Source: Undaria pinnatifida
Lineage: Eukaryota; Sar; Phaeophyceae; Laminariales; Alariaceae
NCBI GenBank assembly: GCA_012845835.1
Contig: JABAKD010000017.1
Location: forward strand, 6,441,151 to 6,505,150
Direction: 5' to 3'
Length of the DNA stretch: 64,000 nt
This document shows positions 1 to 64,000 of the stretch, piece by piece (the first letter of the stretch is position 1; the number at the start of each line of letters is the position of its first letter). Below the pieces are notes generated by a model. That model was not told the origin of the DNA. It did no database searches and saw nothing but the letters and a program-made list of their open reading frames with translations. The translations under genes were made by a program, and so were the position numbers.

Positions 1-594
1 GCTGTGTCAGTTGTGAGGCTATATACGTACATACAGCAACGTCGAGTACTGCTCTATGACAAAGCGTCAATGAGTACCAGGTATGGATGTTCCAAGTTCC
101 TGATGAGCAGGAGCAGATTAGTTTCTTCACGAGTTGCAGGGAACGGAGTCAGCACGTACCAATTTGGACATAATTGTGAAGGGCCGTCTGTTTTTTTGTT
201 TTGTATCCCAACGATTCCAATATTTCCGTCCAATGTAGTACAGTATAAGATATGTACAGCAGACAGGATGTCCGGAAGCTCACTGCTGCTGGACGATATG
301 ATATGTGTTGGACATCATTTTTGCGATCAGGTATCTTGCATTCGAGATTGAGACCAAGGCTACCCGGAATGCCGTTTTATTGCCAGCCGTCTATAGAAAG
401 CGGGATCGCGCCGCAATCCGACTTCTTCGTGTCGATCTTGTCGGAGTTCTCCTTGCTTTGTCGCTTGGGTACAAGCACTGATTTGGCCGCCCGAGCTTAT
501 TGGTGTGACCGGTGCGGTATCAAGTCACTTTTTCTTGACACTTTTTCACCCTTCAAGTTCTACAGGGGCTAAGCTTATTTTCGTTTTCTTACTT
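1..594. other. No gene recognised, 5' flank of COG2 exons
   Basis: No reading frame here looks coding and no splice-bounded exon could be tied to COG2. The missing N-terminal exon of COG2 (about 20 to 40 residues in known homologues) may lie here or upstream of the window. Confidence 0.5.
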
Positions 595-800
595 CCGGCG
601 GATGGGGAAAAATAACCCTGTTTGAGCTCATCACACCCCACGTATTTCCATAGATGTCAATTGTCAAGTTAGCTCAACCTCCTTCGCAATCCAGCACTAA
701 TAATAGCTGGCGTATCGTGTGTGTCAATTTCACTCAATCTCCTTCGCAATGCAGCGCTAGCTGGTGTATTTGTTCTGCGGTTACCGACAGCGCTTTTTTT
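595..800 (+). repeat. Dispersed repeat family C, copy 1 (diverged)
   Basis: It begins with the family C head (CGGCGGATGGGGAAAAATAA) and continues through the 'cgcaatccagc...agctggcgtatc' segment, which occurs twice here. Other copies are near 17.94, 20.2, 38.9, 48.9 and 58.3 kb. It has no coding capacity and its class is unknown. Confidence 0.6.
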
Positions 801-1003
801 CACCTTTGTTGGCTTGAGAGGGGGGAAAGGTGATTATATCAACGGACGAAGCAGCGCGAGTTGCTGGGGTGGGAAAGTGCCCGGAGTGCAGTGCAAGGAC
901 GCAGAACGGTTATTCAACCAATTCGCCCTTGGTAAACGTATCCTTTTGACCCTGCTGGCAGCATCCTGGGCGTCATATATATATTGAAAGAGTAACTCAT
1001 GTG

Positions 1004-1065
1004 TAAAAATGCGCGGCCGGAGTATCACGCAGCTTTCAGAGATGCGCATCGACCCTTACATTGAT
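1004..1065 (+). repeat. Dispersed repeat family E, copy 1
   Basis: A stretch of about 60 bases (cggccggagtatcacgcagc, then a 'agatgcgcatcgaccc' segment) recurs near 4.74, 29.35, 38.42, 38.72 and 43.5 kb in both orientations. No coding frame is conserved. Confidence 0.45.
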
Positions 1066-1190
1066 CTATTAATAGCTCACCGCTGACATATTTGAGACAA
1101 CGTATTTTAGCAGCGCCGTACTTCGCTGTGCCCAACGCCTGCGACTCTGGTTTTTCCTCTTCTGCTGTTGTGTGTACGTCCGTTGTTTAG

Positions 1191-1286
1191 TTCGATCCGG
1201 CCGCGCTGGTTGCGACCACGCGCTCCCTGGTGCCGTTGGAGCGCCTGAGGGACGACCTCCAGGAGCACTTGACGGATCGCAAGCAG
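1191..1286 (+). CDS. COG2 exon 1 (first recognisable)
   Basis: It follows a TTGTTTAG acceptor and ends CAG before GTAGGG. It encodes 32 residues, phase 0 at both ends, including the coiled-coil segment LERLRDDLQEHL typical of the COG2 N-terminus. TAG sits in frame just upstream, so this is an internal exon and not the start. Confidence 0.88.
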
Positions 1287-4200
1287 GTAGGGGCGATGAC
1301 GATTGGGGTCATAAATGGGGCAATTAAACTTGCTTGTATGTTGCTATGACTCGTGGGCGATGACGAATGGCGAGATAAATGTGGCAGTTTCGTTTACGAA
1401 AACTGGATGTTACTGTTGTGCCGTGCCTGCGTTCATGTACCCTTCGTGGCGATGATGAATGCAGTGATAGATTGGCGTGTGGTTCGGTGTATGACCTTTT
1501 TTGTGTTTCAATTACGCCGCGTTTCGTGGCTTTAAGCTTTTTGTGTTCTTGTCTTTGTACGATGGCGCCTTGCACGTAACTGTATTTTCAGGCATGCGTG
1601 CATCTGTACACGCTTCCTGGCGCTGATGATAAATGGCTCGATGAAGGTGGCCATTTCACTCACTGGTATTTTGCTGTGGCTTGCCCGCGTGCATATACCC
1701 TCCGACCCGTGGGCGATGATAAATGGCGCGATAAAAAGACGTGGCGCTTACATTACATGGCTCATTTTATGGCGTGCCCGCGTTCATATACCCTTCGGCT
1801 CGTGTGACCTCCAATGCCATCTCCTGTTTTCGGAAATCTCGCGTTTTTTTTTGTTCGCCTTATCTCGTATACCGCGACTACGCCGACTTCTTCCTGTACT
1901 GTGGGACTTTCACTTGCCCGCGGTTTGCTACCGCGTGCCCGCATTGACATGCCGTTCGATCCGCGTCACCCAACAAAATTTTCCGTCTCGCGTGCTTCCC
2001 GGCTCGCCTTATGTCGTCTTGTCTCGCGTCGTCTTGCTACCCTTGCTTGCCGGTGACTTGTGCCGTAGGAGCTGTTCGACCTGATCAACCGCGACTACGC
2101 CGACTTCATCCTGGTGTCCACCAAGCTTAGCGGGGTGGGAGGCAAGGTCGCCGATCTCAAGGACCCCATGGCCAGGTGTGATTTCGAGCTTTTGCTGTTC
2201 CTCGAAGAAAAAAAAGGTGTTTGCTCCTTCACATGACCGCGCCGATGTTTTTGGGACGAAGTAAATATACTTGGTATTTCTGTACCCGTACATTTTTTTG
2301 TTTGCTGTGGTAGAAAAATTAGGGTCAAGGTAGAAACCCGAACCCTAGCCCGAACCCCAACCGAAGACTACCTCAAAACTCCTAGGCACACGGTCCTAGC
2401 TAGCGCTGCCTCGCCGCTTGCCATGCGTTCTGCAGTTCCTGAAAGCATGATGTGAAGGCCAACTTCATGATCGTGTTTTTTTTTCACGCCTTGTCTGATA
2501 CCAGGTACGTCATTACGTTTGAAAAAAAATTGTAGAGGCTACTGCCACACCCGCCCGTTACCCCACCCCACCCCGCCCCGCCTCACCCCATCCTATCCAC
2601 CACCCCCACCAATACCCACACCCGCGCCCACACCACCACCCCCACCGCTCCAAACTGTTTGCTACGTTACGTTGTGCCTTGGATCGCGCCTGATGTGTCG
2701 TGTTGTTTTTCATATTTTTTCGTCCAGTACGTCAAGAGGTTTGAAGTACCTTGGTAGCGGCTACTGCCCCACCCCATCTCACTCCACTCCACTCCACACC
2801 ACACCACACCCACCGCTCTAAAATGGTTGCTGTACTGTTCCTGTCGTCTACCCTGTAGTCGAAAGCTTAGCAGCCTCACCCTCCCCACCCTACCCCGCCC
2901 TTCGTCTCCCCCGTCACTCTCAACTGCTTCCTGTATTGCAAGCTTGCTGTCGAGGGCTTCTGGTCTGCGTGCTTCGGCGGAAATGGAGGCAATGAAGCTG
3001 GAAGCAAAGGTAGAGGAGAGGAGGGGGGTACGGGAGAGAAAGAGGTCTATCCAGCGATGCCTCAGGTATGTGCGATGCGTTGTTTTCTTTTTTTGAATTC
3101 AATCGCTTCGTTTGTGTTGGCGTGCTTTGTGTTTTTTTGTTCACGGTGTTCGGTTTTGCTTTGGTTAGCTCTGTTTTTCTTCGCTTTGAATTGCTGATTT
3201 TTGCTGTTTGGGATATTTTGCTTTTTTTGTTTTGTTTGCTGTTGTTTGTGTTTTTGCCTGCGGTGGTGTGTTGGAAACATGTATGGTATGGGTATGTACC
3301 GGAGGAGGGGAGGAGGGCAAGGAAGAGGTAAGATATCTACCCAGCGATGCCTGAGGTGTGTACGATGCATCGTTAGCTCTGTTAGTTTTTTTTTGTGTGT
3401 GTGTTTTTGTGCTTTGTTGGCCCCGTCCGCCTGTGCTAAATACGTTCGTTGGGAAACTGACAATATCAAACATCTCGCGATTGTCATCAAAACGCCTCCT
3501 CGTTTGTTTTTGCTTTAGGTTTATGTCGACGCTCGAAACCGCAGAAGGCGTTCTTGGGATCAGCGACAGGGGTAAAGACCGCCTGGAGGATGAGATGGAT
3601 GATGATGTCGGGACTGCCGGCGTCGAACAGGGTTTTGACAGCGCGGTCGGTAGAGCGTTTTGGGATATGGACGAGGAAGACGAGGTTTGTGCATTGTTGT
3701 CCGCTTTATGTTCTGTTCTTGTCTGGTGCTGGTTTGAACTGTGAGGGTATGGGCTGTTTGTTCGTTTTGTGTTTTTTATTTAATTAGGGCTTGTTTGAGT
3801 GTGGACCTAGGGGTATGTAACTCCCGGTCGCCCCGGTGGCGTATCAGATTATCCTCAAACCTGGTATAGGTCAGTTTCGTGAGGTCGAGCCCCCCCGAGT
3901 GCATACTCGTATGAATTCGTGGGGACTTTTTCTTGTGCACAAATTGACATGCGGAAAACGCGAGAGGGTGAGTTAGCAACACTCGATGAAAAATCGACGA
4001 GCAATGGGATTGCTGAACCCTCTGCGCGATAAAAATTGAAGGCAAGAACCGGGGGGGGGAAGAGACGACACCTGTGACCACGGCTTATCCGGAAGCTGGA
4101 AAGTAGATTTGTGCAAAGAAAAAAAAAAGCTTCCACGTTTGTGTTTCTGTGTATTGTACGGGTATGCGTCCATCGTGTTTGTGTTTGTATGTGGTAGTGT

Positions 4201-7200
4201 GTATTATTTTGTGTTGCCTGTGGTTTGTGCGTCTACGAAGAAGTTTATGTTTGTTGTTACCAGGTATCACATTAACTCGCATACCCAAGTCCGTGGTCAC
4301 AGGACACGCTCGGGTCATCCTGGAGTGGAAGAATACCCAAGGAAAACAATAAAACATATCAAAAGTGGTACACGTATCTATCATATCATAGCTGAAGCAA
4401 CTCGCACATCCGCCACAAAAAAGACAAGAATGAAATCGGAAGTCAGCGTGCGTAAATACCAGGCCCATACAGGTACATACGTTCAAGACTCGCGGCTGAA
4501 ACCGACTACAGCGCATGCCAACAAGGAAACCAAGTAATTCACGATTTCTTTATTATGTATTCATTTATTGCAATAATGATGACAACAATAGTGGATGCTT
4601 TATTATTTACTCGATGTAGTACATCAGCAGTAACCTGTATGTTTCCTATCACGTTAATCTATTGACCAGTTCACTGCAGGATTAGTGATAATTATTACTA
4701 TTGATTAGATTTTGACTCGTTGATAACTTTCTAAAAACGAGCGACCGGTGTATTGCGCAGCTTGCCAAGATGAGTGTCGACTCTAAATTTGTCGAACTCG
4801 CTGCTGACGCTGTTAGAATAAGTTTATAATATGTGTGCCTGTGTGTATGTATGCGCAGATACTTGTCAATGATTTTGGCGCGTGCATTTGTGTAATTTTC
4901 CTGTCTCATGATGTTTGTATCTGAATAGTTCATTATATCAAGACTTTTCACGGGTCATGATCCGGCCCGCGGGTCGGTCAGAGGTATTTCAAAAACTCGC
5001 GGGTCGAGTCGGGTCGGATCTGACGGTGTTGGACATCTCACGGCTCGGGTCGGGTCGGGTCAGGAGGTTTTCAGATGTCACGTGTCGGGCCGGTTCACCC
5101 TGAAAAACCCTAGTTTTTATGAGGTGTGCGTCCATGATTTTTTGGCGTCTGTATTTGTTTGTGTGTGTAATTTATTATGAGGGAATAGCAAAGGCGAGTT
5201 GCTGAATTTCATGGCGCCAAACAGAAAAAGGACTCCTTTCGAAATCGCTGTTGCCTTCATCTCCATTAGATATCCGTACCGCCCATGCAACCGCGATTTC
5301 AATCTTTTTTGTGCTTGCCAGCAACTTTTTGTATACCCTGCAGTAATACGTAGAATAACAGTACGTTTCACAGCACCAACTCCGATTTTAAAGTCTCCAC
5401 TCTCCTCTGAATATATTACGAAAGACGCAACGAGATAACGGGTACCATGGAGACACGTGAAGACCGAAACACATTCGAGTATAGCATTTATATCGTTCGA
5501 GGAGCAGTGTATGGGAACAGTATATACCCGCTCGCATCGAAGGTTAGGTTATTCTTTGTCGTGGTGGACCTACAGCCGCGTACGGATTGCGCTAACACAA
5601 GCACCCAAATGCACACACCCGCCTCGTCGTGGTGGTGGTCCTATAATCATTTCACTACTGGTTGCTCTTTGTGCAGGGTTTCGATGACCCCGACCTCCTG
5701 GAGGCGTTTCCTGGGCTTGCCGTTGCCGCGGTGGAGAGCGAACCTCACGCAAATAGGGGGCCTGCGCCGGCCCAGGGGGGAGCTGGTGACGGAGGGGGGG
5801 GGCAGGAAGGGGAAGAAGAGGAGGGGCTTAAGGCGGCTTCCCAAGCGGAGGCGGAGTGCGCGCTGTTGGAGCGGGCGGCACACTATGCCCTCATGATGAA
5901 CGCCGACTTGCAGGTATGGAAACCCTTCCCGGATATATATATATATAAATATATGTTTACTTATTTGTGTTTAGCCCCTTTCGGGGGCGTCATTTATTGT
6001 TGGTCGTTTGGAAGTAAGGACCGTTGGTTAATAATGGTCAAGAGTCGCCGGGTATTTGTATCTGGCTTTTCGTCCATTCAGCATTTGTTTTTTCACGAGG
6101 TTTTAAGAGCGTTTGGCTTCTGCTATTTAATCTACAAAAAAGAAGTCCTGCTATAGTGCTGTAGATTTACGAGGCATGTGATAGTCGCCCTGCGAATGTA
6201 TCATATATAATGCGGCCAAACGAGCTGACACTGACCTTTTTCTTTTTTTTGCTGTTTACGACAGGCGGCCGCCGAAGACGAAGCGAGCGGATCCGGCGAC
6301 GCCGACGCAACGTCCCTCGTTAGGGGCCTGTCCTCCAGAGCATCCCGCGTGGAAGCCGAAATCACTCGCCGGCTCCGCTCCGAGTTCGCCTCCTTACTCA
6401 AGCCAAGACAGGAGTGGGTGTTCGGGACGGCCATGGCGCCTGAATCAGGAGGATTAAAGGGCAGTTTTAAGTCGGGAGTGGGGGGGACGGCGGAAGGGGT
6501 GACGGGGGTGGGGGTGGGGGTGGGGGTGGGGGGGGCGTTTAAAGAGAAGAGGCGACAGGCGCTGCTGAGCTGTCTGAGACCTTTCTCGGCGTTGGGGAGC
6601 GGGATTGAGGCGGAGAAGCAGTTTGCCAGGTGAGGTCGTTTTTGGGGGGCTTGATCTCTTTTCAACTGGAATCCATTTTTTGGGTTGAATTACTTGGAAT
6701 TGGTATAGGAAGCGGTTTGGGGGACGTGTGCTGAGTTAGGTTAGGTTGGGTTGGGACCGACCGACAGCTAGCTTGGGGTGGACGACCCGACGCGTTTGTA
6801 GTTTTGTGTGTTATTTATTTTCTCATTATCATGCGTCTCATACGTGCCGCGGTTGATCCGAGCTTTCTTCTCTTTCAGTTTTGTTTCTGCTGTACATCAT
6901 GGCAGGGCTATAGACACGAGGCTCATCTTGCATCTCGTTTTGTACGCGCAGCCGTCGACACACTCTTTTCTCTCTTTGTTACCTGCTTCTATACCTTGGC
7001 AGGGCTATGGTCCAACCCTGCCTAGACTCGAGATTCAACATGCGTCTCGTATTGTGCGTGCAGTTAGTGACCCGCGAACGATCTCTTTCGCTCTCTAGTA
7101 TCCGCTTCTACTTGGTTACATTGTCCGGGCTATGATACTCTGAACACCTTCAGAGTAGGCGTGGTATTACACCAGGGTATTTTCAAGGTGTTGTTATATG

Positions 7201-10200
7201 GGGTTCCCCAATCGGTGACCGAGGCACCCTCTCTCTGCTCTGCTGCTTCACCTTGACAGGGCTATAATGCAGCCATTTCTTGATGCAAGGTTCACCCAGG
7301 GGGCTCTGGACGGAGGGGAGAGGGGCTCCGGCAGGGGCCTGGGACCTCTGCTGGACGAGCTTATCGCTTACGTAAAAGAGGTGTGCGATTGTTGAGAGTG
7401 GAGGGGGGGGGGGGTACTCGATATTCATGCATGGTCGTAGTCGTATGACCATAGACCCTCGCTTCCCTACAATACCGGGACGGAGCTTGTTGGGTTTTCA
7501 CCGACCAGGCAGACAGTGCTTGCACCAAGCGCGAAGCGCCGTGAGGTAGTGGGCGAGTCGCATGAAGGGTGAGCTGCAACCTACTAAGTGCCTCCTGTGA
7601 GGCGGACTTGGGTATAGACGACAGCTTCAATGAGTTGATTTAATTTCGGGGATGGCCACTTCCAGAGACAGCAAGGGGAGTACTATGTAACTTCCTCGTG
7701 GGTGCCTTACCATAAACAATACGTGATACGATCATTCCCCTAGTGCGGAGTAAAAATTCTCCACCCCGCACAAATTATCTAACTCGACCACCAGCTGTGA
7801 TCGACCGCAAAAAAAGAGAAAAAGTACCCTGGGGGTCTTGCTCATGTAGTGAGCGGTATGTTTTGCAGTGTCGTTGCCAACCGACGCCCACCCAACAAAT
7901 ATGGGGGGAAGGGGGTGTTGACGAGTTTACGTTAGCCCCTTCGTAGCTTCGAGATAGAAAATTGCCGGCAAAAAACGGGCTTTTCGCGGACCTTGGTCCG
8001 ACCCGCGGGCTAGGTGAGAAGATTTTCAAAGTCTCGCGGGTCGAGTCAGGTCGGACCAGGAGGTCTCACGGGTCGGGTCGGTTCAGGAGGTTTTCAGACA
8101 TGACGGGCCATGTCAGCTCATGTCGGGCCGAGACACCCCTACCTGACCCGACGCGACCAGACCCAACTCAAGTGACGTGACCCGTGAAATTCCCTGGAAA
8201 AGAGTGACGAAATTACAGCATCGGCCACGAAAAGCCGCACGGGTTTGTAGAACGAAATCGTATTCTTCTTGTGCCGCGAGTTTGACCCGCCGCGATTTTG
8301 ACTTGCCGCAATTTTGTTGAGTTTTTTTTCAGGTGGCCGGAGATGCGGTGGAATTCGCGGAGGAGATGTTTGCAACCCCGGCGGACTTGGACCTATCTCG
8401 TCGAACGGAAGCGGATAAGAAAACTGTGGACGGGGGGGGAGGGGGGGGGGGGGAGGGGACGACGCAGCCCCGCTCCCCGTGGACCTTGTCTGTAACGGCG
8501 TCTGGAAGCCGGTGCAGCAGGTACCGTTTCGTTTCGACCTCGTTGTCTTAGCCAATACGGTTCGAACTAGCACTTTTTCAATGCACCCAAGTGTTTTAGG
8601 ACAAGCTGCACGTCGGATTTGTGTAGTATTCCCCCCCCCCAGTAGTAAGCAGATTTACCCGGCTATTACTGGGATTACATTGCACATTAACGCCTCAACA
8701 ACTTGAAACCCGCTTTTGGGGACATGCACTTGGAATTTTTATGGGGTTTGGGGACGCTGAAGGGGTTAATGTAATGTACGACTTGTCCCCAACGACGGAA
8801 AAACTCGCAAATTACTTGGCATTAACACGGGGGGGGGTCGGGGGCGATGAAGGGGGTGGGTGCTGCGGGTGTCGATGGACAACATTCTTTAGGTGCATGC
8901 TGCGGAGGCGGTGCACTTGTATACTGTGGTTCACTGTGGTTCTGATTAGCCACGAGCGTATAATGCTATATCTAAGTCCCTCGTATGTGCGGTACCTTGC
9001 CAGACGATAGCACCCTAACTATTGTGGGACCCCGCGCTGTCCCGGGATAGTGGGGTACTCTATAGGACAGTACACGCAATTTGAACCGCACTAAAGTGGA
9101 TCCCGGCACTAAAGATTATAACAACGCTCGCATTAATGTGGGACCCCGCACTGTCCCGGGATACTGGGGTATTCTGCAGGACAGTAAACACGATTTGAAC
9201 CGCACTAATCCCGCACTAAAGGGTATGTCAAGACCCGCACTATTGTGGTACCCCGCGCTATCCAGGGATAGTGGGGTACTCTGTAGGACTGTACACGCAA
9301 TTTGGACCGTACTAAAATGCAGCCCCGCACGAACGGGTATGACAACACCCGCACTATCATGAGACCCCGCACTATCCAGGAACAGTGGGGTACTCTGTAG
9401 GACAGTACACGCGATTTGGTTCTAAAATGGAGCCAGCACTAAAGGGTATGGCAGCACCCGCACCATAGTGGCACCCTGCACTAACCAAGGATAGTGAGGT
9501 ACTCTGTAGGACAATATTCGCGATTTGAACCGCACTAAAAATGGAGCCCCGCACCAAAGTGGGACCCCGCACTACCCACACTATCCCGTGATAATGGGGT
9601 GCTCTAAAGGACTGTACACGCGATTTGTACTCTCTAAAATGAATCCCCGTATCGAAGGGTATAACAACACCCGCACCGTAGTGGGATCCCAGACTATCCC
9701 GGGATAGTGGGGTACCTTGTAGGACAGTACACGCGATTTGAACCGCACTAAAGTGGGATCCCGTACTACCCGTGCTATCCCGGGATACTGGGGTACTCTG
9801 TAGGGCTGTACACGCGATTTGTACCGTAGTAAAATGGAGCCCCGCACTGAAGAGTATGACAACATCCGCAAGTTGGACCCCGCACTATCCGGGGACAGTG
9901 GAGTACTCTGTAGGACAGCACACGCGATTTAAACCGCACTAAAGTGGGCCACGCACTGAGGGCTATGAAAACACCCGCACCAACGTGGGACCATGACTCT
10001 GTAAACCGTGTTTGGTGGCAGGTGCTGATGACCCGACTATCGGCTATCTTCGCCACCGGGATGGTGGCGGCCCAGCGCAAGAACTACGCGCTCTGCATGG
10101 CCTTCCTCGAGCGCTTGGCGGGGGTGGGCGGGGAGGAGAAACGCCCGCGGATCCGTGTTAGGCTGCTCGCGCAACCTTCCGTGGCGGAGTTCAAGTCCCG

Positions 10201-13200
10201 CTGGAACCTGCCCATCTACTTCCAATTAAGGTGGGCGGGAGAGGATTTAAAGTATTTTGAATTCAATGCGTTTTTCTTTTCCAGTTTTTTTAGTTGCTAC
10301 ATATTTTTGTGTTTGAGTATTTTTGCAGTGGTCAACGGGCTGACCTATAGGCCTTGAGAGGGAGGAACGACATTACCCCCCACAGCCTTTTGCATTTACT
10401 GTATGTAGTGTACTCTACTTTGTACCGCTGTGATCGTATGCTCTGTCCACACACAACCTCGGCGATGAACTGCCAGCTGTAGCTGCGTCAGGTGCTATCA
10501 GCGCCCTGCGCAGAAATTCCAACTAAAAAAACTTGAAATACAAACTTTCGATGAAACCGAAATTCAGCAATTCAAAATTCGGGATCCCCCCCAAACCACA
10601 ATATGACCAAAAACGCGCCCGTACCGCCGTACGAGTCCCCGCTTCTGATCCATCTTCAGCCGCAGCGCCTTGAGCTCTTTTCGCAGCACGGCCGTCGCGC
10701 CATCAAACACGCGCGACACCGGCTCCCAGGTGCTCTCCGCCTCCTCCGGCCCTTCCCAGGTCACCTTGACGACAAACTCGGCGTCACTACCGAGCGGCAG
10801 TCGGGGCACGACTCTGCCGCACTCCACCGCAGGCGATTACCTTCAGGTGGGGGCTTCGCCCGCACCACCCTTGCCCGTGAATGAAACCGGACCGCCCCAG
10901 GCTTCTTGCGTGCAGGTGGGTCACCCGGCAACGCCCGACATAACACGTCAAGGTGCATGCAAAAAAATATATCGCGCAGCATCTTGGCACATTACGGTGG
11001 GGAGCCATGGTCAACAGCGTTATCGACAACCGTCTCCAACACGCCCGCACGATCCCGCATTTCCACCTCGGAATCCTGGAATATCGTGGGTCGTTGAGAC
11101 GGCAGCGTCAACGCGACCTCATCGTCCACGTCGCCTGACGCGTCACCGCCCGGCACGAACGCTGTGACGGCTATCGTCGCTCGCAGCACAGCACCATCGT
11201 TGGGCTCGCCCACAGAACGAGCCGTGAGCTCCATCCCAGCGTCATGTTGACGCCCTTGTGCCTTCAGTACTGAGGCCTTAAGCTGCGCCATGACGTCGAT
11301 GCCGAGTTTCTCTCAGCGTCTTCTGCCCGATGATAACCACATCGCCCCTCCCAGGGAGCACGATAAACAGCAGGGTAAATCGGACTGGTCCCCATGGTGT
11401 ATCGATCGTTAAGTGGCGTGGGCACGATTGCGTCTCAATGCCGCACTCCTGGCCCAACAACGTAACCACACGCGCATGCCCAACAAACGCCTGCGTTAAC
11501 GCGGTTTGCGCCATCCCCACCTGTCCCCGCAGGGCCTGTACCAGCTCCTTCGACATTGCTGTGATGCTTGAACCAGAGTCCATGAGCACCTTGATCTCAG
11601 CAACCGCCGAAACACCGGGAACCGCAAGACGCCCCGCGAGATGCTGCGTCAGGACCTCCACATGCGGTTCGTTCTCTACCGAATTCACGATCGTCTCACC
11701 ACATCTGCCAGGCTGCACGATCGCGGCACGCGCGGAATACATGGTGCTGGAATCTCCACGCCACTGCTGTGACGCGGTTGCCGCCGGCTGCACCGGAACG
11801 GTGTGAAGAACTGGTGCTGCATTCTGTGGCCCAGTGCTATGGGAACCCTGGTGCTGCACCGTCTCGGTGAGCCCGTTATCCACTGGCGCCATCTTCTCCC
11901 GCGGCACGCAAATATACACGTAGTCTTCGTCATTCTGTGTAGACGCTTAAGGCGCAGCAGGTTTGGTCTTCGTTAGCACCGCTTTTGAGGCGGTCTGGCA
12001 CCCACGAGCTCCATGGGGGGCAGACGCAGGGGCCATCCCAGTTGTCTTGCTCCGGGTATGCTGAGCGGGACCGTTTGTGGACTACTGCTGCTGTGTTGGG
12101 GTCTGACCGTGGCTCTGGTCATGGACGCCTTTCCCCACCTTACCCTGCTGGCTTTGGGGGCAGTCCCACTGCTTGTGTCCCTGCTTGTCACATACGAAGC
12201 ACTCGTTGTTGTCGTACCGACGATTCCCCTCTGCTTTCACGCCAGCGGCCCTGGCATTCTCGCGTGAGTCGTGCTCGTCATCAGCACGTCCCTGAGGCTT
12301 GGTCCCCGCAGCAGCCATCGACCTAGAGTCAAACTGTTTTGCTGTTTGCCGACGTTCAGCGTCGTTGGCCTCAATTACAGCTTGGTGCCGTTGCTGATTG
12401 GCAATAATGTTGAACAACGCGTCAGGGTCATGCGTTACGAGATCGAAACGCATATATTTTTTCACCTTGCGGCGGAACTCGAGTGGCTCGATTCTCGCCG
12501 CTTTTGCCTCAACCAGCACCTTGCCATGCTTTAGCGTGTACTGCCGACCGTCGGGCCTCACCACCTCCGTGAGCCCGCTGTCAGCAAGGTATTTCCGCAA
12601 GGCACGTTTTTGCATAAACACCCTGCTATCTACCGAGACGCTCGCATCCATCGTCAGCACACGGAATATCTGGCGTCAAAAATCCTCATCACTCGTCTGC
12701 TGTATATCAACGCCAGCAAATATTTTGAGCCCTTGCATTATCTCCTCCTCGGAAAGGTCGACCCAGGGCTTGCCATCGTAGAACTCGTCAGCCACCATCA
12801 TTTGGGTCGCCGAATCTACCAGCTCTCGCCTCCTCGCGAGTACCCGGTCTTTTCCTTCTTGGTTTGTGATATGCAACCGCCCCTTATACTCCGAGTAGGC
12901 AACAAGAAATTCACGCATATCTTCGAACGTAACAACATCACCACCCAACCTAGGCGGTCTATCTCCCCCGATCGTCACCTTGATTTCCGGCTTCAGCCGG
13001 CGGCCGGCTCGGCCTTCACCTCTCGGGTTGCGCCAGCTTGCAGAATGGACTCCGTCAGCGCCCTGCGCTCGTGCTCCTCTTGCTGCTGTAGGGTCTTCCC
13101 TTGCGTTCGGCTGGTGTCCCACACCAGCACGCAAAACAGTGCTTTCCGGCCTCCGAAAAGCAAATTGGTCACGTTTTGGGCAGTAAGCAGAACTTACCCA

Positions 13201-16200
13201 ATTCCATTGAGTTGTACCGACTCGCGCGACCGCGGGCCCGGTGGTATCAGCTCCGAGGACTTCCCCTCGTGAGCTCGGAGTGCGTTTGTCCACAATGCAA
13301 TAGTTCGTTCGTTATCGCAGGGGGAATTGACATGACATCGGCCATGGACCTTCCCGTTTGTTTCTCAAGATCTCAAGAGCTCACAAGAAACGCCAATAAT
13401 GACAATTGAACTCCCTGACAAAATGTATCCAACCATTGTACGGTAAAATGCCCAATGATTCGACCACAGCGGTACAAAATCTTGTGTGTGTGTGTGTTTT
13501 TTTTTTGTTTTTGGTGCATCCTTTAGTTATCCTATGCTAGGCCGCGAGACATATCAGCGCGTCTGGAAGCCCGCTCTCAGCATCCCAGGTGTTATTCGGT
13601 TTCTGTTTGATGCATTGTTTGTGGCGTCTCTCTGGGGTGTGGAAAATAATAACTAAGTAGTAGTTATATTTCAAATTCAAATTGTTTGCAGCCGTCAACG
13701 GCAATTCCCTCTCAACAGCCAGCAATTGGCCAACTTCAAAAGTAAAAGTACAAAGAAGAAGTTGCTGAAAAAGCAAAATAAAAATATCAGAGAGCAAGCA
13801 GTAAAGATCAGAGAATGAGAGCTAAAAAGTAAGTAAGAATGAGACTAGGGAAAGCAAGGAAGGCAAGGAACTTCGGGACGGTTCTTTTTCCCAGCAACTA
13901 ATTTTCTTTTCGGCAATTACGGGCTGAGAAGGACTGAAAGGGGGGAGGATATGCCGAGCGAGACGTCCGAGGGGGGCGAGGTCTAGGTATATAGTTTTAT
14001 GTCGGTGCTAAGTTGTACTGGAAGATTACGTATGCAGGATGTAGCGCCCCACATCTTGTTTTTGCCGGTACAGTGGTTTTCTCAACTCGGCGGTCTTATC
14101 TGCAGTGGGAATTGCGTAGCATAGCTCAGTGACGCTTCCTACGATAGAGGTATAACATTTTTTGGCAGTCGTTTTTGTAAATGACGGGGCTCCTTAACCC
14201 AAAATCGTCGGAAATAGGCCGTTCATTATTGCCTGGTAAGGTGGGTATTTTTTTTTACCTAGGACATGGGTGTGGTCATCGGGCTGTAGTTTCAGTTTTG
14301 CTGGAAATTAGTTTTCGGCTGAGAAGGCAATGAGCTCTCCTTAATAGGTTATGAGCCTCAGAAAATATTGCGCGCACGTTCCCGTAGCATGTGTATGTTA
14401 GCATAGGCGGGGTGGGTGTATTCCGATTTGGTCGCTCTTAGGCCCCTAATGTTCTAATCTTGAGCTCTCTTAATCTGGGATATCCAACGTTTTTTTTTTT
14501 TCCCTCCTTCACCCGTGTTTTACCTAGATCACGAGAGATATCAACGCGTCTGGAAGCCGCGCTCAGCTCCGCGGGAGGGGGTCCTGACGCCGGTGTGGCA
14601 GAGGCGGAGGAAGAGGCTGGGTATCAGGGCCCGGCGTTCGAGCAGCTCGTGTTCCGAGAGACGTGGCGATGCCTCATGCAGTGCTGGGACGATGAGGTGA
14701 AGTGTTTGTTTTTCTCGGCGAGGCAGCCAACCCACCGTACCAGATCAAACAGTGTGCTCACAACCTCGGGCACGTGCATGAAAACATGGCCATATGGAAC
14801 ACTACTTGACTGCGAAAAGCTAGTGATTTGGGTGGGCGCGGTCTTGCCTGGTGTAGTGCTGGCGAAGTGCTGCCGATGCCTACTGCTGTGATGTTTCTCG
14901 CCGTCACCAAGTAACTGTAGCGTTGCACACGTTGGCGGGATAGTAACCGTTGGAGCATATACGGTAGTGTTCTTGGAGGCGTAGCGTTGCCTGACGCAGT
15001 GCTGGAATGATGAGGTGATTGTGCCACCACTGCCTAGTTACTAAGTGTTTCTCGCCGTCACGAACGAACTGTAGATTGCACATATCGGATGGATAATGTT
15101 CGATCAAACAACCAGTGTTCCCGAGAGGCGTAATGTTGCCTTATGCAGTGCTGGGACGATGACATGAACTGTTTGTGTTTTCACGGCGTCATCAACCAGC
15201 CGTGGCGTTGCTGCTCACGCCCAACAGATGGCGACCTGTGTGGCCCATGGCTAGATCGTACGGATCAGCGGGTTGGGACATATGCACAGATCCGAGAGGC
15301 GTGGCATTGCCTGGTGCAGTGCTGGGATGACGTGGTGCAGTGTTCGTGTTGTCGACGTCAATATCCAAACGTAGAGTGGCACATTTTCTGTCTAGCCTAG
15401 ATCGTAAAGATCAGAGCGACCCGTGCATAGATCGTGCATGGGCAGCTGGATAGGTCCGAGAGGCCTTGGTGTCTGACGCCGTGTTGGGATGGTGAGGTGA
15501 AGTATTTGTGTTATCTCGGCGTCACCAACCAATCCACACTGCAGGTTCGGTTCTTCCGAGGTTGGCTCGTCGCTTGTTGAGGATGTCCCGTCGCGTCTTC
15601 GGGCATGCTATGACCCGTGCTGACATATGGATTCCTCTATCTATTATAACATCAATCGACGCTGCGAGTGTTTTTGCCGTGGCTGGCTCACGGCTTATTG
15701 AAGCTGTCCTTCCAGGGGGTGAGGCATACCCGATCCTACCTCACGATCTACCCGTTTCGGGGCAGACGTATTCCTTTTTCGCGCCACATGTTACGACAAA
15801 GGTGCACAAGTTTTTTTGACCTGAAGCTCCTCGCTTGACGATGTCTATCCCTCACCCAGGAGCTTATGTGGGGTAAGCTGGAATGGCAACCAGATGACCA
15901 AATCCGTGGCCTAGCCATCGGAAATGTTTGCATCTATGCGAAACAGGAATTCAATTCCGACGATTTTGTTAATAGGTTAAGGAGCCCCGTCAATCAGAAA
16001 ATACGCCCTTACAACTGGAAACCCGTGTTCAGGGACATATTCCTTGAAATTGGTATTGGGAACTATTTTGGGGCTCTAGAAGGGTTAAGGAGCCCCGTCA
16101 ATACAAAAATATGTGCGCCAAAAAGGGGTATACCTTAATACATCTATCGTAGCACGCGTCTCATGAAGGTCCTGACCTGTCCGAAGTGTGGGTTTTCCAC

Positions 16201-19200
16201 GCTGCTGGCGTTTTGGGGCGTGTCTGGGGCATCGCGTTCTTGAGGCCGTAGCGTTGCGCAGAGGGCCATGAAAGCCCTCGTCAGTATTGACTAGTCGTTG
16301 TGGTGAGTAAAGGGTGTAAACTATTTTTTTCTTTATAAGTATTGCGCGCCAGTAAATGGGCTGTGCTCTTGACCTGTACCGGTGTATCTACGTCTCCCTC
16401 AACCGAATCATCCATGCAGGTGTTTCTTCCGTGCCTGGCCCACCGCTTTTTGAGGCTTTCCCTCCAGGGGATTGGACGCGTCGGGGCTTGGGCCGATTCG
16501 ACCGAGGTGCTCGCCCTTCCCGCCGACGACATCGTGCCGATCGCGGCAAGCCTTGACATGTAAGCTCGGAGCCATTTAACAAAAATGCAGCGCGATAGAT
16601 GCTCGATACGGCAGAGGTCCACGAGTTCAACTATGAGACTGATCCTCACTTCAGGAGGTCTATATCCCGCACCATTTTTCAAGGGTGTGTTCGGTACGGT
16701 ACCAGAATTGTCGATACCGGTATGGATGTCGTACCGGACTCACCGAAGTGTCCGGTAGCGGAATTGATGTCGTACCGAACTTACTGAAGTGTCTGGTACC
16801 GGTATTGATGTCGTACCGAACTTACCGAAGTGTCCGGTGCCGGTAAATACCGGCGGTATATTCCGTCGGTATGCCTCGGTACGGACCGTACCAAACACAT
16901 CTTTTGTTTTTGTATTTGGGAAAAGTGAAAAACCCGATGAACAGCCTTATGGCCTAGGTAGGTATACAAGAAATAATGTTACAAAAGCGAGGACGACGTT
17001 TTTGCGACGATTTTCGGTTAACGCGCTTACAACTGGAAACCCGTTGTGGGGAGACAAATTACTTGGAATTCGTATGTGGGATGGGCCTTGGAGCTCCTAA
17101 ACGGGTTAAGGGGCCTCGTTATCCAGAAAATAAGTTTGCCAAAAATGCGTTACATCTGTCGTAGGAGATGTCGTGCTAACGTTTTTTGGTGCTTGGGAAA
17201 ATTGGAGACTGTGTTTGTCGACCCTACTTTGTTTCCCCTGCTTAGTGCGTTGTTAGGCGTTGTACGCATCCGAACCCGCCGACATCGTTGTTCTACTCGC
17301 GGTGGGGATCTCCACACGAAACGCTTCTTTGCTCTGGGTTTGCCACACACGAAATTATCTTTTATGATAGCTTGCCTACCGTTTTTTTTGTGGAGCATGC
17401 GCGACATAGTTACTATCGTTCCCAACCCCCCCCACCCCCGCCCCCGCCTCGTTTCCGGTATGCGTGACAGGTTGCTTCGCGCTCTTAACCCCTTTAGAGC
17501 CCCAAAACCCTTCCCTACACTAACTCCAAGTATTTTCCCCAAAACTGTTTTCCAGTTGTAGAGAGGGGTTAAGACCGACATTTTCTCCCCGAAATAAGGA
17601 ACCTTACTTACTTTTCGCCCCCATGTTTTGCGTATTCACGTACTTGAGGTTTCTTCGAGCTTTGAAGACTGACTTCGTGGCCGTTGCCGCCGGCCAAATT
17701 GCGGCACCCGCGGCTGGAGAGCGGCACCGTGGGGGCCAAGGGGCGATGGCGAAGGGAGATGCTGAGGATCTGGTCGGTGAGGCGGTAGCGGAAGCTGCGG
17801 GCGAGTTGGCGCCATTGGTGCAAAGATTATGGCAGGAGGCGACCTCGCAGGTGGCCGGACAGTGCAAGGCGATCCTTCAGGTGTGTGCGTTTGTGTTGTT
17901 GGTGGTCGTGGTACTTTTTTTCTTTTTCTTTTTTTTTCTCCGGCAGATGGGGAAAGTAAAGCTTCAGCTCACCACGCTTCCTTGTATTTCCATACGTGAC
18001 GCGTGCTGCGATAGAGGCGCACCACTTTCTTTCAGAAGGTCCCTCACTTTCAGAGCTCGAGACCTCTCCCAAGAACATATTTTGGAGAAAACTAAAACTG
18101 CTGCCGGATGAAACTTCCCATGGTCTAGGTACACAATGATAATCGTGCCAAAAAAAAATGGCCTACTTCCGACGATTTTGGGTCAAGGAGCCCCGTCATT
18201 CAGAACCATTTTAGCCTAAAAAAGGTATACCTCTATTGTAGCACGAGTCACATGGGTGTCGATTTAACTCAAGTGTATTCGCAATCCAGCTCTAGCTGGC
18301 GTATCCTTAGTTTCCATGGTAGTGACAGCGCGAGCTGTCCCTACTGTTTCCTGTTTCTGTTCCGGTTGGAGTTGTTTCCGTTGCCGTTGAAAAACACCGG
18401 AAGTCAAAGTTACGGTTAACGTTTGACTTACCGTTGCCGTTGCCGTTACGGTAACCTCTTTCGTTTCTGTTACAGTTACCGCTGCAGTTACCTTAGTTAC
18501 GGATACCGTAGTGACGGATAACGGTATCGTTCGACTGCCGGTACAGTTACCTCCACCGTTACCGTTGCAGTTACCGCCACCGTTACCGCTGGAGTTACCA
18601 CCACCGTTAACGTTACAGTTACCTCCACCGTTACCGGTACAGCTTCCGATGCTGTTACAGGCACCAACACATTTCCCAGCTGCGTTTACCGGTAGCGTTG
18701 CGGTTTCAGCTTCGAATGCATGCTACTGCAAGGGTGCACCTGATGTTTTCTGGGGCTCCACACTCTTGAGGAGCTCGGCATCTCACCTGAAAACTGTTTT
18801 TTGAAAGTACTGTACGCATTGCCCGACGAACACCCCGATGGCGTCTAGCAAAATCAATACCACGCAAACAGCATTCCGACTGAATTGGGTAGTTCCTCAG
18901 AGTCATCCCGCTCTAGAGATGCAGCAGAAGTTTCTGAGCTCCTATTAATAACATGGGGAGCTCAATACCTCACCCGAAACATGACTTCGAAGGCGTTCGT
19001 TCGCGGAAACCCGACCAGCATTTCGATGCGCTAGTCTTGAACAAATAGTATATACTATACTGTAGTATACGCTCGTATTTTTTATCATGTTAACCGATAG
19101 TTCCACACTGGAGGAACTCAATTCGCTCACAAAAAAACAGCAAGTCCTAAAAGGGCAACCCGTACCGCACTAGAGAGGGATGACTCCTCTATTGAGGAAT

Positions 19201-22200
19201 CCTGTTGGCTGGAAGCCATTTGGCCCAGAAATGGTACACCTGTATCGGAGCACTGATGACGGCACTATAGAGGGATACGACTCCTCTACTGGGGAGTCCC
19301 GTTGGCTGGAAGCCATTTGGCCAAAAAACGGTACACCTTTTATCGGAGCACTGATAACGCATGCTACGAATGGTACAGTGAAAGTGCACCATTTTTTCGA
19401 TCTGGGGGTGGTTGCTTAGGGACCTCTGTACCTCATCCAAGACGTATGCTACGATAGAGGTAGCACTTTTCGTCCGTTCAAAATGGTTTCTGAATGATGG
19501 GGCTCCTTAACGCAAAATCGTCGAAAATAGGCTAGAACAATTTACGTGATTTTCATGGTGTACCTAGGCCATGGGATGTTTCGTCCCGTAGCAGTTTTTT
19601 TTTTCTCCAAATCGCTTTTTGAGAAGAGGTCTTATTCTCCCGAATTGAGGAACCTCTGAACAAAATGGTGCAGCTCTATCGTAGCGCGCGTCCCAAACCC
19701 TGATTTGGAGGAAAATGAGAGAGGAACCCTATGTACCATCTCATGGGCTAGGTACACAACGAAACGTAGCTAAAAGCAAGAGTGAAATTCCGTGACAAAT
19801 TTCGGGGTTAAGAAACCCCGTTTTTAGTAAAGCGTTTCAGCCAATAAGTGGTATACCTTAGTACCTCTATCGCAGCTTGCGTCTAATCGTACCTACCTTA
19901 ACCTTCACCGATATCGTTTCTGTGACGCTCCAGTTACCGTCACTGTTGCCGTTACCGTTCCTGTTACCGTTGCCGTTGCCGGGGCCTTTGCCGTTTAAGA
20001 TACCTTCACCTTTATCGTTACCTCTACCGTAACGAAGCGGTCACTGTTACCCTTGCTGTTGTCGTTTCAGTTACCTGCACCTTCACCGTTACCGCTACCG
20101 TAACAATGCAGTTACCGTTACCGCTACCGTTGCCGTTTCGGTTGCCTTCGCCTTCATCGTTACCGCCACCGTAACGCGGTTACCTTTTTTTTTTTAATTC
20201 TCCGGCGGATGGGGAAAAATAAAGCTTTAGCTCACCACACTTCCACGTATTTTCATACGCGTCGTGTGTCGATTTAACTCAGTTGCTTTCGCAGCCCAAC
20301 GCTAGCTGGCGCACCCTTCGGATCCCATTGTAGGTATAGCGTAAGCTTTCCCTATCAGTGGTCTTCGTTACAACCCCGGCAGCGCAAGCTGCCGTTGTAT
20401 ACGGATGCGTGTGTATGTCGACCCGGCCTGTCCCCTGAGGGTCAGTTTCGGTGAAGATAGCCACCCGGAATGTCATCTTTCCGGGTAGTGTGGGACTTGC
20501 GCAAGCTCACCCACTAACAAAACCCCTGGCCATGGGAGATGGCCTTCCGCCGGACTTGGTCCAGTTACGGTCCACCCTACCCATTCGGGCGTTGGTCCTC
20601 GGACCGTCGTCACCGTTCCGGTACCGTTGCGAGTACCGTTACCCTTACGGTTACAGTGATTACAGTGACACTTACCGCCCCCGCCACTACGGCTACCGCT
20701 GCTTCTGCCGCCGCTGCCAGCCCTGCTTTGTTGCTGTTACAGTTACAGTCACAGTTTCCACGTATTTCACCGCTACAGGTGGTGTTACCGTTACCGTTAC
20801 AGTCACCGTTGCATTGGCAGTTCCCGATGCGATTACCTTTACCGATATTGTTACCGCCACTGCCGCTGCCTTCCGTCTGCCACTTTGTTACAATTTTGTT
20901 TGTGTTGTTTCAGGCTGTTAAAGGCATCACCGCCACCTACCGCATGACAAACAAACCGGCTCCGCAGCGCCCGTCCCCGTTCGTACCGAACGTGCTCCGC
21001 GCTCTTCGGGAGTTCGACGCGAGATGGGGGGCGAGCTCGGCGAGCAGGAGACAGCAGCGGTCGGAAGGCGGGGGCGGCGACTGGAAAGATGCTGTTGTTC
21101 TGACAATCTGTGCCAGGTAGGAGGAACTGTGGAAGACATCAGACACACCAGATGCTTGATAGTTCGTCGTCGATGCATGCCATGGCAGGAGTGCGCCTAA
21201 CTTTTTTGTTTTTTTTCGCTGGCGGAGCTCGATACCCCCACCCCAAAGCCTGACTATGAGAAATACTGTGAGTGTGACCTGGCCAACACTCCCATGACCT
21301 AGTATGGAGATCGATTAATAAAAAAGGGGGGCTTATAAAACACCCGCCTTGCGTTGGCTCAAGTTTATTTTGTGGGCCAGTCTGATCGGCCTCAATCCAA
21401 CAGTCGTAGCGTAGGAGAGCTCCCCTGAAAGATGGCGATGCTTTCCTTGTCTGTGATTTCATCCTGTTAGCAGTGGATCTACGTAAATAGCGAAGCATGC
21501 AAACGAATACTACTAATGTATAGACACAAAAATGGTATACAGTCGATATTGAGCTTTATGGCGCCTCAACATGAAGAGTCAACCCGTTACAGTCTGAAAC
21601 ATAGCATTGTAGCGAAAGAGTGCTATCGGTTTGTTAACGGCCGGCCAGCTCGTGTGCTACCACGTTCTCGTTTCTTTCTACTGCACGTACTACCGCCCCT
21701 CCCCCCGTCCAGGTAACGCCTGGAAATTGTTGTCAGAGCTCCTATTGAAGGGAACCATGTTAGTCAGGACTTACGATAGACACCAAAACCTTGATAATCG
21801 AGTCATCCCACGCTAGCAGGGCAGCAGATTTTGATAATTTTCTGAGTTCTTAGCACGAGGAGCTTGCTGTCTCACCCGAAACATGACTCCGAAGACATTC
21901 ATTCGCTCAGCGCAACCAACATTTCCATGTGCTAGTCCTAAACAAACACACTCGTAATGATGATCACTTTAACCGGTAGTTCCACCCTTGAGGAGCTCAA
22001 CCGCTCACAAACCTTTAGTCTAACAACTGCAACTCTTACCGTGGGATGACTCATTCCCCAACGTTTTACTGTTAATAACCATATCTCGTCCTGATTACTA
22101 TGTTCCCTCCGTCACAGTTACCAGGATTTTTTTTTTGTCAACCTCTGTTGGGTTGGAAAAAAGTGAAAGAATAGTATTGGAACCAACAAACATAATGCAA

Positions 22201-24097
22201 CTAACCCAAGGCCAACCAGCCCGCGCGAAAGAAGTAAGTTAGAACATTTGAAATACAAACGGCACCACAGGAAAACGTGTGCCTTGACCGAGTTTTTTGC
22301 TGACTTTACTTGGGTTGGGTGGGCCTTGGATTGTGGCGTTCGACGGTTTCAATACTATTCTTAATATATGCTTCTACCCAACTCCTGCGTAACCAAACTT
22401 GGTTGCATCGCACATACCCTGCTTGTAACCGTGAAGCAGACGGAAAACACCCTCAGCTCGCAGCGCTCTTGCGCCGCAAAATGTCACGTTGTGTCTACCA
22501 AATTTCATACCAACTCTTTCCCACTTATTTATGATAAGGCTACTGCCCCCCCCCCCCCAACCCCCCCCACCCCACCCCGGTCAGATACCTATTGTGCCAG
22601 AGCTACTGCTTACCTTGATGCAGATGTAGCATATCCTCAACGCGTAGCACTCTTGTGCCGAAAAGTGTCGTTTTGCCCCTCACCCACGTCGTACCAACTA
22701 TTTCACACTTCTTTCACTGCACAAACTGCCCCCCCCCCTTGTCCAGATTCCTGAACATTGTGTCGGAGGTACTGCTATGCTAACCTTGATGCAGATCGAA
22801 AAAACCCTCAATACGCCAAAAATCGCTTTGTATCCCTGAGGCAGATGGAAAGCACCCTAAATACGCATCATGTCACTTTGTGACGTAACATCTCATGCGG
22901 CGTCTTGGTAACACTCTTCTTGCACCGCAATATGCCACCTTGTACCGAAAAAAAGTTGAGGCAACTCGTTGTTACCTGTGTCTGCCTTTCTTATTGCCAC
23001 CGCTTCCCCCCCCCGTCCGGATACCTGTAAGCTGTGTCGGAGCCACTGCTAACCTTGACGCGGATGTAAAAAATACCCTCGATTCGTAGGGCGCTCTTGT
23101 GCCGCGAAATGTCACTTTGCGCCGCACGAATGTCGTACCAACCCTTACACACTTGTTTGTATTGTGCCTACGGCCACCCCCCCCCCCCCCCCCCCCCCAA
23201 CGCCAGGTACCTTGAAATTGTGTCAGAGCTACTGCTGACCGTGCGGCAGATGGAAAATACTCTGAACAAGCGAAGGGTCACGGCGCGGAGGGGGTCGCGC
23301 GCGGGAGCCACCGACCAAGGCCCTTCGGACAAGGATAAGATCATGATGCAGGCAAGAAGGAAAATTCTTGAAAAATGTATTTTGCGGCCGGTGGTGGTGG
23401 AGGGAGAGCGTCCGTCCCCTCGTACCTGCCCGCCTGCCTGCCTGCGTGCCTGTCTGCTTGCCTGTCTGCCTGCTTGCCTGCTTGCCTGCTTGCTTGCTTG
23501 CCTGCTTGCCTACCTATCTGCCTGCATGCCTGCCTGTATGATGGTATGTATGTCGTTATGCCTGTCTGCAAGTGATAGTTGAAAATTCTTGGTAATTTCT
23601 TATTGGAAACTTCGCTGTCGGTGGGGGTGGGAGCGTCTCTGTCCTCCGTGCCTATCATAGCTTGGTGTATGTCTGCTTGTAACCGATTGTTGAAACTTGG
23701 CGTGAATTTCGTAATATCTAGGAAATTTCGCTGGCGGTGTCTGTGGAAAGGGCGTGTGTCTGCCGGCCTGCCTTACCGTCTGCCTGTCTGAAACCGATGA
23801 TTGAAAATTGTTGGAGTATTCGCTGTTGGTGCCGCCCTCCTTTCGACGAGAACGTTTGGGGAGTTGTTGTTGTTGTTGCTGTTGTTGAAATACTCCCGGA
23901 ACGCATGCGACCGCCCTCCCCCGCCCCTCCTGCTCTCCATGGCCACCGAACAGCTTCGACTGGACGTGCGCGAGTTCGGAAAGGAGGCCAGCCGCCTTGG
24001 TGTCGACGTCTCTTGCTTTGCCCCCTACGAACAGCTGCTGGAGGTGGTTGAAGACCGCGGCGGGGATGTTGCCCCGGGCAGCGCAACCTCGCGCTGA
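1191..24097 (+). CDS. Conserved oligomeric Golgi complex subunit 2 (COG2), 15 exons, 5' incomplete
   Basis: COG2 belongs to lobe A of the COG tethering complex, which acts on the cytosolic face of Golgi membranes in retrograde vesicle traffic. The exons are 1191-1286, 2069-2175, 2943-3065, 3519-3684, 5677-5913, 6265-6629, 7260-7380, 8333-8520, 10022-10230, 14528-14696, 16420-16559, 17649-17880, 20914-21116, 23207-23351 and 23954-24097. Phases agree at every junction except for one base lost in exon 8. The product is about 881 residues, against about 740 in human; the excess is low-complexity sequence in exons 5, 6 and 8. Family signatures are ELFDLINRDYADF (residues 33-45), SRWNLPIYFQLR (about 526-537), WRCLMQCWDDE (about 584-594), ITATYRMTNKPAPQRPSPF (about 723-741) and LRLDVREFG (about 835-843). 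The N-terminal COG2 domain and the COG2_C domain are both covered. The N-terminal exon is not found, since an in-frame stop directly precedes exon 1. Confidence 0.93.
1287..1985 (+). repeat. Degenerate tandem repeats in COG2 intron 1, donor-derived
   Basis: The block following the donor (gggcgatgacgattggggtc) recurs in decayed form near 1349, 1440, 1620 and 1709. It alternates with a 'gcccgcgttcatataccctt' block near 1425, 1590, 1685, 1775 and 1935. The period is about 90-170 bp. The intron has grown by reiteration of sequence next to its 5' splice site. Confidence 0.6.
2069..2175 (+). CDS. COG2 exon 2
   Basis: It is bounded by GCCGTAG and AG|GTGTGA, with phase 0 in and phase 2 out. It encodes the most conserved COG2 motif, ELFDLINRDYADFILVSTKL, which in homologues pairs with COG3 and COG4 in the lobe A helical bundle. 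Confidence 0.93.
2500..2942 (+). repeat. Echoes of the exon 3 acceptor region in COG2 intron 2
   Basis: A unit made of a C-rich tract, 'caccgctc(c/t)aaa' and 'gttgctgta' occurs near 2530-2690 and 2770-2850, then at 2880-2960 where it is the real acceptor of exon 3. The first two are decayed copies of the branch and pyrimidine-tract region. Confidence 0.5.
2943..3065 (+). CDS. COG2 exon 3
   Basis: It follows ATTGCAAG and ends CTCAG before GTATGT, phase 2 at both ends. It encodes about 41 highly charged helical residues (MEAMKLEAKVEERRGVRERK), matching the COG2 coiled coil that precedes the 'CLR' turn. Confidence 0.85.
3310..3435 (+). repeat. Decayed copy of the COG2 exon 3 end and donor inside intron 3
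   Basis: The last 25 bases of exon 3 plus its donor (CCAGCGATGCCTCAGGTATG, ending 3070) are echoed about 275 bp downstream as CCAGCGATGCCTGAGGTGTG, followed by a similar T/G-rich intron start. The copy keeps a GT after AG and could act as a decoy donor. Confidence 0.7.
3519..3684 (+). CDS. COG2 exon 4
   Basis: It follows TTTGCTTTAG and ends GACGAG before GTTTGT, phase 2 in and phase 0 out. FMSTLETAEGVLGI matches the COG2 segment that reads 'VSKVEKLI' or 'RSVEKIEKIL' in other eukaryotes. An acidic stretch (LEDEMDDDV) follows. Confidence 0.87.
3825..4128 (+). mobile_element. tRNA-derived SINE, copy 1
   Basis: The head resembles a tRNA, with an A-box-like CGGTGGCGTATCAG and a B-box-like GAGGTCGAGCCCC. 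The body is shared with copies at 40.2 and 59.9 kb and a fragment at 51.8 kb (cgatgaaaaatcgacgagca; cacctgtgaccacggctt). The 3' end is A-rich. It lies in COG2 intron 4. Confidence 0.8.
4262..4520 (-). repeat. Dispersed repeat family R2, copy 1
   Basis: Near 4270-4335 and 4380-4515 it matches, in inverse orientation, blocks at 41.23-41.53 and 44.88-45.12 kb. Shared blocks include 'acattaactcgcat', 'ggaagaatacccaa', 'gctgaagcaa' and 'agactcgc(g/a)gctgaaacc'. The strand given is relative to the copies at 41 and 45 kb. No coding is seen. Confidence 0.65.
4728..4805 (+). repeat. Dispersed repeat family E, copy 2
   Basis: It contains 'gcgcagcttgccaagatgag', then 'gtcgactctaaatttgtcgaactcgc'. It is the best-matching partner of the copies at 29.35 and 38.72 kb, which are inverted relative to it. 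Confidence 0.6.
4948..5105. repeat. Dispersed repeat family D, copy 1 (GGGTC-rich)
   Basis: It contains repeated CGGGTCGGGTC and 'cgcgggtcgagtcgggtcgg' blocks with 'aggaggttttcagat'. The same arrangement occurs at 7.96-8.19 and 25.06-25.24 kb. Copies start or end near CTTTTCACGGGTC or its complement, so terminal inverted repeats are possible. Confidence 0.6.
5677..5913 (+). CDS. COG2 exon 5
   Basis: It follows TTTGTGCAG and ends TTGCAG before GTATGG, phase 0 at both ends, 79 codons. A Gly/Glu-rich insert (about residues 195-220 of the partial protein) is followed by the helical segment CALLERAAHYALMMNADLQ, typical of the COG2 midregion. Confidence 0.87.
6265..6629 (+). CDS. COG2 exon 6
   Basis: It follows TTTACGACAG and ends CCAG before GTGAGG, phase 0 in and phase 2 out. 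Helices VEAEITRRLRSEFASLL and RRQALLSCLRPFSALG surround a Gly/Val repeat built from GGGGTG units. The latter matches the 'YNCLRAYAAID' region of plant COG2. Confidence 0.87.
6790..7259 (+). repeat. Tandem echoes of the exon 7 acceptor in COG2 intron 6
   Basis: The real acceptor reads CTTGACAGGGCTATAATG at 7251-7268. Near-copies with the same 'cagggctat' core are at about 6902 and 7009, and a broken one (ccgggctatga) at about 7124. Each is preceded by a 'tttctctct...ctgcttcta' tract and followed by 'atgcgtctcgta'-like sequence. Spacing is 107, 115 and 132 bp. Confidence 0.7.
7260..7380 (+). CDS. COG2 exon 7
   Basis: It follows CCTTGACAG and ends AAAGAG before GTGTGC, phase 2 in and phase 0 out. 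It encodes RAIMQPFLDARFTQGALDGG and LGPLLDELIAYVKE, matching 'VVAPFIQKII...' and its following helix in COG2. The upstream intron contains decoy copies of this acceptor. Confidence 0.88.
7400..7560. repeat. Dispersed repeat family F, copy 1
   Basis: The blocks 'gaccctcgcttccctaca' and 'ccgggacggagct', then 'gttttcaccgaccaggca', recur at 42.42-42.50 kb and in part at 60.86-60.91 kb. No coding is seen. Confidence 0.5.
7960..8195. repeat. Dispersed repeat family D, copy 2
   Basis: It contains 'gacccgcgggctaggtgaga', 'ctcgcgggtcgagtcaggtcgg' split blocks and 'caggaggttttcagacatga', and ends with complementary ACCTGACCCGACGCGACC. The ends are partly self-complementary. Confidence 0.6.
8333..8520 (+). 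CDS. COG2 exon 8, with a frame break in poly-G
   Basis: It follows TTTTTTTCAG and ends CAGCAG before GTACCG. The first half reads VAGDAVEFAEEMFATPADL in phase 0. The last part (PVDLVCNGVWKPVQQ) matches the conserved 'DFLANAVWPEV' motif but is in another frame. The shift falls in the G run at 8431-8456. The exon is 188 bp, and one extra base makes every downstream phase fit. This is probably a homopolymer-length error or polymorphism. Confidence 0.85.
9015..10010 (+). repeat. Nine-copy tandem array with a palindromic core in COG2 intron 8
   Basis: A unit of about 85-115 bp containing the near-perfect palindrome CCCGCACTATCCCGGGATAG, then TGGGGTACTCTGTAGGACAG and ACACGCGATTTGAACCGCAC, repeats at about 9041, 9156, 9263, 9376, 9486, 9583, 9695, 9777 and 9887. 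The last copy ends just before the exon 9 acceptor. Confidence 0.88.
10022..10230 (+). CDS. COG2 exon 9
   Basis: It follows TTGGTGGCAG and ends TTAAG before GTGGGC, phase 0 in and phase 2 out. It encodes NYALCMAFLERLAG and EFKSRWNLPIYFQLR, the diagnostic 'KWNLPVYFQIRF' block of COG2. Confidence 0.93.
10564..10827 (-). pseudogene. Chromodomain at the truncated integrase end of the chromovirus
   Basis: The frame holds FVVKVTWEGPEEAESTWEPV, the aromatic and acidic core of a chromodomain, followed by a basic helix. This domain normally closes the integrase of chromoviruses and targets insertion to chromatin. Here the integrase core upstream of it is missing. Confidence 0.75.
11278..13293 (-). 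pseudogene. gag-pro remnant of the chromovirus
   Basis: One reading frame runs from 13293 to 11278, interrupted by three in-frame stops (near 12676-12678, 12082-12084 and about 11950). The N-terminal part is charged and capsid-like (FEDMREFLVAYSEYKGRL; EEEIMQGLKIFAG). The zinc knuckle is at about 12150. The aspartic protease shows D-S-G-S-S as the catalytic triad. After the protease the homologous frame continues in another phase (10992-11291, DVMAQLKASVL) and then stops. Confidence 0.8.
13300..14130. other. Intron 9 sequence without recognised content
   Basis: AT-rich sequence with short poly-T and a (TG)n run at about 13482. No gene, LTR or repeat-family member was recognised. Confidence 0.4.
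14131..14395 (+). mobile_element. MITE-A copy 1
   Basis: It starts at CTTCCTACGATAGAGGTA and ends at CCGTAGCATGTGT, with the internal MITE-A landmarks 'ggggctccttaacccaaaat', 'cgtcggaaataggc' and 'cctagg(a/c)catggg'. No coding capacity. It lies in COG2 intron 9. Confidence 0.75.
14528..14696 (+). CDS. COG2 exon 10
   Basis: It follows TTTTACCTAG and ends GATGAG before GTGAAG, phase 2 in and phase 0 out. It encodes REISTRLEAALSSAGGG and VFRETWRCLMQCWDDE, equivalent to 'FQEIAGALDSAL' and 'CLRSCWKEDV' in plant COG2. Confidence 0.92.
14840..15530 (+). repeat. Echoes of the exon 10 end and its donor in COG2 intron 10
   Basis: The junction block TGCCTCATGCAGTGCTGGGA / CGATGAG|GTGAAGTGTTTG recurs in decayed form near 14850, 14990, 15140, 15310 and 15470. 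One copy reads TGCCTTATGCAGTGCTGGGA with a GACGATGACATGAACTG follow-on. Each is followed by a 'tttctcgccgtcac'-like segment. The period is about 150-170 bp. Confidence 0.85.
15536..15870 (+). repeat. Echoes of the exon 11 start in COG2 intron 10
   Basis: The exon 11 acceptor and start (CATGCAGGTGTTTCTTCCGT, then GCCTGGCCCACCGCTTTTTG) are echoed at about 15538 (ACTGCAGGTTCGGTTCTTCC; TTGGCTCGTCGCTTGTTGAG), 15675 (GTGTTTTTGCCGTGGCTGGC; TCACGGCTTATTGAAGCTGT) and weakly at about 15803. A further faint copy is near 16200. They precede the genuine exon and are out of frame or lack good acceptors. Confidence 0.75.
15866..16165 (-). mobile_element. MITE-A remnant (copy 2) with a family G block
   Basis: It ends with CTATCGTAGCACGCGTCTC and holds two 'ggttaaggagccccgtcaat' blocks around an 85-bp family G unit (caactggaaacccgtgttc ... 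ttttggggctctagaagggtt). It is truncated and rearranged. Confidence 0.6.
16420..16559 (+). CDS. COG2 exon 11
   Basis: It follows ATCCATGCAG and ends ...GACAT before GTAAGC, phase 0 in and phase 2 out. VFLPCLAHRFLRLSLQ is the counterpart of 'VFLPLLVHRLWRLTLQ'-type COG2 sequence. DDIVPIAASLD continues into exon 12. Confidence 0.92.
16686..16896 (+). mobile_element. Small TIR element with internal tandem units in COG2 intron 11
   Basis: The ends TGTGTTCGGTACGGTACC and GGTACGGACCGTACCAAACACA are inverted repeats. Inside, a unit of about 57 bp (attgatgtcgtaccgaactt, accgaagtgtccggt) repeats about three times. The TIR begins like some hAT elements, but no target duplication was seen. It has no coding capacity. 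Confidence 0.6.
17027..17110 (+). repeat. Dispersed repeat family G copy
   Basis: The 'caactggaaacccgttgtgg', 'attacttggaattcgtatg' and 'ctcctaaacgggttaagg' blocks recur, direct or inverted, near 6.67, 16.01, 17.48-17.57, 27.53-27.62, 29.53-29.61, 49.15 and 49.75 kb. The element is about 90 bp. Confidence 0.6.
17484..17570 (-). repeat. Dispersed repeat family G copy (inverted)
   Basis: It reads 'aacccctttagagccccaaa' through 'ttttccagttgtagagagggg', the reverse complement of the unit at 17.03 kb. Together the two form a loose inverted pair within intron 11. Confidence 0.6.
17649..17880 (+). CDS. COG2 exon 12
   Basis: It follows GTACTTGAG and ends CTTCAG before GTGTGT, phase 2 in and phase 0 out. 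It encodes FLRALKTDFVAVAAGQI and an alanine-rich helical stretch ending QVAGQCKAILQ. The acceptor lacks a strong pyrimidine tract; it was chosen because it restores frame and homology. Confidence 0.82.
17938..18345 (+). repeat. Family C copy 2, split by a MITE-A insertion
   Basis: The family C head (CTCCGGCAGATGGGGAAAGT...) runs to about 17997. After an interruption the C body resumes at about 18252 (GTCGATTTAACTCAAGTGTA). The intervening sequence is MITE-A copy 3, so the C element predates that insertion. Confidence 0.7.
17998..18251 (-). mobile_element. MITE-A copy 3, nested in family C
   Basis: It runs from ACGCGTGCTGCGATAGAGG to CCTCTATTGTAGCACGAGTC, with internal 'cccatggtctaggtacacaa' and 'tcaaggagccccgtcattca'. 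The terminal 80 bases are nearly identical to the element at 49.46-49.71 kb, suggesting recent common origin. Confidence 0.8.
18360..18720 (+). repeat. Degenerate CCGTTA/CCGTTG hexamer array
   Basis: Imperfect 'ccgttaccgttgc' and 'gttacctccaccgttaccg' repeats fill the interval. Similar arrays are at 19.90-20.19 and 20.62-20.87 kb in the same intron. All three lie next to family C or MITE sequence. Confidence 0.75.
18897..19192 (+). mobile_element. MITE-B copy 1
   Basis: It is bounded by inverted GAGTCATCCCGC and GGGATGACTC, with 'gcagcagaagtttctgagct', 'cctcacccgaaacatgactt' and 'ccgatagttccacactggag'. Shared with copies at 21.8, 31.34 and 63.51 kb. No ORF. Confidence 0.75.
19194..19352 (+). 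repeat. Tandem duplication (about 90-bp unit)
   Basis: 'gttggctggaagccatttgg' followed by a 'gcactgat(g/a)a' end occurs twice, at 19203 and 19292. The two copies differ at a few positions. Confidence 0.7.
19444..19692 (+). mobile_element. MITE-A copy 4 (complete)
   Basis: Ends GACGTATGCTACGATAGAGG and CTCTATCGTAGCGCGCGTCC are inverted repeats. The interior has 'tgatggggctccttaacgca' and 'acctaggccatgggatgttt'. About 250 bp, no coding capacity. Confidence 0.82.
19730..19892 (-). mobile_element. MITE-A copy 5 (truncated)
   Basis: It starts at 'catgggctaggtacacaacg' and ends CCTCTATCGCAGCTTGCGTC, so it lacks one terminus. Confidence 0.65.
19900..20190 (+). repeat. CCGTTA/CCGTTG hexamer array, second block
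   Basis: It is made of degenerate 'ccgttaccgttcctgttacc' type units with insertions of 'accttcacc'. It runs directly into the poly-T that precedes family C copy 3. Confidence 0.75.
20198..20440 (+). repeat. Family C copy 3, near-identical to 38.9 kb
   Basis: From CTCCGGCGGATGGGGAAAAA to GACCCGGCCTGTCCCCTGA it matches the reverse complement of 38885-39122 with only a few differences over about 240 bp. This is the best-preserved pair of the family. No reading frame. Confidence 0.85.
20620..20870 (+). repeat. CCGTTA/CAGTTA hexamer array, third block
   Basis: It is made of 'ccgttacccttacggttaca' and 'cagttacagtcacagtttcc' degenerate hexamers just upstream of the exon 13 acceptor. Confidence 0.7.
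20914..21116 (+). CDS. COG2 exon 13
   Basis: It follows TTGTTTCAG and ends GCCAG before GTAGGA, phase 0 in and phase 2 out. ITATYRMTNKPAPQRPSPF is the strongest COG2_C signature; human and plant proteins have 'YRMTNKPPPTRHSPYV' type sequence here. Confidence 0.95.
21690..23110 (+). repeat. Serial decayed copies of the exon 14 start in COG2 intron 13
   Basis: The exon 14 block (GGTACCTTGAAATTGTGTCA; GAGCTACTGCTGACCGTGCG; GCAGATGGAAAATACTCTGA) is echoed near 21712, 22420 (partial), 22580, 22745, 22838 (partial) and 23018. Most copies follow a poly-C tract like the 26-C run before the true acceptor. All carry stops or frame breaks. Confidence 0.85.
21800..22053 (+). mobile_element. MITE-B copy 2
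   Basis: Ends GAGTCATCCCACGCTAGCAG and CTTACCGTGGGATGACTC are inverted repeats. The interior matches the other MITE-B copies (cacccgaaacatgactccga; aaccggtagttccacccttg). Confidence 0.8.
23207..23351 (+). CDS. COG2 exon 14, with a GC donor
   Basis: It follows a poly-C tract and CGCCAG, phase 2 in and phase 0 out. It encodes RYLEIVSELLLTVRQMENTL and SDKDKIMMQ. Homologues continue directly into 'LxLDV', encoded by the next exon, so the donor must be CAG|GCAAGA, a GC-AG intron. Confidence 0.9.
23420..23578 (+). repeat. (CCTG/CTTG)n microsatellite in COG2 intron 14
   Basis: Tetranucleotide units 'cctgcctgcctgcgtgcctg' run for about 150 bp with single-base variants, inside the GC-AG intron. Confidence 0.9.
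23954..24097 (+). CDS. COG2 exon 15, terminal
   Basis: It follows CACCGAACAG, phase 0. It encodes LRLDVREFGKEASRLGVDV, FAPYEQLLEVVED and a short tail, ending in TGA at 24095-24097. It matches the 'LFLDVQEYGRNLAALGVDA' ending of COG2. Confidence 0.93.
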   Translation, partial: LRLDVREFGKEASRLGVDVSCFAPYEQLLEVVEDRGGDVAPGSATSR

Positions 24098-24593
24098 TTT
24101 CCTGGCACGACTTATCAACCAGGAATGACAGTTAGCCCAGGAAGAATTCGCCCACTTTTTTTGGAACAAGCTGCTTGAAAGTTAGCATGAAAAAAAAAGC
24201 AAGATCCTACCGATACCTACATGATTCAGCTTGTGGATTTACCTGCCTGTAATTACCTATAAACCGGGGGTGCGCTTGCAACAGCGATTTGTATTTTTCA
24301 GCTGTACGAAACTTCAGGAGTGTTTCGAATTTATGTGTCTGGCACGATTGTCGCCCAGTGATGGAAGTTAACCCCGTTGTGACCTCATCCACGTTTCGGC
24401 GGCGCACAGTACGTGGAAACACAGTAGTGTAGAATATTTATTTTACATTTCTATGTGGATAGCTGGTCCTATCCCCTAGATCGTACACCTCACCATCACT
24501 ATACAAGTAATCCTTCAAGACCATCCTGTATCCACGGCGGTGGCACTGTCGTTGCTGACCCCCGAGATTGTGACGACGCCAAATCCGGTGGCT

Positions 24594-24745
24594 CCTGCTA
24601 CGATAGAGGTATTAACAGCACGTTTTGGCGAAACATATTTGTGAATTTCGGGACTCCTTAACCCGATATCGCAGGAACGTCGTTGTTTTGTTGCGTGTTT
24701 TTTTCGTTTTATGCCTAGGACATGACGTTATTCATCGGGGAGCAC
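24594..24745 (+). mobile_element. MITE-A copy 6 (3'-truncated)
   Basis: It starts GCTCCTGCTACGATAGAGG and runs to 'atgacgttattcatcgggga', lacking the second terminus. It lies 0.5 kb downstream of the COG2 stop and may be within its 3' UTR. Confidence 0.65.
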
Positions 24746-25064
24746 CCCCCCCCCATCCCTTCCCCCCCAAAAAAAATAAATACCTGGTATATATAGCTAC
24801 TCAAGTGAAGAGCATCAGAAATTATAGTGACGATCCTCAACCGCATCGTGCTTCTGACCTGAACAAAGAGGTATGCCTGTTGCAGGTCTACTGTCCCACA
24901 TCTAGCAGGTGAACGGCGGCGGACCAGAGTAGTCTACCGGTACTTGTGTTTTTCTTTTTTGTATTTTGGAGTCACCCATCGGTAACTATACGACTAAGTA
25001 CCAGGAGTGCGCTTGAGCTATCGACTTTAATGTTTTCAACACTCCTGGGGCTTCCGTGCGCCCG

Positions 25065-25243
25065 GAACCGACGCGCGGATCCGGTCAGGTTGTTTTCCTA
25101 ATCTCGCGGGTTTAGTGGGGTCGAGGTAGGACGTTCGAACTCTCACGGGTCACGGCGAAATGTTTTCAAAGATTACGGATCGGGCCGGGTATCCCCTACC
25201 CGACCCGACCCTCAAGAAGTTACCAGATCCGTGAAAAGCCGTG
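25065..25243. repeat. Dispersed repeat family D, copy 3
   Basis: It contains 'tctcgcgggtttagtggggt', 'ggatcgggccgggtatcccc' and a 'acccgacccgaccctcaaga' arm, ending ATCCGTGAAAAG, the complement of the CTTTTCAC found at the start of copy 1. Confidence 0.6.
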
Positions 25244-25440
25244 CAATCTTCAGGGATGCCTCTCATACAGATGTCCGGCACCGCGTTATCACCAGCCAGG
25301 GATGACCGTCTTGCCGTGGACGTCTCTACTTTGGGCACCCCGTACGAGCAGGTGCTGCAGGTGGTTGAATACCACGCCGGGGACGCTGCCTCCGTCGGCG
25401 CGTCCTCGCGCTCATTTCTTAGGTTGGTTTAGCCGCTTAT
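25244..25440 (+). pseudogene. Decayed duplicate of COG2 terminal exon
   Basis: About 1.3 kb downstream of the COG2 stop, this segment resembles exon 15. The frame reads LAVDVSTLGTPYEQVLQVVE, then AGDAASVGASSRS, against LGVDVSCFAPYEQLLEVVED and GDVAPGSATSR in the real exon. The homology continues into sequence after the stop (TCGCGCTCATTTCTT against TCGCGCTGATTTCCT), where the stop codon itself is lost. It may lie in the COG2 3' UTR or be unexpressed. Confidence 0.8.
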
Positions 25441-25864
25441 ACAAGATGCCTCTTCGCCAACCAGATTGCGAGTATCAACAGCCACCTACCGAAGGAAGAT
25501 TCACTATCCGCCTTCAGAGAAAACTGTTGTTTTTGGCAAACTAAACTCCTTATTTTTTGTGCCAGAACGCCTCCGTATAGTCTAAATGCCCATGTTTTTT
25601 TCTGAAGGTTGGACTTTGGGGCGGTGGGGGGGGGGTGGACTTGGATAAAAATGACCACTACTGCAAGTAGCTTCACGTTGACGGCCGATGTGTGCCTTTT
25701 TCGTAAAAATAAAAACAGGTTAACCACTCGCACTATTAATAGTGGCCCCAATCCGGTGAACACACAGCCCGCAAAAAGTATATATTCCCATGTTTTCGGG
25801 CCGGAGTACACGCAGTATTCCTGCCAATGCCCACCCATATTCCTGTAGTCAGATTACCAACGAT

Positions 25865-26094
25865 ATTCACGATAGAGAGCTCTTTACCTCACCCCCTATA
25901 AAACACATTTGGATAAAACTAAAAAGTCTCCCCGATGAATAAACCCTTCCCATGGCCTAGGTATGAAACGAAACACTAAGTTGGAAAATAAAACAAAAAT
26001 GAAAAACTCGGATTGCTTTTGGAGCCCCGCCGTTTAGAAAATGTTTCAAAACCAAAATTGGCGACCTTTATCGAAACGCGCATCAGACGCGGGT
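25865..26094 (-). mobile_element. MITE-A copy 7
   Basis: It runs from ATTCACGATAGAGAGCTC to TTATCGAAACGCGCATCAG, with 'cccatggcctaggtatgaaa' and 'ttggagccccgccgtttaga' inside. The termini are more decayed than in copy 4. Confidence 0.65.
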
Positions 26095-26224
26095 ACAAGC
26101 CGCCGAAACAAGAAGTCCTAGAAGGTTTAAAGCGGTTCCCCGAATGACCCGGGCCGTGGTGGGGGGTGCACCCCCAATTTCACGGCCTGGTGCAGGCAAC
26201 TGCCGTGAACGACTATGTAGGTGC

Positions 26225-26480
26225 GCATGCTACGATAGAGGTAGCACTTTTCGTGTGTAATGGTTTCTAAGTGAAGGGGCTCTTTTAACCCAAAATCGTC
26301 GGAAATACGCCATTTCTCGCATGCATGAGTTTCGTTGTACGCCTAGGCCATGGAATTGTTTATCCGGTGACAGCTTTTTGTTTTCTCCAGATCGTGTTTT
26401 TTTTCACAGGTCTTGAGCTCCCAAAAAAATGGAGGAACCTCAGAAGAACAAGTGCTGCACCTCTACCGTGGCACGCGTCC
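26225..26480 (+). mobile_element. MITE-A copy 8
   Basis: Ends GCGCATGCTACGATAGAGG and CTCTACCGTGGCACGCGTCC, with 'gtacgcctaggccatggaat' inside. Complete length about 255 bp. Confidence 0.8.
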
Positions 26481-28520
26481 TAACTCAAATATGAACACGC
26501 AATTAATGCTTCTAAGGCGGTTCGAAATTATCGCCAAATGTTTACGCGAAAACCTAGACGTTGTTTCGAATATGACACTGCTGTCGCGAGATCAGGCATA
26601 ACGTAACAGTCGGCTTATTCGTCGTTATCGACTATTAATCACACGATTGCTTGTTTTCATATTTGACCGGGCCAGTTGCACCTCGCTCTCTACATCAGCA
26701 GCACCGCCCTGGTCTGACGCTTTCAGCGTCGCCATACACTCTAGTATGGAGGCGTTTCGATACAGACACTATCACAAGTTCGTAGAGTTAAAACACGCCT
26801 GTCGACGTGTGTGTGTGCAAACATCGTCAGCGAAAACCATTGTTTGATTACATCCCCTTAGCGCGTGCATTAGAGGTTTTCTCTGATTCGTGCATCGCTT
26901 CCCTCAAAGGTGGACATCATGCATTAATTATAGAGTTCCCTGGGGTTGCCCCAGCCTCGATCTAAAAACCTCCACCGCCCCCCCCCTTGGGCAGTGGCAG
27001 CTGGCACGAGCGCGTTTTTATTGATCGGGACGCTTTGCTATCACCGTTCAGCGTGGTTTCAGAATGATTTGCCCCAATGATGACAGCTAGGCGCCAGCCT
27101 TTAGGGCACGCCTCAAAATTTACCTTAACGCCCTCTTGCCCAAAGTGGTGCCTTAAAGGCTAGGGTCTAGAGTAGTGACAACATAGATGCCGACGTGCCA
27201 TGGTATAACCTACAGTGTGGAAAGTGCTGGCACGGTTTGGGGTGCCAGCAAAGATTTTTGCAGTTATCCGCCAGTTCCTTCCTACGTTCACTTTCTGCTG
27301 CGTCTTTGCTCGCGGTATAGACTAAACGATAGTGATCGGTCTGTTCCGTCGGAAATAGTAGCCGTCGGACGTGCGGGATGCATGCGTATATATATGTGCC
27401 TTTAGGGGTGTGTATGGATTTTCGCTCGTGTATCAGCTGACAGCGCACCATATATCTACAACCAGTGGAGGGATCCACCCTGTCGTACCGTCCTGTTTCG
27501 CCCTGTTCAATATTCCATCGTGTCCGCCTCTTTTTAACCCTTTTGCCACTCGAAAAAAACTTCATATATAAACTAATTCCAAGTGTTTTGTAACCCAAAA
27601 CGGGTTTCCAGTTGTAAAGGGGCCCCTTAAAACGATGGCGTCCGTTTTAAGGGACCTTAAGTCAACAAAAATATATAGTGTGCTACCATATCACTGTTGA
27701 TATTGCCATTTTGTTGACCATTTTCGAATTTAAAGTGAGACTTATTAAAATGAGACTTGGTCAGGCGATCAGATATTGTGTTTTTTTGTGCTGTTTTCTT
27801 TGTTTATCCCATACATTATCCACGCGCTTTTTTTTCTCTTTTTCCCTCCCTGGGCATAACTCAGATCCAGGGTCAAAAAGCAGGCTCTTCTCTCCCCTCC
27901 CCACTATGGTACGTGCCTTCGTTTTATCGCGAGAAGACATCAGCCCTTTCTTCCCTCGTCGACTCGCACCGAATTGCGCTTACTACCCACGCTGCTAAAT
28001 CCTCTCAGCAGAACATGATTATTTTTAGTTTTATTTTTTCATGCACAGACTACTACTCAGTCAGGAAGTCTGACCCACGTGAAAATTCGAAGTCCAAAAA
28101 CAACTCTAGTAGCATTCAAGGGTAACAGCAATTAATAGACCACCGGGGGTTACCCCAGATGCGCTTGTTTGATTAGTAACTTTTTACTTGACAATTAACA
28201 GCCACCCGTATTAATTGGACTGCATCAATACACTGGGCGCGTCAATCTTGAATACAGAGGGACTTTAGGCTTCGAGCAAAGCATGTCAACTTTTTGGACT
28301 TTTTTTACTGATATTGCTCGGCGAGCGGAACCGCGAGACGTCCCAGATGGCGGCGGGTGACACGCGCGCGTAGGCACCGCAGCGAGCGCGTGGCCGTCTG
28401 GGCGTTGAGGCGGAAGTTATCAGCCGGGGTCACAAAACCGCGGTCAAGAAAACATAGCCGTTTGAGGAATAGCTAAAACCAAAGACTAAACCCTAAAGGC
28501 ACAATTAACTCAATTCAATT
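26481..28520. other. Intergenic, no gene recognised
   Basis: It holds an inverted family G copy at about 27535-27625 and otherwise unclassified sequence. The longest minus-strand frame (27167-27598) shows no recognised domain or exon-like boundaries. A GC-rich inverted-repeat segment lies at 28335-28410. Confidence 0.5.
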
Positions 28521-28522
28521 CA

Positions 28523-28773
28523 GACGCGTGCTGCGAGAGAGGTAGCAGTTTTCGTCTGAAATATTTTCTGAATGACGGAGCTCCTTAACTCAAAATCTTC
28601 GGAAATACGACATTATTTTTTTGCGTCATTCTCGTCCTATACTTTGGACCGTGGGATGTTTCGTCCGGTCTGCAGTGTTGTTTTTCTACAAATCGGTTTT
28701 TGGGAGAGGTCTTAAGCTCCCAAATTGACGAACCTCAGAAAAAAAAGGGTGCACCTCTATCGTAGCCCGAGTC
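28523..28773 (+). mobile_element. MITE-A copy 9
   Basis: It runs from GACGCGTGCTGCGAGAGAGG to CCTCTATCGTAGCCCGAGTC, with 'tgacggagctccttaactca' inside. Complete. Confidence 0.8.
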
Positions 28774-29334
28774 TTCGATTCAATTCGATTCAGTTCACAA
28801 CACAACATTCACAACAACTTCACGCCCACTATTTGTAGTGGTCTGCCTAGCTAGGAAGCGAGTTTGGCCAAGCGCCACCCACGCAGCAGCGTTTCAGAAA
28901 GCAACAAACCGAACAAGCCGTGCTTGCATCATGTGAGGCTCGAGTCCCAACGGATCGGCACCGACAACGCCCAGCACCAGCCACAATCATCCACCCTGGA
29001 TGTCACAAGGGGGAGAGAATTTACGTGACGGGTCTTTCATACATTCGGAGACTGGTGTGTGCCCGCCTATCTCATCAAAAACAGAAATAAAAAAAGTGGC
29101 ACACCTAAACCGCCAAGCTTTGGGACTGACCAAGAACCGTAAAACGGTTCGCCGTTGGTTTACACGCCAGTTTACCGTAAAGAGAGAAAAAAAAAAGCTC
29201 AATCAACATGATGGGTCAACAAACAATAAAAAAACCTTCATGGCACACCGACTCCAATCTCCATATAATATATGCCATATATCATACCGTTTCAGTGGCA
29301 AACGGCATCTTGAAACAAAAATCTAACAAGGTCA

Positions 29335-29400
29335 GCCGTGAGTTCGACAAATTTAAGGTCGATACTCATCTTTGCAAGCTGCGTAATACACCGGTCGCCC
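29335..29400 (-). repeat. Dispersed repeat family E, copy 3
   Basis: 'cgtgagttcgacaaatttaa' and 'tcatctttgcaagctgcgta' match family E in reverse orientation (compare 4.74 and 38.42 kb). Confidence 0.6.
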
Positions 29401-29616
29401 GTTGTCAGCAAGTGGTTCATTGACTCAGGAGTCAAAACCTGATAATTTGTTTCGTTGGGGGGCAAAGACGCATGCCATATGATATGGGTCCACTGTCGGC
29501 TAAAATATTTCTGAATGGCGGGACTCCTTAATCCTTTTTAAGTCCCAAAACCCCTCCCAATACAAACATCCAAGTATCTTGTCCCCAAAAAAGGCTTTCC
29601 AGTTGTAGGTGTTGAG

Positions 29617-30003
29617 GTATTAGTGGGGTGTTAGTGGGGTATCAGTCCGTGTGACCAGTGGCAAAAGGTTACAACCAATAGCTTGCCCAAACTAAGCCTT
29701 AGACCATACCACTCCCCCCCCCTGAAACGGCGGGATACCAGGTCGGCCGGATATTCGGGCGGACCTGTCAACATCCAAGCGATTTTAATGCCTAGGAATA
29801 CCGAGAAGAGTATTTTTCAAGTTCGCCATGGGGAAAGTATTGAAAAGTATATTATTGTGGATGGTGGGATTCGAACCCACGACCCTAAAAACCCAGATGG
29901 TCTGTGACGACGCCATTCGTTAAGGCATTATTAATTGTGGGGTATTAGTCCGTTTGACCACTTGCAAAAGGTTAACCAACAGCTTGCCCAAACTAAGCCG
30001 TAT
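29617..30003 (-). mobile_element. Short element with about 70-bp direct terminal repeats and a tRNA-like core
   Basis: The direct repeats 29635-29697 and 29939-30001 share 'ggtat(c/t)agtccgt(g/t)tgacca', 'gcaaaaggtta' and 'agcttgcccaaactaagcc'. Between them lies a tRNA-like segment on the minus strand. The layout resembles a TRIM or a solo duplication, and it sits inside MITE-A copy 10. Class uncertain. Confidence 0.5.
29855..29925 (-). tRNA. tRNA-like sequence, probably a pseudo-tRNA or SINE head
   Basis: On the minus strand GTGGGTTCGAATCCCACC is a perfect T arm and loop, followed by a 3' acceptor half CATCCAC. The 5' acceptor half and D arm are not recognisable, and the anticodon arm (CAGACCATCTGGG) folds poorly. 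A functional tRNA is unlikely; it could be a B-box promoter remnant. Confidence 0.4.
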
Positions 30004-30199
30004 AACGTAAGGGCGTTAACCCATATTCGTCGGGAGCGTCATTCTTTTTTTGCGATATTAATTACGATTTATTTACCTAGGCCATGGGATTGTCCATCGC
30101 ATCCCACGTTCCATTTTTCTCCATTTTTGTATCTGGGTGAGGAGCGTAAGAAAAATGGTAATAGGACACACCTACCGTACCATGCGTGTTAAATCTATC

Positions 30200-31185
30200 G
30201 GACAACAAGCAAAATACGTCTGTCTACTGCTGTAGACTATAGTTACTGTAACGAACACCGTCAACGTGTTTTGTATTTAAACTCAAACCGCGAACTTCTC
30301 GGCAGTTCTAGGAAAGTTTGTTGTGGCAGAATACAGCAGGACAGCAAGCCACCACATACATGACATACATAAATAAAACACGCTATTAACAGCAGCAAAA
30401 CAACAACTACCACAAACCATCGGCTGCTCGGTAGGAGGAGAGCATCGAATGTAATACGATAGCAACTGCAGCAACAACAGCATCAGCCGCAGGAGCAACA
30501 GTGCAGAGATCGCAGCAGTAGCAACAGCAGGCAACAACGTTCCTGCGCATGTGGCAGATGTTCTGTTAGGGAGGGGGAAGGTGGCCGGTTTCGCGCCTCG
30601 CCCTCTCGCGCTTGTGGAGGGACGACGGTAAGGTGGCAGAGAGGGACTGGCGTGTGCAATAACGTCCTCTCGTGAGCCAGAATGAACCTCAACGAGCTTC
30701 CGGGCACCAATAGAGACGGAATCATAAGAACCGCTAGAAAATTATATTGGAACCAGCAGTCCCTATACTTTCGTCCAGATTCAGACGACTGTCCACTTGT
30801 TCACGGCACCAACGCCTCCGTCGAACGAGCTCGAACCGTGTGCGCACACGGCGTGCTGGGGGGCGGCGGGCATCCTCGAGACAGAGCGATCGGGGCGGCC
30901 AGTTGCGTCGGAGCCCGACACGTCCTGGGAACGTCCTGGAGGCAGAGACGTCATAATACGAGCCCAGCTGTCTCGTCGAGCAACCAAAATATATATGTGT
31001 GCCTGTACCATCCCGGACGAAATATACCAACCGTGAGCGTTGAACACCGACAGGTACGACGCGGTTCTTCAATATACATCCGGAGTGATAGCATGTACCA
31101 CTTTATTAGTTTTCGAGTAGACATTTTACGTTTACCTGGTGATAATGATGACGACGTCTCTCAGTCTCTTCAAGTTGGTCCAGTT
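30200..31185. other. Intergenic, no gene recognised
   Basis: A plus-strand frame at 30682-31200 (172 residues) is open but shows no domain, no codon bias and no splice-supported neighbours. An (agc/caac)-rich patch is at 30380-30540. Confidence 0.4.
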
Positions 31186-31190
31186 AAAGA

Positions 31191-31680
31191 CGCGTGGTAG
31201 GACAGAGGTAGCACTTTTTAGCTCAAATGTTTTCTAAATAACGGTGTTTCTTGGCCCGAAATGGTGATATGCCTAAGCCACGAGATACTTGTAGGTCATC
31301 GGGGAGGACTTTTACTTTGCTCCGAAACAGTTTTCGGGAGTCATTTCACGCTAGCAGTGCAGCAGAAGTTTCTGATCTTCTAAGATGGGGAGCTTAATAT
31401 CGCACCCGAAACACGTCTTCGAGAACATTCGTTCGCGCAACCCGACAAGCATATTTTATGCCCTAATCCTAAAACAAATGAAAACAAGCACGTCAAAATT
31501 ATGATACTCGCCGATAGTTCCACACATAAGGAGCTCAAGCCGTCACAAAACTTTGGCCCAGAAAGTGCAACCCCTACCGTGGGACGACTCTTTCGGTGAG
31601 TTAGTTATAAATCGCCTCAATAGGTTAGGAGCCTCGGAAAAGAACAAAAAACGGTACATATCGACCGTAGCATGCGTCTA
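31191..31680 (+). mobile_element. MITE-A copy 11 carrying nested MITE-B
   Basis: MITE-A termini (GACGCGTGGTAGGACAGAGG near 31191; CGACCGTAGCATGCGTCT near 31663) flank a MITE-B insertion at about 31338-31593. Sequence on either side of the insertion repeats TTTCGG, a possible target duplication. Confidence 0.75.
31338..31593 (+). mobile_element. MITE-B copy 3, nested in MITE-A
   Basis: It is bounded by GAGTCATTTCACGCTAGCAG and CTACCGTGGGACGACTC, with 'cacccgaaacacgtcttcga' inside. Nesting shows that MITE-B moved after this MITE-A copy had inserted. Confidence 0.78.
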
Positions 31681-31879
31681 AAGCATACCAGGGGCACGAC
31701 TAGATCAGTACACCGAAGACCGGCACGGCAACACGCATCGTTGGCTGCAGCACAGTTACGTACGCGGTCCCCTACTGCAGCGGTCCCCTAGCCCACAATT
31801 CCACAAACAAATTCCCTAATCCACCGGTCCCCCAATGTATTTAAGCCCCTCCAACTCAAACAGAAGGAGGGCACAAGCC

Positions 31880-32041
31880 CTATCGCTTCCACCAAGAACC
31901 CTGTCGTTTCTGTTTGGCCCTCTCGAGCGACAGGCGGAGCACATTCGAAGCCACGGTCTCCGCGCTCCCCCTCGTGCGGCACTGCAGCCTCCACTGGCGA
32001 CGCGGATCGAACGGCCCTTCCCCTTTTAATTCGACCATTAC
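31880..32041 (-). CDS. STK11IP-like exon 16, terminal
   Basis: It follows TTATCCAG, phase 0, and ends in TAG (31882-31880). It encodes 53 residues: VMVELKGEGPFDPRRQWRLQ, then a C-terminal helix SNVLRLSLERAKQKRQGSW. It corresponds to the end of human STK11IP, 'LLFYDE...WALRVVC...', a PH-like strand pair and helix. Confidence 0.82.
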   Translation of the reverse strand, partial: VMVELKGEGPFDPRRQWRLQCRTRGSAETVASNVLRLSLERAKQKRQGSWWKR

Positions 32042-35000
32042 CTGGATAAATGTATGTTGGTACAGGGGAACACGGAAAGGGCCGGATTTTTATACCTAGG
32101 TCCATGTATGTTCGTACAGGGGGGCGCGTGAAGGGCACGTTTGTTGACTAGTGACTACCTGGTAAAATATACTACTGGGGAACAGGGCCGGGCCCTCCGC
32201 CTCAATGGCGGAGCGTCCATGTTTTGGAACTAAAAGAGGTCAACGGGTTACGATGCGGTACAGCACATGCCATTTACGTAAGTGGCGTTAGTCCAATCAT
32301 GGTCATATGGGGGAACACAGATGTATGAGACTTGGAAGTACAGGCTTTAAGCTGTACGTGATTACTGATCTGTGAGTTTTGTGGGCCGTTGGAGATGGAT
32401 GCAGTCCACAAGACGTAATGTAGCATAGTTGTCACTAGGAAATTTGTAACTGACGTCAACTCGTCGGCGTTGGTGATTGATGGACTGCCGTTGTGCAAAC
32501 TCAGCAGCAGCCAGCATCAGCCAGCAGCCGCAGCAGCCAGCAGCATAAGCCATCAGCAGGAGCCAGTAGCAACCAGCAGCGAAAGCTAGCAGTGAAAACC
32601 ATTAGCAGCTACTAGCAGCAGCAGCCAACAGCAGCAAACAAGGTAGCAGCCAGCAGTAGCAACAGCTACCAAAGTAGCAGCCAGCAGCAGCAGCAGACAG
32701 AGAGCAGGCAGCAGCAGGCATCATCTGGCAGCAAGTCCAGCATTAGCCAGCAAGAGCCAGCAGGGGCATCAACACACAACCGCAGGCAGTAGCAGGCAAC
32801 AGAAAGCGGCAAAGCCAGTACCATCTAGTACCAGCTAACAGGAACAGCAAAAACAGCTCGGTTCGTGCCTTTCGAAATCTCAGGAGTTTCCATCGAAAAA
32901 CGGCGCGTTTTGGTTCATTTTTAAGAATGTGAAAATGTACCCCAGTTCAGCACCGCTGTACAGGCAGCCATGATCGACCGTCCCCGCCATGGTCTTTGGT
33001 TCGTCGGCTCAAGGGTCACGGCAGATGACGACGACTGATCCAAGCATATACCACTGTCTCCGGTGCTCGCGATGACCTAAATCGACGTCCACCAAGGTGT
33101 GCAATAGTACACAAAACCCAAGCAAGGCCCCACTTTTTGTTGTTTTCAGCTCTTATAGACTAAGCTATTGACTCGTTCGGGCTGGTCGGTGTTACTTGCC
33201 TGGTTACGTGGGCCGTGGCTGGTTGTTTTTTCGTCAGGAGTTTTAGGAGTTTTGTCCCGCTTTTGGACTTAACACACCCCTCGGGATTTCAAACCAACCA
33301 CATCCCGAATAGGAAGCTTCTAGAATAGCATGATTGTGTATATACCTCCAAGTGGCTGTGGCAACGATCCGGTCCTTCGTGCGACGAACTAATGTGAGAG
33401 CAAGAATGTCAACAGCCACAACATCACGAACATCACCACCACCCCACCACCCCCACCCCCCGAACCACCTCCAACACCATCACCACCTCGCGAAAATAAA
33501 CAGTCACCTGTTCTGGAGCCAATTCCTCTTGGCGCACGGCAACAACATCCGCCAAGTCGGCAACATCCACACACACCATCTCCACAGGCCCCCCAACAAC
33601 CCCAACCCCAGCCGCAGCACCAGCCGCGTTAGCAGAGCCCTTGTCACCGGCCGGGCAACCTCCTCCTCCTCCTCCTGCCGAAGCATGGGGTCTCGCGTCC
33701 ACAAACGAAGGTCTGCGGACACGCGGATCAGCTGTCGACCAACCCCCCTCTCCGGAAAACGGGTCGGAAGCTGCTCCTCCAGGAAGGATTGAACTTGGCG
33801 GGCTTGCGGGTGACCTCGGGTTGTGCCGCGATGAGGGCGTTGACCGCGGCTGCGTTCGAAAGCGGCTGTGGTCCTCATCCATAAGTGCAAGCTGGTCTCG
33901 CAAACAAAAGCGCAGCGAGCGGGGGTATATGTATTGCATACATCAGAAAAATATGGTACTCGCGGCGGTCCTCATCCATGGAGACGAACTGCCCGTCAAA
34001 AAACGTGTAGCAGGCGGGTGAACACTTCTTAGTGCGCAAATATCAGTATGTGGAATAGACTCATGCTACGATAGAGATATTAAGGTTGCCCACTCTTAGG
34101 CCGAAACGTTTTCTGAGCCACAGGGCTCCTTCACCTGGAATCGTAGGTATGAAATCATTTTTTGGGAGAATAAAACATTGTACGCCTAGGCCATGGGATT
34201 GGTCATCGGGTGCTGTAGCAACATGGTGCGCTTCTAACGCAGCATCAGTCCATAGGTAGAAATGCGGGGTGGAATCATCAATTAATTTCCACCTTTCGAG
34301 GTAGACGAGAAAATTATGCAGTGAGTAATACTTTCTTTACGCATCAACTAGCATTTGGTTAGTCAAACACGTCTGGTATTCGGGGAAGCGACGCATTGTA
34401 TCCACCAGAAAAAATCTTCCTCGCGGCGCTTATACAGGCGGTAGAGCAGCACCGACATGGACGGGCATACCTGGCACCGATCCGAGCACATCTTACTCGC
34501 GATGCTTGTAACCCTTGTACCTCTACACAAAAGCATGCCAAACCAATTCAAAATAGAGTTATACCAAACACGTGGGTCCAGTTCTAACCGGGCTTAGGCG
34601 TAAACGAGCAACGATATGGACGGGTGAAGATAGCATCGATTGTAAAGCATCTAACTCGCAGCGTGTCAGGCGGTGGGCGAATACGAGCTACACCGGGAGG
34701 CAGGAGGAAGAACGGATGCGGTGCCAAAGAGAGGAATCTACAGGATCAAGCGCAAAGGACATGGTGCGTAGAAGGCCGGCAAACGGTGTTAACGGGGCGG
34801 AGGACGGACAAGAGAGGCCTTCTGGCGGAGAAAAATATGGATTGGAGAAAAAAAAAAACTGCACCTGCTCCTTGGTGGCGACGAGGGTACGCGGACCCAC
34901 GACCCACGGCCTCAGCTCCCACCGCTGCATCAGTAACTGGAACACCACAACAGCCCCGTCGCCGCCATCGCCGTCTGCATCTCCGACAACGTCACCTCCA

Positions 35001-38000
35001 TCAACGCCGCTACCGCCACCGCTGCCACCACCACCACCACCACCACCACCGTCACCGTCACCGGCAACACCGCCACCGCCGACACTAATGTCACCGCCAC
35101 CGCCAACGCCATCGCCACTTCCATTACCACCACTACTACCAACATCGCCATCGCCGACACCACCTCGGCTAAGCATAGACCAGGCTGTTTCGGCCGGAGA
35201 AGGAGAACTCGACCCGCCACCAGCGGTAGCAGGGGAGAACGGGAGAACGCTTGTGCCACCGCCCGTTGCGGGAAGAGCCGTTTCGCCATCCTGAGGGTGA
35301 TGCCGAACGCTGTCGCGCCCACCCTGCCCTACTAGAGGCGGCGCCGCACCCTCGTTCGCGGTCGCCGTTTCACAGCCAGCTGCCCCCCCCTGGCCCGTAG
35401 TCTCACCCCGTTGGCCCGTAGTCTCCCGCTCCTGAGCCGTAGCCTCCCCAGTGCCTTGAGGTAGATCCGAATCAGGTTCACAAGGGGGGTTCTCGGTGCC
35501 GCCACCTCTCCCTCCTTGTTTTTCGGCGGTGGTGGCGGCGGTGGCGGCTTCATCCGCCCATTTTCCGAACATTCCCAACAGTCCTCCGACCTTCGGCGGG
35601 GTCGACGGACTATTAACAACAGGCTGGCTGGAGACCCTGGTGGGCGTTCTTCTGGCGGAGGTGGGGATGCCGGGAAGGGCCTTGGCGATAGCCTGTGCAC
35701 AGATAGATACACAAAACATAAACAAAACAAATCGTTCAAAATAGAGGCAAATTGGAAAAGGTGACGTCGTGGATTTGGCTATAATAGCCTATGCGCGGAT
35801 TGAAGCACAATGCAAAATAAATAAAGGCACAAACGGGGGCGGAGCGGAGAGTATGGTTCGCGATTTTCTGCGATCGCCGATGCGCAGATAGAAACAATAA
35901 CAAGAACGAAAACCCAGCGCATAAACAGAGACAAAGCGGAGAGCGTGACTTCGTGCTAATCGGCGATAACTTGTTCACGGATTGATGAAAGGCAACATGC
36001 TTTTTTAAAGGACCTCTCACAAACACGGAGGCAGGGGGGCGGTGAGCCTGAAATCCGTGATTCACGATTTTGATTTCGATATACGCGGTATAGCCTGTTT
36101 TGACAAAAGCACCACGAAAAGCGGGAGGCGGAGCAGAGAGAGCGATTTCGTGACTCAGCGACTTCGACGCATAAAACCGACGCGCGCTTTTTGGCATCAA
36201 TGTTTCTGGCAACAATGTTTCTGGCAGACGGAGATCTCCAACCGAAGAACTACCCGATACCATTGGGACATCGTTTGTGCTTCATCGTGTTTTACATTAC
36301 TATATATAAATTCGTTTAGGGTGGCGGATACGAGCAGCCCAAGCGGGCTCGCTTCCACAGGTCCTTTTGGCCCGACTGGCTTCTTTCATTCAGACGACTA
36401 GCTTTTTGTAACTTATTGGTCCAACTAGTTTCTTGCCTTTTACAGACTTATTGACCCGACTAGCACGAGCAGCCTTCTGGCTTACTAGCCCCTTGAGTAC
36501 GCGACAGAAAACGTACGAGCATGGTCAGCAACTCTTTTCAGCTGACGTATCTGGACCTGCTGGACACCCTCTCACAACACCAACCTCGCCATCCATCATG
36601 AGGGGGAAAGCTGTTGCTCTGCTCTGCTTGCCTGCTGCTGCTGTTGGTGCTACTGCTGCCGCTCTCTGCTGCTACACAACTGCCTGTAGCTGACCGCTGC
36701 CTGGCTGTCGTGGGTGATGCGCGGGTGTGTTTTCTGTGTTGTGTTTTTGGAAGTCAGTTGGGGATTCCCAACAGAACAGAAGTGCCGGTACGTGCCACCC
36801 CAAAATACCAGTACTACTAAGGACTACTGGGAATCGAGCTATATGTTGTATATAAAGTTACAGCTCCATTCGTACGTCGTATTTTCTCGGCATTGCAGGG
36901 GAGTGGCACTTTTCAACCGGCACAAAAAAATACACGCCCGAGGAAAAACGAAAACGTTCAAGCACTAGTATGTACCCGGTACGCTTACAGCAGAGCAGCA
37001 GCAGCAGCAGCAGCAGCAGCGAAGAAAGCAAGAGATCAGCGCCCGCTGATTGACCCCTCCGTAACACACAGCACTGGGCCGCACAGGCTCGTGCGCCCAG
37101 GTGTACCTTGTTGCTCAGCGCTCTGGACTGGTGCTGCACAGCAGCAGCACGCTTCGAGACAGAAAGGCACCCCGCTCTTCTTGCTGTCTTTGTTTGGTAC
37201 GCACGACTGAACAAATGCATAATTTTTTTGTTTTTGGTCTTTTTTAAAATTTGATTTTCGGAATGTCCGCGAGCTGGTGTCCGGGGGGGGGGGGGATGTA
37301 AGTTTGTTGCTCTGGCCTGCTTGCCTACTGCCGCTGTTGTTGCTACTACTGCTGCCAATTTTCAACCGGCTCTATACCCGTTATTTGGCAGCAACAAATT
37401 ACGCGGGGAAGCACAGCATGACATGGTATTAATATTATGATAGTGCCGGTATGTGCCAGCCCAATACGCCGGCACTGCTACTATTATGCTGTTCAAGACA
37501 CCACACCACCACTTACTATTCTTAGTAGAGCGGCCATACATATTTTGCTTGTTTGAAGAGCTCCAGTCTTACTACTTTCGCCGGCATTAGGGCACAAAAC
37601 AACAGTAGGGGTGGCACTACAATATTCAACCGGCACTACTATTGGGAGTCCCCCACTGTAATGTAAGATACGCCGTATATCTTGTGTGACTGTGACTGCT
37701 GCTTCTTGCGTTTGGTGCTGCTACTACTATTCGTACGAGTACTTAAGCACTTTACTTTGTGTCATATATATACCTTCTTTTTTTATTATTTTTTCCCTCG
37801 CTTTCTCTTGCTTAAACGCCCCACCTACTATCGAAATCCGCCAGAGTAATAAACACTTCCACGCCCTGGATATCGCCTCGTTATCGTTTCAGAGCCGTCC
37901 ATGCCGCTGCTGCAATTCCCACCCACCGCCGTCCCCAACGCCCCCTCCTTCCACCCACCACCCGCACCATCGCCTAGACCTAGAACCACGCGTATAGCAA

Positions 38001-41000
38001 ACCCCTACATCTATGCGACCTAAAGCCCTCCCCCCCCGCCCCCGGCCCCCCCCGCCACATTCCTCCCCATCCCCCACAAGAAATATTTATAGTTTCCACG
38101 CACAAATAGACCTGCCCCACCCGTCCCCCCCCCCCCCCTCTCCCCTTCCCGCCCCCCTTTTGATCAAAATCAGGCCCCCACGTCCTTAAAAACTCCGCCC
38201 CCCCCTCACCGGTTATTCGACTTACAGGGTTCACTTGATAAACTGATGCATTTCCTTCCACAGCTGTCAGATTTTGTCCCCCTCAGAAACGGGTTTTATA
38301 GTTTCCGCGCACAGACTGCCTAACATCACCCTGTTGACCCTGATAGCTACACTGTAGTTGCAAGGGGAGTCGCCGACCTATATCCTTAATGAGGACACAC
38401 AACCCGTAATACGCGCGATCGGAGTATCACACACAGCTTGCAAAGATGAGTTTCGACATAATATTCGATCTCACAGCTGGAGTGTATTTTAATATTTATA
38501 ATATATACTTTTGCGCTCTCTTTTTCCTGCATCACCCTCCTTTAATCTGATGTTTGCCTGCTTTACCGTTCCCTTTTCTACTTTTCTACGTTATTATGTG
38601 CTTTTAGGTTCTACGCTCACTATTTTTTATCTGCTCAGCATTCCCCTCCTCATTATATTTCACCTCCGGAGGGAGAACTTGTAAACATTATAAACGCGTC
38701 AGCTGTGAGTTCGATAAATTTAGGGTCGATACTCATGCTTGCAAGCTGCGCAATACGCCGGCCGCTCGATGTTACATACGTACTGTTCTCTGAATATATA
38801 TATGATTCCTATGGATTTGTCCGGGGTGAACATCAACAACAAATTATTACCAAAAAACGAAATGGTAGCAACAACTTCAGGGGACAGGCCGGGTCGACAT
38901 ACACACGCACCCGTATACAACGGCAGCTTGCGCTGCCGGGGTTGTAACGAAGACCACTGATAGGGACAGCTTACGCATACCTACAATGGGACCCGAAGGG
39001 TGCGCCAGCTAGCGTTGGGCTGCGAAAGCAACTGAGTTAAATCGACACACGACGCGTATGAAAATACGTGGAAGTGTGGTGAGCTAAAGCTTTATTTTTC
39101 CCCATCCGCCGGAGGATAAAAAAAAAAAAAAAAAAGTAGCAACTATACGTACCTCATCCCAGGTGTTAAGTTGCCATGATTGATATGATTCAGTGTTGAT
39201 GTTTATTGCATACGCACCTAGGCCCTGGGACCTGGATGAAGACATCGTGCTCGACGGGGAGACTTGCCGTACATCCGCTTTTCATAGCCTACGTTGGCAT
39301 GGAATTTATATTAAAGACATCGTGCTCGGCGGGGAGCATTTCCCTATATCCGCTTTCATAGCCTACGTTCAAGGTGGCACCACGTTGGCGTCACATTAAG
39401 GCTTCAAGCCGTGCCCGGAATGTTAGCGTCTTTTTCGGCGGGACCATATTGTATGCAGCAGACGTGCACCGTTGTTTTTTTTTAGGTTGCTCGCTTGAGG
39501 AGATCTACACCTAACCCAAAAAAAAACTGGGTTGGAGAAAAAATAAAAACTTCTGCCCGATGAGAAATCCCATGGCGTAGGTAAACAAGAAAAAACATTG
39601 CAAAGCACGAACTTCCAAGGATTGTCGCTCAAGAAGGAGATCCGTTGTTCAGAAACCGTTTAATCGAAAATGTGCCACCTCTACCGTAGCTAGACGCTTG
39701 CTACGATAGAGGTGCACTGCTACGATTTGTCGTGCCCCCCGATTTATCGTATCCCTTCAAAAATATTCAGACTCCAATACAAAATATCACCCCCCCAGTC
39801 AAAATATCAACCCCACCTGAAATAATATATCACCCCCCCCCTTTAAAATATCAACTTCCTCTGAAATATCCTAACATCCCCTGAAAAATACCAACCACTT
39901 TCTTTCTGAGGTTCTTCACTTTAGGAGGAGGTGAAGACATGTCCTTGACCCAAAAAACTGATTTGAAAAAAAAGTAAACCTGATTTATCGCGGATGAAAA
40001 ATCCCATGGCCTTCGTAGGTATACAACGGAAACCATGAAAAAAAGTCACCTGTTTCCGACGACTTTTGGTTAAATTGGAGCCCTGTCATTCAGAACACAT
40101 TTCAGACGAAAAAGTGCTACCCGTATCGTAGCACGCGTCTGCAGGACACCCGACAATAAAACGCACATACATTTTTTTTTGTCTTCACGCACATCTACTT
40201 TCCAGCTTCTGGACAAGCCGTGGTCACAGGTGTCGTCCCTTCCCCCCCCCCGGTTCTTGGCTTCAATTTTTATCGCGCATAGGGTTTAGCAATCCCACTG
40301 CTCGTCGATTTTTCATCGAATGGTGCTAACTCACGCTCTCGCGCTTTCCGCAAGTCAATTTGTGCACAAGAGAAAGTCCCTACGAATTTATACTAGTATG
40401 CACTCGGAGGGACTCGAACTCACGAAAACCGACCTATACCAGGCTCGAAGAGAACCTGATACGCCACCGGAGCGACCGACTTGCTATTCCAGACTGGGTT
40501 TCTCGTATGGGCAAGGGTGCTTTCTACGCAAATTTCAGAATAACAGATCCCATATCTCTGGTTTTCCTGCAAAACACTATCACCCCGTCTTGCGTTATTT
40601 CCCTGTTTCTTATTGGGTGATCTGTAAAATACACCGTCACTTGCCTCCAACGTGGCCTCGTCTCGGTTTTCCACGACCATCGCAGAGAGGCCTAAAGCGC
40701 GCCTGGCCTTCGTCGCCAGCGGCTCCAGAGTCTGGAGAAGGTTGAAGGTTCGAGACCTGGAAGCCGGAAAAAAATACCCAGGGCAAACACACACACACAA
40801 GTTTGTGACGGGCGCAAGTATCATGAAATCACGTACCGCTGAAAGCGGTAGGTACGGTTGTAGTTTTTCAGCATGTTGGATTGGCTACGAGGTGGAAGCG
40901 GCTATACCATTAGAAGGTGGCAACATCTTGGGAACTTGGGAACCCCGCGTACGGAGAGCGAAAAAGCGACTTCGAGAAAAACATGCACCAAGCACGCTCT

Positions 41001-44000
41001 ACCCGATGAATAATCCCACATGGCCTAGGTAAACAAACTCATGACCTGGTGTAAAATGAAACAGTGGCATTCCAACGACGTTGGCGGCTTTTTAACCGAC
41101 GAGGGTCGATAGTCAGAAATGTACTGGCCAGCAAGTGCTAGCCTCTATTCCTCTCGTGTTTTTCTTTCTTCCTAAAATGTGTTCTACCCGGATTCGTCAT
41201 TTTTTTCGTTTTTCCTTGGTGGTATGCAGTGTAGTCGGTTTCAGCTGCGAGTCTTGAACGCATGCCCAGTATGTGCCCGATGAGTACGTACGCTGCCCCT
41301 ACCGATTTCACTCTTGTCGTTTTTTGTGGCGGATGTACGGCTTGCTTCAGCTATGATACGTATATTTGAAACATGTGAAATACTCTTTACCTGTGAGATC
41401 GACCAAAAAAGGTCATATACATGTACCAATTTTTCTTCAATCTTTTTATTTGGGTATTCTTCCACCCCAAAGTGACAGGAGCATGTCCTGCGCCCACGGC
41501 CTTGCTTATGCGAGTTAATGTACCAACAATGACAACCCCGAACGTGCACACGTCACGTTGTGGTAGCTCCTCACCTATCCCTGGTCAAAATCACCACCGA
41601 CGCCCTCTCCTCCAGCCCCTTGCCCCGCTCTCGACTCGCTACGCTCAACCGCGGCGACGGGCTGATGACGTCGCCTGCAACAGGCGTGTAACCCGCGGTT
41701 AATCCCGAAACTTCGGGCGATACCGTCGCCGCACCCCCCCCCTTCCCATTCGATGAAGGCGTTACCCGACCTTTAATCGAATCGGGACCGGGGAGGGAAG
41801 CGTTGAAGTGGATTTCCAGTTTTTGGAGGCGAAAGCCGATTGTGGTTCTCTCGAAGCACGCCAGCGGTAGTACCACGAGGGCCATCGGTCGCGGTGCCTG
41901 TTGTAGTTGCGGGGGACACAGAGAGGAGGCGTTTTTGCCACGTGGGTTCACTGGGCTTTGACTCGTTAAGTCATAAGCGATTCATGTGTACAGTTTCCGC
42001 GAGTCTCCTACGAAATCCGGAAAAAAAAATACTAACAGGGCCCACATTATATGTGATTTTACGGTACCTAACGTTCGCGTAAGTACTCTAAATTATCTGC
42101 GGGACGAATTGCGCCTGACGTTGCTGCTGCTGGAAGAGGTGGGGGGGGCGGGGGCGGGGGGGTTCCGCAGTTAGCCCTGCACCCCGATATGGGAACAAGC
42201 CATTTGAAAGTAGACTACAGTAGGACCTATTTAAGACTTGAGAAAAAAACATAACTCTTTCAGTGCTACAAAATCTATCCAATACTAAACCCAAGCATAT
42301 GGTACACTAAACCTAAGTAGTGCGTCCTCAAAAAACGTGGATGCAGCCATTTGTCCGAATTTTACAAAGCAGGCACGCTACGGAAGGGGGGGGTGTACAT
42401 ATTTCAAGCATAACCATCATCTTGAGGTCATTGACCCTCGCATCCCTACATTGCCGGGACGGGGCTCATCGGGTTCTCACCGAGCAGGCAACGCACAGGG
42501 GGGACATTCCTGCGGCCTCTTACTTGCCGCTGGAGCCTCTCGCGCGAGTGTCTAGCTCATGTATTTGCACGTGGTAACAAACGGTTCTTTTTCCATTCGC
42601 GACATTCACCGCCATGGATTTCGCTTTAAACAGTAGCCCTTTCAAGAGAAACACAGGGCCGTCCACGCTAGCAGCCTAACCCTGGTGCAGTAGGAGTGCC
42701 CAGGTAAGGTGGTGGTGTGAAAAAAGAGCAATATGACCGCCTTAGCGGGGGAAGCCGTCTTGTTCATTCCAGGCTATGAGCGCAATTCCCCGCACGTGCC
42801 AAGCAATTTTGACCGCCTTACATGGGAAGACCGCATGATGTAGGGATACCGCATTATGTAGGGATACCACATTATGTAGGGGTACCGCCTTACGTAGGGA
42901 TACCGCCTTACGGTTTTCGGTCGCGACCAACGATTTTGACCGCCTTATATAGGGATACCGCCTTATATGGGGATACCGCCTTATGTAGGGATATCGCATT
43001 ATGTAGGGGTACCGCGTTATGTAGGGATACCGCCTTATGCAAAGATAGCGTATTACCGGTTTCGGTCGCGGCCAACCATTTTGACCGCCTTATATAGGGA
43101 TATCGCCTTATATGGGGATACCGCCTTATAGGGGGACCCCTACCGTGGTGAACACGGGACTACCGTACTACAATACCGTAGCCCTTGCCGCACAGCACAA
43201 AAGATCACCCTCAAGTCGAGGGATTGAGCTCCTCTGAATGGAAAAAACAGCCGAAAACACAACAAAACCCCCGCACCTTCTGGTTAGAAACGATGTTTTT
43301 CTTGTTTTGAGGGGGTGGTTTTATATCGTCAACATCTCTGAATAGCAGCTTGTTCCAAATAAACCACAACACGAGCTGGCCCCCTCCCCCTCCCCCCCGA
43401 ACGCCGCACGGGCAGCAAGCACGCACACAGACACAGCACGGAGCACCAGCCTAAAATCAAGATGGTTGCGGCTCCTCTGAATGACCAACAACGCAGCTTG
43501 CAAAGATGAGTATTGACCCGCAATTCGTCGAGCTCGCGGCTGACGTCCTTAAAAAATTGTTTTAAAATAACAGCCGACAAAACCAATACCAGGTACAAAC
43601 TAAACACCCCAAAACTCCATGCCTATGCCAGACCCGGAAAAAAAACGCAACACGACGTGGTACCGGTTATTTTGCGACGCGTGCTGCGATGGGGGTGGCG
43701 CTCATCGGCCACAATATTACAGGCAGGGGTCCTTAATTGGGGAACTAACTACTAAGATAATTTGTTGGGATACCCTTTTTGGGTCTTGCGGCATTTCATA
43801 AAACTATTCTAAACACGTCAGCTATGAGCTCGACAAACTAGCTAGGCGATGGGACCGTTTCCCAGAGAACTGGTATTATTTTTAGTGGGGTGCCGAGCTC
43901 CCCACGTTTTTTAGAAACCTTAGAACGAGGCCATGGGAAAAAGTTCATCGGGTTGTACTTCCACTTTTCCCCATTTTTTTTTTGTTGGCGTGAGTTACAG

Positions 44001-47000
44001 AGTTCCTCAAGTAAGTTGCCTCAGAACAGATAGGTGGTACCGCTATCAAAGCAGGCGTTTTTGGGCCAGGGAACAGTATGTCCTACTTATCAACCTGCCG
44101 ACACGTCTTTGGGTGAAGCATAGATAGAGATCTTCCAGCGAGGTGTCTCCGAGCAATTAGGTGCCACCGTTCTTCGTAGCATGCTTAAGCGCTACATATA
44201 TCGCACAAAAAGTGGATGCTGCTGCAAACATGGCACACGTAGACGCCACTGCCATCGTGGCACAAGTAGACGCTATCGTTATCGTGGCACAAGTAGATGC
44301 TATCGTTATCATGGCATAAGTAGATGATACCAGCATCTTGGCGCAAATATGCTACTCAAACGTATGGCAGCGCAATTAGACTCCAACCCCACAGTAGCAC
44401 AAATACTAGTTGCTTCCCCCGCCGTTAGAGCTGTGAGTCGGCAGAATTTCACGACTACTAACTCGTTGGTAGACGCAGTTCGCCAACTAATTGTCATTCT
44501 TCCGCAAGTCCGCCGGCGAAGGCAACTGATGGCCAGCTGACTTGTCGACTTAAGTCGGGGGAGCGAAGCGAGCCAGAGTAGCTTCCGCCGGCGCGGCTCC
44601 AAAAAAGAAAAAAGCATCCCGCATTAAACAGCCTTTCCAAAAGTATGGAAACCCCGTGAGTCGGATAGTCGGCAAATCCCGGAAACGACTAACAAGCAGG
44701 CCGACTAATAACTATTTGGTGACTTGAGTCGTGCACAAGTAGATGCTGCCTCCATCGTACCACAGTAAACGCTACCCCACTTATAGCATCGTACCACTAC
44801 TGGATTTTCCCATATGTACCAAGAAATTTCACAGGCGCTATAAGGGGCAACCGGCACGATTAACCAACCACCTTCAGTTTCAGTTGTGAGTCTTCAAACG
44901 CACCAGGTATGTGCTAGTATGGGCCTGACACGTACGCATGCCGGTTTCCCATTTCACTATTATCTGTTGGGTGGTGACGACTTGCTTCAGCTGCGATATA
45001 TACGTGTATCGACTTTTGGTTTGTTTAGTTTTATCTGGGGTATTGCTCCAATCCAGAGTGACTGGAGCAGCCTGTCTTGTGACCAAGGACTTGATTTTGG
45101 CGATGGTGAGTTAATGTGACGACAACAAGAACAACAACAACAACAACAACAACAACAACGACGACGACGACGACGACGACAACAACGACAACAACAACAA
45201 CAACAACGACGACGACGACGATGACAGCTACTACTACTACTACTGCTACTACTATCACTACTACTATTACTACTACTGCTACTACTACTGCTACTACTAC
45301 TACTAATAATACTACTATTACCTAACTCTTATCAGGCGTGCATCTCACCTCCGAGAAAAGCGCATCCTTCTTCGCGAAAGCCCCATCGACGACGAAAACA
45401 GACGTGTCTGTGGCCACGACCACGCACGCCACCTCTCCCTGCACAGAAAAAAAAAAAAACGCCGAGAATTCCATCCGCGGTCGCGCCAGAGGATAGGGGC
45501 GGGGAATTACAAAGTCATATGAGTTCATCAGTTAACGACGGCCGGTCGGTCGACCGGACGAAGAGGCTAGGTACACAATATCGCCGGGGCGGGTATTCCA
45601 TCAATGGTGGCGAAGGCAACGACGGGCGGTAGGTTAGAAAATAACGCGAAAGCAAAGAGGGGCGGCCAGGCGCAGAGGGAAGCGTTGAGAGAGAGAAACA
45701 GGGAGAGAGCGGTTCAAGGCGTTCGCTACTTTATATCAGCGTTGGGTACGGACGACTCGCCGACTGCTCCAAAGCAAGAGTCTCCTCGACCTCCCACCCT
45801 ACTACGCTATCACCGGTCTCCATGCTCGGTAGCTACAATTTCGCGCATACGAAAATTGCCACCGTGCTGACAAACCGTGGTTCCGGCAAAACAGGTCATA
45901 CCAGCATCGCACCATTGTCACACCCGTCGCCTCTCCCTCCAAGCCCCGCCGGCGAACGATCTGCACCAGCCCGGCCGCTTGCAACTCCTCCACCGAACGC
46001 GCGCCCCAGGCCCCCAGGTCGGCGTCGGGTCCCGAAAAACCACTCGCTGTGCTGCGAGCTCTTGACCGCGAGTTATCAATAGAAGGAGTGCCACCTCTGC
46101 TACCACCACGTCCACTGCCGCCGCTGCTTCTGCCACCGCTGCCGCCACCAATGCTCCCCCCCGTGCGAGTCTTTGACCCCGTGCCAAGAGGGTTATCGTA
46201 TCTGCTATCACCGCCTCCACTGCTGCCGCCGCTTCCCTCCGCGAACTCCCTCCTCCCGCCCCCGCCGCTGCCGCCTCCGCTGTCGCCCCCGTGATAGGAA
46301 GGCGTTGGAGTACGAGGCGTTCCAAAAGAAGGCATTCCAGAAGCGAGGGTTTCTTCTCGGGGGTAAACAGGTCTGCACGGTAACACCGTTTCGCGGAAAA
46401 CGGCGACAACGTTTTCGCGGCGCTGTTTCGCCGCCTTTCGGTGGGCGTGCATCGCCTTTGGGAGGTATCCGTCGTTGTACGAGAGGTACGGCACGCCACT
46501 GAAGACCTAAAACACGCACGCGTATATGTGGGGCACGTAAATGGGGGACATGCGGGGGGGGGGGGGGGGGCACGGTCTTTTCGCCCTATGCGCACGCGAC
46601 GCATGTGGCTAAGGGGACGGGGGGGGGGGGGGGCTTGGACGGTTGTTGCGCCCTGCCCGTGACCATTGGAGGGGAGGAGCCGGGGGGGGGGGGGTGAAAC
46701 TGTGTTCCCTCTTCCTAAAGGCCCTACTTTCCAAAGGCTCTAATGAAACCTACGTAACGGTTCAAATGATACATGAACAAAAAAAACAGTTTACCTCAGC
46801 GCAAAAGTATAAAAACGCACCTGTTGGCGGAAGAAAAGTTCGAGATGCTCCGCGATCAGCAAGCTGGCGTAGGCCGCGTCGCCCCGATAGCCGTCAGGGA
46901 CTCCTTCCAGTTCCTGCTCTTCGGCGGCCTCAGCAGCAGCAGCAGCAGCAGCCAACGCCACTTCGTCCATCGCCGCATTCCCCTTCCCTCTTCCTCCGCC

Positions 47001-50000
47001 AGCAGGCACTAGCGTGGACGTTAATGTCGAGGTACAACATGACAAGGGTGTGCCGCTTCCACAGACTCCTTCTGCGATCACCTTACCCTCGCCTCCCGCC
47101 ACCTGCACGGCCGCCGCCGCTGTACCTTCGCATTCCGGCGACTGCACTGCCAACGCCGCTTCTGGCACCACCGCCGCCGCCGCCGGTTCCTTCTCCCCTT
47201 CCCCGCCGAAGGCGTCCTTCACGGGCATGTTGAGTTCCGCCTCCGTTTCCGACACCAACCAGTCCGGCCGCGCCACCTGCGCCGTCCCCGCCAAGAATAT
47301 CTCTTCTCCTTTGCCGCGGCCCGCAGATGAATCACCATCGCGTCCGCTGATTTCCGGCCTTGCAAGAGCGTGTAATACACCCTTGATGCCTTGAACGCCT
47401 GGGGGGGTCCGGGAATGCGCGACGTCGTCGTCATCGTCGTCGAGGACTTCTTCCGGACTGTCACTAACTTCTCCCTCTGCTGCTGCAGTCGCCGCCACCG
47501 CCGCCGCCACTTCTAGAGGCGCCGCTTGAGGTGTCCGCGATGCCCCATCCGCTAACGCGATTTCTTCCATTCTGAATGATTCCGCTTCCGCTTCAGCAGG
47601 TACCGGCAATCCCGCTTCCAACCCAGGCTCGGTCGGTCTTACTACGCACCCTTCTTCCGCGTCGATCGGCCCCACCGGCGACGATATCCGTCCCCGATTC
47701 CCACCAAGACCTCCTGTGGACGCCGCCACCGTCGCCGTGGCAAACGCAACCTCGGCGCGCAAAGCGCCGGTAACACCATCGGTGACTTCTTCGCCAGCAG
47801 CTGCGTCACCGTCCACCGCGGCAGCAATAACATCAATATCGATCGCCTGTGGTGAAACCGCGGCGAGGCGAGCAGCTCGAGCAGCCGCAACATCGCTCGC
47901 GTGCTCCCAACCCGTGGTGGGGCGAGCGGCGCGAGCGGAGCTTGAAAAGGCGGGCTTGGTGGAAGACGATGGCGACAGCCGCTGTATCGTCGGTGACGGA
48001 CCTCGTCTTCTTTTGTCCCCGTCGCCATCGTCATCGAGGGGCGCCGCCGCGGAGGGAAGGCGTTCGCCGAAGACCTGCGTAGGGCCGTGCGGCAACGTCG
48101 TCGACCGCGACGCCTCATTGAAACCCCCATCCCATCCTCGCCGTTTCGGCGATGTCGATTTCGGTGAAATTTCCGAAAACGTTTGCTTCGCTGCGCGGAT
48201 CCCGTCAGGCGAACGCCGCCACTGTTATATCACAAGACGAGTCGGTGGGAAAATGGAGAGTCGCAAGGCCAGACGAGAGAGAAAAATTATCCATCGGGAA
48301 AAACAAAAATAATAGCGAGGCGAGCAAAAAAAACGAAAGACACGTCGGGACGAGACGAGTATGCTGTCCCTACCCTCCCCCCCCCCCCGCGATAAGGCGA
48401 AACTCAACCAGAAGAGCGCGACATGGTCATGTTAGCGACCTTGTCACTCTGCGTGTGCGTTTTCCAAACACTTTTATATAATTGCAGTACTCTCCCAAGT
48501 GAACCACGGGGTACTCTGCTAGAAGTAGTCGATGGGAAGGGGGCGCATGGTCACCGCTGGACAAGCCCACGCAGCGACCGATTCCGCCAAGACAAAGCCC
48601 CCACCCCCCCCCCTCCCGCCTTTTCCCCCACTTCCCCTGGTCGCCCCTCTTACTCCACCCCTTCCAGGGTGCTAACAAAGCATTAGTCACTCCAACACCC
48701 TCAGCGCGGCGCAAACATATTCCAATCGCAAACGAAACGAGAACCTCCACTGGGCAGCCCTCTTGGGATGCTACGATAGGAGCAGCAGCACTTTTCGGCC
48801 AAACTACTGCTGATTGACGGTATGACACTCATCAGTACCGACAAACCCAAGAGTTGCTCATTCTCGTTGGGATACCTTTCTTTCTATTCATCTTTTCATC
48901 CTCCGGCGGACGGGGAAAAAACAAAGCTTGAGCTCACCACACTCCGACGTATTTTCACACACACCACGCGTGTCGATTGAACTCAAATGTACTCGCAACC
49001 CAGCGCTAGCTACCGTATCCTTCAGTCCCCGCGGTAGCGACAGCACAAGCCGTCCCTACCGGCGGTCACCGCTACTACTCAAGCAGCGCAAGCTGCCACT
49101 TGATTTTCACATTATTCTTCGTTACCTACCCAGGTGGTGAACTAATGCATCCGGTGAACCCTTCCTGTATTATTTCCAACAAGTCTTGTCCCCGAAAAAG
49201 GGCTTCCACTTGCAAAGGCGTTAAGAAGCGTGCTACGATATAGGTAGCACGTTTTGGCTACTTTTTGTACTGAAACGACGGAGCTTCTTAACCCAAAACC
49301 GTCGGAAATAGGCCATAAATTGCTTTTTTGCATTATGCTTTTGGGCGTACATAGGCCATGGGGCTGGGCATCGTAACACTTTCGGTTTACTCAAAATCGG
49401 CTTCGGGGTGAGGAATAGAGCTCCTCGAGTGACGAGCCCCAGAAAATCCATGATCCGTGCTACGATAGAGGTGCACCACTTTTTTTCTAATACTGCCCCT
49501 AAATTTGGGAGCTTAAGACATGCCCCTCCCAAAAACTGATTTTGGGAGAAAAGGCAAAAACTGCTACCTGATGAAAAATTCCATGGCCTGGGAGTGTAGA
49601 ATCATGCAAAAAGAAATGGCCTATTTCCGACGATTTTGGGTCAAGGAGCCCCGTCATTCAGAAACCATTTTAGCCTAAAAAAGGTATACCTCTATTGTAG
49701 CACGAGTCACATGGTAAACCTCTGCCGTAGCATGTGTCTTAACGCCCTCACCACTCGGAACCTTTTTAGGGAAAATTACTTAAATTTAGTATAGGGAGGG
49801 ATTTGGGGGCTCTAAAAGGGGGTTAAGGGTACATTTTTTTCTTCAAAATTATGGTTTGTTTGAGGTGTGTAGCCCCCCAAAGTGTGAAAAACCTGCAGAA
49901 AAAAAAATCAGGTGCTACCCCCGAAATCGTGCCCTATCGTACCACGCGAAACAAGTGCTCGTGCCTCACCAGGTCTCTGGCAAGCTCTTCCCAATCTCCG

Positions 50001-53000
50001 TCCGACTGAGTGTCCGAGGAAAGAGAGCACCGCCCGACCGGCCGGAACACTCCACCAACTTCCGGCGTGACGCCTGTGAGCGCATCAGCACCAGAATCTC
50101 CATGCACCCCGCCATCTTCCATAGTGAGGCACTCGGCCGCGTCGGAAATAACATCTACATGGCCTTTACCGCCGTTTGGTCTGAGGCCTTCGGGCGCATC
50201 GGGACTCGCATTTCCATGCTCAGACCCCAGGACGACTCCCTCACCGCCCGCGTTCTCAACCTCGTTTTCCACCACCTCCAACGGCAAAGGCACCGTGCAA
50301 AACGACATCGAGAGCTCCCGCTGCTGCTGATGCTGCAGCTGATCCAATCCCTGCCCCGACACCATTCCCGCCGCGGCGTCCCCGCCCGCCGGCGACGCCG
50401 GCGCGTCCTCAATAACGACAGCGCGCGTGCCTCGACGCCTTCCCCCTCTGGCGTAGCGTAGACTTCGAGCGTTTCCGGTACTGCTTCGCCGTGGTGGGTC
50501 GGCCGAATCGATCGACCACCCGTGGCCGTCACCGCCGGCACCACCGCCACCACCGCCACCGCCACCGCCGCCACCGGGTCCCACCGCTCCCGCAGATTGC
50601 CGCCGCTCAGCACTTCCATCGCCCCTTAACCGTACCCCTCCCCCCCGCCGCTGTCGGGAAATACGCCCCCTAACCACGGGAGGCAATGAGGAGTCGAAAC
50701 CCTGAGGCAGCAGCGCGGGGGCAAACACGCCGCTTCCTCGTGCCGCTGATGCTGATGTTGCTAACCCGGAAACGAACGGAGAGAACCGGTCAAAGGACAG
50801 GGTCGGGGAGGCCTGCAAGGAGGAACGAGAGGGCGGGGGAGAGGGACGAGGGGAGGCGGGGGAGAGGGGGGGGATGTAGAGCGCCAACGCGGAATTTATT
50901 AGGTGCACGGTCAACACAGCTCCAACGGAAAACGGTACGAGAAAACGGACGTGAAAAAGCTCGCGACCTTCCTTGCCGCCTTGTGGCGTTGGCAGCGAAA
51001 GCGCTCCTCGTTTCACGACGCCGCCACAGCGTTCCTGGCGCCCGCTGGCCATCCCCGCTGCTTTCGATGGCCGTAACACGTGAAAAACGAGGAGAACGAG
51101 ACCAAAAGAGAGAAAATGAACACGCAAAAAAAAAACAGACAAACAAACACACATACAAAACACAAAACTTTTCACCTCCACAACACCGGCAAAGCGAAGC
51201 CGCACAAGCTGCCCCAGCTCCTTCCTCGAGGGGAGACGCCCATCCAACTCGATTCCGCCCGAGCCACCAAAAGCCTCCCTGGAAACCTCCCCGTCACCGC
51301 CAACCAAGCCCATACCAACTCCCCCCCCAACTCCAGACAGCTTCGCCGCTCTCTCCAACTCGCCCCCTCTCCCCTGATACAAGAGGGTCAAAACTGATAC
51401 CCGGTACTTTTTTCGCTCCCTGGTGGATGAGCGGGAGGGGGCGGGAGGGGAGGGCAGGAAAGGGGGCCGCTGATGAAATGGACGGCGAAGGGGGCCAATC
51501 AAAACGATTTTGAAGCTTCAATGTCGTATTATCCCAGAAGAAGACAGGACATCATCAGACGGAACAAACCGAGTTCCCGCATATTGCATATTTCCGCATC
51601 TAGAATAAGATACTTAGTGTACTTATGCGTAGTGACTATTAATACGAGCATCTACCTTGCACACAGGAACACTACCCACAGCTTGTCTCCCTCTAGGAAA
51701 AGAATCGGCACGGGCTCTGAGTGTGGTGGACGCCGACAGGTAACGCTTGAATATGAAAGACATCACAAAAAAAACAAATCGATGCAAAATCGACGAGCAA
51801 TGGCAATGCTGAACCCTATGCGCGACCAAAACAAAGGCATCTATCTACCGGGGGGGAGAAGGGAAGACACCTGTGACCACGGCTTCTCCGATAGGCTGGA
51901 AACCAGAAGTGACGATAAACACGCACAAAGGCACAAACACACATTCCGCATATTCTACAGCTGCAGCGCCGTTAATTACTCATTGGATGCGCTTGATGTC
52001 GGGGGGAACAATAAAACGGATTCATACGACGAAAACAAAATACGCACAGATAGCATGTTCCACATAACTCACTCTGCCTCTAGCGGGTTTCCTTCAAGCG
52101 TCACGCGGCGCAACAGCGGAAGCGTCGAAAGTCGCGAGGCCTCCTCCAGCCCTCGTATTCGGTTGCGGCAGAGGTAGATCTCTTCCAGAGAAAACACGCG
52201 CTCCAGCCCGCTCGTGCTGCTGATACGGTTTCCCTCAAGATTGAGTGAGCGGAGGTTGCCCAAAACGGCCCGGATATTTGCCACAGACCTGTGCTCCGAT
52301 AAAAGGGGATTGGGGGTGGGGGTGGGGGTGATGGTGGTGGTGGTGGTGGTGGTGGTGGTGGTGGTGGTGGTGGTGGTGGTGGTGGTGGTGGTGGTGATGG
52401 TGGTGTGATGGTGGTGGTGGTGGTGGTGGTGGCGAATCGGGAGGGTAAATGGTAGGGCAATGATGTGGCTGGACATTAGCTACTTCTTAGTTGGGGAGGG
52501 CGAAGTAAACCAACCAACGACTACAGTTTTCCTCGACAAAAAACACAGCACAAGCCACGAACGTAACGTACCAGTCGTACACAAAATCACGCACAGAACA
52601 AGTTACCGTACGCAACTGAGTAAAACGTCTATCCAACTAAAAGCTGGCGGGCGAATTATAGCCAGCCAAACTCATAGCCCCAATACCGAGGGTGATACCG
52701 CCAAGCCTTAGTTTTACAGCGTCGCGGGTTTCTCGCGCGAACACAAACGTTAGGAAAAGGCCCACCACTATCACTAATGCCGACGGGAAAAGGGACGGCT
52801 GCCATACCGGGGCCACGCCTTGCCGTGGTGTTTTTGCGGCCTGCATCGCGGGGGCGAGGTTCGGCGTATACGTCAGACGACGACGCCGTTGCATAAGCTC
52901 TCGATCTCGCACAGAAATGGACATATGGAAACTCATGCACAGAAACACCAACACAAACATACACACAGACAGATGACGCACGACTTACACAGGCAGACAG

Positions 53001-56000
53001 ACAGACAGGCAGACCTACAAACCGACAGACACCCCCCCACGCACAAACGTATCCCTCGCTACACCCACACACAATCGCCCGCCCCCCAGCCCCCCCCTTC
53101 CCTCGCCCCTCCCCCGCAATACTCACTCAAGGTTATTAAAGCTCAGGTCCAACTCCTCAAGAGAAGCACAGTCCTGGAAGAAGTCAACGGTAGAAAGACG
53201 GTTGTGTGCTAACGACAACCGCCGCACTCTAGGAAGTAGTCGCAGGGACGGGTCAAGTTCACGGAGGCCGCACCTAGAGACGCTGTTCAAGGTGAAAAGG
53301 GGGAGGGAAGGGAAGGGGAGGGGAGATACGGGGTGAGGCGGGGCGCATGAATAGAGATATAATGGAGAAATGGAGGAAAGTGGCAGCAGCAGCGACGATG
53401 GCGATGGTAGTGGTGGTATTCCCCCATTTCCTTCCTACCCCCCCTCCCCCTTCAACCCCCCACCCCCTTCCAACCTCCGCCCCCCCCCTCCAACCCCCCC
53501 GCCCCCCGCCCCGCCCCCCTCGAAGCCCCCCCCCCCCCTCCCCCCCAAAGCCACCCCCCCCCCTTCCCCATGCCCCCGCCCGGCCCCTTTCACCGGCCCC
53601 TTGCAACCGCCTGCCCTACCACCACTGCCGCGCTAACCATTGCACCGCATACCTCAACACATCGAGCAGGGACCAACGAAGATCTGGCGTTCCCATGCCA
53701 AGGCGCAATTTCAGCCTTTTGAGACCACCGTCGCCGCCGCCGCCGCCACCACCACCACCATTGCGTCTATCGACCTGCGGCTCTCCCCTCCCGCCAGCCA
53801 CGGTGCCAACCGCAGCGGCGTCAACCGCAGGGACACCAACCACAGCGGCACCAACACCACCGCCACCAAGCGAAGAGGCATCGATCGAGGCAGAGACTCT
53901 GCCCCCTCTCCCCGGTCCTAACCCTAATTCTGTTCCGTCAGTGAAGACTGACGGTGTCGTGCGTGCGATAGGAGGCGGCCCTCCTAAACGGTAAACCCCG
54001 TCGGTGTCGGTGTCAGTAGCGGAGCGGCGGCCATAGCCTCCTGCCGCGGCGTGAGGGGGCGCCAACAGCGCTACGAGGCCAACCAACGGGGCGGCCCCGA
54101 AGCGTAAGGATTTTAGCTGGAGCCTCAGGGCGAAGATACCTTTTTTGGTGCAACGGGTGCCGGTGGTAAAGGTCCAGATACAAACATGGTCAGCAGAGGC
54201 GTGATGGTGGTTGGGTGCGTCATATATTACGTGTTGAACATATTACTTACACGTGCTGAACCTCATTGGCTCCGGGTTGAACCTGCATCTTGATCAGGCT
54301 GCAGTGCGTGTATTTGTGTTACGTATGTAACACATATTTACGGCGCAGTTGGCATTCAGCACCACAATATACCGACCAGTGCGGGGTAGATACACCAGAA
54401 AATATGCGCGACACTACGCACGGCGCGGGAGCGACGACAACTCCCCGCAACCCCGGACCCCCGCTCACCCCCAGGGCCTTCGGGATTTCAGCAGCAAGTG
54501 AGGTGGGGGGGGGCAAAGTCGGGAACCACGAAAATGCTAGCCAACACGGTAAGATCACCGGCTGCGGCAGCAGACTTCACCTACTGTAACCCAACACCTA
54601 CAAAAAACAATGGGTGGACGCGCAGAAAGCTGCAACAGCATATTTCCAACATCATACCTTGGACGTATTCCAAAGGAACGCCATCCAGTCGCAGGTCTTG
54701 TAGCGAGGAAAAGGCTTGCAGCTCCACCGGTCGTTCCGGGGAGGAGGACAAGCCCCTGAAACGAAGAGCGGCGGCGGCAGCAGCACCAAGAGGCGACACG
54801 GCAAACGCGGTCATGCACGTAAAGCGCCTGGCGTGATACCCCTCAGACGGTGCCAAGTACACGAAACCCGGGATAGCACCGCGAGCGTGCCTTCTTGCTG
54901 GTCTTAAGGCGGTTAGAATAAATAGCTGCCAATAAAACTCGTGAGAGCGCGTGGCGTGACATACCATAACACACCATAAAATACCAAAGTTAAGCGAAAC
55001 CCCATGCAGAATAACAACACAACAGTCACGGCTCCTTCAACTACCCCACCCCACCTCTCCACCTCCAAGGGATACAACTCAAACAACTTCCGAACCAGCT
55101 CAAGGAGCCCTCCGTGCACCTACCCTCCCTACATAGCGAAAGAAACAACGAGCTGAGACAACATTCCGCGCCTTTGTTTCCGCACCATCTCCCCGCCCCC
55201 TTCCCCGCCCCGCCCCTCCTTGATAGCGAAACCCTCAACCGATCCAGCGATATCCTACAGGAACCAGAACTCCTGAAGCACTAACCTTTGCACCAGTAAA
55301 GCGGTGACCCCCCTCGAGAGGCGGAACAGCCGCCACGCCATGGCGGCCTCGACTTCCACTGCCGACCGCCTCCCCGGGCGCGGATTAGTTCCGGCCTCGA
55401 CAGCCCGTCCAAAGCCGTCGTCGGACGCCCCCAACCTCCTGGCACCTCCTCTGCGCCTTCCCCGCCCATTGAGCCCATAGCGAACGCTACCGCCATGGTA
55501 GCCACTGCCACGACCATCTCGATCACCACCCCTACCACCACCACCCCACTCGCCACCATCACCACGGCCCCTACGAGTACTGTATCCCCCTTCCGCATCG
55601 CGTGCGTCGCCTTCGCCAGGAGTCAGTGGCAGAAAGCCACCGCTTTGAAGGGCACGATGCAAGGCCTCCACGGCCGCAAGGTCTAGCTTTACCACTCCGT
55701 CCGGACCACCCCCATCACCACCAACGTCGCCAATAGCACCACGGCCCCCGTAAGTACCGATGGTCTCGGGCGATGCAGGGGGCGTATCCAAAGAGTTGAC
55801 AAGGGCCTAAAAAACGTAGGCAGCAGCAACGGTAGCGGTGGTAGCTTAATCGTCGTGAAGCAGCAGCAACAGGAATGATTCAGGGACGGAAGGAGGGAAC
55901 GGGGGGGGAGGACGGAGGGGTACTCATTTGTGGCTTGCCTTGGCCCTTTGACGATTGACCACGCGTCCCTTGAGAGACGGAGCACCGTCCCTACCCCTAC

Positions 56001-56279
56001 TAGAGACACCCTCAGTATTTCTGTCGCCACAGATTTGATCCCGCGCGAATTTCTGGCTGGCCAACGGAATCACTCGTTGTCGTCGGAATGATTGATCGGT
56101 CGGCGGCGACAGTGGTGGGTCAGAATAACCGAATATTTTCATACGAATAGGCGGGGTCAATGATGGGTCAACAGGACCGCTTACAGTCAACTTCCACTCG
56201 CACGAACAAGAACAAGAACAAGAACAAGAACAAGAACAAGAACGAGAAAAAGAACAACAACAACAACAACAACAGCAAG

Positions 56280-56322
<43 letters not shown>

Positions 56323-56867
56323 CCACCACCACCACCAACACCACCATGCCAAACACTACCACCGCCACGACCGTCACCACCGCTACCACCACCACCGACA
56401 CTACCACCACAGGCTCAACCACCGCCACCACACCCAAAAGTACCAGTGCTCACCTCAAGCGACGCAGTCGCCCACCCTTCACCCCCGCCCCACCCCCCCA
56501 CGGCGCCGCCCCCTCCCCTCCGCTCCATCTCCGCGCCTCCCGCCCCCCCCATGGCTTTCGGCAGGCTGAAAAACTTCGATACCCGAACCGAAAGCGATTC
56601 CGCCGCGTCAGCCCGCGCTTCCGCCCGCACCGAAGAATCAAGCGAAACTCGTACTCCATCACCCCCCGCGCGGAAAATGGGTTTGCGAAGAAACGATTTA
56701 GGTGGCGGGGGGTTGGGGGATGCCGGAGACCAGGCCCAGTTGTCCTCTCCGACGTCGAAGGCGCTGGGGTCGTCGCCCACCCCAAGCCCACTAGTTTTTT
56801 TACCGTTGGCCGTTGGGAGTAAGGGGTGGGGGTGGTGGTGGGGGTGAGGGGAAGGGCTGGTCCACAA
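31880..56867 (-). CDS. STK11IP/LIP1-like leucine-rich-repeat protein, 16 exons, start unresolved
   Basis: Human STK11IP binds the kinase STK11 (LKB1); function in this organism is inferred only. Exons in transcript order: <=56867-56454, 55806-55286, 54755-54658, 54139-53653, 53282-53127, 52288-52073, 51278-51176, 50812-49970, 48221-46821, 46506-~45913, 45438-45349, 41897-41575, 40756-40645, 35692-34865, 33891-33508 and 32041-31880. Phases match at all junctions except 10/11, where the donor is uncertain. From exon 2 to the stop there are about 2,105 residues, about twice human STK11IP, the excess being Gly/Asp/Ala-rich linkers. LRR segments lie in exons 3-7 (SLQDLRLDGVPLEYVQ; LLPRVRRLSLAHNRLS; LRRVTLEGNPLEAE). 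Two PH-like regions follow in exons 9-13 and 14-16. Nischarin is a relative that could also match. Confidence 0.8.
32036..32205 (-). repeat. Tandem echoes of the exon 16 acceptor
   Basis: On the plus strand, 'ttacctggataaatgtatgt', 'tggtacaggggaacacggaa' is echoed at about 32091 (atacctaggtccatgtatgt; tcgtacaggggggcgcgtga) and about 32153 (ctacctggtaaaatatacta; ctggggaacagggccggg). The spacing is about 55-62 bp. Each copy keeps the CCTGG/CCTAGG that forms the acceptor. Confidence 0.75.
32500..32850 (+). repeat. CAG/AGCC-rich low-complexity repeat
   Basis: It has irregular 'cagcagccagcagc' units with agt/aac variants over about 350 bp, in the last intron of the STK11IP-like gene. Confidence 0.85.
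33508..33891 (-). CDS. STK11IP-like exon 15
   Basis: It follows GAGACCAG and ends GAACAG before GTGACT, phase 0 at both ends, 128 codons. LALMDEDHSRF continues the PH-like strand ('LTPSTLFLLDED' in human). After a Gly/Pro/Ala linker, MVCVDVADLADVVAVRQEEL matches 'VREQQPLSSLSSVLLYRS'. Homology fixed the acceptor choice. Confidence 0.82.
33930..34445 (-). repeat. Echoes of the exon 15 start
   Basis: The exon 15 start region (plus strand GCGGCTGTGGTCCTCATCCA, TAAGTGCAAGCTGG) recurs at about 33960-34010 (GCGGCGGTCCTCATCCATGG, AGACGAACTGCC). The flank 'attgcatacatcagaaaaat' recurs again at about 34395 (attgtatccaccagaaaaaa) with 'cctcgcggcgc'. MITE-A copy 12 separates the last two. Confidence 0.65.
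34063..34250 (+). mobile_element. MITE-A copy 12
   Basis: It runs from GACTCATGCTACGATAGAG through 'acgcctaggccatgggattg' to a decayed end 'cttctaacgcagcatcagtc'. Confidence 0.65.
34865..35692 (-). CDS. STK11IP-like exon 14
   Basis: It follows CTGTGCACAG and ends GAGCAG before GTGCAG, phase 0 at both ends, 276 codons. The start (AIAKALPGIPTSARRTPTRV) continues the PH helix. A long Gly/Asp/Thr-rich linker follows, and the end (LLMQRWELRPWVVGPRTL) joins exon 15 as a PH-like strand. The (GGT)n coding stretch is a plausible site of length variation. Confidence 0.78.
35693..36010 (-). repeat. Tandem echoes of the exon 14 acceptor
   Basis: The plus-strand block 'ggcgatagcctgtgcacaga' (35684-35703) followed by 'tagatacacaaaacataaac' recurs at about 35780 (ataatagcctatgcgcggat), 35868 (gcgatcgccgatgcgcagat) and 35961 (ggcgataacttgttcacgga). 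Each has a similar A-rich follow-on. The period is about 88-97 bp. Confidence 0.8.
36990..37022 (+). repeat. (CAG)n microsatellite
   Basis: About nine consecutive agc/cag units in the intron between exons 14 and 13 of the STK11IP-like gene. Confidence 0.85.
37900..38220 (+). repeat. C-rich low-complexity tract in an intron
   Basis: Long cytosine-dominated runs with short A/T interruptions. On the gene strand this is G-rich and could form G-quadruplexes. No coding is inferred. Confidence 0.7.
38412..38462 (+). repeat. Dispersed repeat family E, copy 4
   Basis: 'gatcggagtatcacacacag' then 'cttgcaaagatgagtttcga' matches the family E core. Confidence 0.5.
38694..38765 (-). repeat. Dispersed repeat family E, copy 5
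   Basis: 'cgtcagctgtgagttcgata' and 'tcatgcttgcaagctgcgca' are the reverse complement of the 4.74 kb copy. Confidence 0.6.
38885..39122 (-). repeat. Family C copy 4, near-identical to 20.2 kb
   Basis: It is the reverse complement of 20198-20440 with only a few substitutions and one or two indels. It is inside the STK11IP-like intron before exon 14. Confidence 0.85.
39450..39692 (-). mobile_element. MITE-A copy 13
   Basis: It holds 'gatgagaaatcccatggcgt' and 'ttcagaaaccgtttaatcga' and ends CCTCTACCGTAGCTAGACG. It abuts copy 14, sharing the GACG motif. Confidence 0.65.
39690..40141 (-). mobile_element. MITE-A copy 14 with an internal expansion
   Basis: Ends GACGCTTGCTACGATAGAGG and CCGTATCGTAGCACGCGTCT. 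Near the left end a 100-bp stretch of 'aaaatatca(a/c)ccccccc' units has been added. The rest matches MITE-A. Confidence 0.7.
40171..40478 (-). mobile_element. tRNA-derived SINE, copy 2
   Basis: On the minus strand it starts GGTCGCTCCGGTGGCGTATC and carries the B-box-like GTGAGTTCGAGTCCCTCCGA. The body matches copies 1 and 3, and the 3' end is followed by A-rich sequence. Confidence 0.85.
40645..40756 (-). CDS. STK11IP-like exon 13, with a GC donor
   Basis: It follows GCTTCCAG, phase 2 in and phase 0 out. It encodes SRTFNLLQTLEPLATKARRA and VVENRDEATLE, the C-terminal helix of the first PH-like region ('CRAFLEELLDVLQSL' in human). The exon ends TTGGAG|GCAAGT, a strong GC-AG donor; no GT fits. 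Confidence 0.82.
40985..41150 (-). mobile_element. MITE-A copy 15 (fragment)
   Basis: 'gatgaataatcccacatggc' and 'ctaggtaaacaaactc' to 'gctagcctctattcc' match the right half of MITE-A. Both termini are lost or decayed. Confidence 0.5.
41225..41530 (+). repeat. Dispersed repeat family R2, copy 2
   Basis: It runs from 'tgtagtcggtttcagctgcg' and 'agtcttgaacgca' to 'cttgcttatgcgagttaatg'. It matches 44.88-45.12 kb directly and 4.26-4.52 kb inversely. Confidence 0.7.
41575..41897 (-). CDS. STK11IP-like exon 12
   Basis: It follows CTACAACAG and ends GATAG before GTGAGG, phase 0 in and phase 2 out. APRPMALVVLPLACFERTTI then GFRLQKLEIHFNA corresponds to 'LTLAVPLQDLSGIELGLAGQ' in the first PH-like region. 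The rest is a Ser/Gly/Pro linker. Confidence 0.82.
42400..42510. repeat. Dispersed repeat family F, copy 2
   Basis: 'gaccctcgcatccctacatt' and 'gccgggacggggctcatcgg' match the copy at 7.43 kb. Confidence 0.5.
42740..43135 (+). repeat. Minisatellite, 17-bp unit
   Basis: 'taccgccttatgtaggga' type units (gccttatatagggataccgc) occur about 18 times, with two longer interruptions carrying 'ggttttcggtcgcgaccaac'. That makes a higher-order repeat of about 150 bp. Confidence 0.9.
43475..43560 (+). repeat. Dispersed repeat family E, copy 6
   Basis: 'cgcagcttgcaaagatgagt' and 'attgacccgcaattcgtcga' match the family E core. Confidence 0.6.
43840..44070 (+). mobile_element. MITE-A-like remnant (copy 16)
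   Basis: Landmarks 'gaggccatgggaaaaagttc', 'atcgggttgtacttccactt' and 'cctcaagtaagttgcctcag' resemble MITE-A, but the termini are unclear. Confidence 0.45.
44220..44345 (+). repeat. 27-bp tandem repeat
   Basis: 'gtggcacaagtagacgctat' plus 'cgttatc' repeats about four to five times with substitutions. The period is 27, divisible by three, but no open frame supports coding. Confidence 0.75.
44875..45118 (+). repeat. Dispersed repeat family R2, copy 3
   Basis: It runs from 'gtttcagttgtgagtcttca' to 'gatggtgagttaatg', matching 41.23-41.53 kb in the same orientation. Confidence 0.7.
45118..45322 (+). repeat. Compound trinucleotide microsatellite
   Basis: (CAA)n, (CGA)n, (CAA)n, (CGA)n then (CTA)n segments follow one another over about 200 bp. 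It lies 27 bp downstream of STK11IP-like exon 11 on the gene strand. Confidence 0.95.
45349..45438 (-). CDS. STK11IP-like exon 11
   Basis: It follows TTTTTTTCTGTGCAG and ends TCGGAG before GTGAGA, 30 codons, phase 0 at both ends. GEVACVVVATDTSVFVVDGA matches 'TGEFMCLVVVSDRRLYLLKV', a PH-domain strand pair. Confidence 0.85.
45913..46506 (-). CDS. STK11IP-like exon 10 (3' edge uncertain)
   Basis: It follows GCGTGTTTTAG, phase 0. VFSGVPYLSYNDGYLPKAMH and RRENVVAVFRETVLPCR begin the exon, then come Gly/Ser repeats, then VEELQAAGLVQIVRRRGLEG. ATG|GTGCGA at 45913 keeps phase 0 for exon 11. The better-looking donor GTATGA at 45901 would need an extra exon. Confidence 0.7.
46545..46700 (+). repeat. 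Poly-G tracts in an intron
   Basis: Three G runs of 12 or more (near 46553, 46620 and 46681) sit in the 314-bp intron between exons 9 and 10. They are poly-C on the gene strand and may act as pyrimidine-rich intron sequence. Confidence 0.7.
46821..48221 (-). CDS. STK11IP-like exon 9, largest exon
   Basis: It follows ATATAACAG and ends CAACAG before GTGCGT, 467 codons, phase 0 at both ends. The first part (WRRSPDGIRAAKQTF) joins exon 8. A long Ala/Glu-rich disordered linker with a DDDDDD run follows. The end, LLIAEHLELFFRQQ, opens the first PH-like region ('VDHRLRLFLDVEVF' in human). Confidence 0.8.
48770..48830 (+). mobile_element. MITE-A fragment (copy 17)
   Basis: 'ggatgctacgataggagcag' and 'cagcacttttcggccaaact' resemble the MITE-A left end only. 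Confidence 0.45.
48898..49110 (+). repeat. Family C copy 5
   Basis: It runs from TCCTCCGGCGGACGGGGAAA to 'caagcagcgcaagctgccac', with the 'gtcgattgaactcaaatgta' and 'cccagcgctagct' segments. Confidence 0.75.
49227..49455 (+). mobile_element. MITE-A copy 18
   Basis: It starts AGCGTGCTACGATATAGGT and holds 'gacggagcttcttaacccaa' and 'gtacataggccatggggctg'. The right terminus merges with copy 19. Confidence 0.7.
49456..49737 (-). mobile_element. MITE-A copy 19
   Basis: It runs from CCGTGCTACGATAGAGGTGC to CCTCTATTGTAGCACGAGTC (about 49710), plus a second terminus-like CTGCCGTAGCATGTGTCTT. The right 85 bases are almost identical to copy 3 at 18.2 kb. Confidence 0.78.
49740..49952 (-). mobile_element. 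MITE-A/family G composite ending next to an exon donor
   Basis: It contains a family G block (about 49750-49830) and ends CCTATCGTACCACGCG at 49932-49948. Only about 20 bp separate this TIR from the donor of STK11IP-like exon 8 at 49969. Confidence 0.6.
49970..50812 (-). CDS. STK11IP-like exon 8
   Basis: It follows a long pyrimidine tract and TTGCAG, and ends GACCTG before GTGAGG, 281 codons, phase 0 at both ends. It opens ASPTLSFDRFSPFVSGLATS, has a poly-Gly run and a basic patch (YARGGRRRGTRAVVIED), and ends DGDWEELARDL. It corresponds to the linker after the LRRs in STK11IP. Confidence 0.8.
51176..51278 (-). CDS. STK11IP-like exon 7
   Basis: It follows GTTTCCAG and ends GTGGAG before GTGAAA, phase 2 in and phase 0 out. 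GIELDGRLPSRKELGQLVRL is the usual close of an LRR array ('L..LDGR'). Confidence 0.8.
51781..51912 (+). mobile_element. tRNA-derived SINE fragment, copy 4
   Basis: Only the 3' half is present: 'aaaatcgacgagcaatggca', 'atgctgaaccctatgcgcga' and 'cacctgtgaccacggcttct'. The tRNA-like head is missing. Confidence 0.8.
52073..52288 (-). CDS. STK11IP-like exon 6, LRRs
   Basis: It follows GAGCACAG and ends GCAGA before GTGAGT, phase 2 at both ends. It encodes three LRR turns: LGNLRSLNLEGNRISS, VFSLEEIYLCRNRIRG and LPLLRRVTLEGNPLEAE. These match 'LRNLRHLDLAYNLLEG...LYLEGNPL' in STK11IP. Confidence 0.9.
52318..52435 (+). repeat. (GGT)n microsatellite
   Basis: About 30 consecutive ggt units with a few interruptions, directly upstream of STK11IP-like exon 6. 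On the gene strand it is (ACC)n and provides that exon's pyrimidine-containing tract. Confidence 0.95.
53127..53282 (-). CDS. STK11IP-like exon 5, LRRs
   Basis: It follows TTGAACAG and ends CTTGA before GTGAGT, phase 2 at both ends. SVSRCGLRELDPSLRLLPRV and RRLSLAHNRLS, ASLEELDLSFNNL are LRR turns that match 'ANFSYNALTALDSSLRLLSA' closely. The match across the splice fixed the acceptor. Confidence 0.9.
53425..53612 (+). repeat. C-rich low-complexity tract
   Basis: 'cccccctccaaccccc' type sequence fills the intron between exons 4 and 5. It is G-rich on the gene strand. The long plus-strand frame through it is compositional only. Confidence 0.8.
53653..54139 (-). CDS. STK11IP-like exon 4
   Basis: It follows CCAAAAAAG and ends TTGAG before GTATGC, phase 1 in and phase 2 out. 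IFALRLQLKSLRFGAAPLVG joins exon 3 ('HGLRGIYSQLETLIC' in human). A disordered insert is followed by GTPDLRWSLLDVL, equal to 'SALPWLALL'. The acceptor lacks a pyrimidine tract. Confidence 0.8.
54658..54755 (-). CDS. STK11IP-like exon 3
   Basis: It follows CTTCGTTTCAG and ends CCAAG before GTATGA, phase 2 in and phase 1 out. ERPVELQAFSSLQDLRLDGV then PLEYVQ matches 'IKIFPFKSLRHLELRGVPLHC', the hallmark first LRR of STK11IP. Confidence 0.88.
55286..55806 (-). CDS. STK11IP-like exon 2
   Basis: It follows CGTTTTTTAG and ends CAAAG before GTTAGT, phase 0 in and phase 2 out. GVVKLDLAAVEALHRALQSG and VEAAMAWRLFRLSRGVTALL are helices matching the human N-terminal region ('LSLLTPTLQQLNHVFE'; 'LQLQFLFDVLQKTLSL'). 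A Gly/Arg-rich insert separates them. Confidence 0.82.
56204..56335 (+). repeat. (AAGAAC)n then (AAC)n microsatellite
   Basis: About seven aagaac hexamers are followed by a long aac array, in the intron between exons 1 and 2 of the STK11IP-like gene. Confidence 0.95.
56454..56867 (-). CDS. STK11IP-like first recognised exon (5' edge and start unresolved)
   Basis: It ends CTTGAG before GTGAGC in phase 0, fitting exon 2. The frame holds DPSAFDVGEDNWAWSPASP, FFSLPKAMGGAGGAEMERRG and ATASLE. The first in-frame ATG lies within (KAMGG). The exon could start at a splice acceptor near 56810, or the start could be in a further exon. Confidence 0.6.
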
Positions 56868-56889
56868 CCCCGCAAGATATATCTATCAT

Positions 56890-57008
56890 GCGGAAGGATG
56901 TACGATGCGGCAAGATTCATGACGAAGCAGGATCTACGATGCGACAGGATCTACGATGCGGAGAAACCTACGATGTGGCAGGGTCTACAGTGCGGCAGGT
57001 TGCAGCAG
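56890..57008 (+). repeat. About 18-bp tandem repeat
   Basis: 'gatctacgatgcgacag' and 'gaaacctacgatgtggcag' type units repeat six to seven times with substitutions, just upstream of the STK11IP-like first exon. Confidence 0.7.
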
Positions 57009-57009
57009 C

Positions 57010-58260
57010 CGGGCAAGACGGTTTCAAGTATTGTCCTGAGGTGACGTGACAACACACGGCGTGTTCATCCCTTCACATTCGCTCACATTAACCCCTGTGA
57101 GAAATCAAGGTGGAACATGTTGGAAAGAAGTGACGATTACGGCATCGATCACACGTACCACCCCGGGCTGCTGGGGTATAGCATGTTCCCGGTTTTCAAC
57201 AGAGAGGAGGCGACGGCACGGGCGCATCATGGATAGCTGTATGGATACTGCTGCACGCTGTCCCTAGTGGATTGAGTTGATGGCCACTCTCGTTTCATTT
57301 TTTGCGCTGTACGGGTCCCAAGAGGGTTCATCCTCGCTAGACCAGGTACATCGACCAAACCAAAAACGACACGAGTAGACGTATTAGCTGTCTAGAAAGT
57401 GCGAGCCCGCAGCAGTACGAGTACTGCTGTAGCATGATGTGCTCGCGTCGTTCATGGCAACTGCGTAAATCTCTGGCAATGTGTAGTACGAACACTTCTA
57501 TGAAAAAAGGATGGCATCCGGCGACGCAAAATCAACTCGCCCGCAACAAAAAAGCCGCCACATCTTGGTAGTTGGTAACTTTCCGGGACAGTACAGTCTC
57601 ATCTCAGGCCACTGTTTGCGGTACCCCGAGCTGGGTCGTAGATCTTACTTAGGATACATGTACCAAACCATACTTCCACACATGCCTGGGGATACAGCAC
57701 TTCGAAATCAGGCCGGGATTAACAGCAAGATATCTTGTACCGGTAAGAAATTTCGCAAGTCGTCATTCTGATTTAGTGCCGAACGCACCCACGCTCAAAC
57801 AAGAAACCCCGCCTGGACCAGCCCTACTATTTCTCACGTTACCTGTAGACTACTGCTGTATCCGTGTTTAGATGTGGAACGGTGTCATACATCACATATG
57901 AAACCCAGCCTCGACCAGCCAGCCCCCTTATCGCTTACCTGTACTGCTGTGTGTTTTCACGTTAACCTGAAATTCCACCCATCTACGTCCAGTACAACCA
58001 GTGTCCGACCAGTGTCCGTGCTGATGCCTCATAAGAGAGGCGAGCTTTTTGCGGTCACGAACTACGAGGCAGGGGTGTACCTGGTACATTGCATATACAG
58101 CACGGTGATTCGGCCATGCAATACCAACCTCATCAATGAGCACAGGGGCAAGAAACAAAAAACACTGTATGCAAGCCAGCACACACACCATTTGCAGCAA
58201 AAAAAACCTTGCTGCTGTACGCTGTACTGATGTATACCCATGGTACGAGATGTAAAGTAC
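57010..58260. other. Upstream of the STK11IP-like gene, no gene recognised
   Basis: Short frames only. The motif 'tactgctgta' recurs irregularly (57426, 57848, 57935 and others). No domain or splice-bounded exon was found. The promoter of the minus-strand gene may lie here, but no element could be named. Confidence 0.45.
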
Positions 58261-58261
58261 C

Positions 58262-58327
58262 AGGTATGAAAATACGTGGAAGTGTGGTGAGCTTAAGCTT
58301 TACTTTTCCCCATCGGCCGGAGGATAT
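58262..58327 (-). repeat. Family C copy 6 (fragment)
   Basis: 'tatgaaaatacgtggaagtg' and 'tggtgagcttaagctttact' to 'cggccggaggata' is the reverse complement of the family C head. Confidence 0.75.
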
Positions 58328-58329
58328 AT

Positions 58330-59865
58330 ATGAAAAAAAAGGTATCATATTATCGACTAAGAAAGCCATCATGGATCAGGATCAGCTCTTCTGGATTCTT
58401 ACCGGTACTGCTGTACCCGCAATATGGTTGCTGTAACGTACCCGTAGCAGCAACTAAGAAGCTCAGCCTGGAGCAGCCCTCCTGCTTCTTAGCTGTATGA
58501 TACTGCTGCTGCAACCGTGGTATGCGGCATAATTAGCTTAAGGCCCAAACAGAGAGGACGAAAATGGTGAGGCTCCCAGCTCTCATCATATTGACGAAAG
58601 AGCTGAGAAATGGTGGAAAACAAGGAAGCACCATTGTCCCCGAGCAGCTGTCGGCGAGGCCTCGCGGGAGGAGGTTCGACAGCAGAGCTGAGGGCGCCAA
58701 GGGCTACTGGTGCGCTGTGCCTTTGGGAGGCGTAGGTGTTGCTCGAGACTGACAGCTGGAAGGAAGCCAGCTCAGCAGCATTCAGAAAAGACAAACATCA
58801 ATGACGCCGACATAGTATATGGACTTAAATATAATGACGGTTATATTGTTAAAATACGTGATAACGGTCCTTAAATGTACTCCAAAGGGGCACGATTTAC
58901 GATGTATCCGAGGTATCGTAAGCCTATGTACCCTCGGTCAGCAAACAGGAGAAACACTCCGTGGTTGCGCAATATATCGAACATACGGTCGCCAAGCCAA
59001 GGCACCCACCTGCTGCACAAGGAGGTGTACATCCCCCCCACGAAAAGCTTCGCACCCGTCACTAACGATGGTGCTGCCTAGAAGCTGCGCCGGTGCTGTT
59101 GTTGGTTCCAAGCGGGAGCAATCAGAATCAATCCACCGCAAAAATTGTTGGGTGTGCAACTTGACAGCAATATCCCTCTCGGGCAGGCCTCGGTTCTTGC
59201 TGATGGCACAACAACTGGACCAGCATCTCTCCACCTATACTACTGTGGTGTTGTCAACTCTGCATCCGGTTCCATCGCGTCGTCAAGGCAGCACACCGGG
59301 CAGAGCACGGAACAGCGCGGCACCTGGGACCCGATTCTGGCATGGTTGGAAAAGTGGCATTTCTATCCCCTGCCAAAACACGCACTCCGGAGTATGTGGA
59401 ACATCCACGTAAGATTTTTGCGTTTTCAGATTGAAAAATCCAAGATTCGCTATGTTATCGGCGCGAGCGTGGATTCACCACGAAAACACTGCTGTGTTGA
59501 TCTGTTTTCCAAAGGTGCTGATACCAGTACTATTATTGGTGCAAAGCAGTAGTACAACCTGGCTGGCTAGAGTCACACCGGTGCCTCGAGCTCAAGATGA
59601 AACCCAACGTAGCCCAGCGGTACCATTGCTCGACGTTGAGATGACCGGGATGCCCTACGTAAGTTTCACCCGTACGGTAACGACACGTAACAACACACCG
59701 GTACTGACATCTTCAGTGCCATCCTGAGGCTGACATGAGCTATCATCAATAGTTGTCCGTACATACTTTTGAACCAGGGAGGTGCAGGGTTTACAGTAGA
59801 GTGCGGATGTTCCCCGTCAGCGTACTGCAGTGTGTGATGTGTTGGGGATGTATTGCTGCGCCCTT
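58330..59865. other. No gene recognised
   Basis: Both strands have frames of 60-200 residues between 58.8 and 59.6 kb, but none has a recognised domain, and competing frames are equally open. It may be an old transposon remnant. Confidence 0.4.
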
Positions 59866-60197
59866 TTTTCCTTTTTTTCACACACTTCTACTCTCCAGCT
59901 TCTTCTGGACAAGCCGTGATCACAGGTGTCTCCCCCCCCCCCCCCCCCCCCGGTTCTTGCCTTCAATTTTTATAGCGCATAGGGTTCAGCAATCCCACTG
60001 CTTGTCGATTTTTCATCGAGTGTCGCTAACTCACGCTCTCGCGCTACTCGCAAGTCAATTTGTGCACAAGAAAAAGTCCCTCCGAATTTATACGAGTAGA
60101 CTACTCGTACTCGTATGCACTCGGTGGGACTCGAACTCACGAAACTGACCTATACCACCAGGCTCGAGGATAACCTGATACGCCACCGGGGCGACCG
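59866..60197 (-). mobile_element. tRNA-derived SINE, copy 3 (best head)
   Basis: On the minus strand it starts GGTCGCCCCGGTGGCGTATC and has a perfect B-box-like GTGAGTTCGAGTCCCACCGA. A pyrimidine run (C, about 22) and the shared body follow, ending near an A-rich tail. Confidence 0.88.
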
Positions 60198-60372
60198 CCT
60201 ATATACAAGCATAACAGCAAACCGGATAGCTGGTGATAAAAAACTGTAAACCCTGATCTGCATTGCGCGGTAGGGACAAGCAGTATGTGTATGTGACAGT
60301 GATTGGTTGCTTGCCGATCCAGCGAATTTCGCATGCTCGCACCCAGCGTGGCGCAAACCTGTCCCCACGCCC

Positions 60373-60373
60373 T

Positions 60374-60406
<33 letters not shown>

Positions 60407-60442
60407 AGCAGCAGCAACAGCAGCAGCAACAGCAGCAGCATC
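60373..60442 (+). repeat. (AGC)n/(AAC) microsatellite
   Basis: 'agcagcagcagcagcaacag' type repeats for about 70 bp. Confidence 0.95.
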
Positions 60443-60844
60443 GCTTGCCCCTGCACAATAACTGTTGATGTAATCCGCACGCACGTGCGCTTGGCAGGAG
60501 GAAGTCAGCTCCGCGATTTGATCATGTCCCGGCACAAATCCGTACGACAGAAAATTGCCCCAGAGCCGTCAATACAGCTTCGGCCAAAGGGCTACTACAC
60601 AGCAGAAGGGCTGCTGCAGTAATAAGCCCTCGTGTAATGGAATATGCGCCAACGGCTGCTGTAAAGCATTTTTCATAGTGATCGAGCGTCAAGACTGCAG
60701 AGTGGGTGAAAAAACGAAAAATCCACAACATAACCCCTCAAGAGCGTGGCAACCTCTTGCGAGTACAGTGTCTCATGGTTATATTCTGAACCATACACCG
60801 AACGTTTGGACACGTAACGGCACGCCACGGAAAGGCATCGGGGT

Positions 60845-60912
60845 TGGGGGTGCAGTTACCATGCATGGCCGTAATCCTCGCATCCATGCAATGCCGGGAC
60901 GCCACGATGTGC
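60845..60912. repeat. Dispersed repeat family F, copy 3 (partial)
   Basis: 'catgcatggccgtaatcctc' and 'gcatccatgcaatgccggga' resemble the family F copies at 7.43 and 42.42 kb. Confidence 0.45.
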
Positions 60913-61879
60913 GGCCAAAACCGGCCAGGAAAAATGTTCTAAATCCCTTTGGACACTCAGAAGCAGTGACAAAAAAAATGTCGAACGTGATCCTCGACAT
61001 ACATACGGTGTAAGAGCGCCGCGCATGTACTTTGTAGTGTCATGCAGTACACGTGCTGTCCAACTCCTTCACAGCGTGTTGAAGTTCAGGTACTAGACTA
61101 CATACGTGATCATATTGCTCAGGTCTAGGTACATAGGTCTATACCCCTTCCTAGAGTTTCCGTGGCGCTAATCTCGGGGTTGGGATTCGGTCCTACCTGT
61201 ACGTGAGATACCCTGCCCCAACAGCCCGGGTCGCTCGGTACGGCCGACGATGAATCGTCACTTTTGCTAACCTTTTTTCCCCTGTAAAGCTCGAAACGGA
61301 TTAACATGTCAACTCAAAACCCAGTTCGTACTACTTCCGCTGCTACGGGGGTACCCGCCGTGATCAAAAACCAACAACAGCGTCACAAATCGAGGACCTT
61401 GGAAAAACCTGTACCAGACAGTAGGTTGTCGAGCGTTGCCAAAGCATCGCCCTTGGATAGTGGGAGTCAAGACAATGCTCGTTTTCTTTCAGTCTTTGTC
61501 GCACGGAAACGGGGCAGAGCAACTGCTGCACGCACGGTAGGCACACCACATCATAGATGAACATCACCCGTCCAAATAGTATACGCAAAAATAATACCGT
61601 ACACGTCTCTGCGTATATACATACGCACGCGGAAAAAACGAGCGCGCACCAACTAGTCCACGGCATGGAACTCCAATCGGTGCACTCAAAATTGCGACAA
61701 AAAAATGCCGCGATCTAACTTCCCGCGTTCTACTTCAGGCCAAAAACAGCTATTAATATAGCTCTAACTCGTACACGCAAGAAGAGCTAATTCGTGGCAA
61801 TAAGGACAAAATTGCAGCCGTTGTCAGCCTCTACCATCGATGGCAACCGCCTATCCAGCACCTATCCAGTGCAAGGCTA

Positions 61880-62830
61880 ACACTTAAACAGGACCTACAG
61901 TAGGTGACGCTAGGCTAGCACAGCACCAGAGCCAACGCGCCGGCACCACGCCAGCGCCACACCAGCAACAAGCTAGCAGCAAGCCAATCAAAATGTCTGG
62001 CCAGCACTACGCCAACATCTACATAGTTATGGCCTAATAAGAACCTAGTCAGAAAGCCAGGCAACGTCCAGGCAACGTCTAGATAACGGCTTCTCAACGT
62101 CTAGACACGACTAGCAAAACCACCCAGCCGCTACTAGCCGCCACAAAGCTAGCACCGCACCGATCCAACATCTGGCCTGGGCCGAACACGCTAGTCAGAA
62201 GCCTAGCCAACATCTAGCCACGGCCTGACTAGCACTTGGCCAGAAACCCATACAACGCCTACGTCTAGACAGCGTCTGGACAACGCCTAGAGAGCGTCTA
62301 GGGAACGCCTAGAGAGCGTCTAGGGAACGCCTAGACAGCGCCTAGATAGCTTCTACACAGCGTCCAGACGGTGTCTAGCCAGCGCCTTGCAAAGCACCTG
62401 GCCAATACTAAGCCAGCACGAAGATAACACCTCCTCGACAAAACCGAGTCACACATCAAGCCGGGGCCGAAGGCGCATCCAGCCAGAAACCAAGCCAAGG
62501 TCTAACCAGGGTGTACGGAATCGCCCTCGAGAGCCTGCAAAGGCCTGAAAGGGGATAAGTGTGTTTCCCAGGCATCTTGTTATAAAGATCTAACAAGCAC
62601 CTACAGTAGCCAGAACCTAGCACGTCTAACCGACGACGAGACAACACCCGAACACCTGGCCAACAACAAGCCGCCACATAACTAGCATATCGGCAGGACC
62701 GAGGCAAACACCTAGCGAGCAGCCAGCGATAAACACCACAACGCTAACATAGCGCTCACAACCAACCACTAGTCAACCAACAAAACAGTAGCACACATCA
62801 GGCCACCAACTATACGCTAATTCTAAGTCA
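61880..62830 (+). repeat. CTAG-rich degenerate repeat field
   Basis: 'cctagagagcgtctagggaa' is tandem at 62276-62345. Looser 'gccagcacc', 'aacgtctag' and 'gctagc' units fill about 950 bp. CTAG is strikingly over-represented. No frame is conserved. Confidence 0.75.
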
Positions 62831-63440
62831 ACACAAAGCCAGAACCCACGCAGCACCTTTTAGCCAGATCAGTAACCGGAGTCGGCGGCATTCGACACGT
62901 CGTCCACAATCCTGCGGGTAATGGAGGCGAGGGAGAGAGGGAACGAAAGGCGACCGAGGAGGTTTTGTCACGAAAGGCTCTCGTCCAGCGCTTACACATA
63001 TCACGATCTAGATCGTCTACATTATCTAGATCCTATGCCGGCCGTTATGATGAGGTGTGAAGGCTCTGTGTATTGCACATCAAACGAAGCATGCCTAGAT
63101 CATTCAGATCAACGTCATCTATAGGCCACGCAGATCAAATAGGCCAGGAAAAAATGTTCCCTGAAGGACATTCATCATGAACACGAGTCTGGTATCTTCG
63201 GCGTGTAAAAGCTTTGCCTCGTCGGCGGGACGGAGCTAAGGCGTCGACCAAGCACATCGCAAGGACAGGACGCGACAGCCAAAGCGGCTGTTTCGGGGGA
63301 TACACCAAGCAACGAACAGGACGCGACAGCAGAAGCGGTAGTTTTTTGTTTTTCGCCAGTCGGCGAGTGATGCCACATTACAATGACATGGTATTATATA
63401 TTTGGCAAGTGATACGGGATGGTATACCGCAGCCCTTAGT
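62831..63440. other. No gene recognised; local 55-bp duplication
   Basis: 'acaggacgcgacagc' followed by 'aaagcgg' or 'agaagcgg' occurs at about 63264 and 63318. No coding or RNA feature was seen. Confidence 0.5.
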
Positions 63441-63445
63441 GACCC

Positions 63446-63960
63446 CCTTGCGATAGAGGTGGCACTTTTAGCATTGCTATTTTTGTTTCTGAACGATTGG
63501 GCTACTTAAGAGCCATTCCACGGTAGGGTTGCAGCAGAAAGTACATGAGCTCCTCACATGAGGAAGTCAATATCTCACCCGAAAAATGACTTCGAAGGCA
63601 TTCTCGTTCGCACAACCCGACTAAGCTTCTATGCCTTCATATGCCTTAAAAAAATATGCACTATCGTGAAACTACTCCATTGACCGGCAGTTCCTCAAAT
63701 GAGGAGCTCAATTGCTTAGGGACTTTTTGGCGCAAAAAAGTGCAACCCCTACCGTGGGATGACTCTAAACTCAAAATTGTCGGAATGCCATTCTTAATTT
63801 TTCAATATTAGATGTCTTTACACCTAGGGCATAGGTTTGCCAATCGGTTTGCATTTTCAATTTACTCCAAACCAATGTTTGGGTGAGGTATAGAGCTCCC
63901 CTCAATAGGTTAAGAGCCTCGGAAAACAAAAAGGTACACCTCTACTGTAGCATGTGTCCA
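63446..63960 (+). mobile_element. MITE-A copy 20 carrying nested MITE-B
   Basis: The left end CCTTGCGATAGAGGTGGCAC and right end CCTCTACTGTAGCATGTGTC flank a MITE-B insertion at about 63508-63766. The MITE-A sequence 'cttaa...caaaattgtcgg' is split by it. Confidence 0.8.
63508..63766 (+). mobile_element. MITE-B copy 4, nested in MITE-A
   Basis: It is bounded by GAGCCATTCCACGGTAGGGT and CTACCGTGGGATGACTC. TAA flanks it on both sides, a possible short target duplication. The interior matches the other MITE-B copies. Confidence 0.8.
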
Positions 63961-64000
63961 CCGCGTTACTGCGTTGAACGCATTACTTCATGCGCGTATT

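Follow-up and report, generated by a model that had tools for sequence, protein, structure and literature searches.

Intron growth is mostly attributed to transposons, and introners, which are dispersed families, are one source of intronic sequence that carries splice sites. The copies that we describe here from a kelp could likewise bring splice-site-bearing sequence into introns but, unlike introners, they are local and specific to one junction.

Tandem genomic duplication is a described mechanism of intron gain, as summarised in a review (PMC3443670), and in the potato RdRp gene a duplication crossing an intron-exon boundary is reported to have given an intron gain (PMC4974935). As described there, and as in kelp, coding sequence and splice sites are touched; the choice of splice site keeps the protein there and would do so in kelp. 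The kelp introns differ in being already present and lengthening (none is of the AGGT type among the 34 examined for it, see below), and unlike single intron-gain events the kelp arrays are repeated and decayed, and occur at ∼15% of exon edges in 15 genes. Tandem exon duplication, as in mutually exclusive exons (PMC6071210), also duplicates an exon with its adjoining intron, whereas the kelp copies, which give no sign of being used, hold the edge only (∼23–108 nt) and in 0 of 23 cases the whole exon. In Ectocarpus, introns are large (median 524 bp) and tandem repeats are given as 3.35% of the genome, evenly distributed (PMC12477816); the kelp arrays share the head-to-tail arrangement of such intronic minisatellites but end, unlike ordinary ones, in a unit that is a coding exon edge. 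Among open-access titles and abstract openings, none described introns lengthening through recurrent duplication across their splice junctions.

Introns of this kelp hold tandem copies, aged and in part decayed, of the adjoining exon edge and splice site. These apparently arose because short stretches of DNA are often duplicated in place, which can be tolerated where a splice site is crossed. The window analysed is a 64,000-nt stretch of the Undaria pinnatifida genome (contig JABAKD010000017.1), and all coordinates below are positions in it. Exon models place a COG2 gene of 15 exons at 1191–24099; its spliced exons match the Pfam families COG2_N (3e-14) and COG2_C (3e-22 and 4.9e-36), exon 8, whose frame shifts inside a G tract, being excluded from the protein search. 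A first-pass annotation had reported decayed junction copies in introns next to COG2 exons 1, 3, 7, 10, 11 and 14. Each COG2 edge, represented by at most 60 exonic nt, was compared with the intron next to it, with 100 dinucleotide shuffles and with the 13 other COG2 introns (exon-only scores). Clear copies in the adjoining intron were found for 6 of the 28 edges facing introns (exon 2 start, exon 3 end, both ends of exon 10, exon 11 start and exon 14 start) and not for the other 22. They score 25.5–33.5, against 15.5 for the best shuffle at those edges and 14.5 for the best other COG2 intron; no other COG2 intron gave a comparable score at any of the six. Over the whole window, with low-complexity matches removed, 42 local direct repeats within 1 kb reach a score of at least 25, against one inverted repeat. 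Apart from those at exons 10 and 11, the COG2 features are as follows, all on the plus strand:

1348..1797, plus strand, repeats of COG2 intron 1, with the exon 1 edge outside them (71% over 99 columns)
1852..1896, plus strand, copy of COG2 exon 2 nt 5–45 in intron 1 (reference 2073–2113; exon-only score 25.5, 0/100 shuffles)
3302..3417, plus strand, copy of the exon 3 end and intron 3 start (reference 3013–3130; 71% over 119 columns; exon-only score 30.5, 0/100 shuffles)
6970..7048, plus strand, repeat of the intron 6 end running into the exon 7 start, exon part weak (score 27, identity 0.71)
21658..21748, plus strand, farthest clear copy of the intron 13 end and exon 14 start (score 26.0, identity 0.76)
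22426..22647, plus strand, copy of the intron 13 end and exon 14 start (score 93.5, identity 0.78)
22650..22819, plus strand, copy of the intron 13 end and exon 14 start (score 54.0, identity 0.75)
23022..23079, plus strand, nearest copy of the exon 14 start (score 26.5)
23207..23275, plus strand, 5′ edge of exon 14, coding reference (exon model; inside the COG2_C match)
25306..25418, plus strand, copy of the last exon (nt 39–146), downstream of the gene (77% over 114 columns)

The copies claimed at exons 3, 10, 11 and 14 stood, but two other edges fared less well. The exon 1 edge is not part of the intron 1 array (exon-only score 8.0, equalled by 86/100 shuffles). At exon 7 repeats are present but mostly intronic: the exon-only score is 11.5, equalled by 6/100 shuffles, and becomes 27 once 150 nt of intron are added. 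The exon 2 start copy and the copy of the 3′ part of the last exon (25306–25418) had not been listed.

Intron 10 carries arrays from both of its ends, and the COG2_C match runs from exon 10 on into exon 11. The features at these two exons, including a copy upstream of exon 10, are:

13496..13585, plus strand, copy of the intron 9 end and exon 10 start, ∼985 bp upstream (score 34.0, identity 0.79; exon-only 28.0, 0/100 shuffles)
14635..14696, plus strand, 3′ edge of COG2 exon 10, coding reference of the intron 10 array (exon model; donor GT at 14697)
14948..15018, plus strand, copy of the exon 10 end and first intron bases (score 33.5, identity 0.80; junction ∼15013)
15101..15203, plus strand, copy of the exon 10 end and ∼40 nt of intron (score 50.0, identity 0.80)
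15291..15357, plus strand, copy of the exon 10 end and intron start (score 38.5, identity 0.81)
15442..15537, plus strand, copy of the exon 10 end and intron start (score 39.0, identity 0.79)
15508..15589, plus strand, first copy of the intron 10 end and exon 11 start (score 30.0, identity 0.76)
15654..15718, plus strand, second copy of the exon 11 start (score 35.0, identity 0.77)
16406..16470, plus strand, 5′ edge of COG2 exon 11, coding reference (exon model; exon start 16420)

The exon 10 copies resemble each other (0.65–0.83) about as much as they resemble the exon, and are therefore not independent offshoots of it. A gradient with the youngest copy nearest the exon was rejected, the nearest copy being the least similar (0.69 versus 0.75–0.81); no serial decay with distance was seen. 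The last exon 10 copy (15442..15537) overlaps the first exon 11 copy, and a 48-bp GT...AG stretch (15497–15544) separates the exon parts; this arrangement of exon 10 copy, 48 bp and exon 11 copy (15442–15589) could be the fossil of an ancestral short intron.

The second gene of the original claim, an STK11IP-like gene said to show the pattern at exons 14–16, has a putative name, seven minus-strand open reading frames of that stretch having given no Pfam family. Two features were located there:

35685..35998, minus strand, array at the start (5′ edge) of STK11IP-like exon 14 (each copy with ∼8 nt of exon; repeat unit roughly 95–185 bp)
34436..34500 and 34596..34659, minus strand, two-copy repeat near putative STK11IP-like exon 15 (69% over 65 columns; score 22.0, 0/200 shuffles)

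Repeats near exons 14 and 15 are genuine, with no shuffle among 200 scoring as high, but support at the level of the exon is weak or absent: for exon 14 the exon-only score is 12.0 (15/200 shuffles as high), reaching 27.0 (0/200) with 60 nt of intron; for exon 15 the exon part of the repeat is putative; and for exon 16 there is an 18-nt match scoring 14.0 against a shuffle maximum of 13.5.

The pattern is real and extends beyond these two genes. Fourteen further genes were picked by protein family, not by eye (10 CCT/Cpn60 and four myosin or tRNA-synthetase genes), with exon ends outside COG2 predicted from profile matches and splice-site scoring. The survey covers the exon ends for which a model was obtained and whose flanks reach 80 or 200 nt, and low-complexity matches were removed from repeat counts, coverage and k-mer tallies. 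In these genes 17 of 121 modelled edges were positive: 11/94 in the CCT/Cpn60 genes (reverse-complement control 1/94) and 6/27 in the other four (control 0/27). Over all 15 genes 24/151 edges were positive, versus 1/151 with the flank reverse-complemented. The claim of the first-pass annotation that copies match only their own junction is supported; in addition to the COG2 shuffles and other introns above, none of 49–79 other-gene flanks scored as high at any of the 11 positive CCT edges. A score of 16 is nevertheless an imperfect threshold, since 12/94 CCT edges reach it somewhere in the flanks of other genes (5498 comparisons) and one of 14 60-mers from COG2 exon interiors, a G-rich stretch of exon 6, scored 20.5 against a non-adjacent intron. 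The proportion of exonic 40-mers with a copy falls with rising gap to the edge (16.4, 15.6, 10.2, 5.7, 3.1 and 1.9%; control at most 1.1%).

Local direct duplications cover 13.5% of the 142,392 non-exon gene bases, and inverted ones 0.6%; in five arbitrary genome stretches local direct repeats occupy 2.3–42.4% of bases. Most of this duplication is too diverged for the standard program Tandem Repeats Finder, whose calls overlap 3.2 of the 13.5 percentage points; the minisatellite family is defined by arrangement and not by program. The arrangement itself is minisatellite-like, with regularly spaced head-to-tail copies: two to seven copies are present at 13 of 23 positive edges, and in many of these the spacing is even, at 83-81-80-87-83-83 bp in one CCT gene (80–87 bp, six times) and at 159-147-162, 166-152-148-168-166 and 508-507 bp in others (147–162, 148–168 and 507–508 bp). 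In some arrays, such as that of COG2 exon 14, spacing is irregular.

Donor-side copies run past the splice site into the intron (average identity 0.59–0.75, 33 copies) and acceptor-side copies do so weakly (0.52–0.63, with 13–20% gaps), the terminal exon being left out of this tally. At 9 of 23 positive edges the alignment also holds for the intron sides (z>4); at the other 14 there is no significant intron-side alignment, so that the junction-spanning unit is there something we infer. Insertion of cDNA or reverse-spliced RNA was rejected, because the next exon never continues after a copy (best score 8.5 at 20 testable edges).

These features are very probably explained by pervasive local tandem duplication, tolerated over splice sites while the outermost site stays in use. 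Non-coding segments some tens to some hundreds of bases long would be duplicated frequently; where a segment spans a splice junction, a new copy of exon edge and splice site would land on the intron side. As long as the first donor and the last acceptor, the outermost sites, stayed the ones spliced, the protein would be unchanged and the intron one unit longer, a presumably neutral outcome. Repeated events, or slippage or unequal exchange within an array, would then give two to seven copies. Selection would remove duplications inside exons, and intron copies would for that reason reach just to the exon edge; the constrained coding copy would still be recognisable once pairs of intron copies had blurred. 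A wider reading, possible if rather doubtful, makes junctions protected seeds of growth: duplications spanning them would accumulate without limit because splicing hides them, would, together with ordinary intron duplications, be one of the main causes of large intron size in brown algae, and as near-identical donor or acceptor sites in series would impose the outermost-site rule.

That junctions are special, a splice site or its chromatin or R-loop state provoking duplication so that introns grow mainly outward from them, is unlikely. Strong copies (score at least 25) are indeed more frequent at edges than among intron 60-mers (18/150, 12.0%, versus 105/1707, 6.2%; p=0.0096), an excess that constraint on one copy of each pair would predict, and arrays of at least three copies are somewhat more frequent (9/150 versus 17/537 for intron interiors; p=0.14). 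At a score of at least 16, however, the rates are equal (23/150 versus 252/1707; p=0.81; 42/1707 of the intron 60-mers match on the reverse complement), and nearly so under a stricter low-complexity filter (14.8% of 81 edges, 13.7% of 532 intron 60-mers). Direct-repeat coverage is 11.4% within 50 nt of a junction and rises to 17.3–18.4% at 100–800 nt. A junction hotspot was rejected on these grounds. Introns ‘built from’ their own junctions is thus an overstatement, interiors being duplicated as often; junction-spanning copies do add length, as first proposed, but a junction-specific process is not supported.

Retention of copies for function, whether as splice-site decoys, as splice sites in reserve or as serial splicing enhancers, is quite improbable. 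GT is kept in 19/33 donor-side copies and AG in 11/23 acceptor-side copies, and in some arrays the junction core is intact throughout, but adjacent positions are kept about as often (per site 0.84 on the exon side, 0.74 for the dinucleotide and 0.66 for the next four intron bases) and 127 of 150 edges over all genes lack a copy. Exonic sequence inside introns might also mark introns gained when an AGGT segment of an exon was duplicated in tandem, for which the potato intron offers a precedent, or remnants of whole duplicated exons. Either is hardly credible: among 34 introns with both ends modelled, none carries a copy of the upstream exon end within 100 nt of its 3′ end, or of the downstream exon start within 100 nt of its 5′ end (score at least 14), and whole-exon duplication was rejected, the copied part being a piece of the exon in 23/23 cases. 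Introner-like or other transposed elements bearing splice sites, which would also place copies with splice sites in introns, can be virtually dismissed, as the first-pass annotation had argued, since the copies contain host exon, no other-gene flank matches the positive CCT edges equally well, and the intron 10 array, the one array searched genome-wide (very common words skipped), found besides itself one other match of 44 bp and so is no introner family.

Under local tandem duplication with the outermost site in use, the exon edge is a fixed reference in each array, and duplications too old to be seen between neutral copies are therefore still visible and datable. The arrays are natural series of competing splice sites, in which site choice is directly testable. 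The copies suggest that local tandem duplication is a steady and largely unannotated source of intron sequence in this kelp, with ∼13.5% of intron bases still recognisable as such.

Within the window, clear copies (decayed duplicates of an exon's intron-facing edge in the adjacent intron) are found at 6 of 28 COG2 edges in exon-only tests. They partly bear out the first-pass annotation, which had described the introns of COG2 and an STK11IP-like gene as serial decayed copies of their own splice junctions; the copies at exons 1 and 7 and at three STK11IP-like junctions are weak or confined to the intron side. Measured from the junction, the exon 10 end recurs in intron 10 at offsets of 166, 318, 466, 634 and 800, a series that continues into a pair of exon 11 start copies, and up to seven recognisable pieces form an array upstream of exon 14. 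In a self-comparison, local similarities were far more often direct than inverted, with 42 direct and 1 inverted (within 1 kb, local alignment score 25 or more) and 92 direct and 16 inverted (within 3 kb, score 18 or more). The spliced COG2 exons 1–5, 9–11 and 12–15 match Pfam COG2_N and COG2_C, so the reference edges are coding. The window contains the following features.

Features of the window
1191–24099, plus strand, COG2, 15 exons
3825–4163, dispersed element whose head looks tRNA-like by eye, first copy
8428–8459, G-rich tract of COG2 exon 8 with an internal frame change, likely a sequencing error or polymorphism
9006–9998, long minisatellite with repeat periods near 114 and 221 bp, occupying much of COG2 intron 8
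11278–13311, minus strand, ORFs within COG2 intron 9 that resemble retroelement genes
15780–16165, 17021–17164, 17995–18254 and others, another dispersed element, in introns 10–12 and elsewhere in the window
23352, COG2 intron 14 donor reading GC (GCAAGA), probably a GC-AG intron
25306–25418, copy of the last COG2 exon (3′ part, 77%), ∼1.3 kb past the 3′ end of the gene
33–56 kb, minus strand, second gene, its STK11IP-like name and exon numbering from the first-pass annotation, with no Pfam hit among the ORFs searched
40141–40540 and 59861–60220, minus strand, further copies of the tRNA-like-head element

The intron 9 ORFs resemble a gag-type aspartyl protease (E 0.0017) and a zinc knuckle (E 0.16); neither match reaches its Pfam cut-off. 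The further tRNA-like-head copies score 237.5 and 200 against the first; this element is possibly a SINE, and ARAGORN called no tRNA in the window. The element of introns 10–12 sits between the last two exon 11 copies and exon 11.

Profile searches of the genome (511,146,479 bases) with PF00118, PF00063 and PF00133 returned 57, 75 and 34 exon matches, respectively, and exon ends were modelled for 10 CCT/Cpn60 genes, three myosin genes and one tRNA-synthetase gene. At a score of 16 or more, copies were found at 11 of 94 CCT edges (reverse-complement control, 1) and at 6 of 27 edges of the myosin and tRNA-synthetase genes (control, 0); the same criterion gave 7 of 30 for COG2, counting two outer edges and the terminal exon (control, 0). 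One CCT exon end recurs in seven copies spaced 80–87 bp across 700 bp.

Among the 23 best copies, each from a different positive edge, the exonic part always reaches the exon edge or lies within about 11 nt of it, and is always shorter than the whole exon. Copy probability drops steadily with distance from the edge, copies on average extend into intron sequence, and the next exon was never found after a copy at the positive edges checked. The AGGT arrangement, intron gain by tandem duplication of an exonic AGGT segment, is absent from the introns checked. Together these features point to in-place tandem duplication of junction-crossing segments.

Such duplications probably arise by replication slippage or unequal exchange; splicing probably keeps to the outermost site, and the duplications are probably neutral. 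GT is retained in 19 of 33 copies and AG in 11 of 23, about the rate at nearby positions, so no selection for or against spare splice sites is seen. No age gradient is seen along the arrays, so growth and exchange within them are also probable. The specificity of the copies, their edge bias, the array structure and the generality of local duplication are shown by the data.

It is accepted that introns can be gained through tandem duplication (PMC3443670); duplication crossing an intron–exon boundary is described in potato (PMC4974935), and joint duplication of an exon and flanking intron has been considered in the context of mutually exclusive exons (PMC6071210). According to a repeat survey of Ectocarpus, introns there are large and tandem repeats make up 3.35% of the genome (PMC12477816). 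Our searches of open-access papers turned up no account in which junction-spanning tandem arrays contribute widely to intron length.

The proposal that introns are built specifically from junction copies is not supported: the duplicated share is much the same among intron 60-mers (14.8%) and exon edges (15.3%; p=0.81). Strong matches (score 25 or more) are commoner at edges (12.0% versus 6.2% of intron 60-mers, p=0.0096), as expected where one copy is constrained.

Direct-repeat coverage by distance from the junction, 11 genes
Exons beyond 40 nt, 5.1%
Exons within 40 nt, 10.5%
Introns within 50 nt, 11.4%
Introns 50–100 nt, 14.2%
Introns 100–200 nt, 17.9%
Introns 200–400 nt, 18.4%
Introns 400–800 nt, 17.3%
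Introns beyond 800 nt, 6.8%

Inverted-repeat coverage is at most 1.3% in every distance class. Five arbitrary 7-kb genome stretches (one with 217 N) have 2.3–42.4% direct and 0–4.1% inverted coverage. The intron 8 minisatellite, which touches no exon, is the same duplication process away from junctions. From the parity with intron 60-mers, the distance profile and the arbitrary stretches it follows that local duplication is a general process rather than a junction property, and that junctions share in it.
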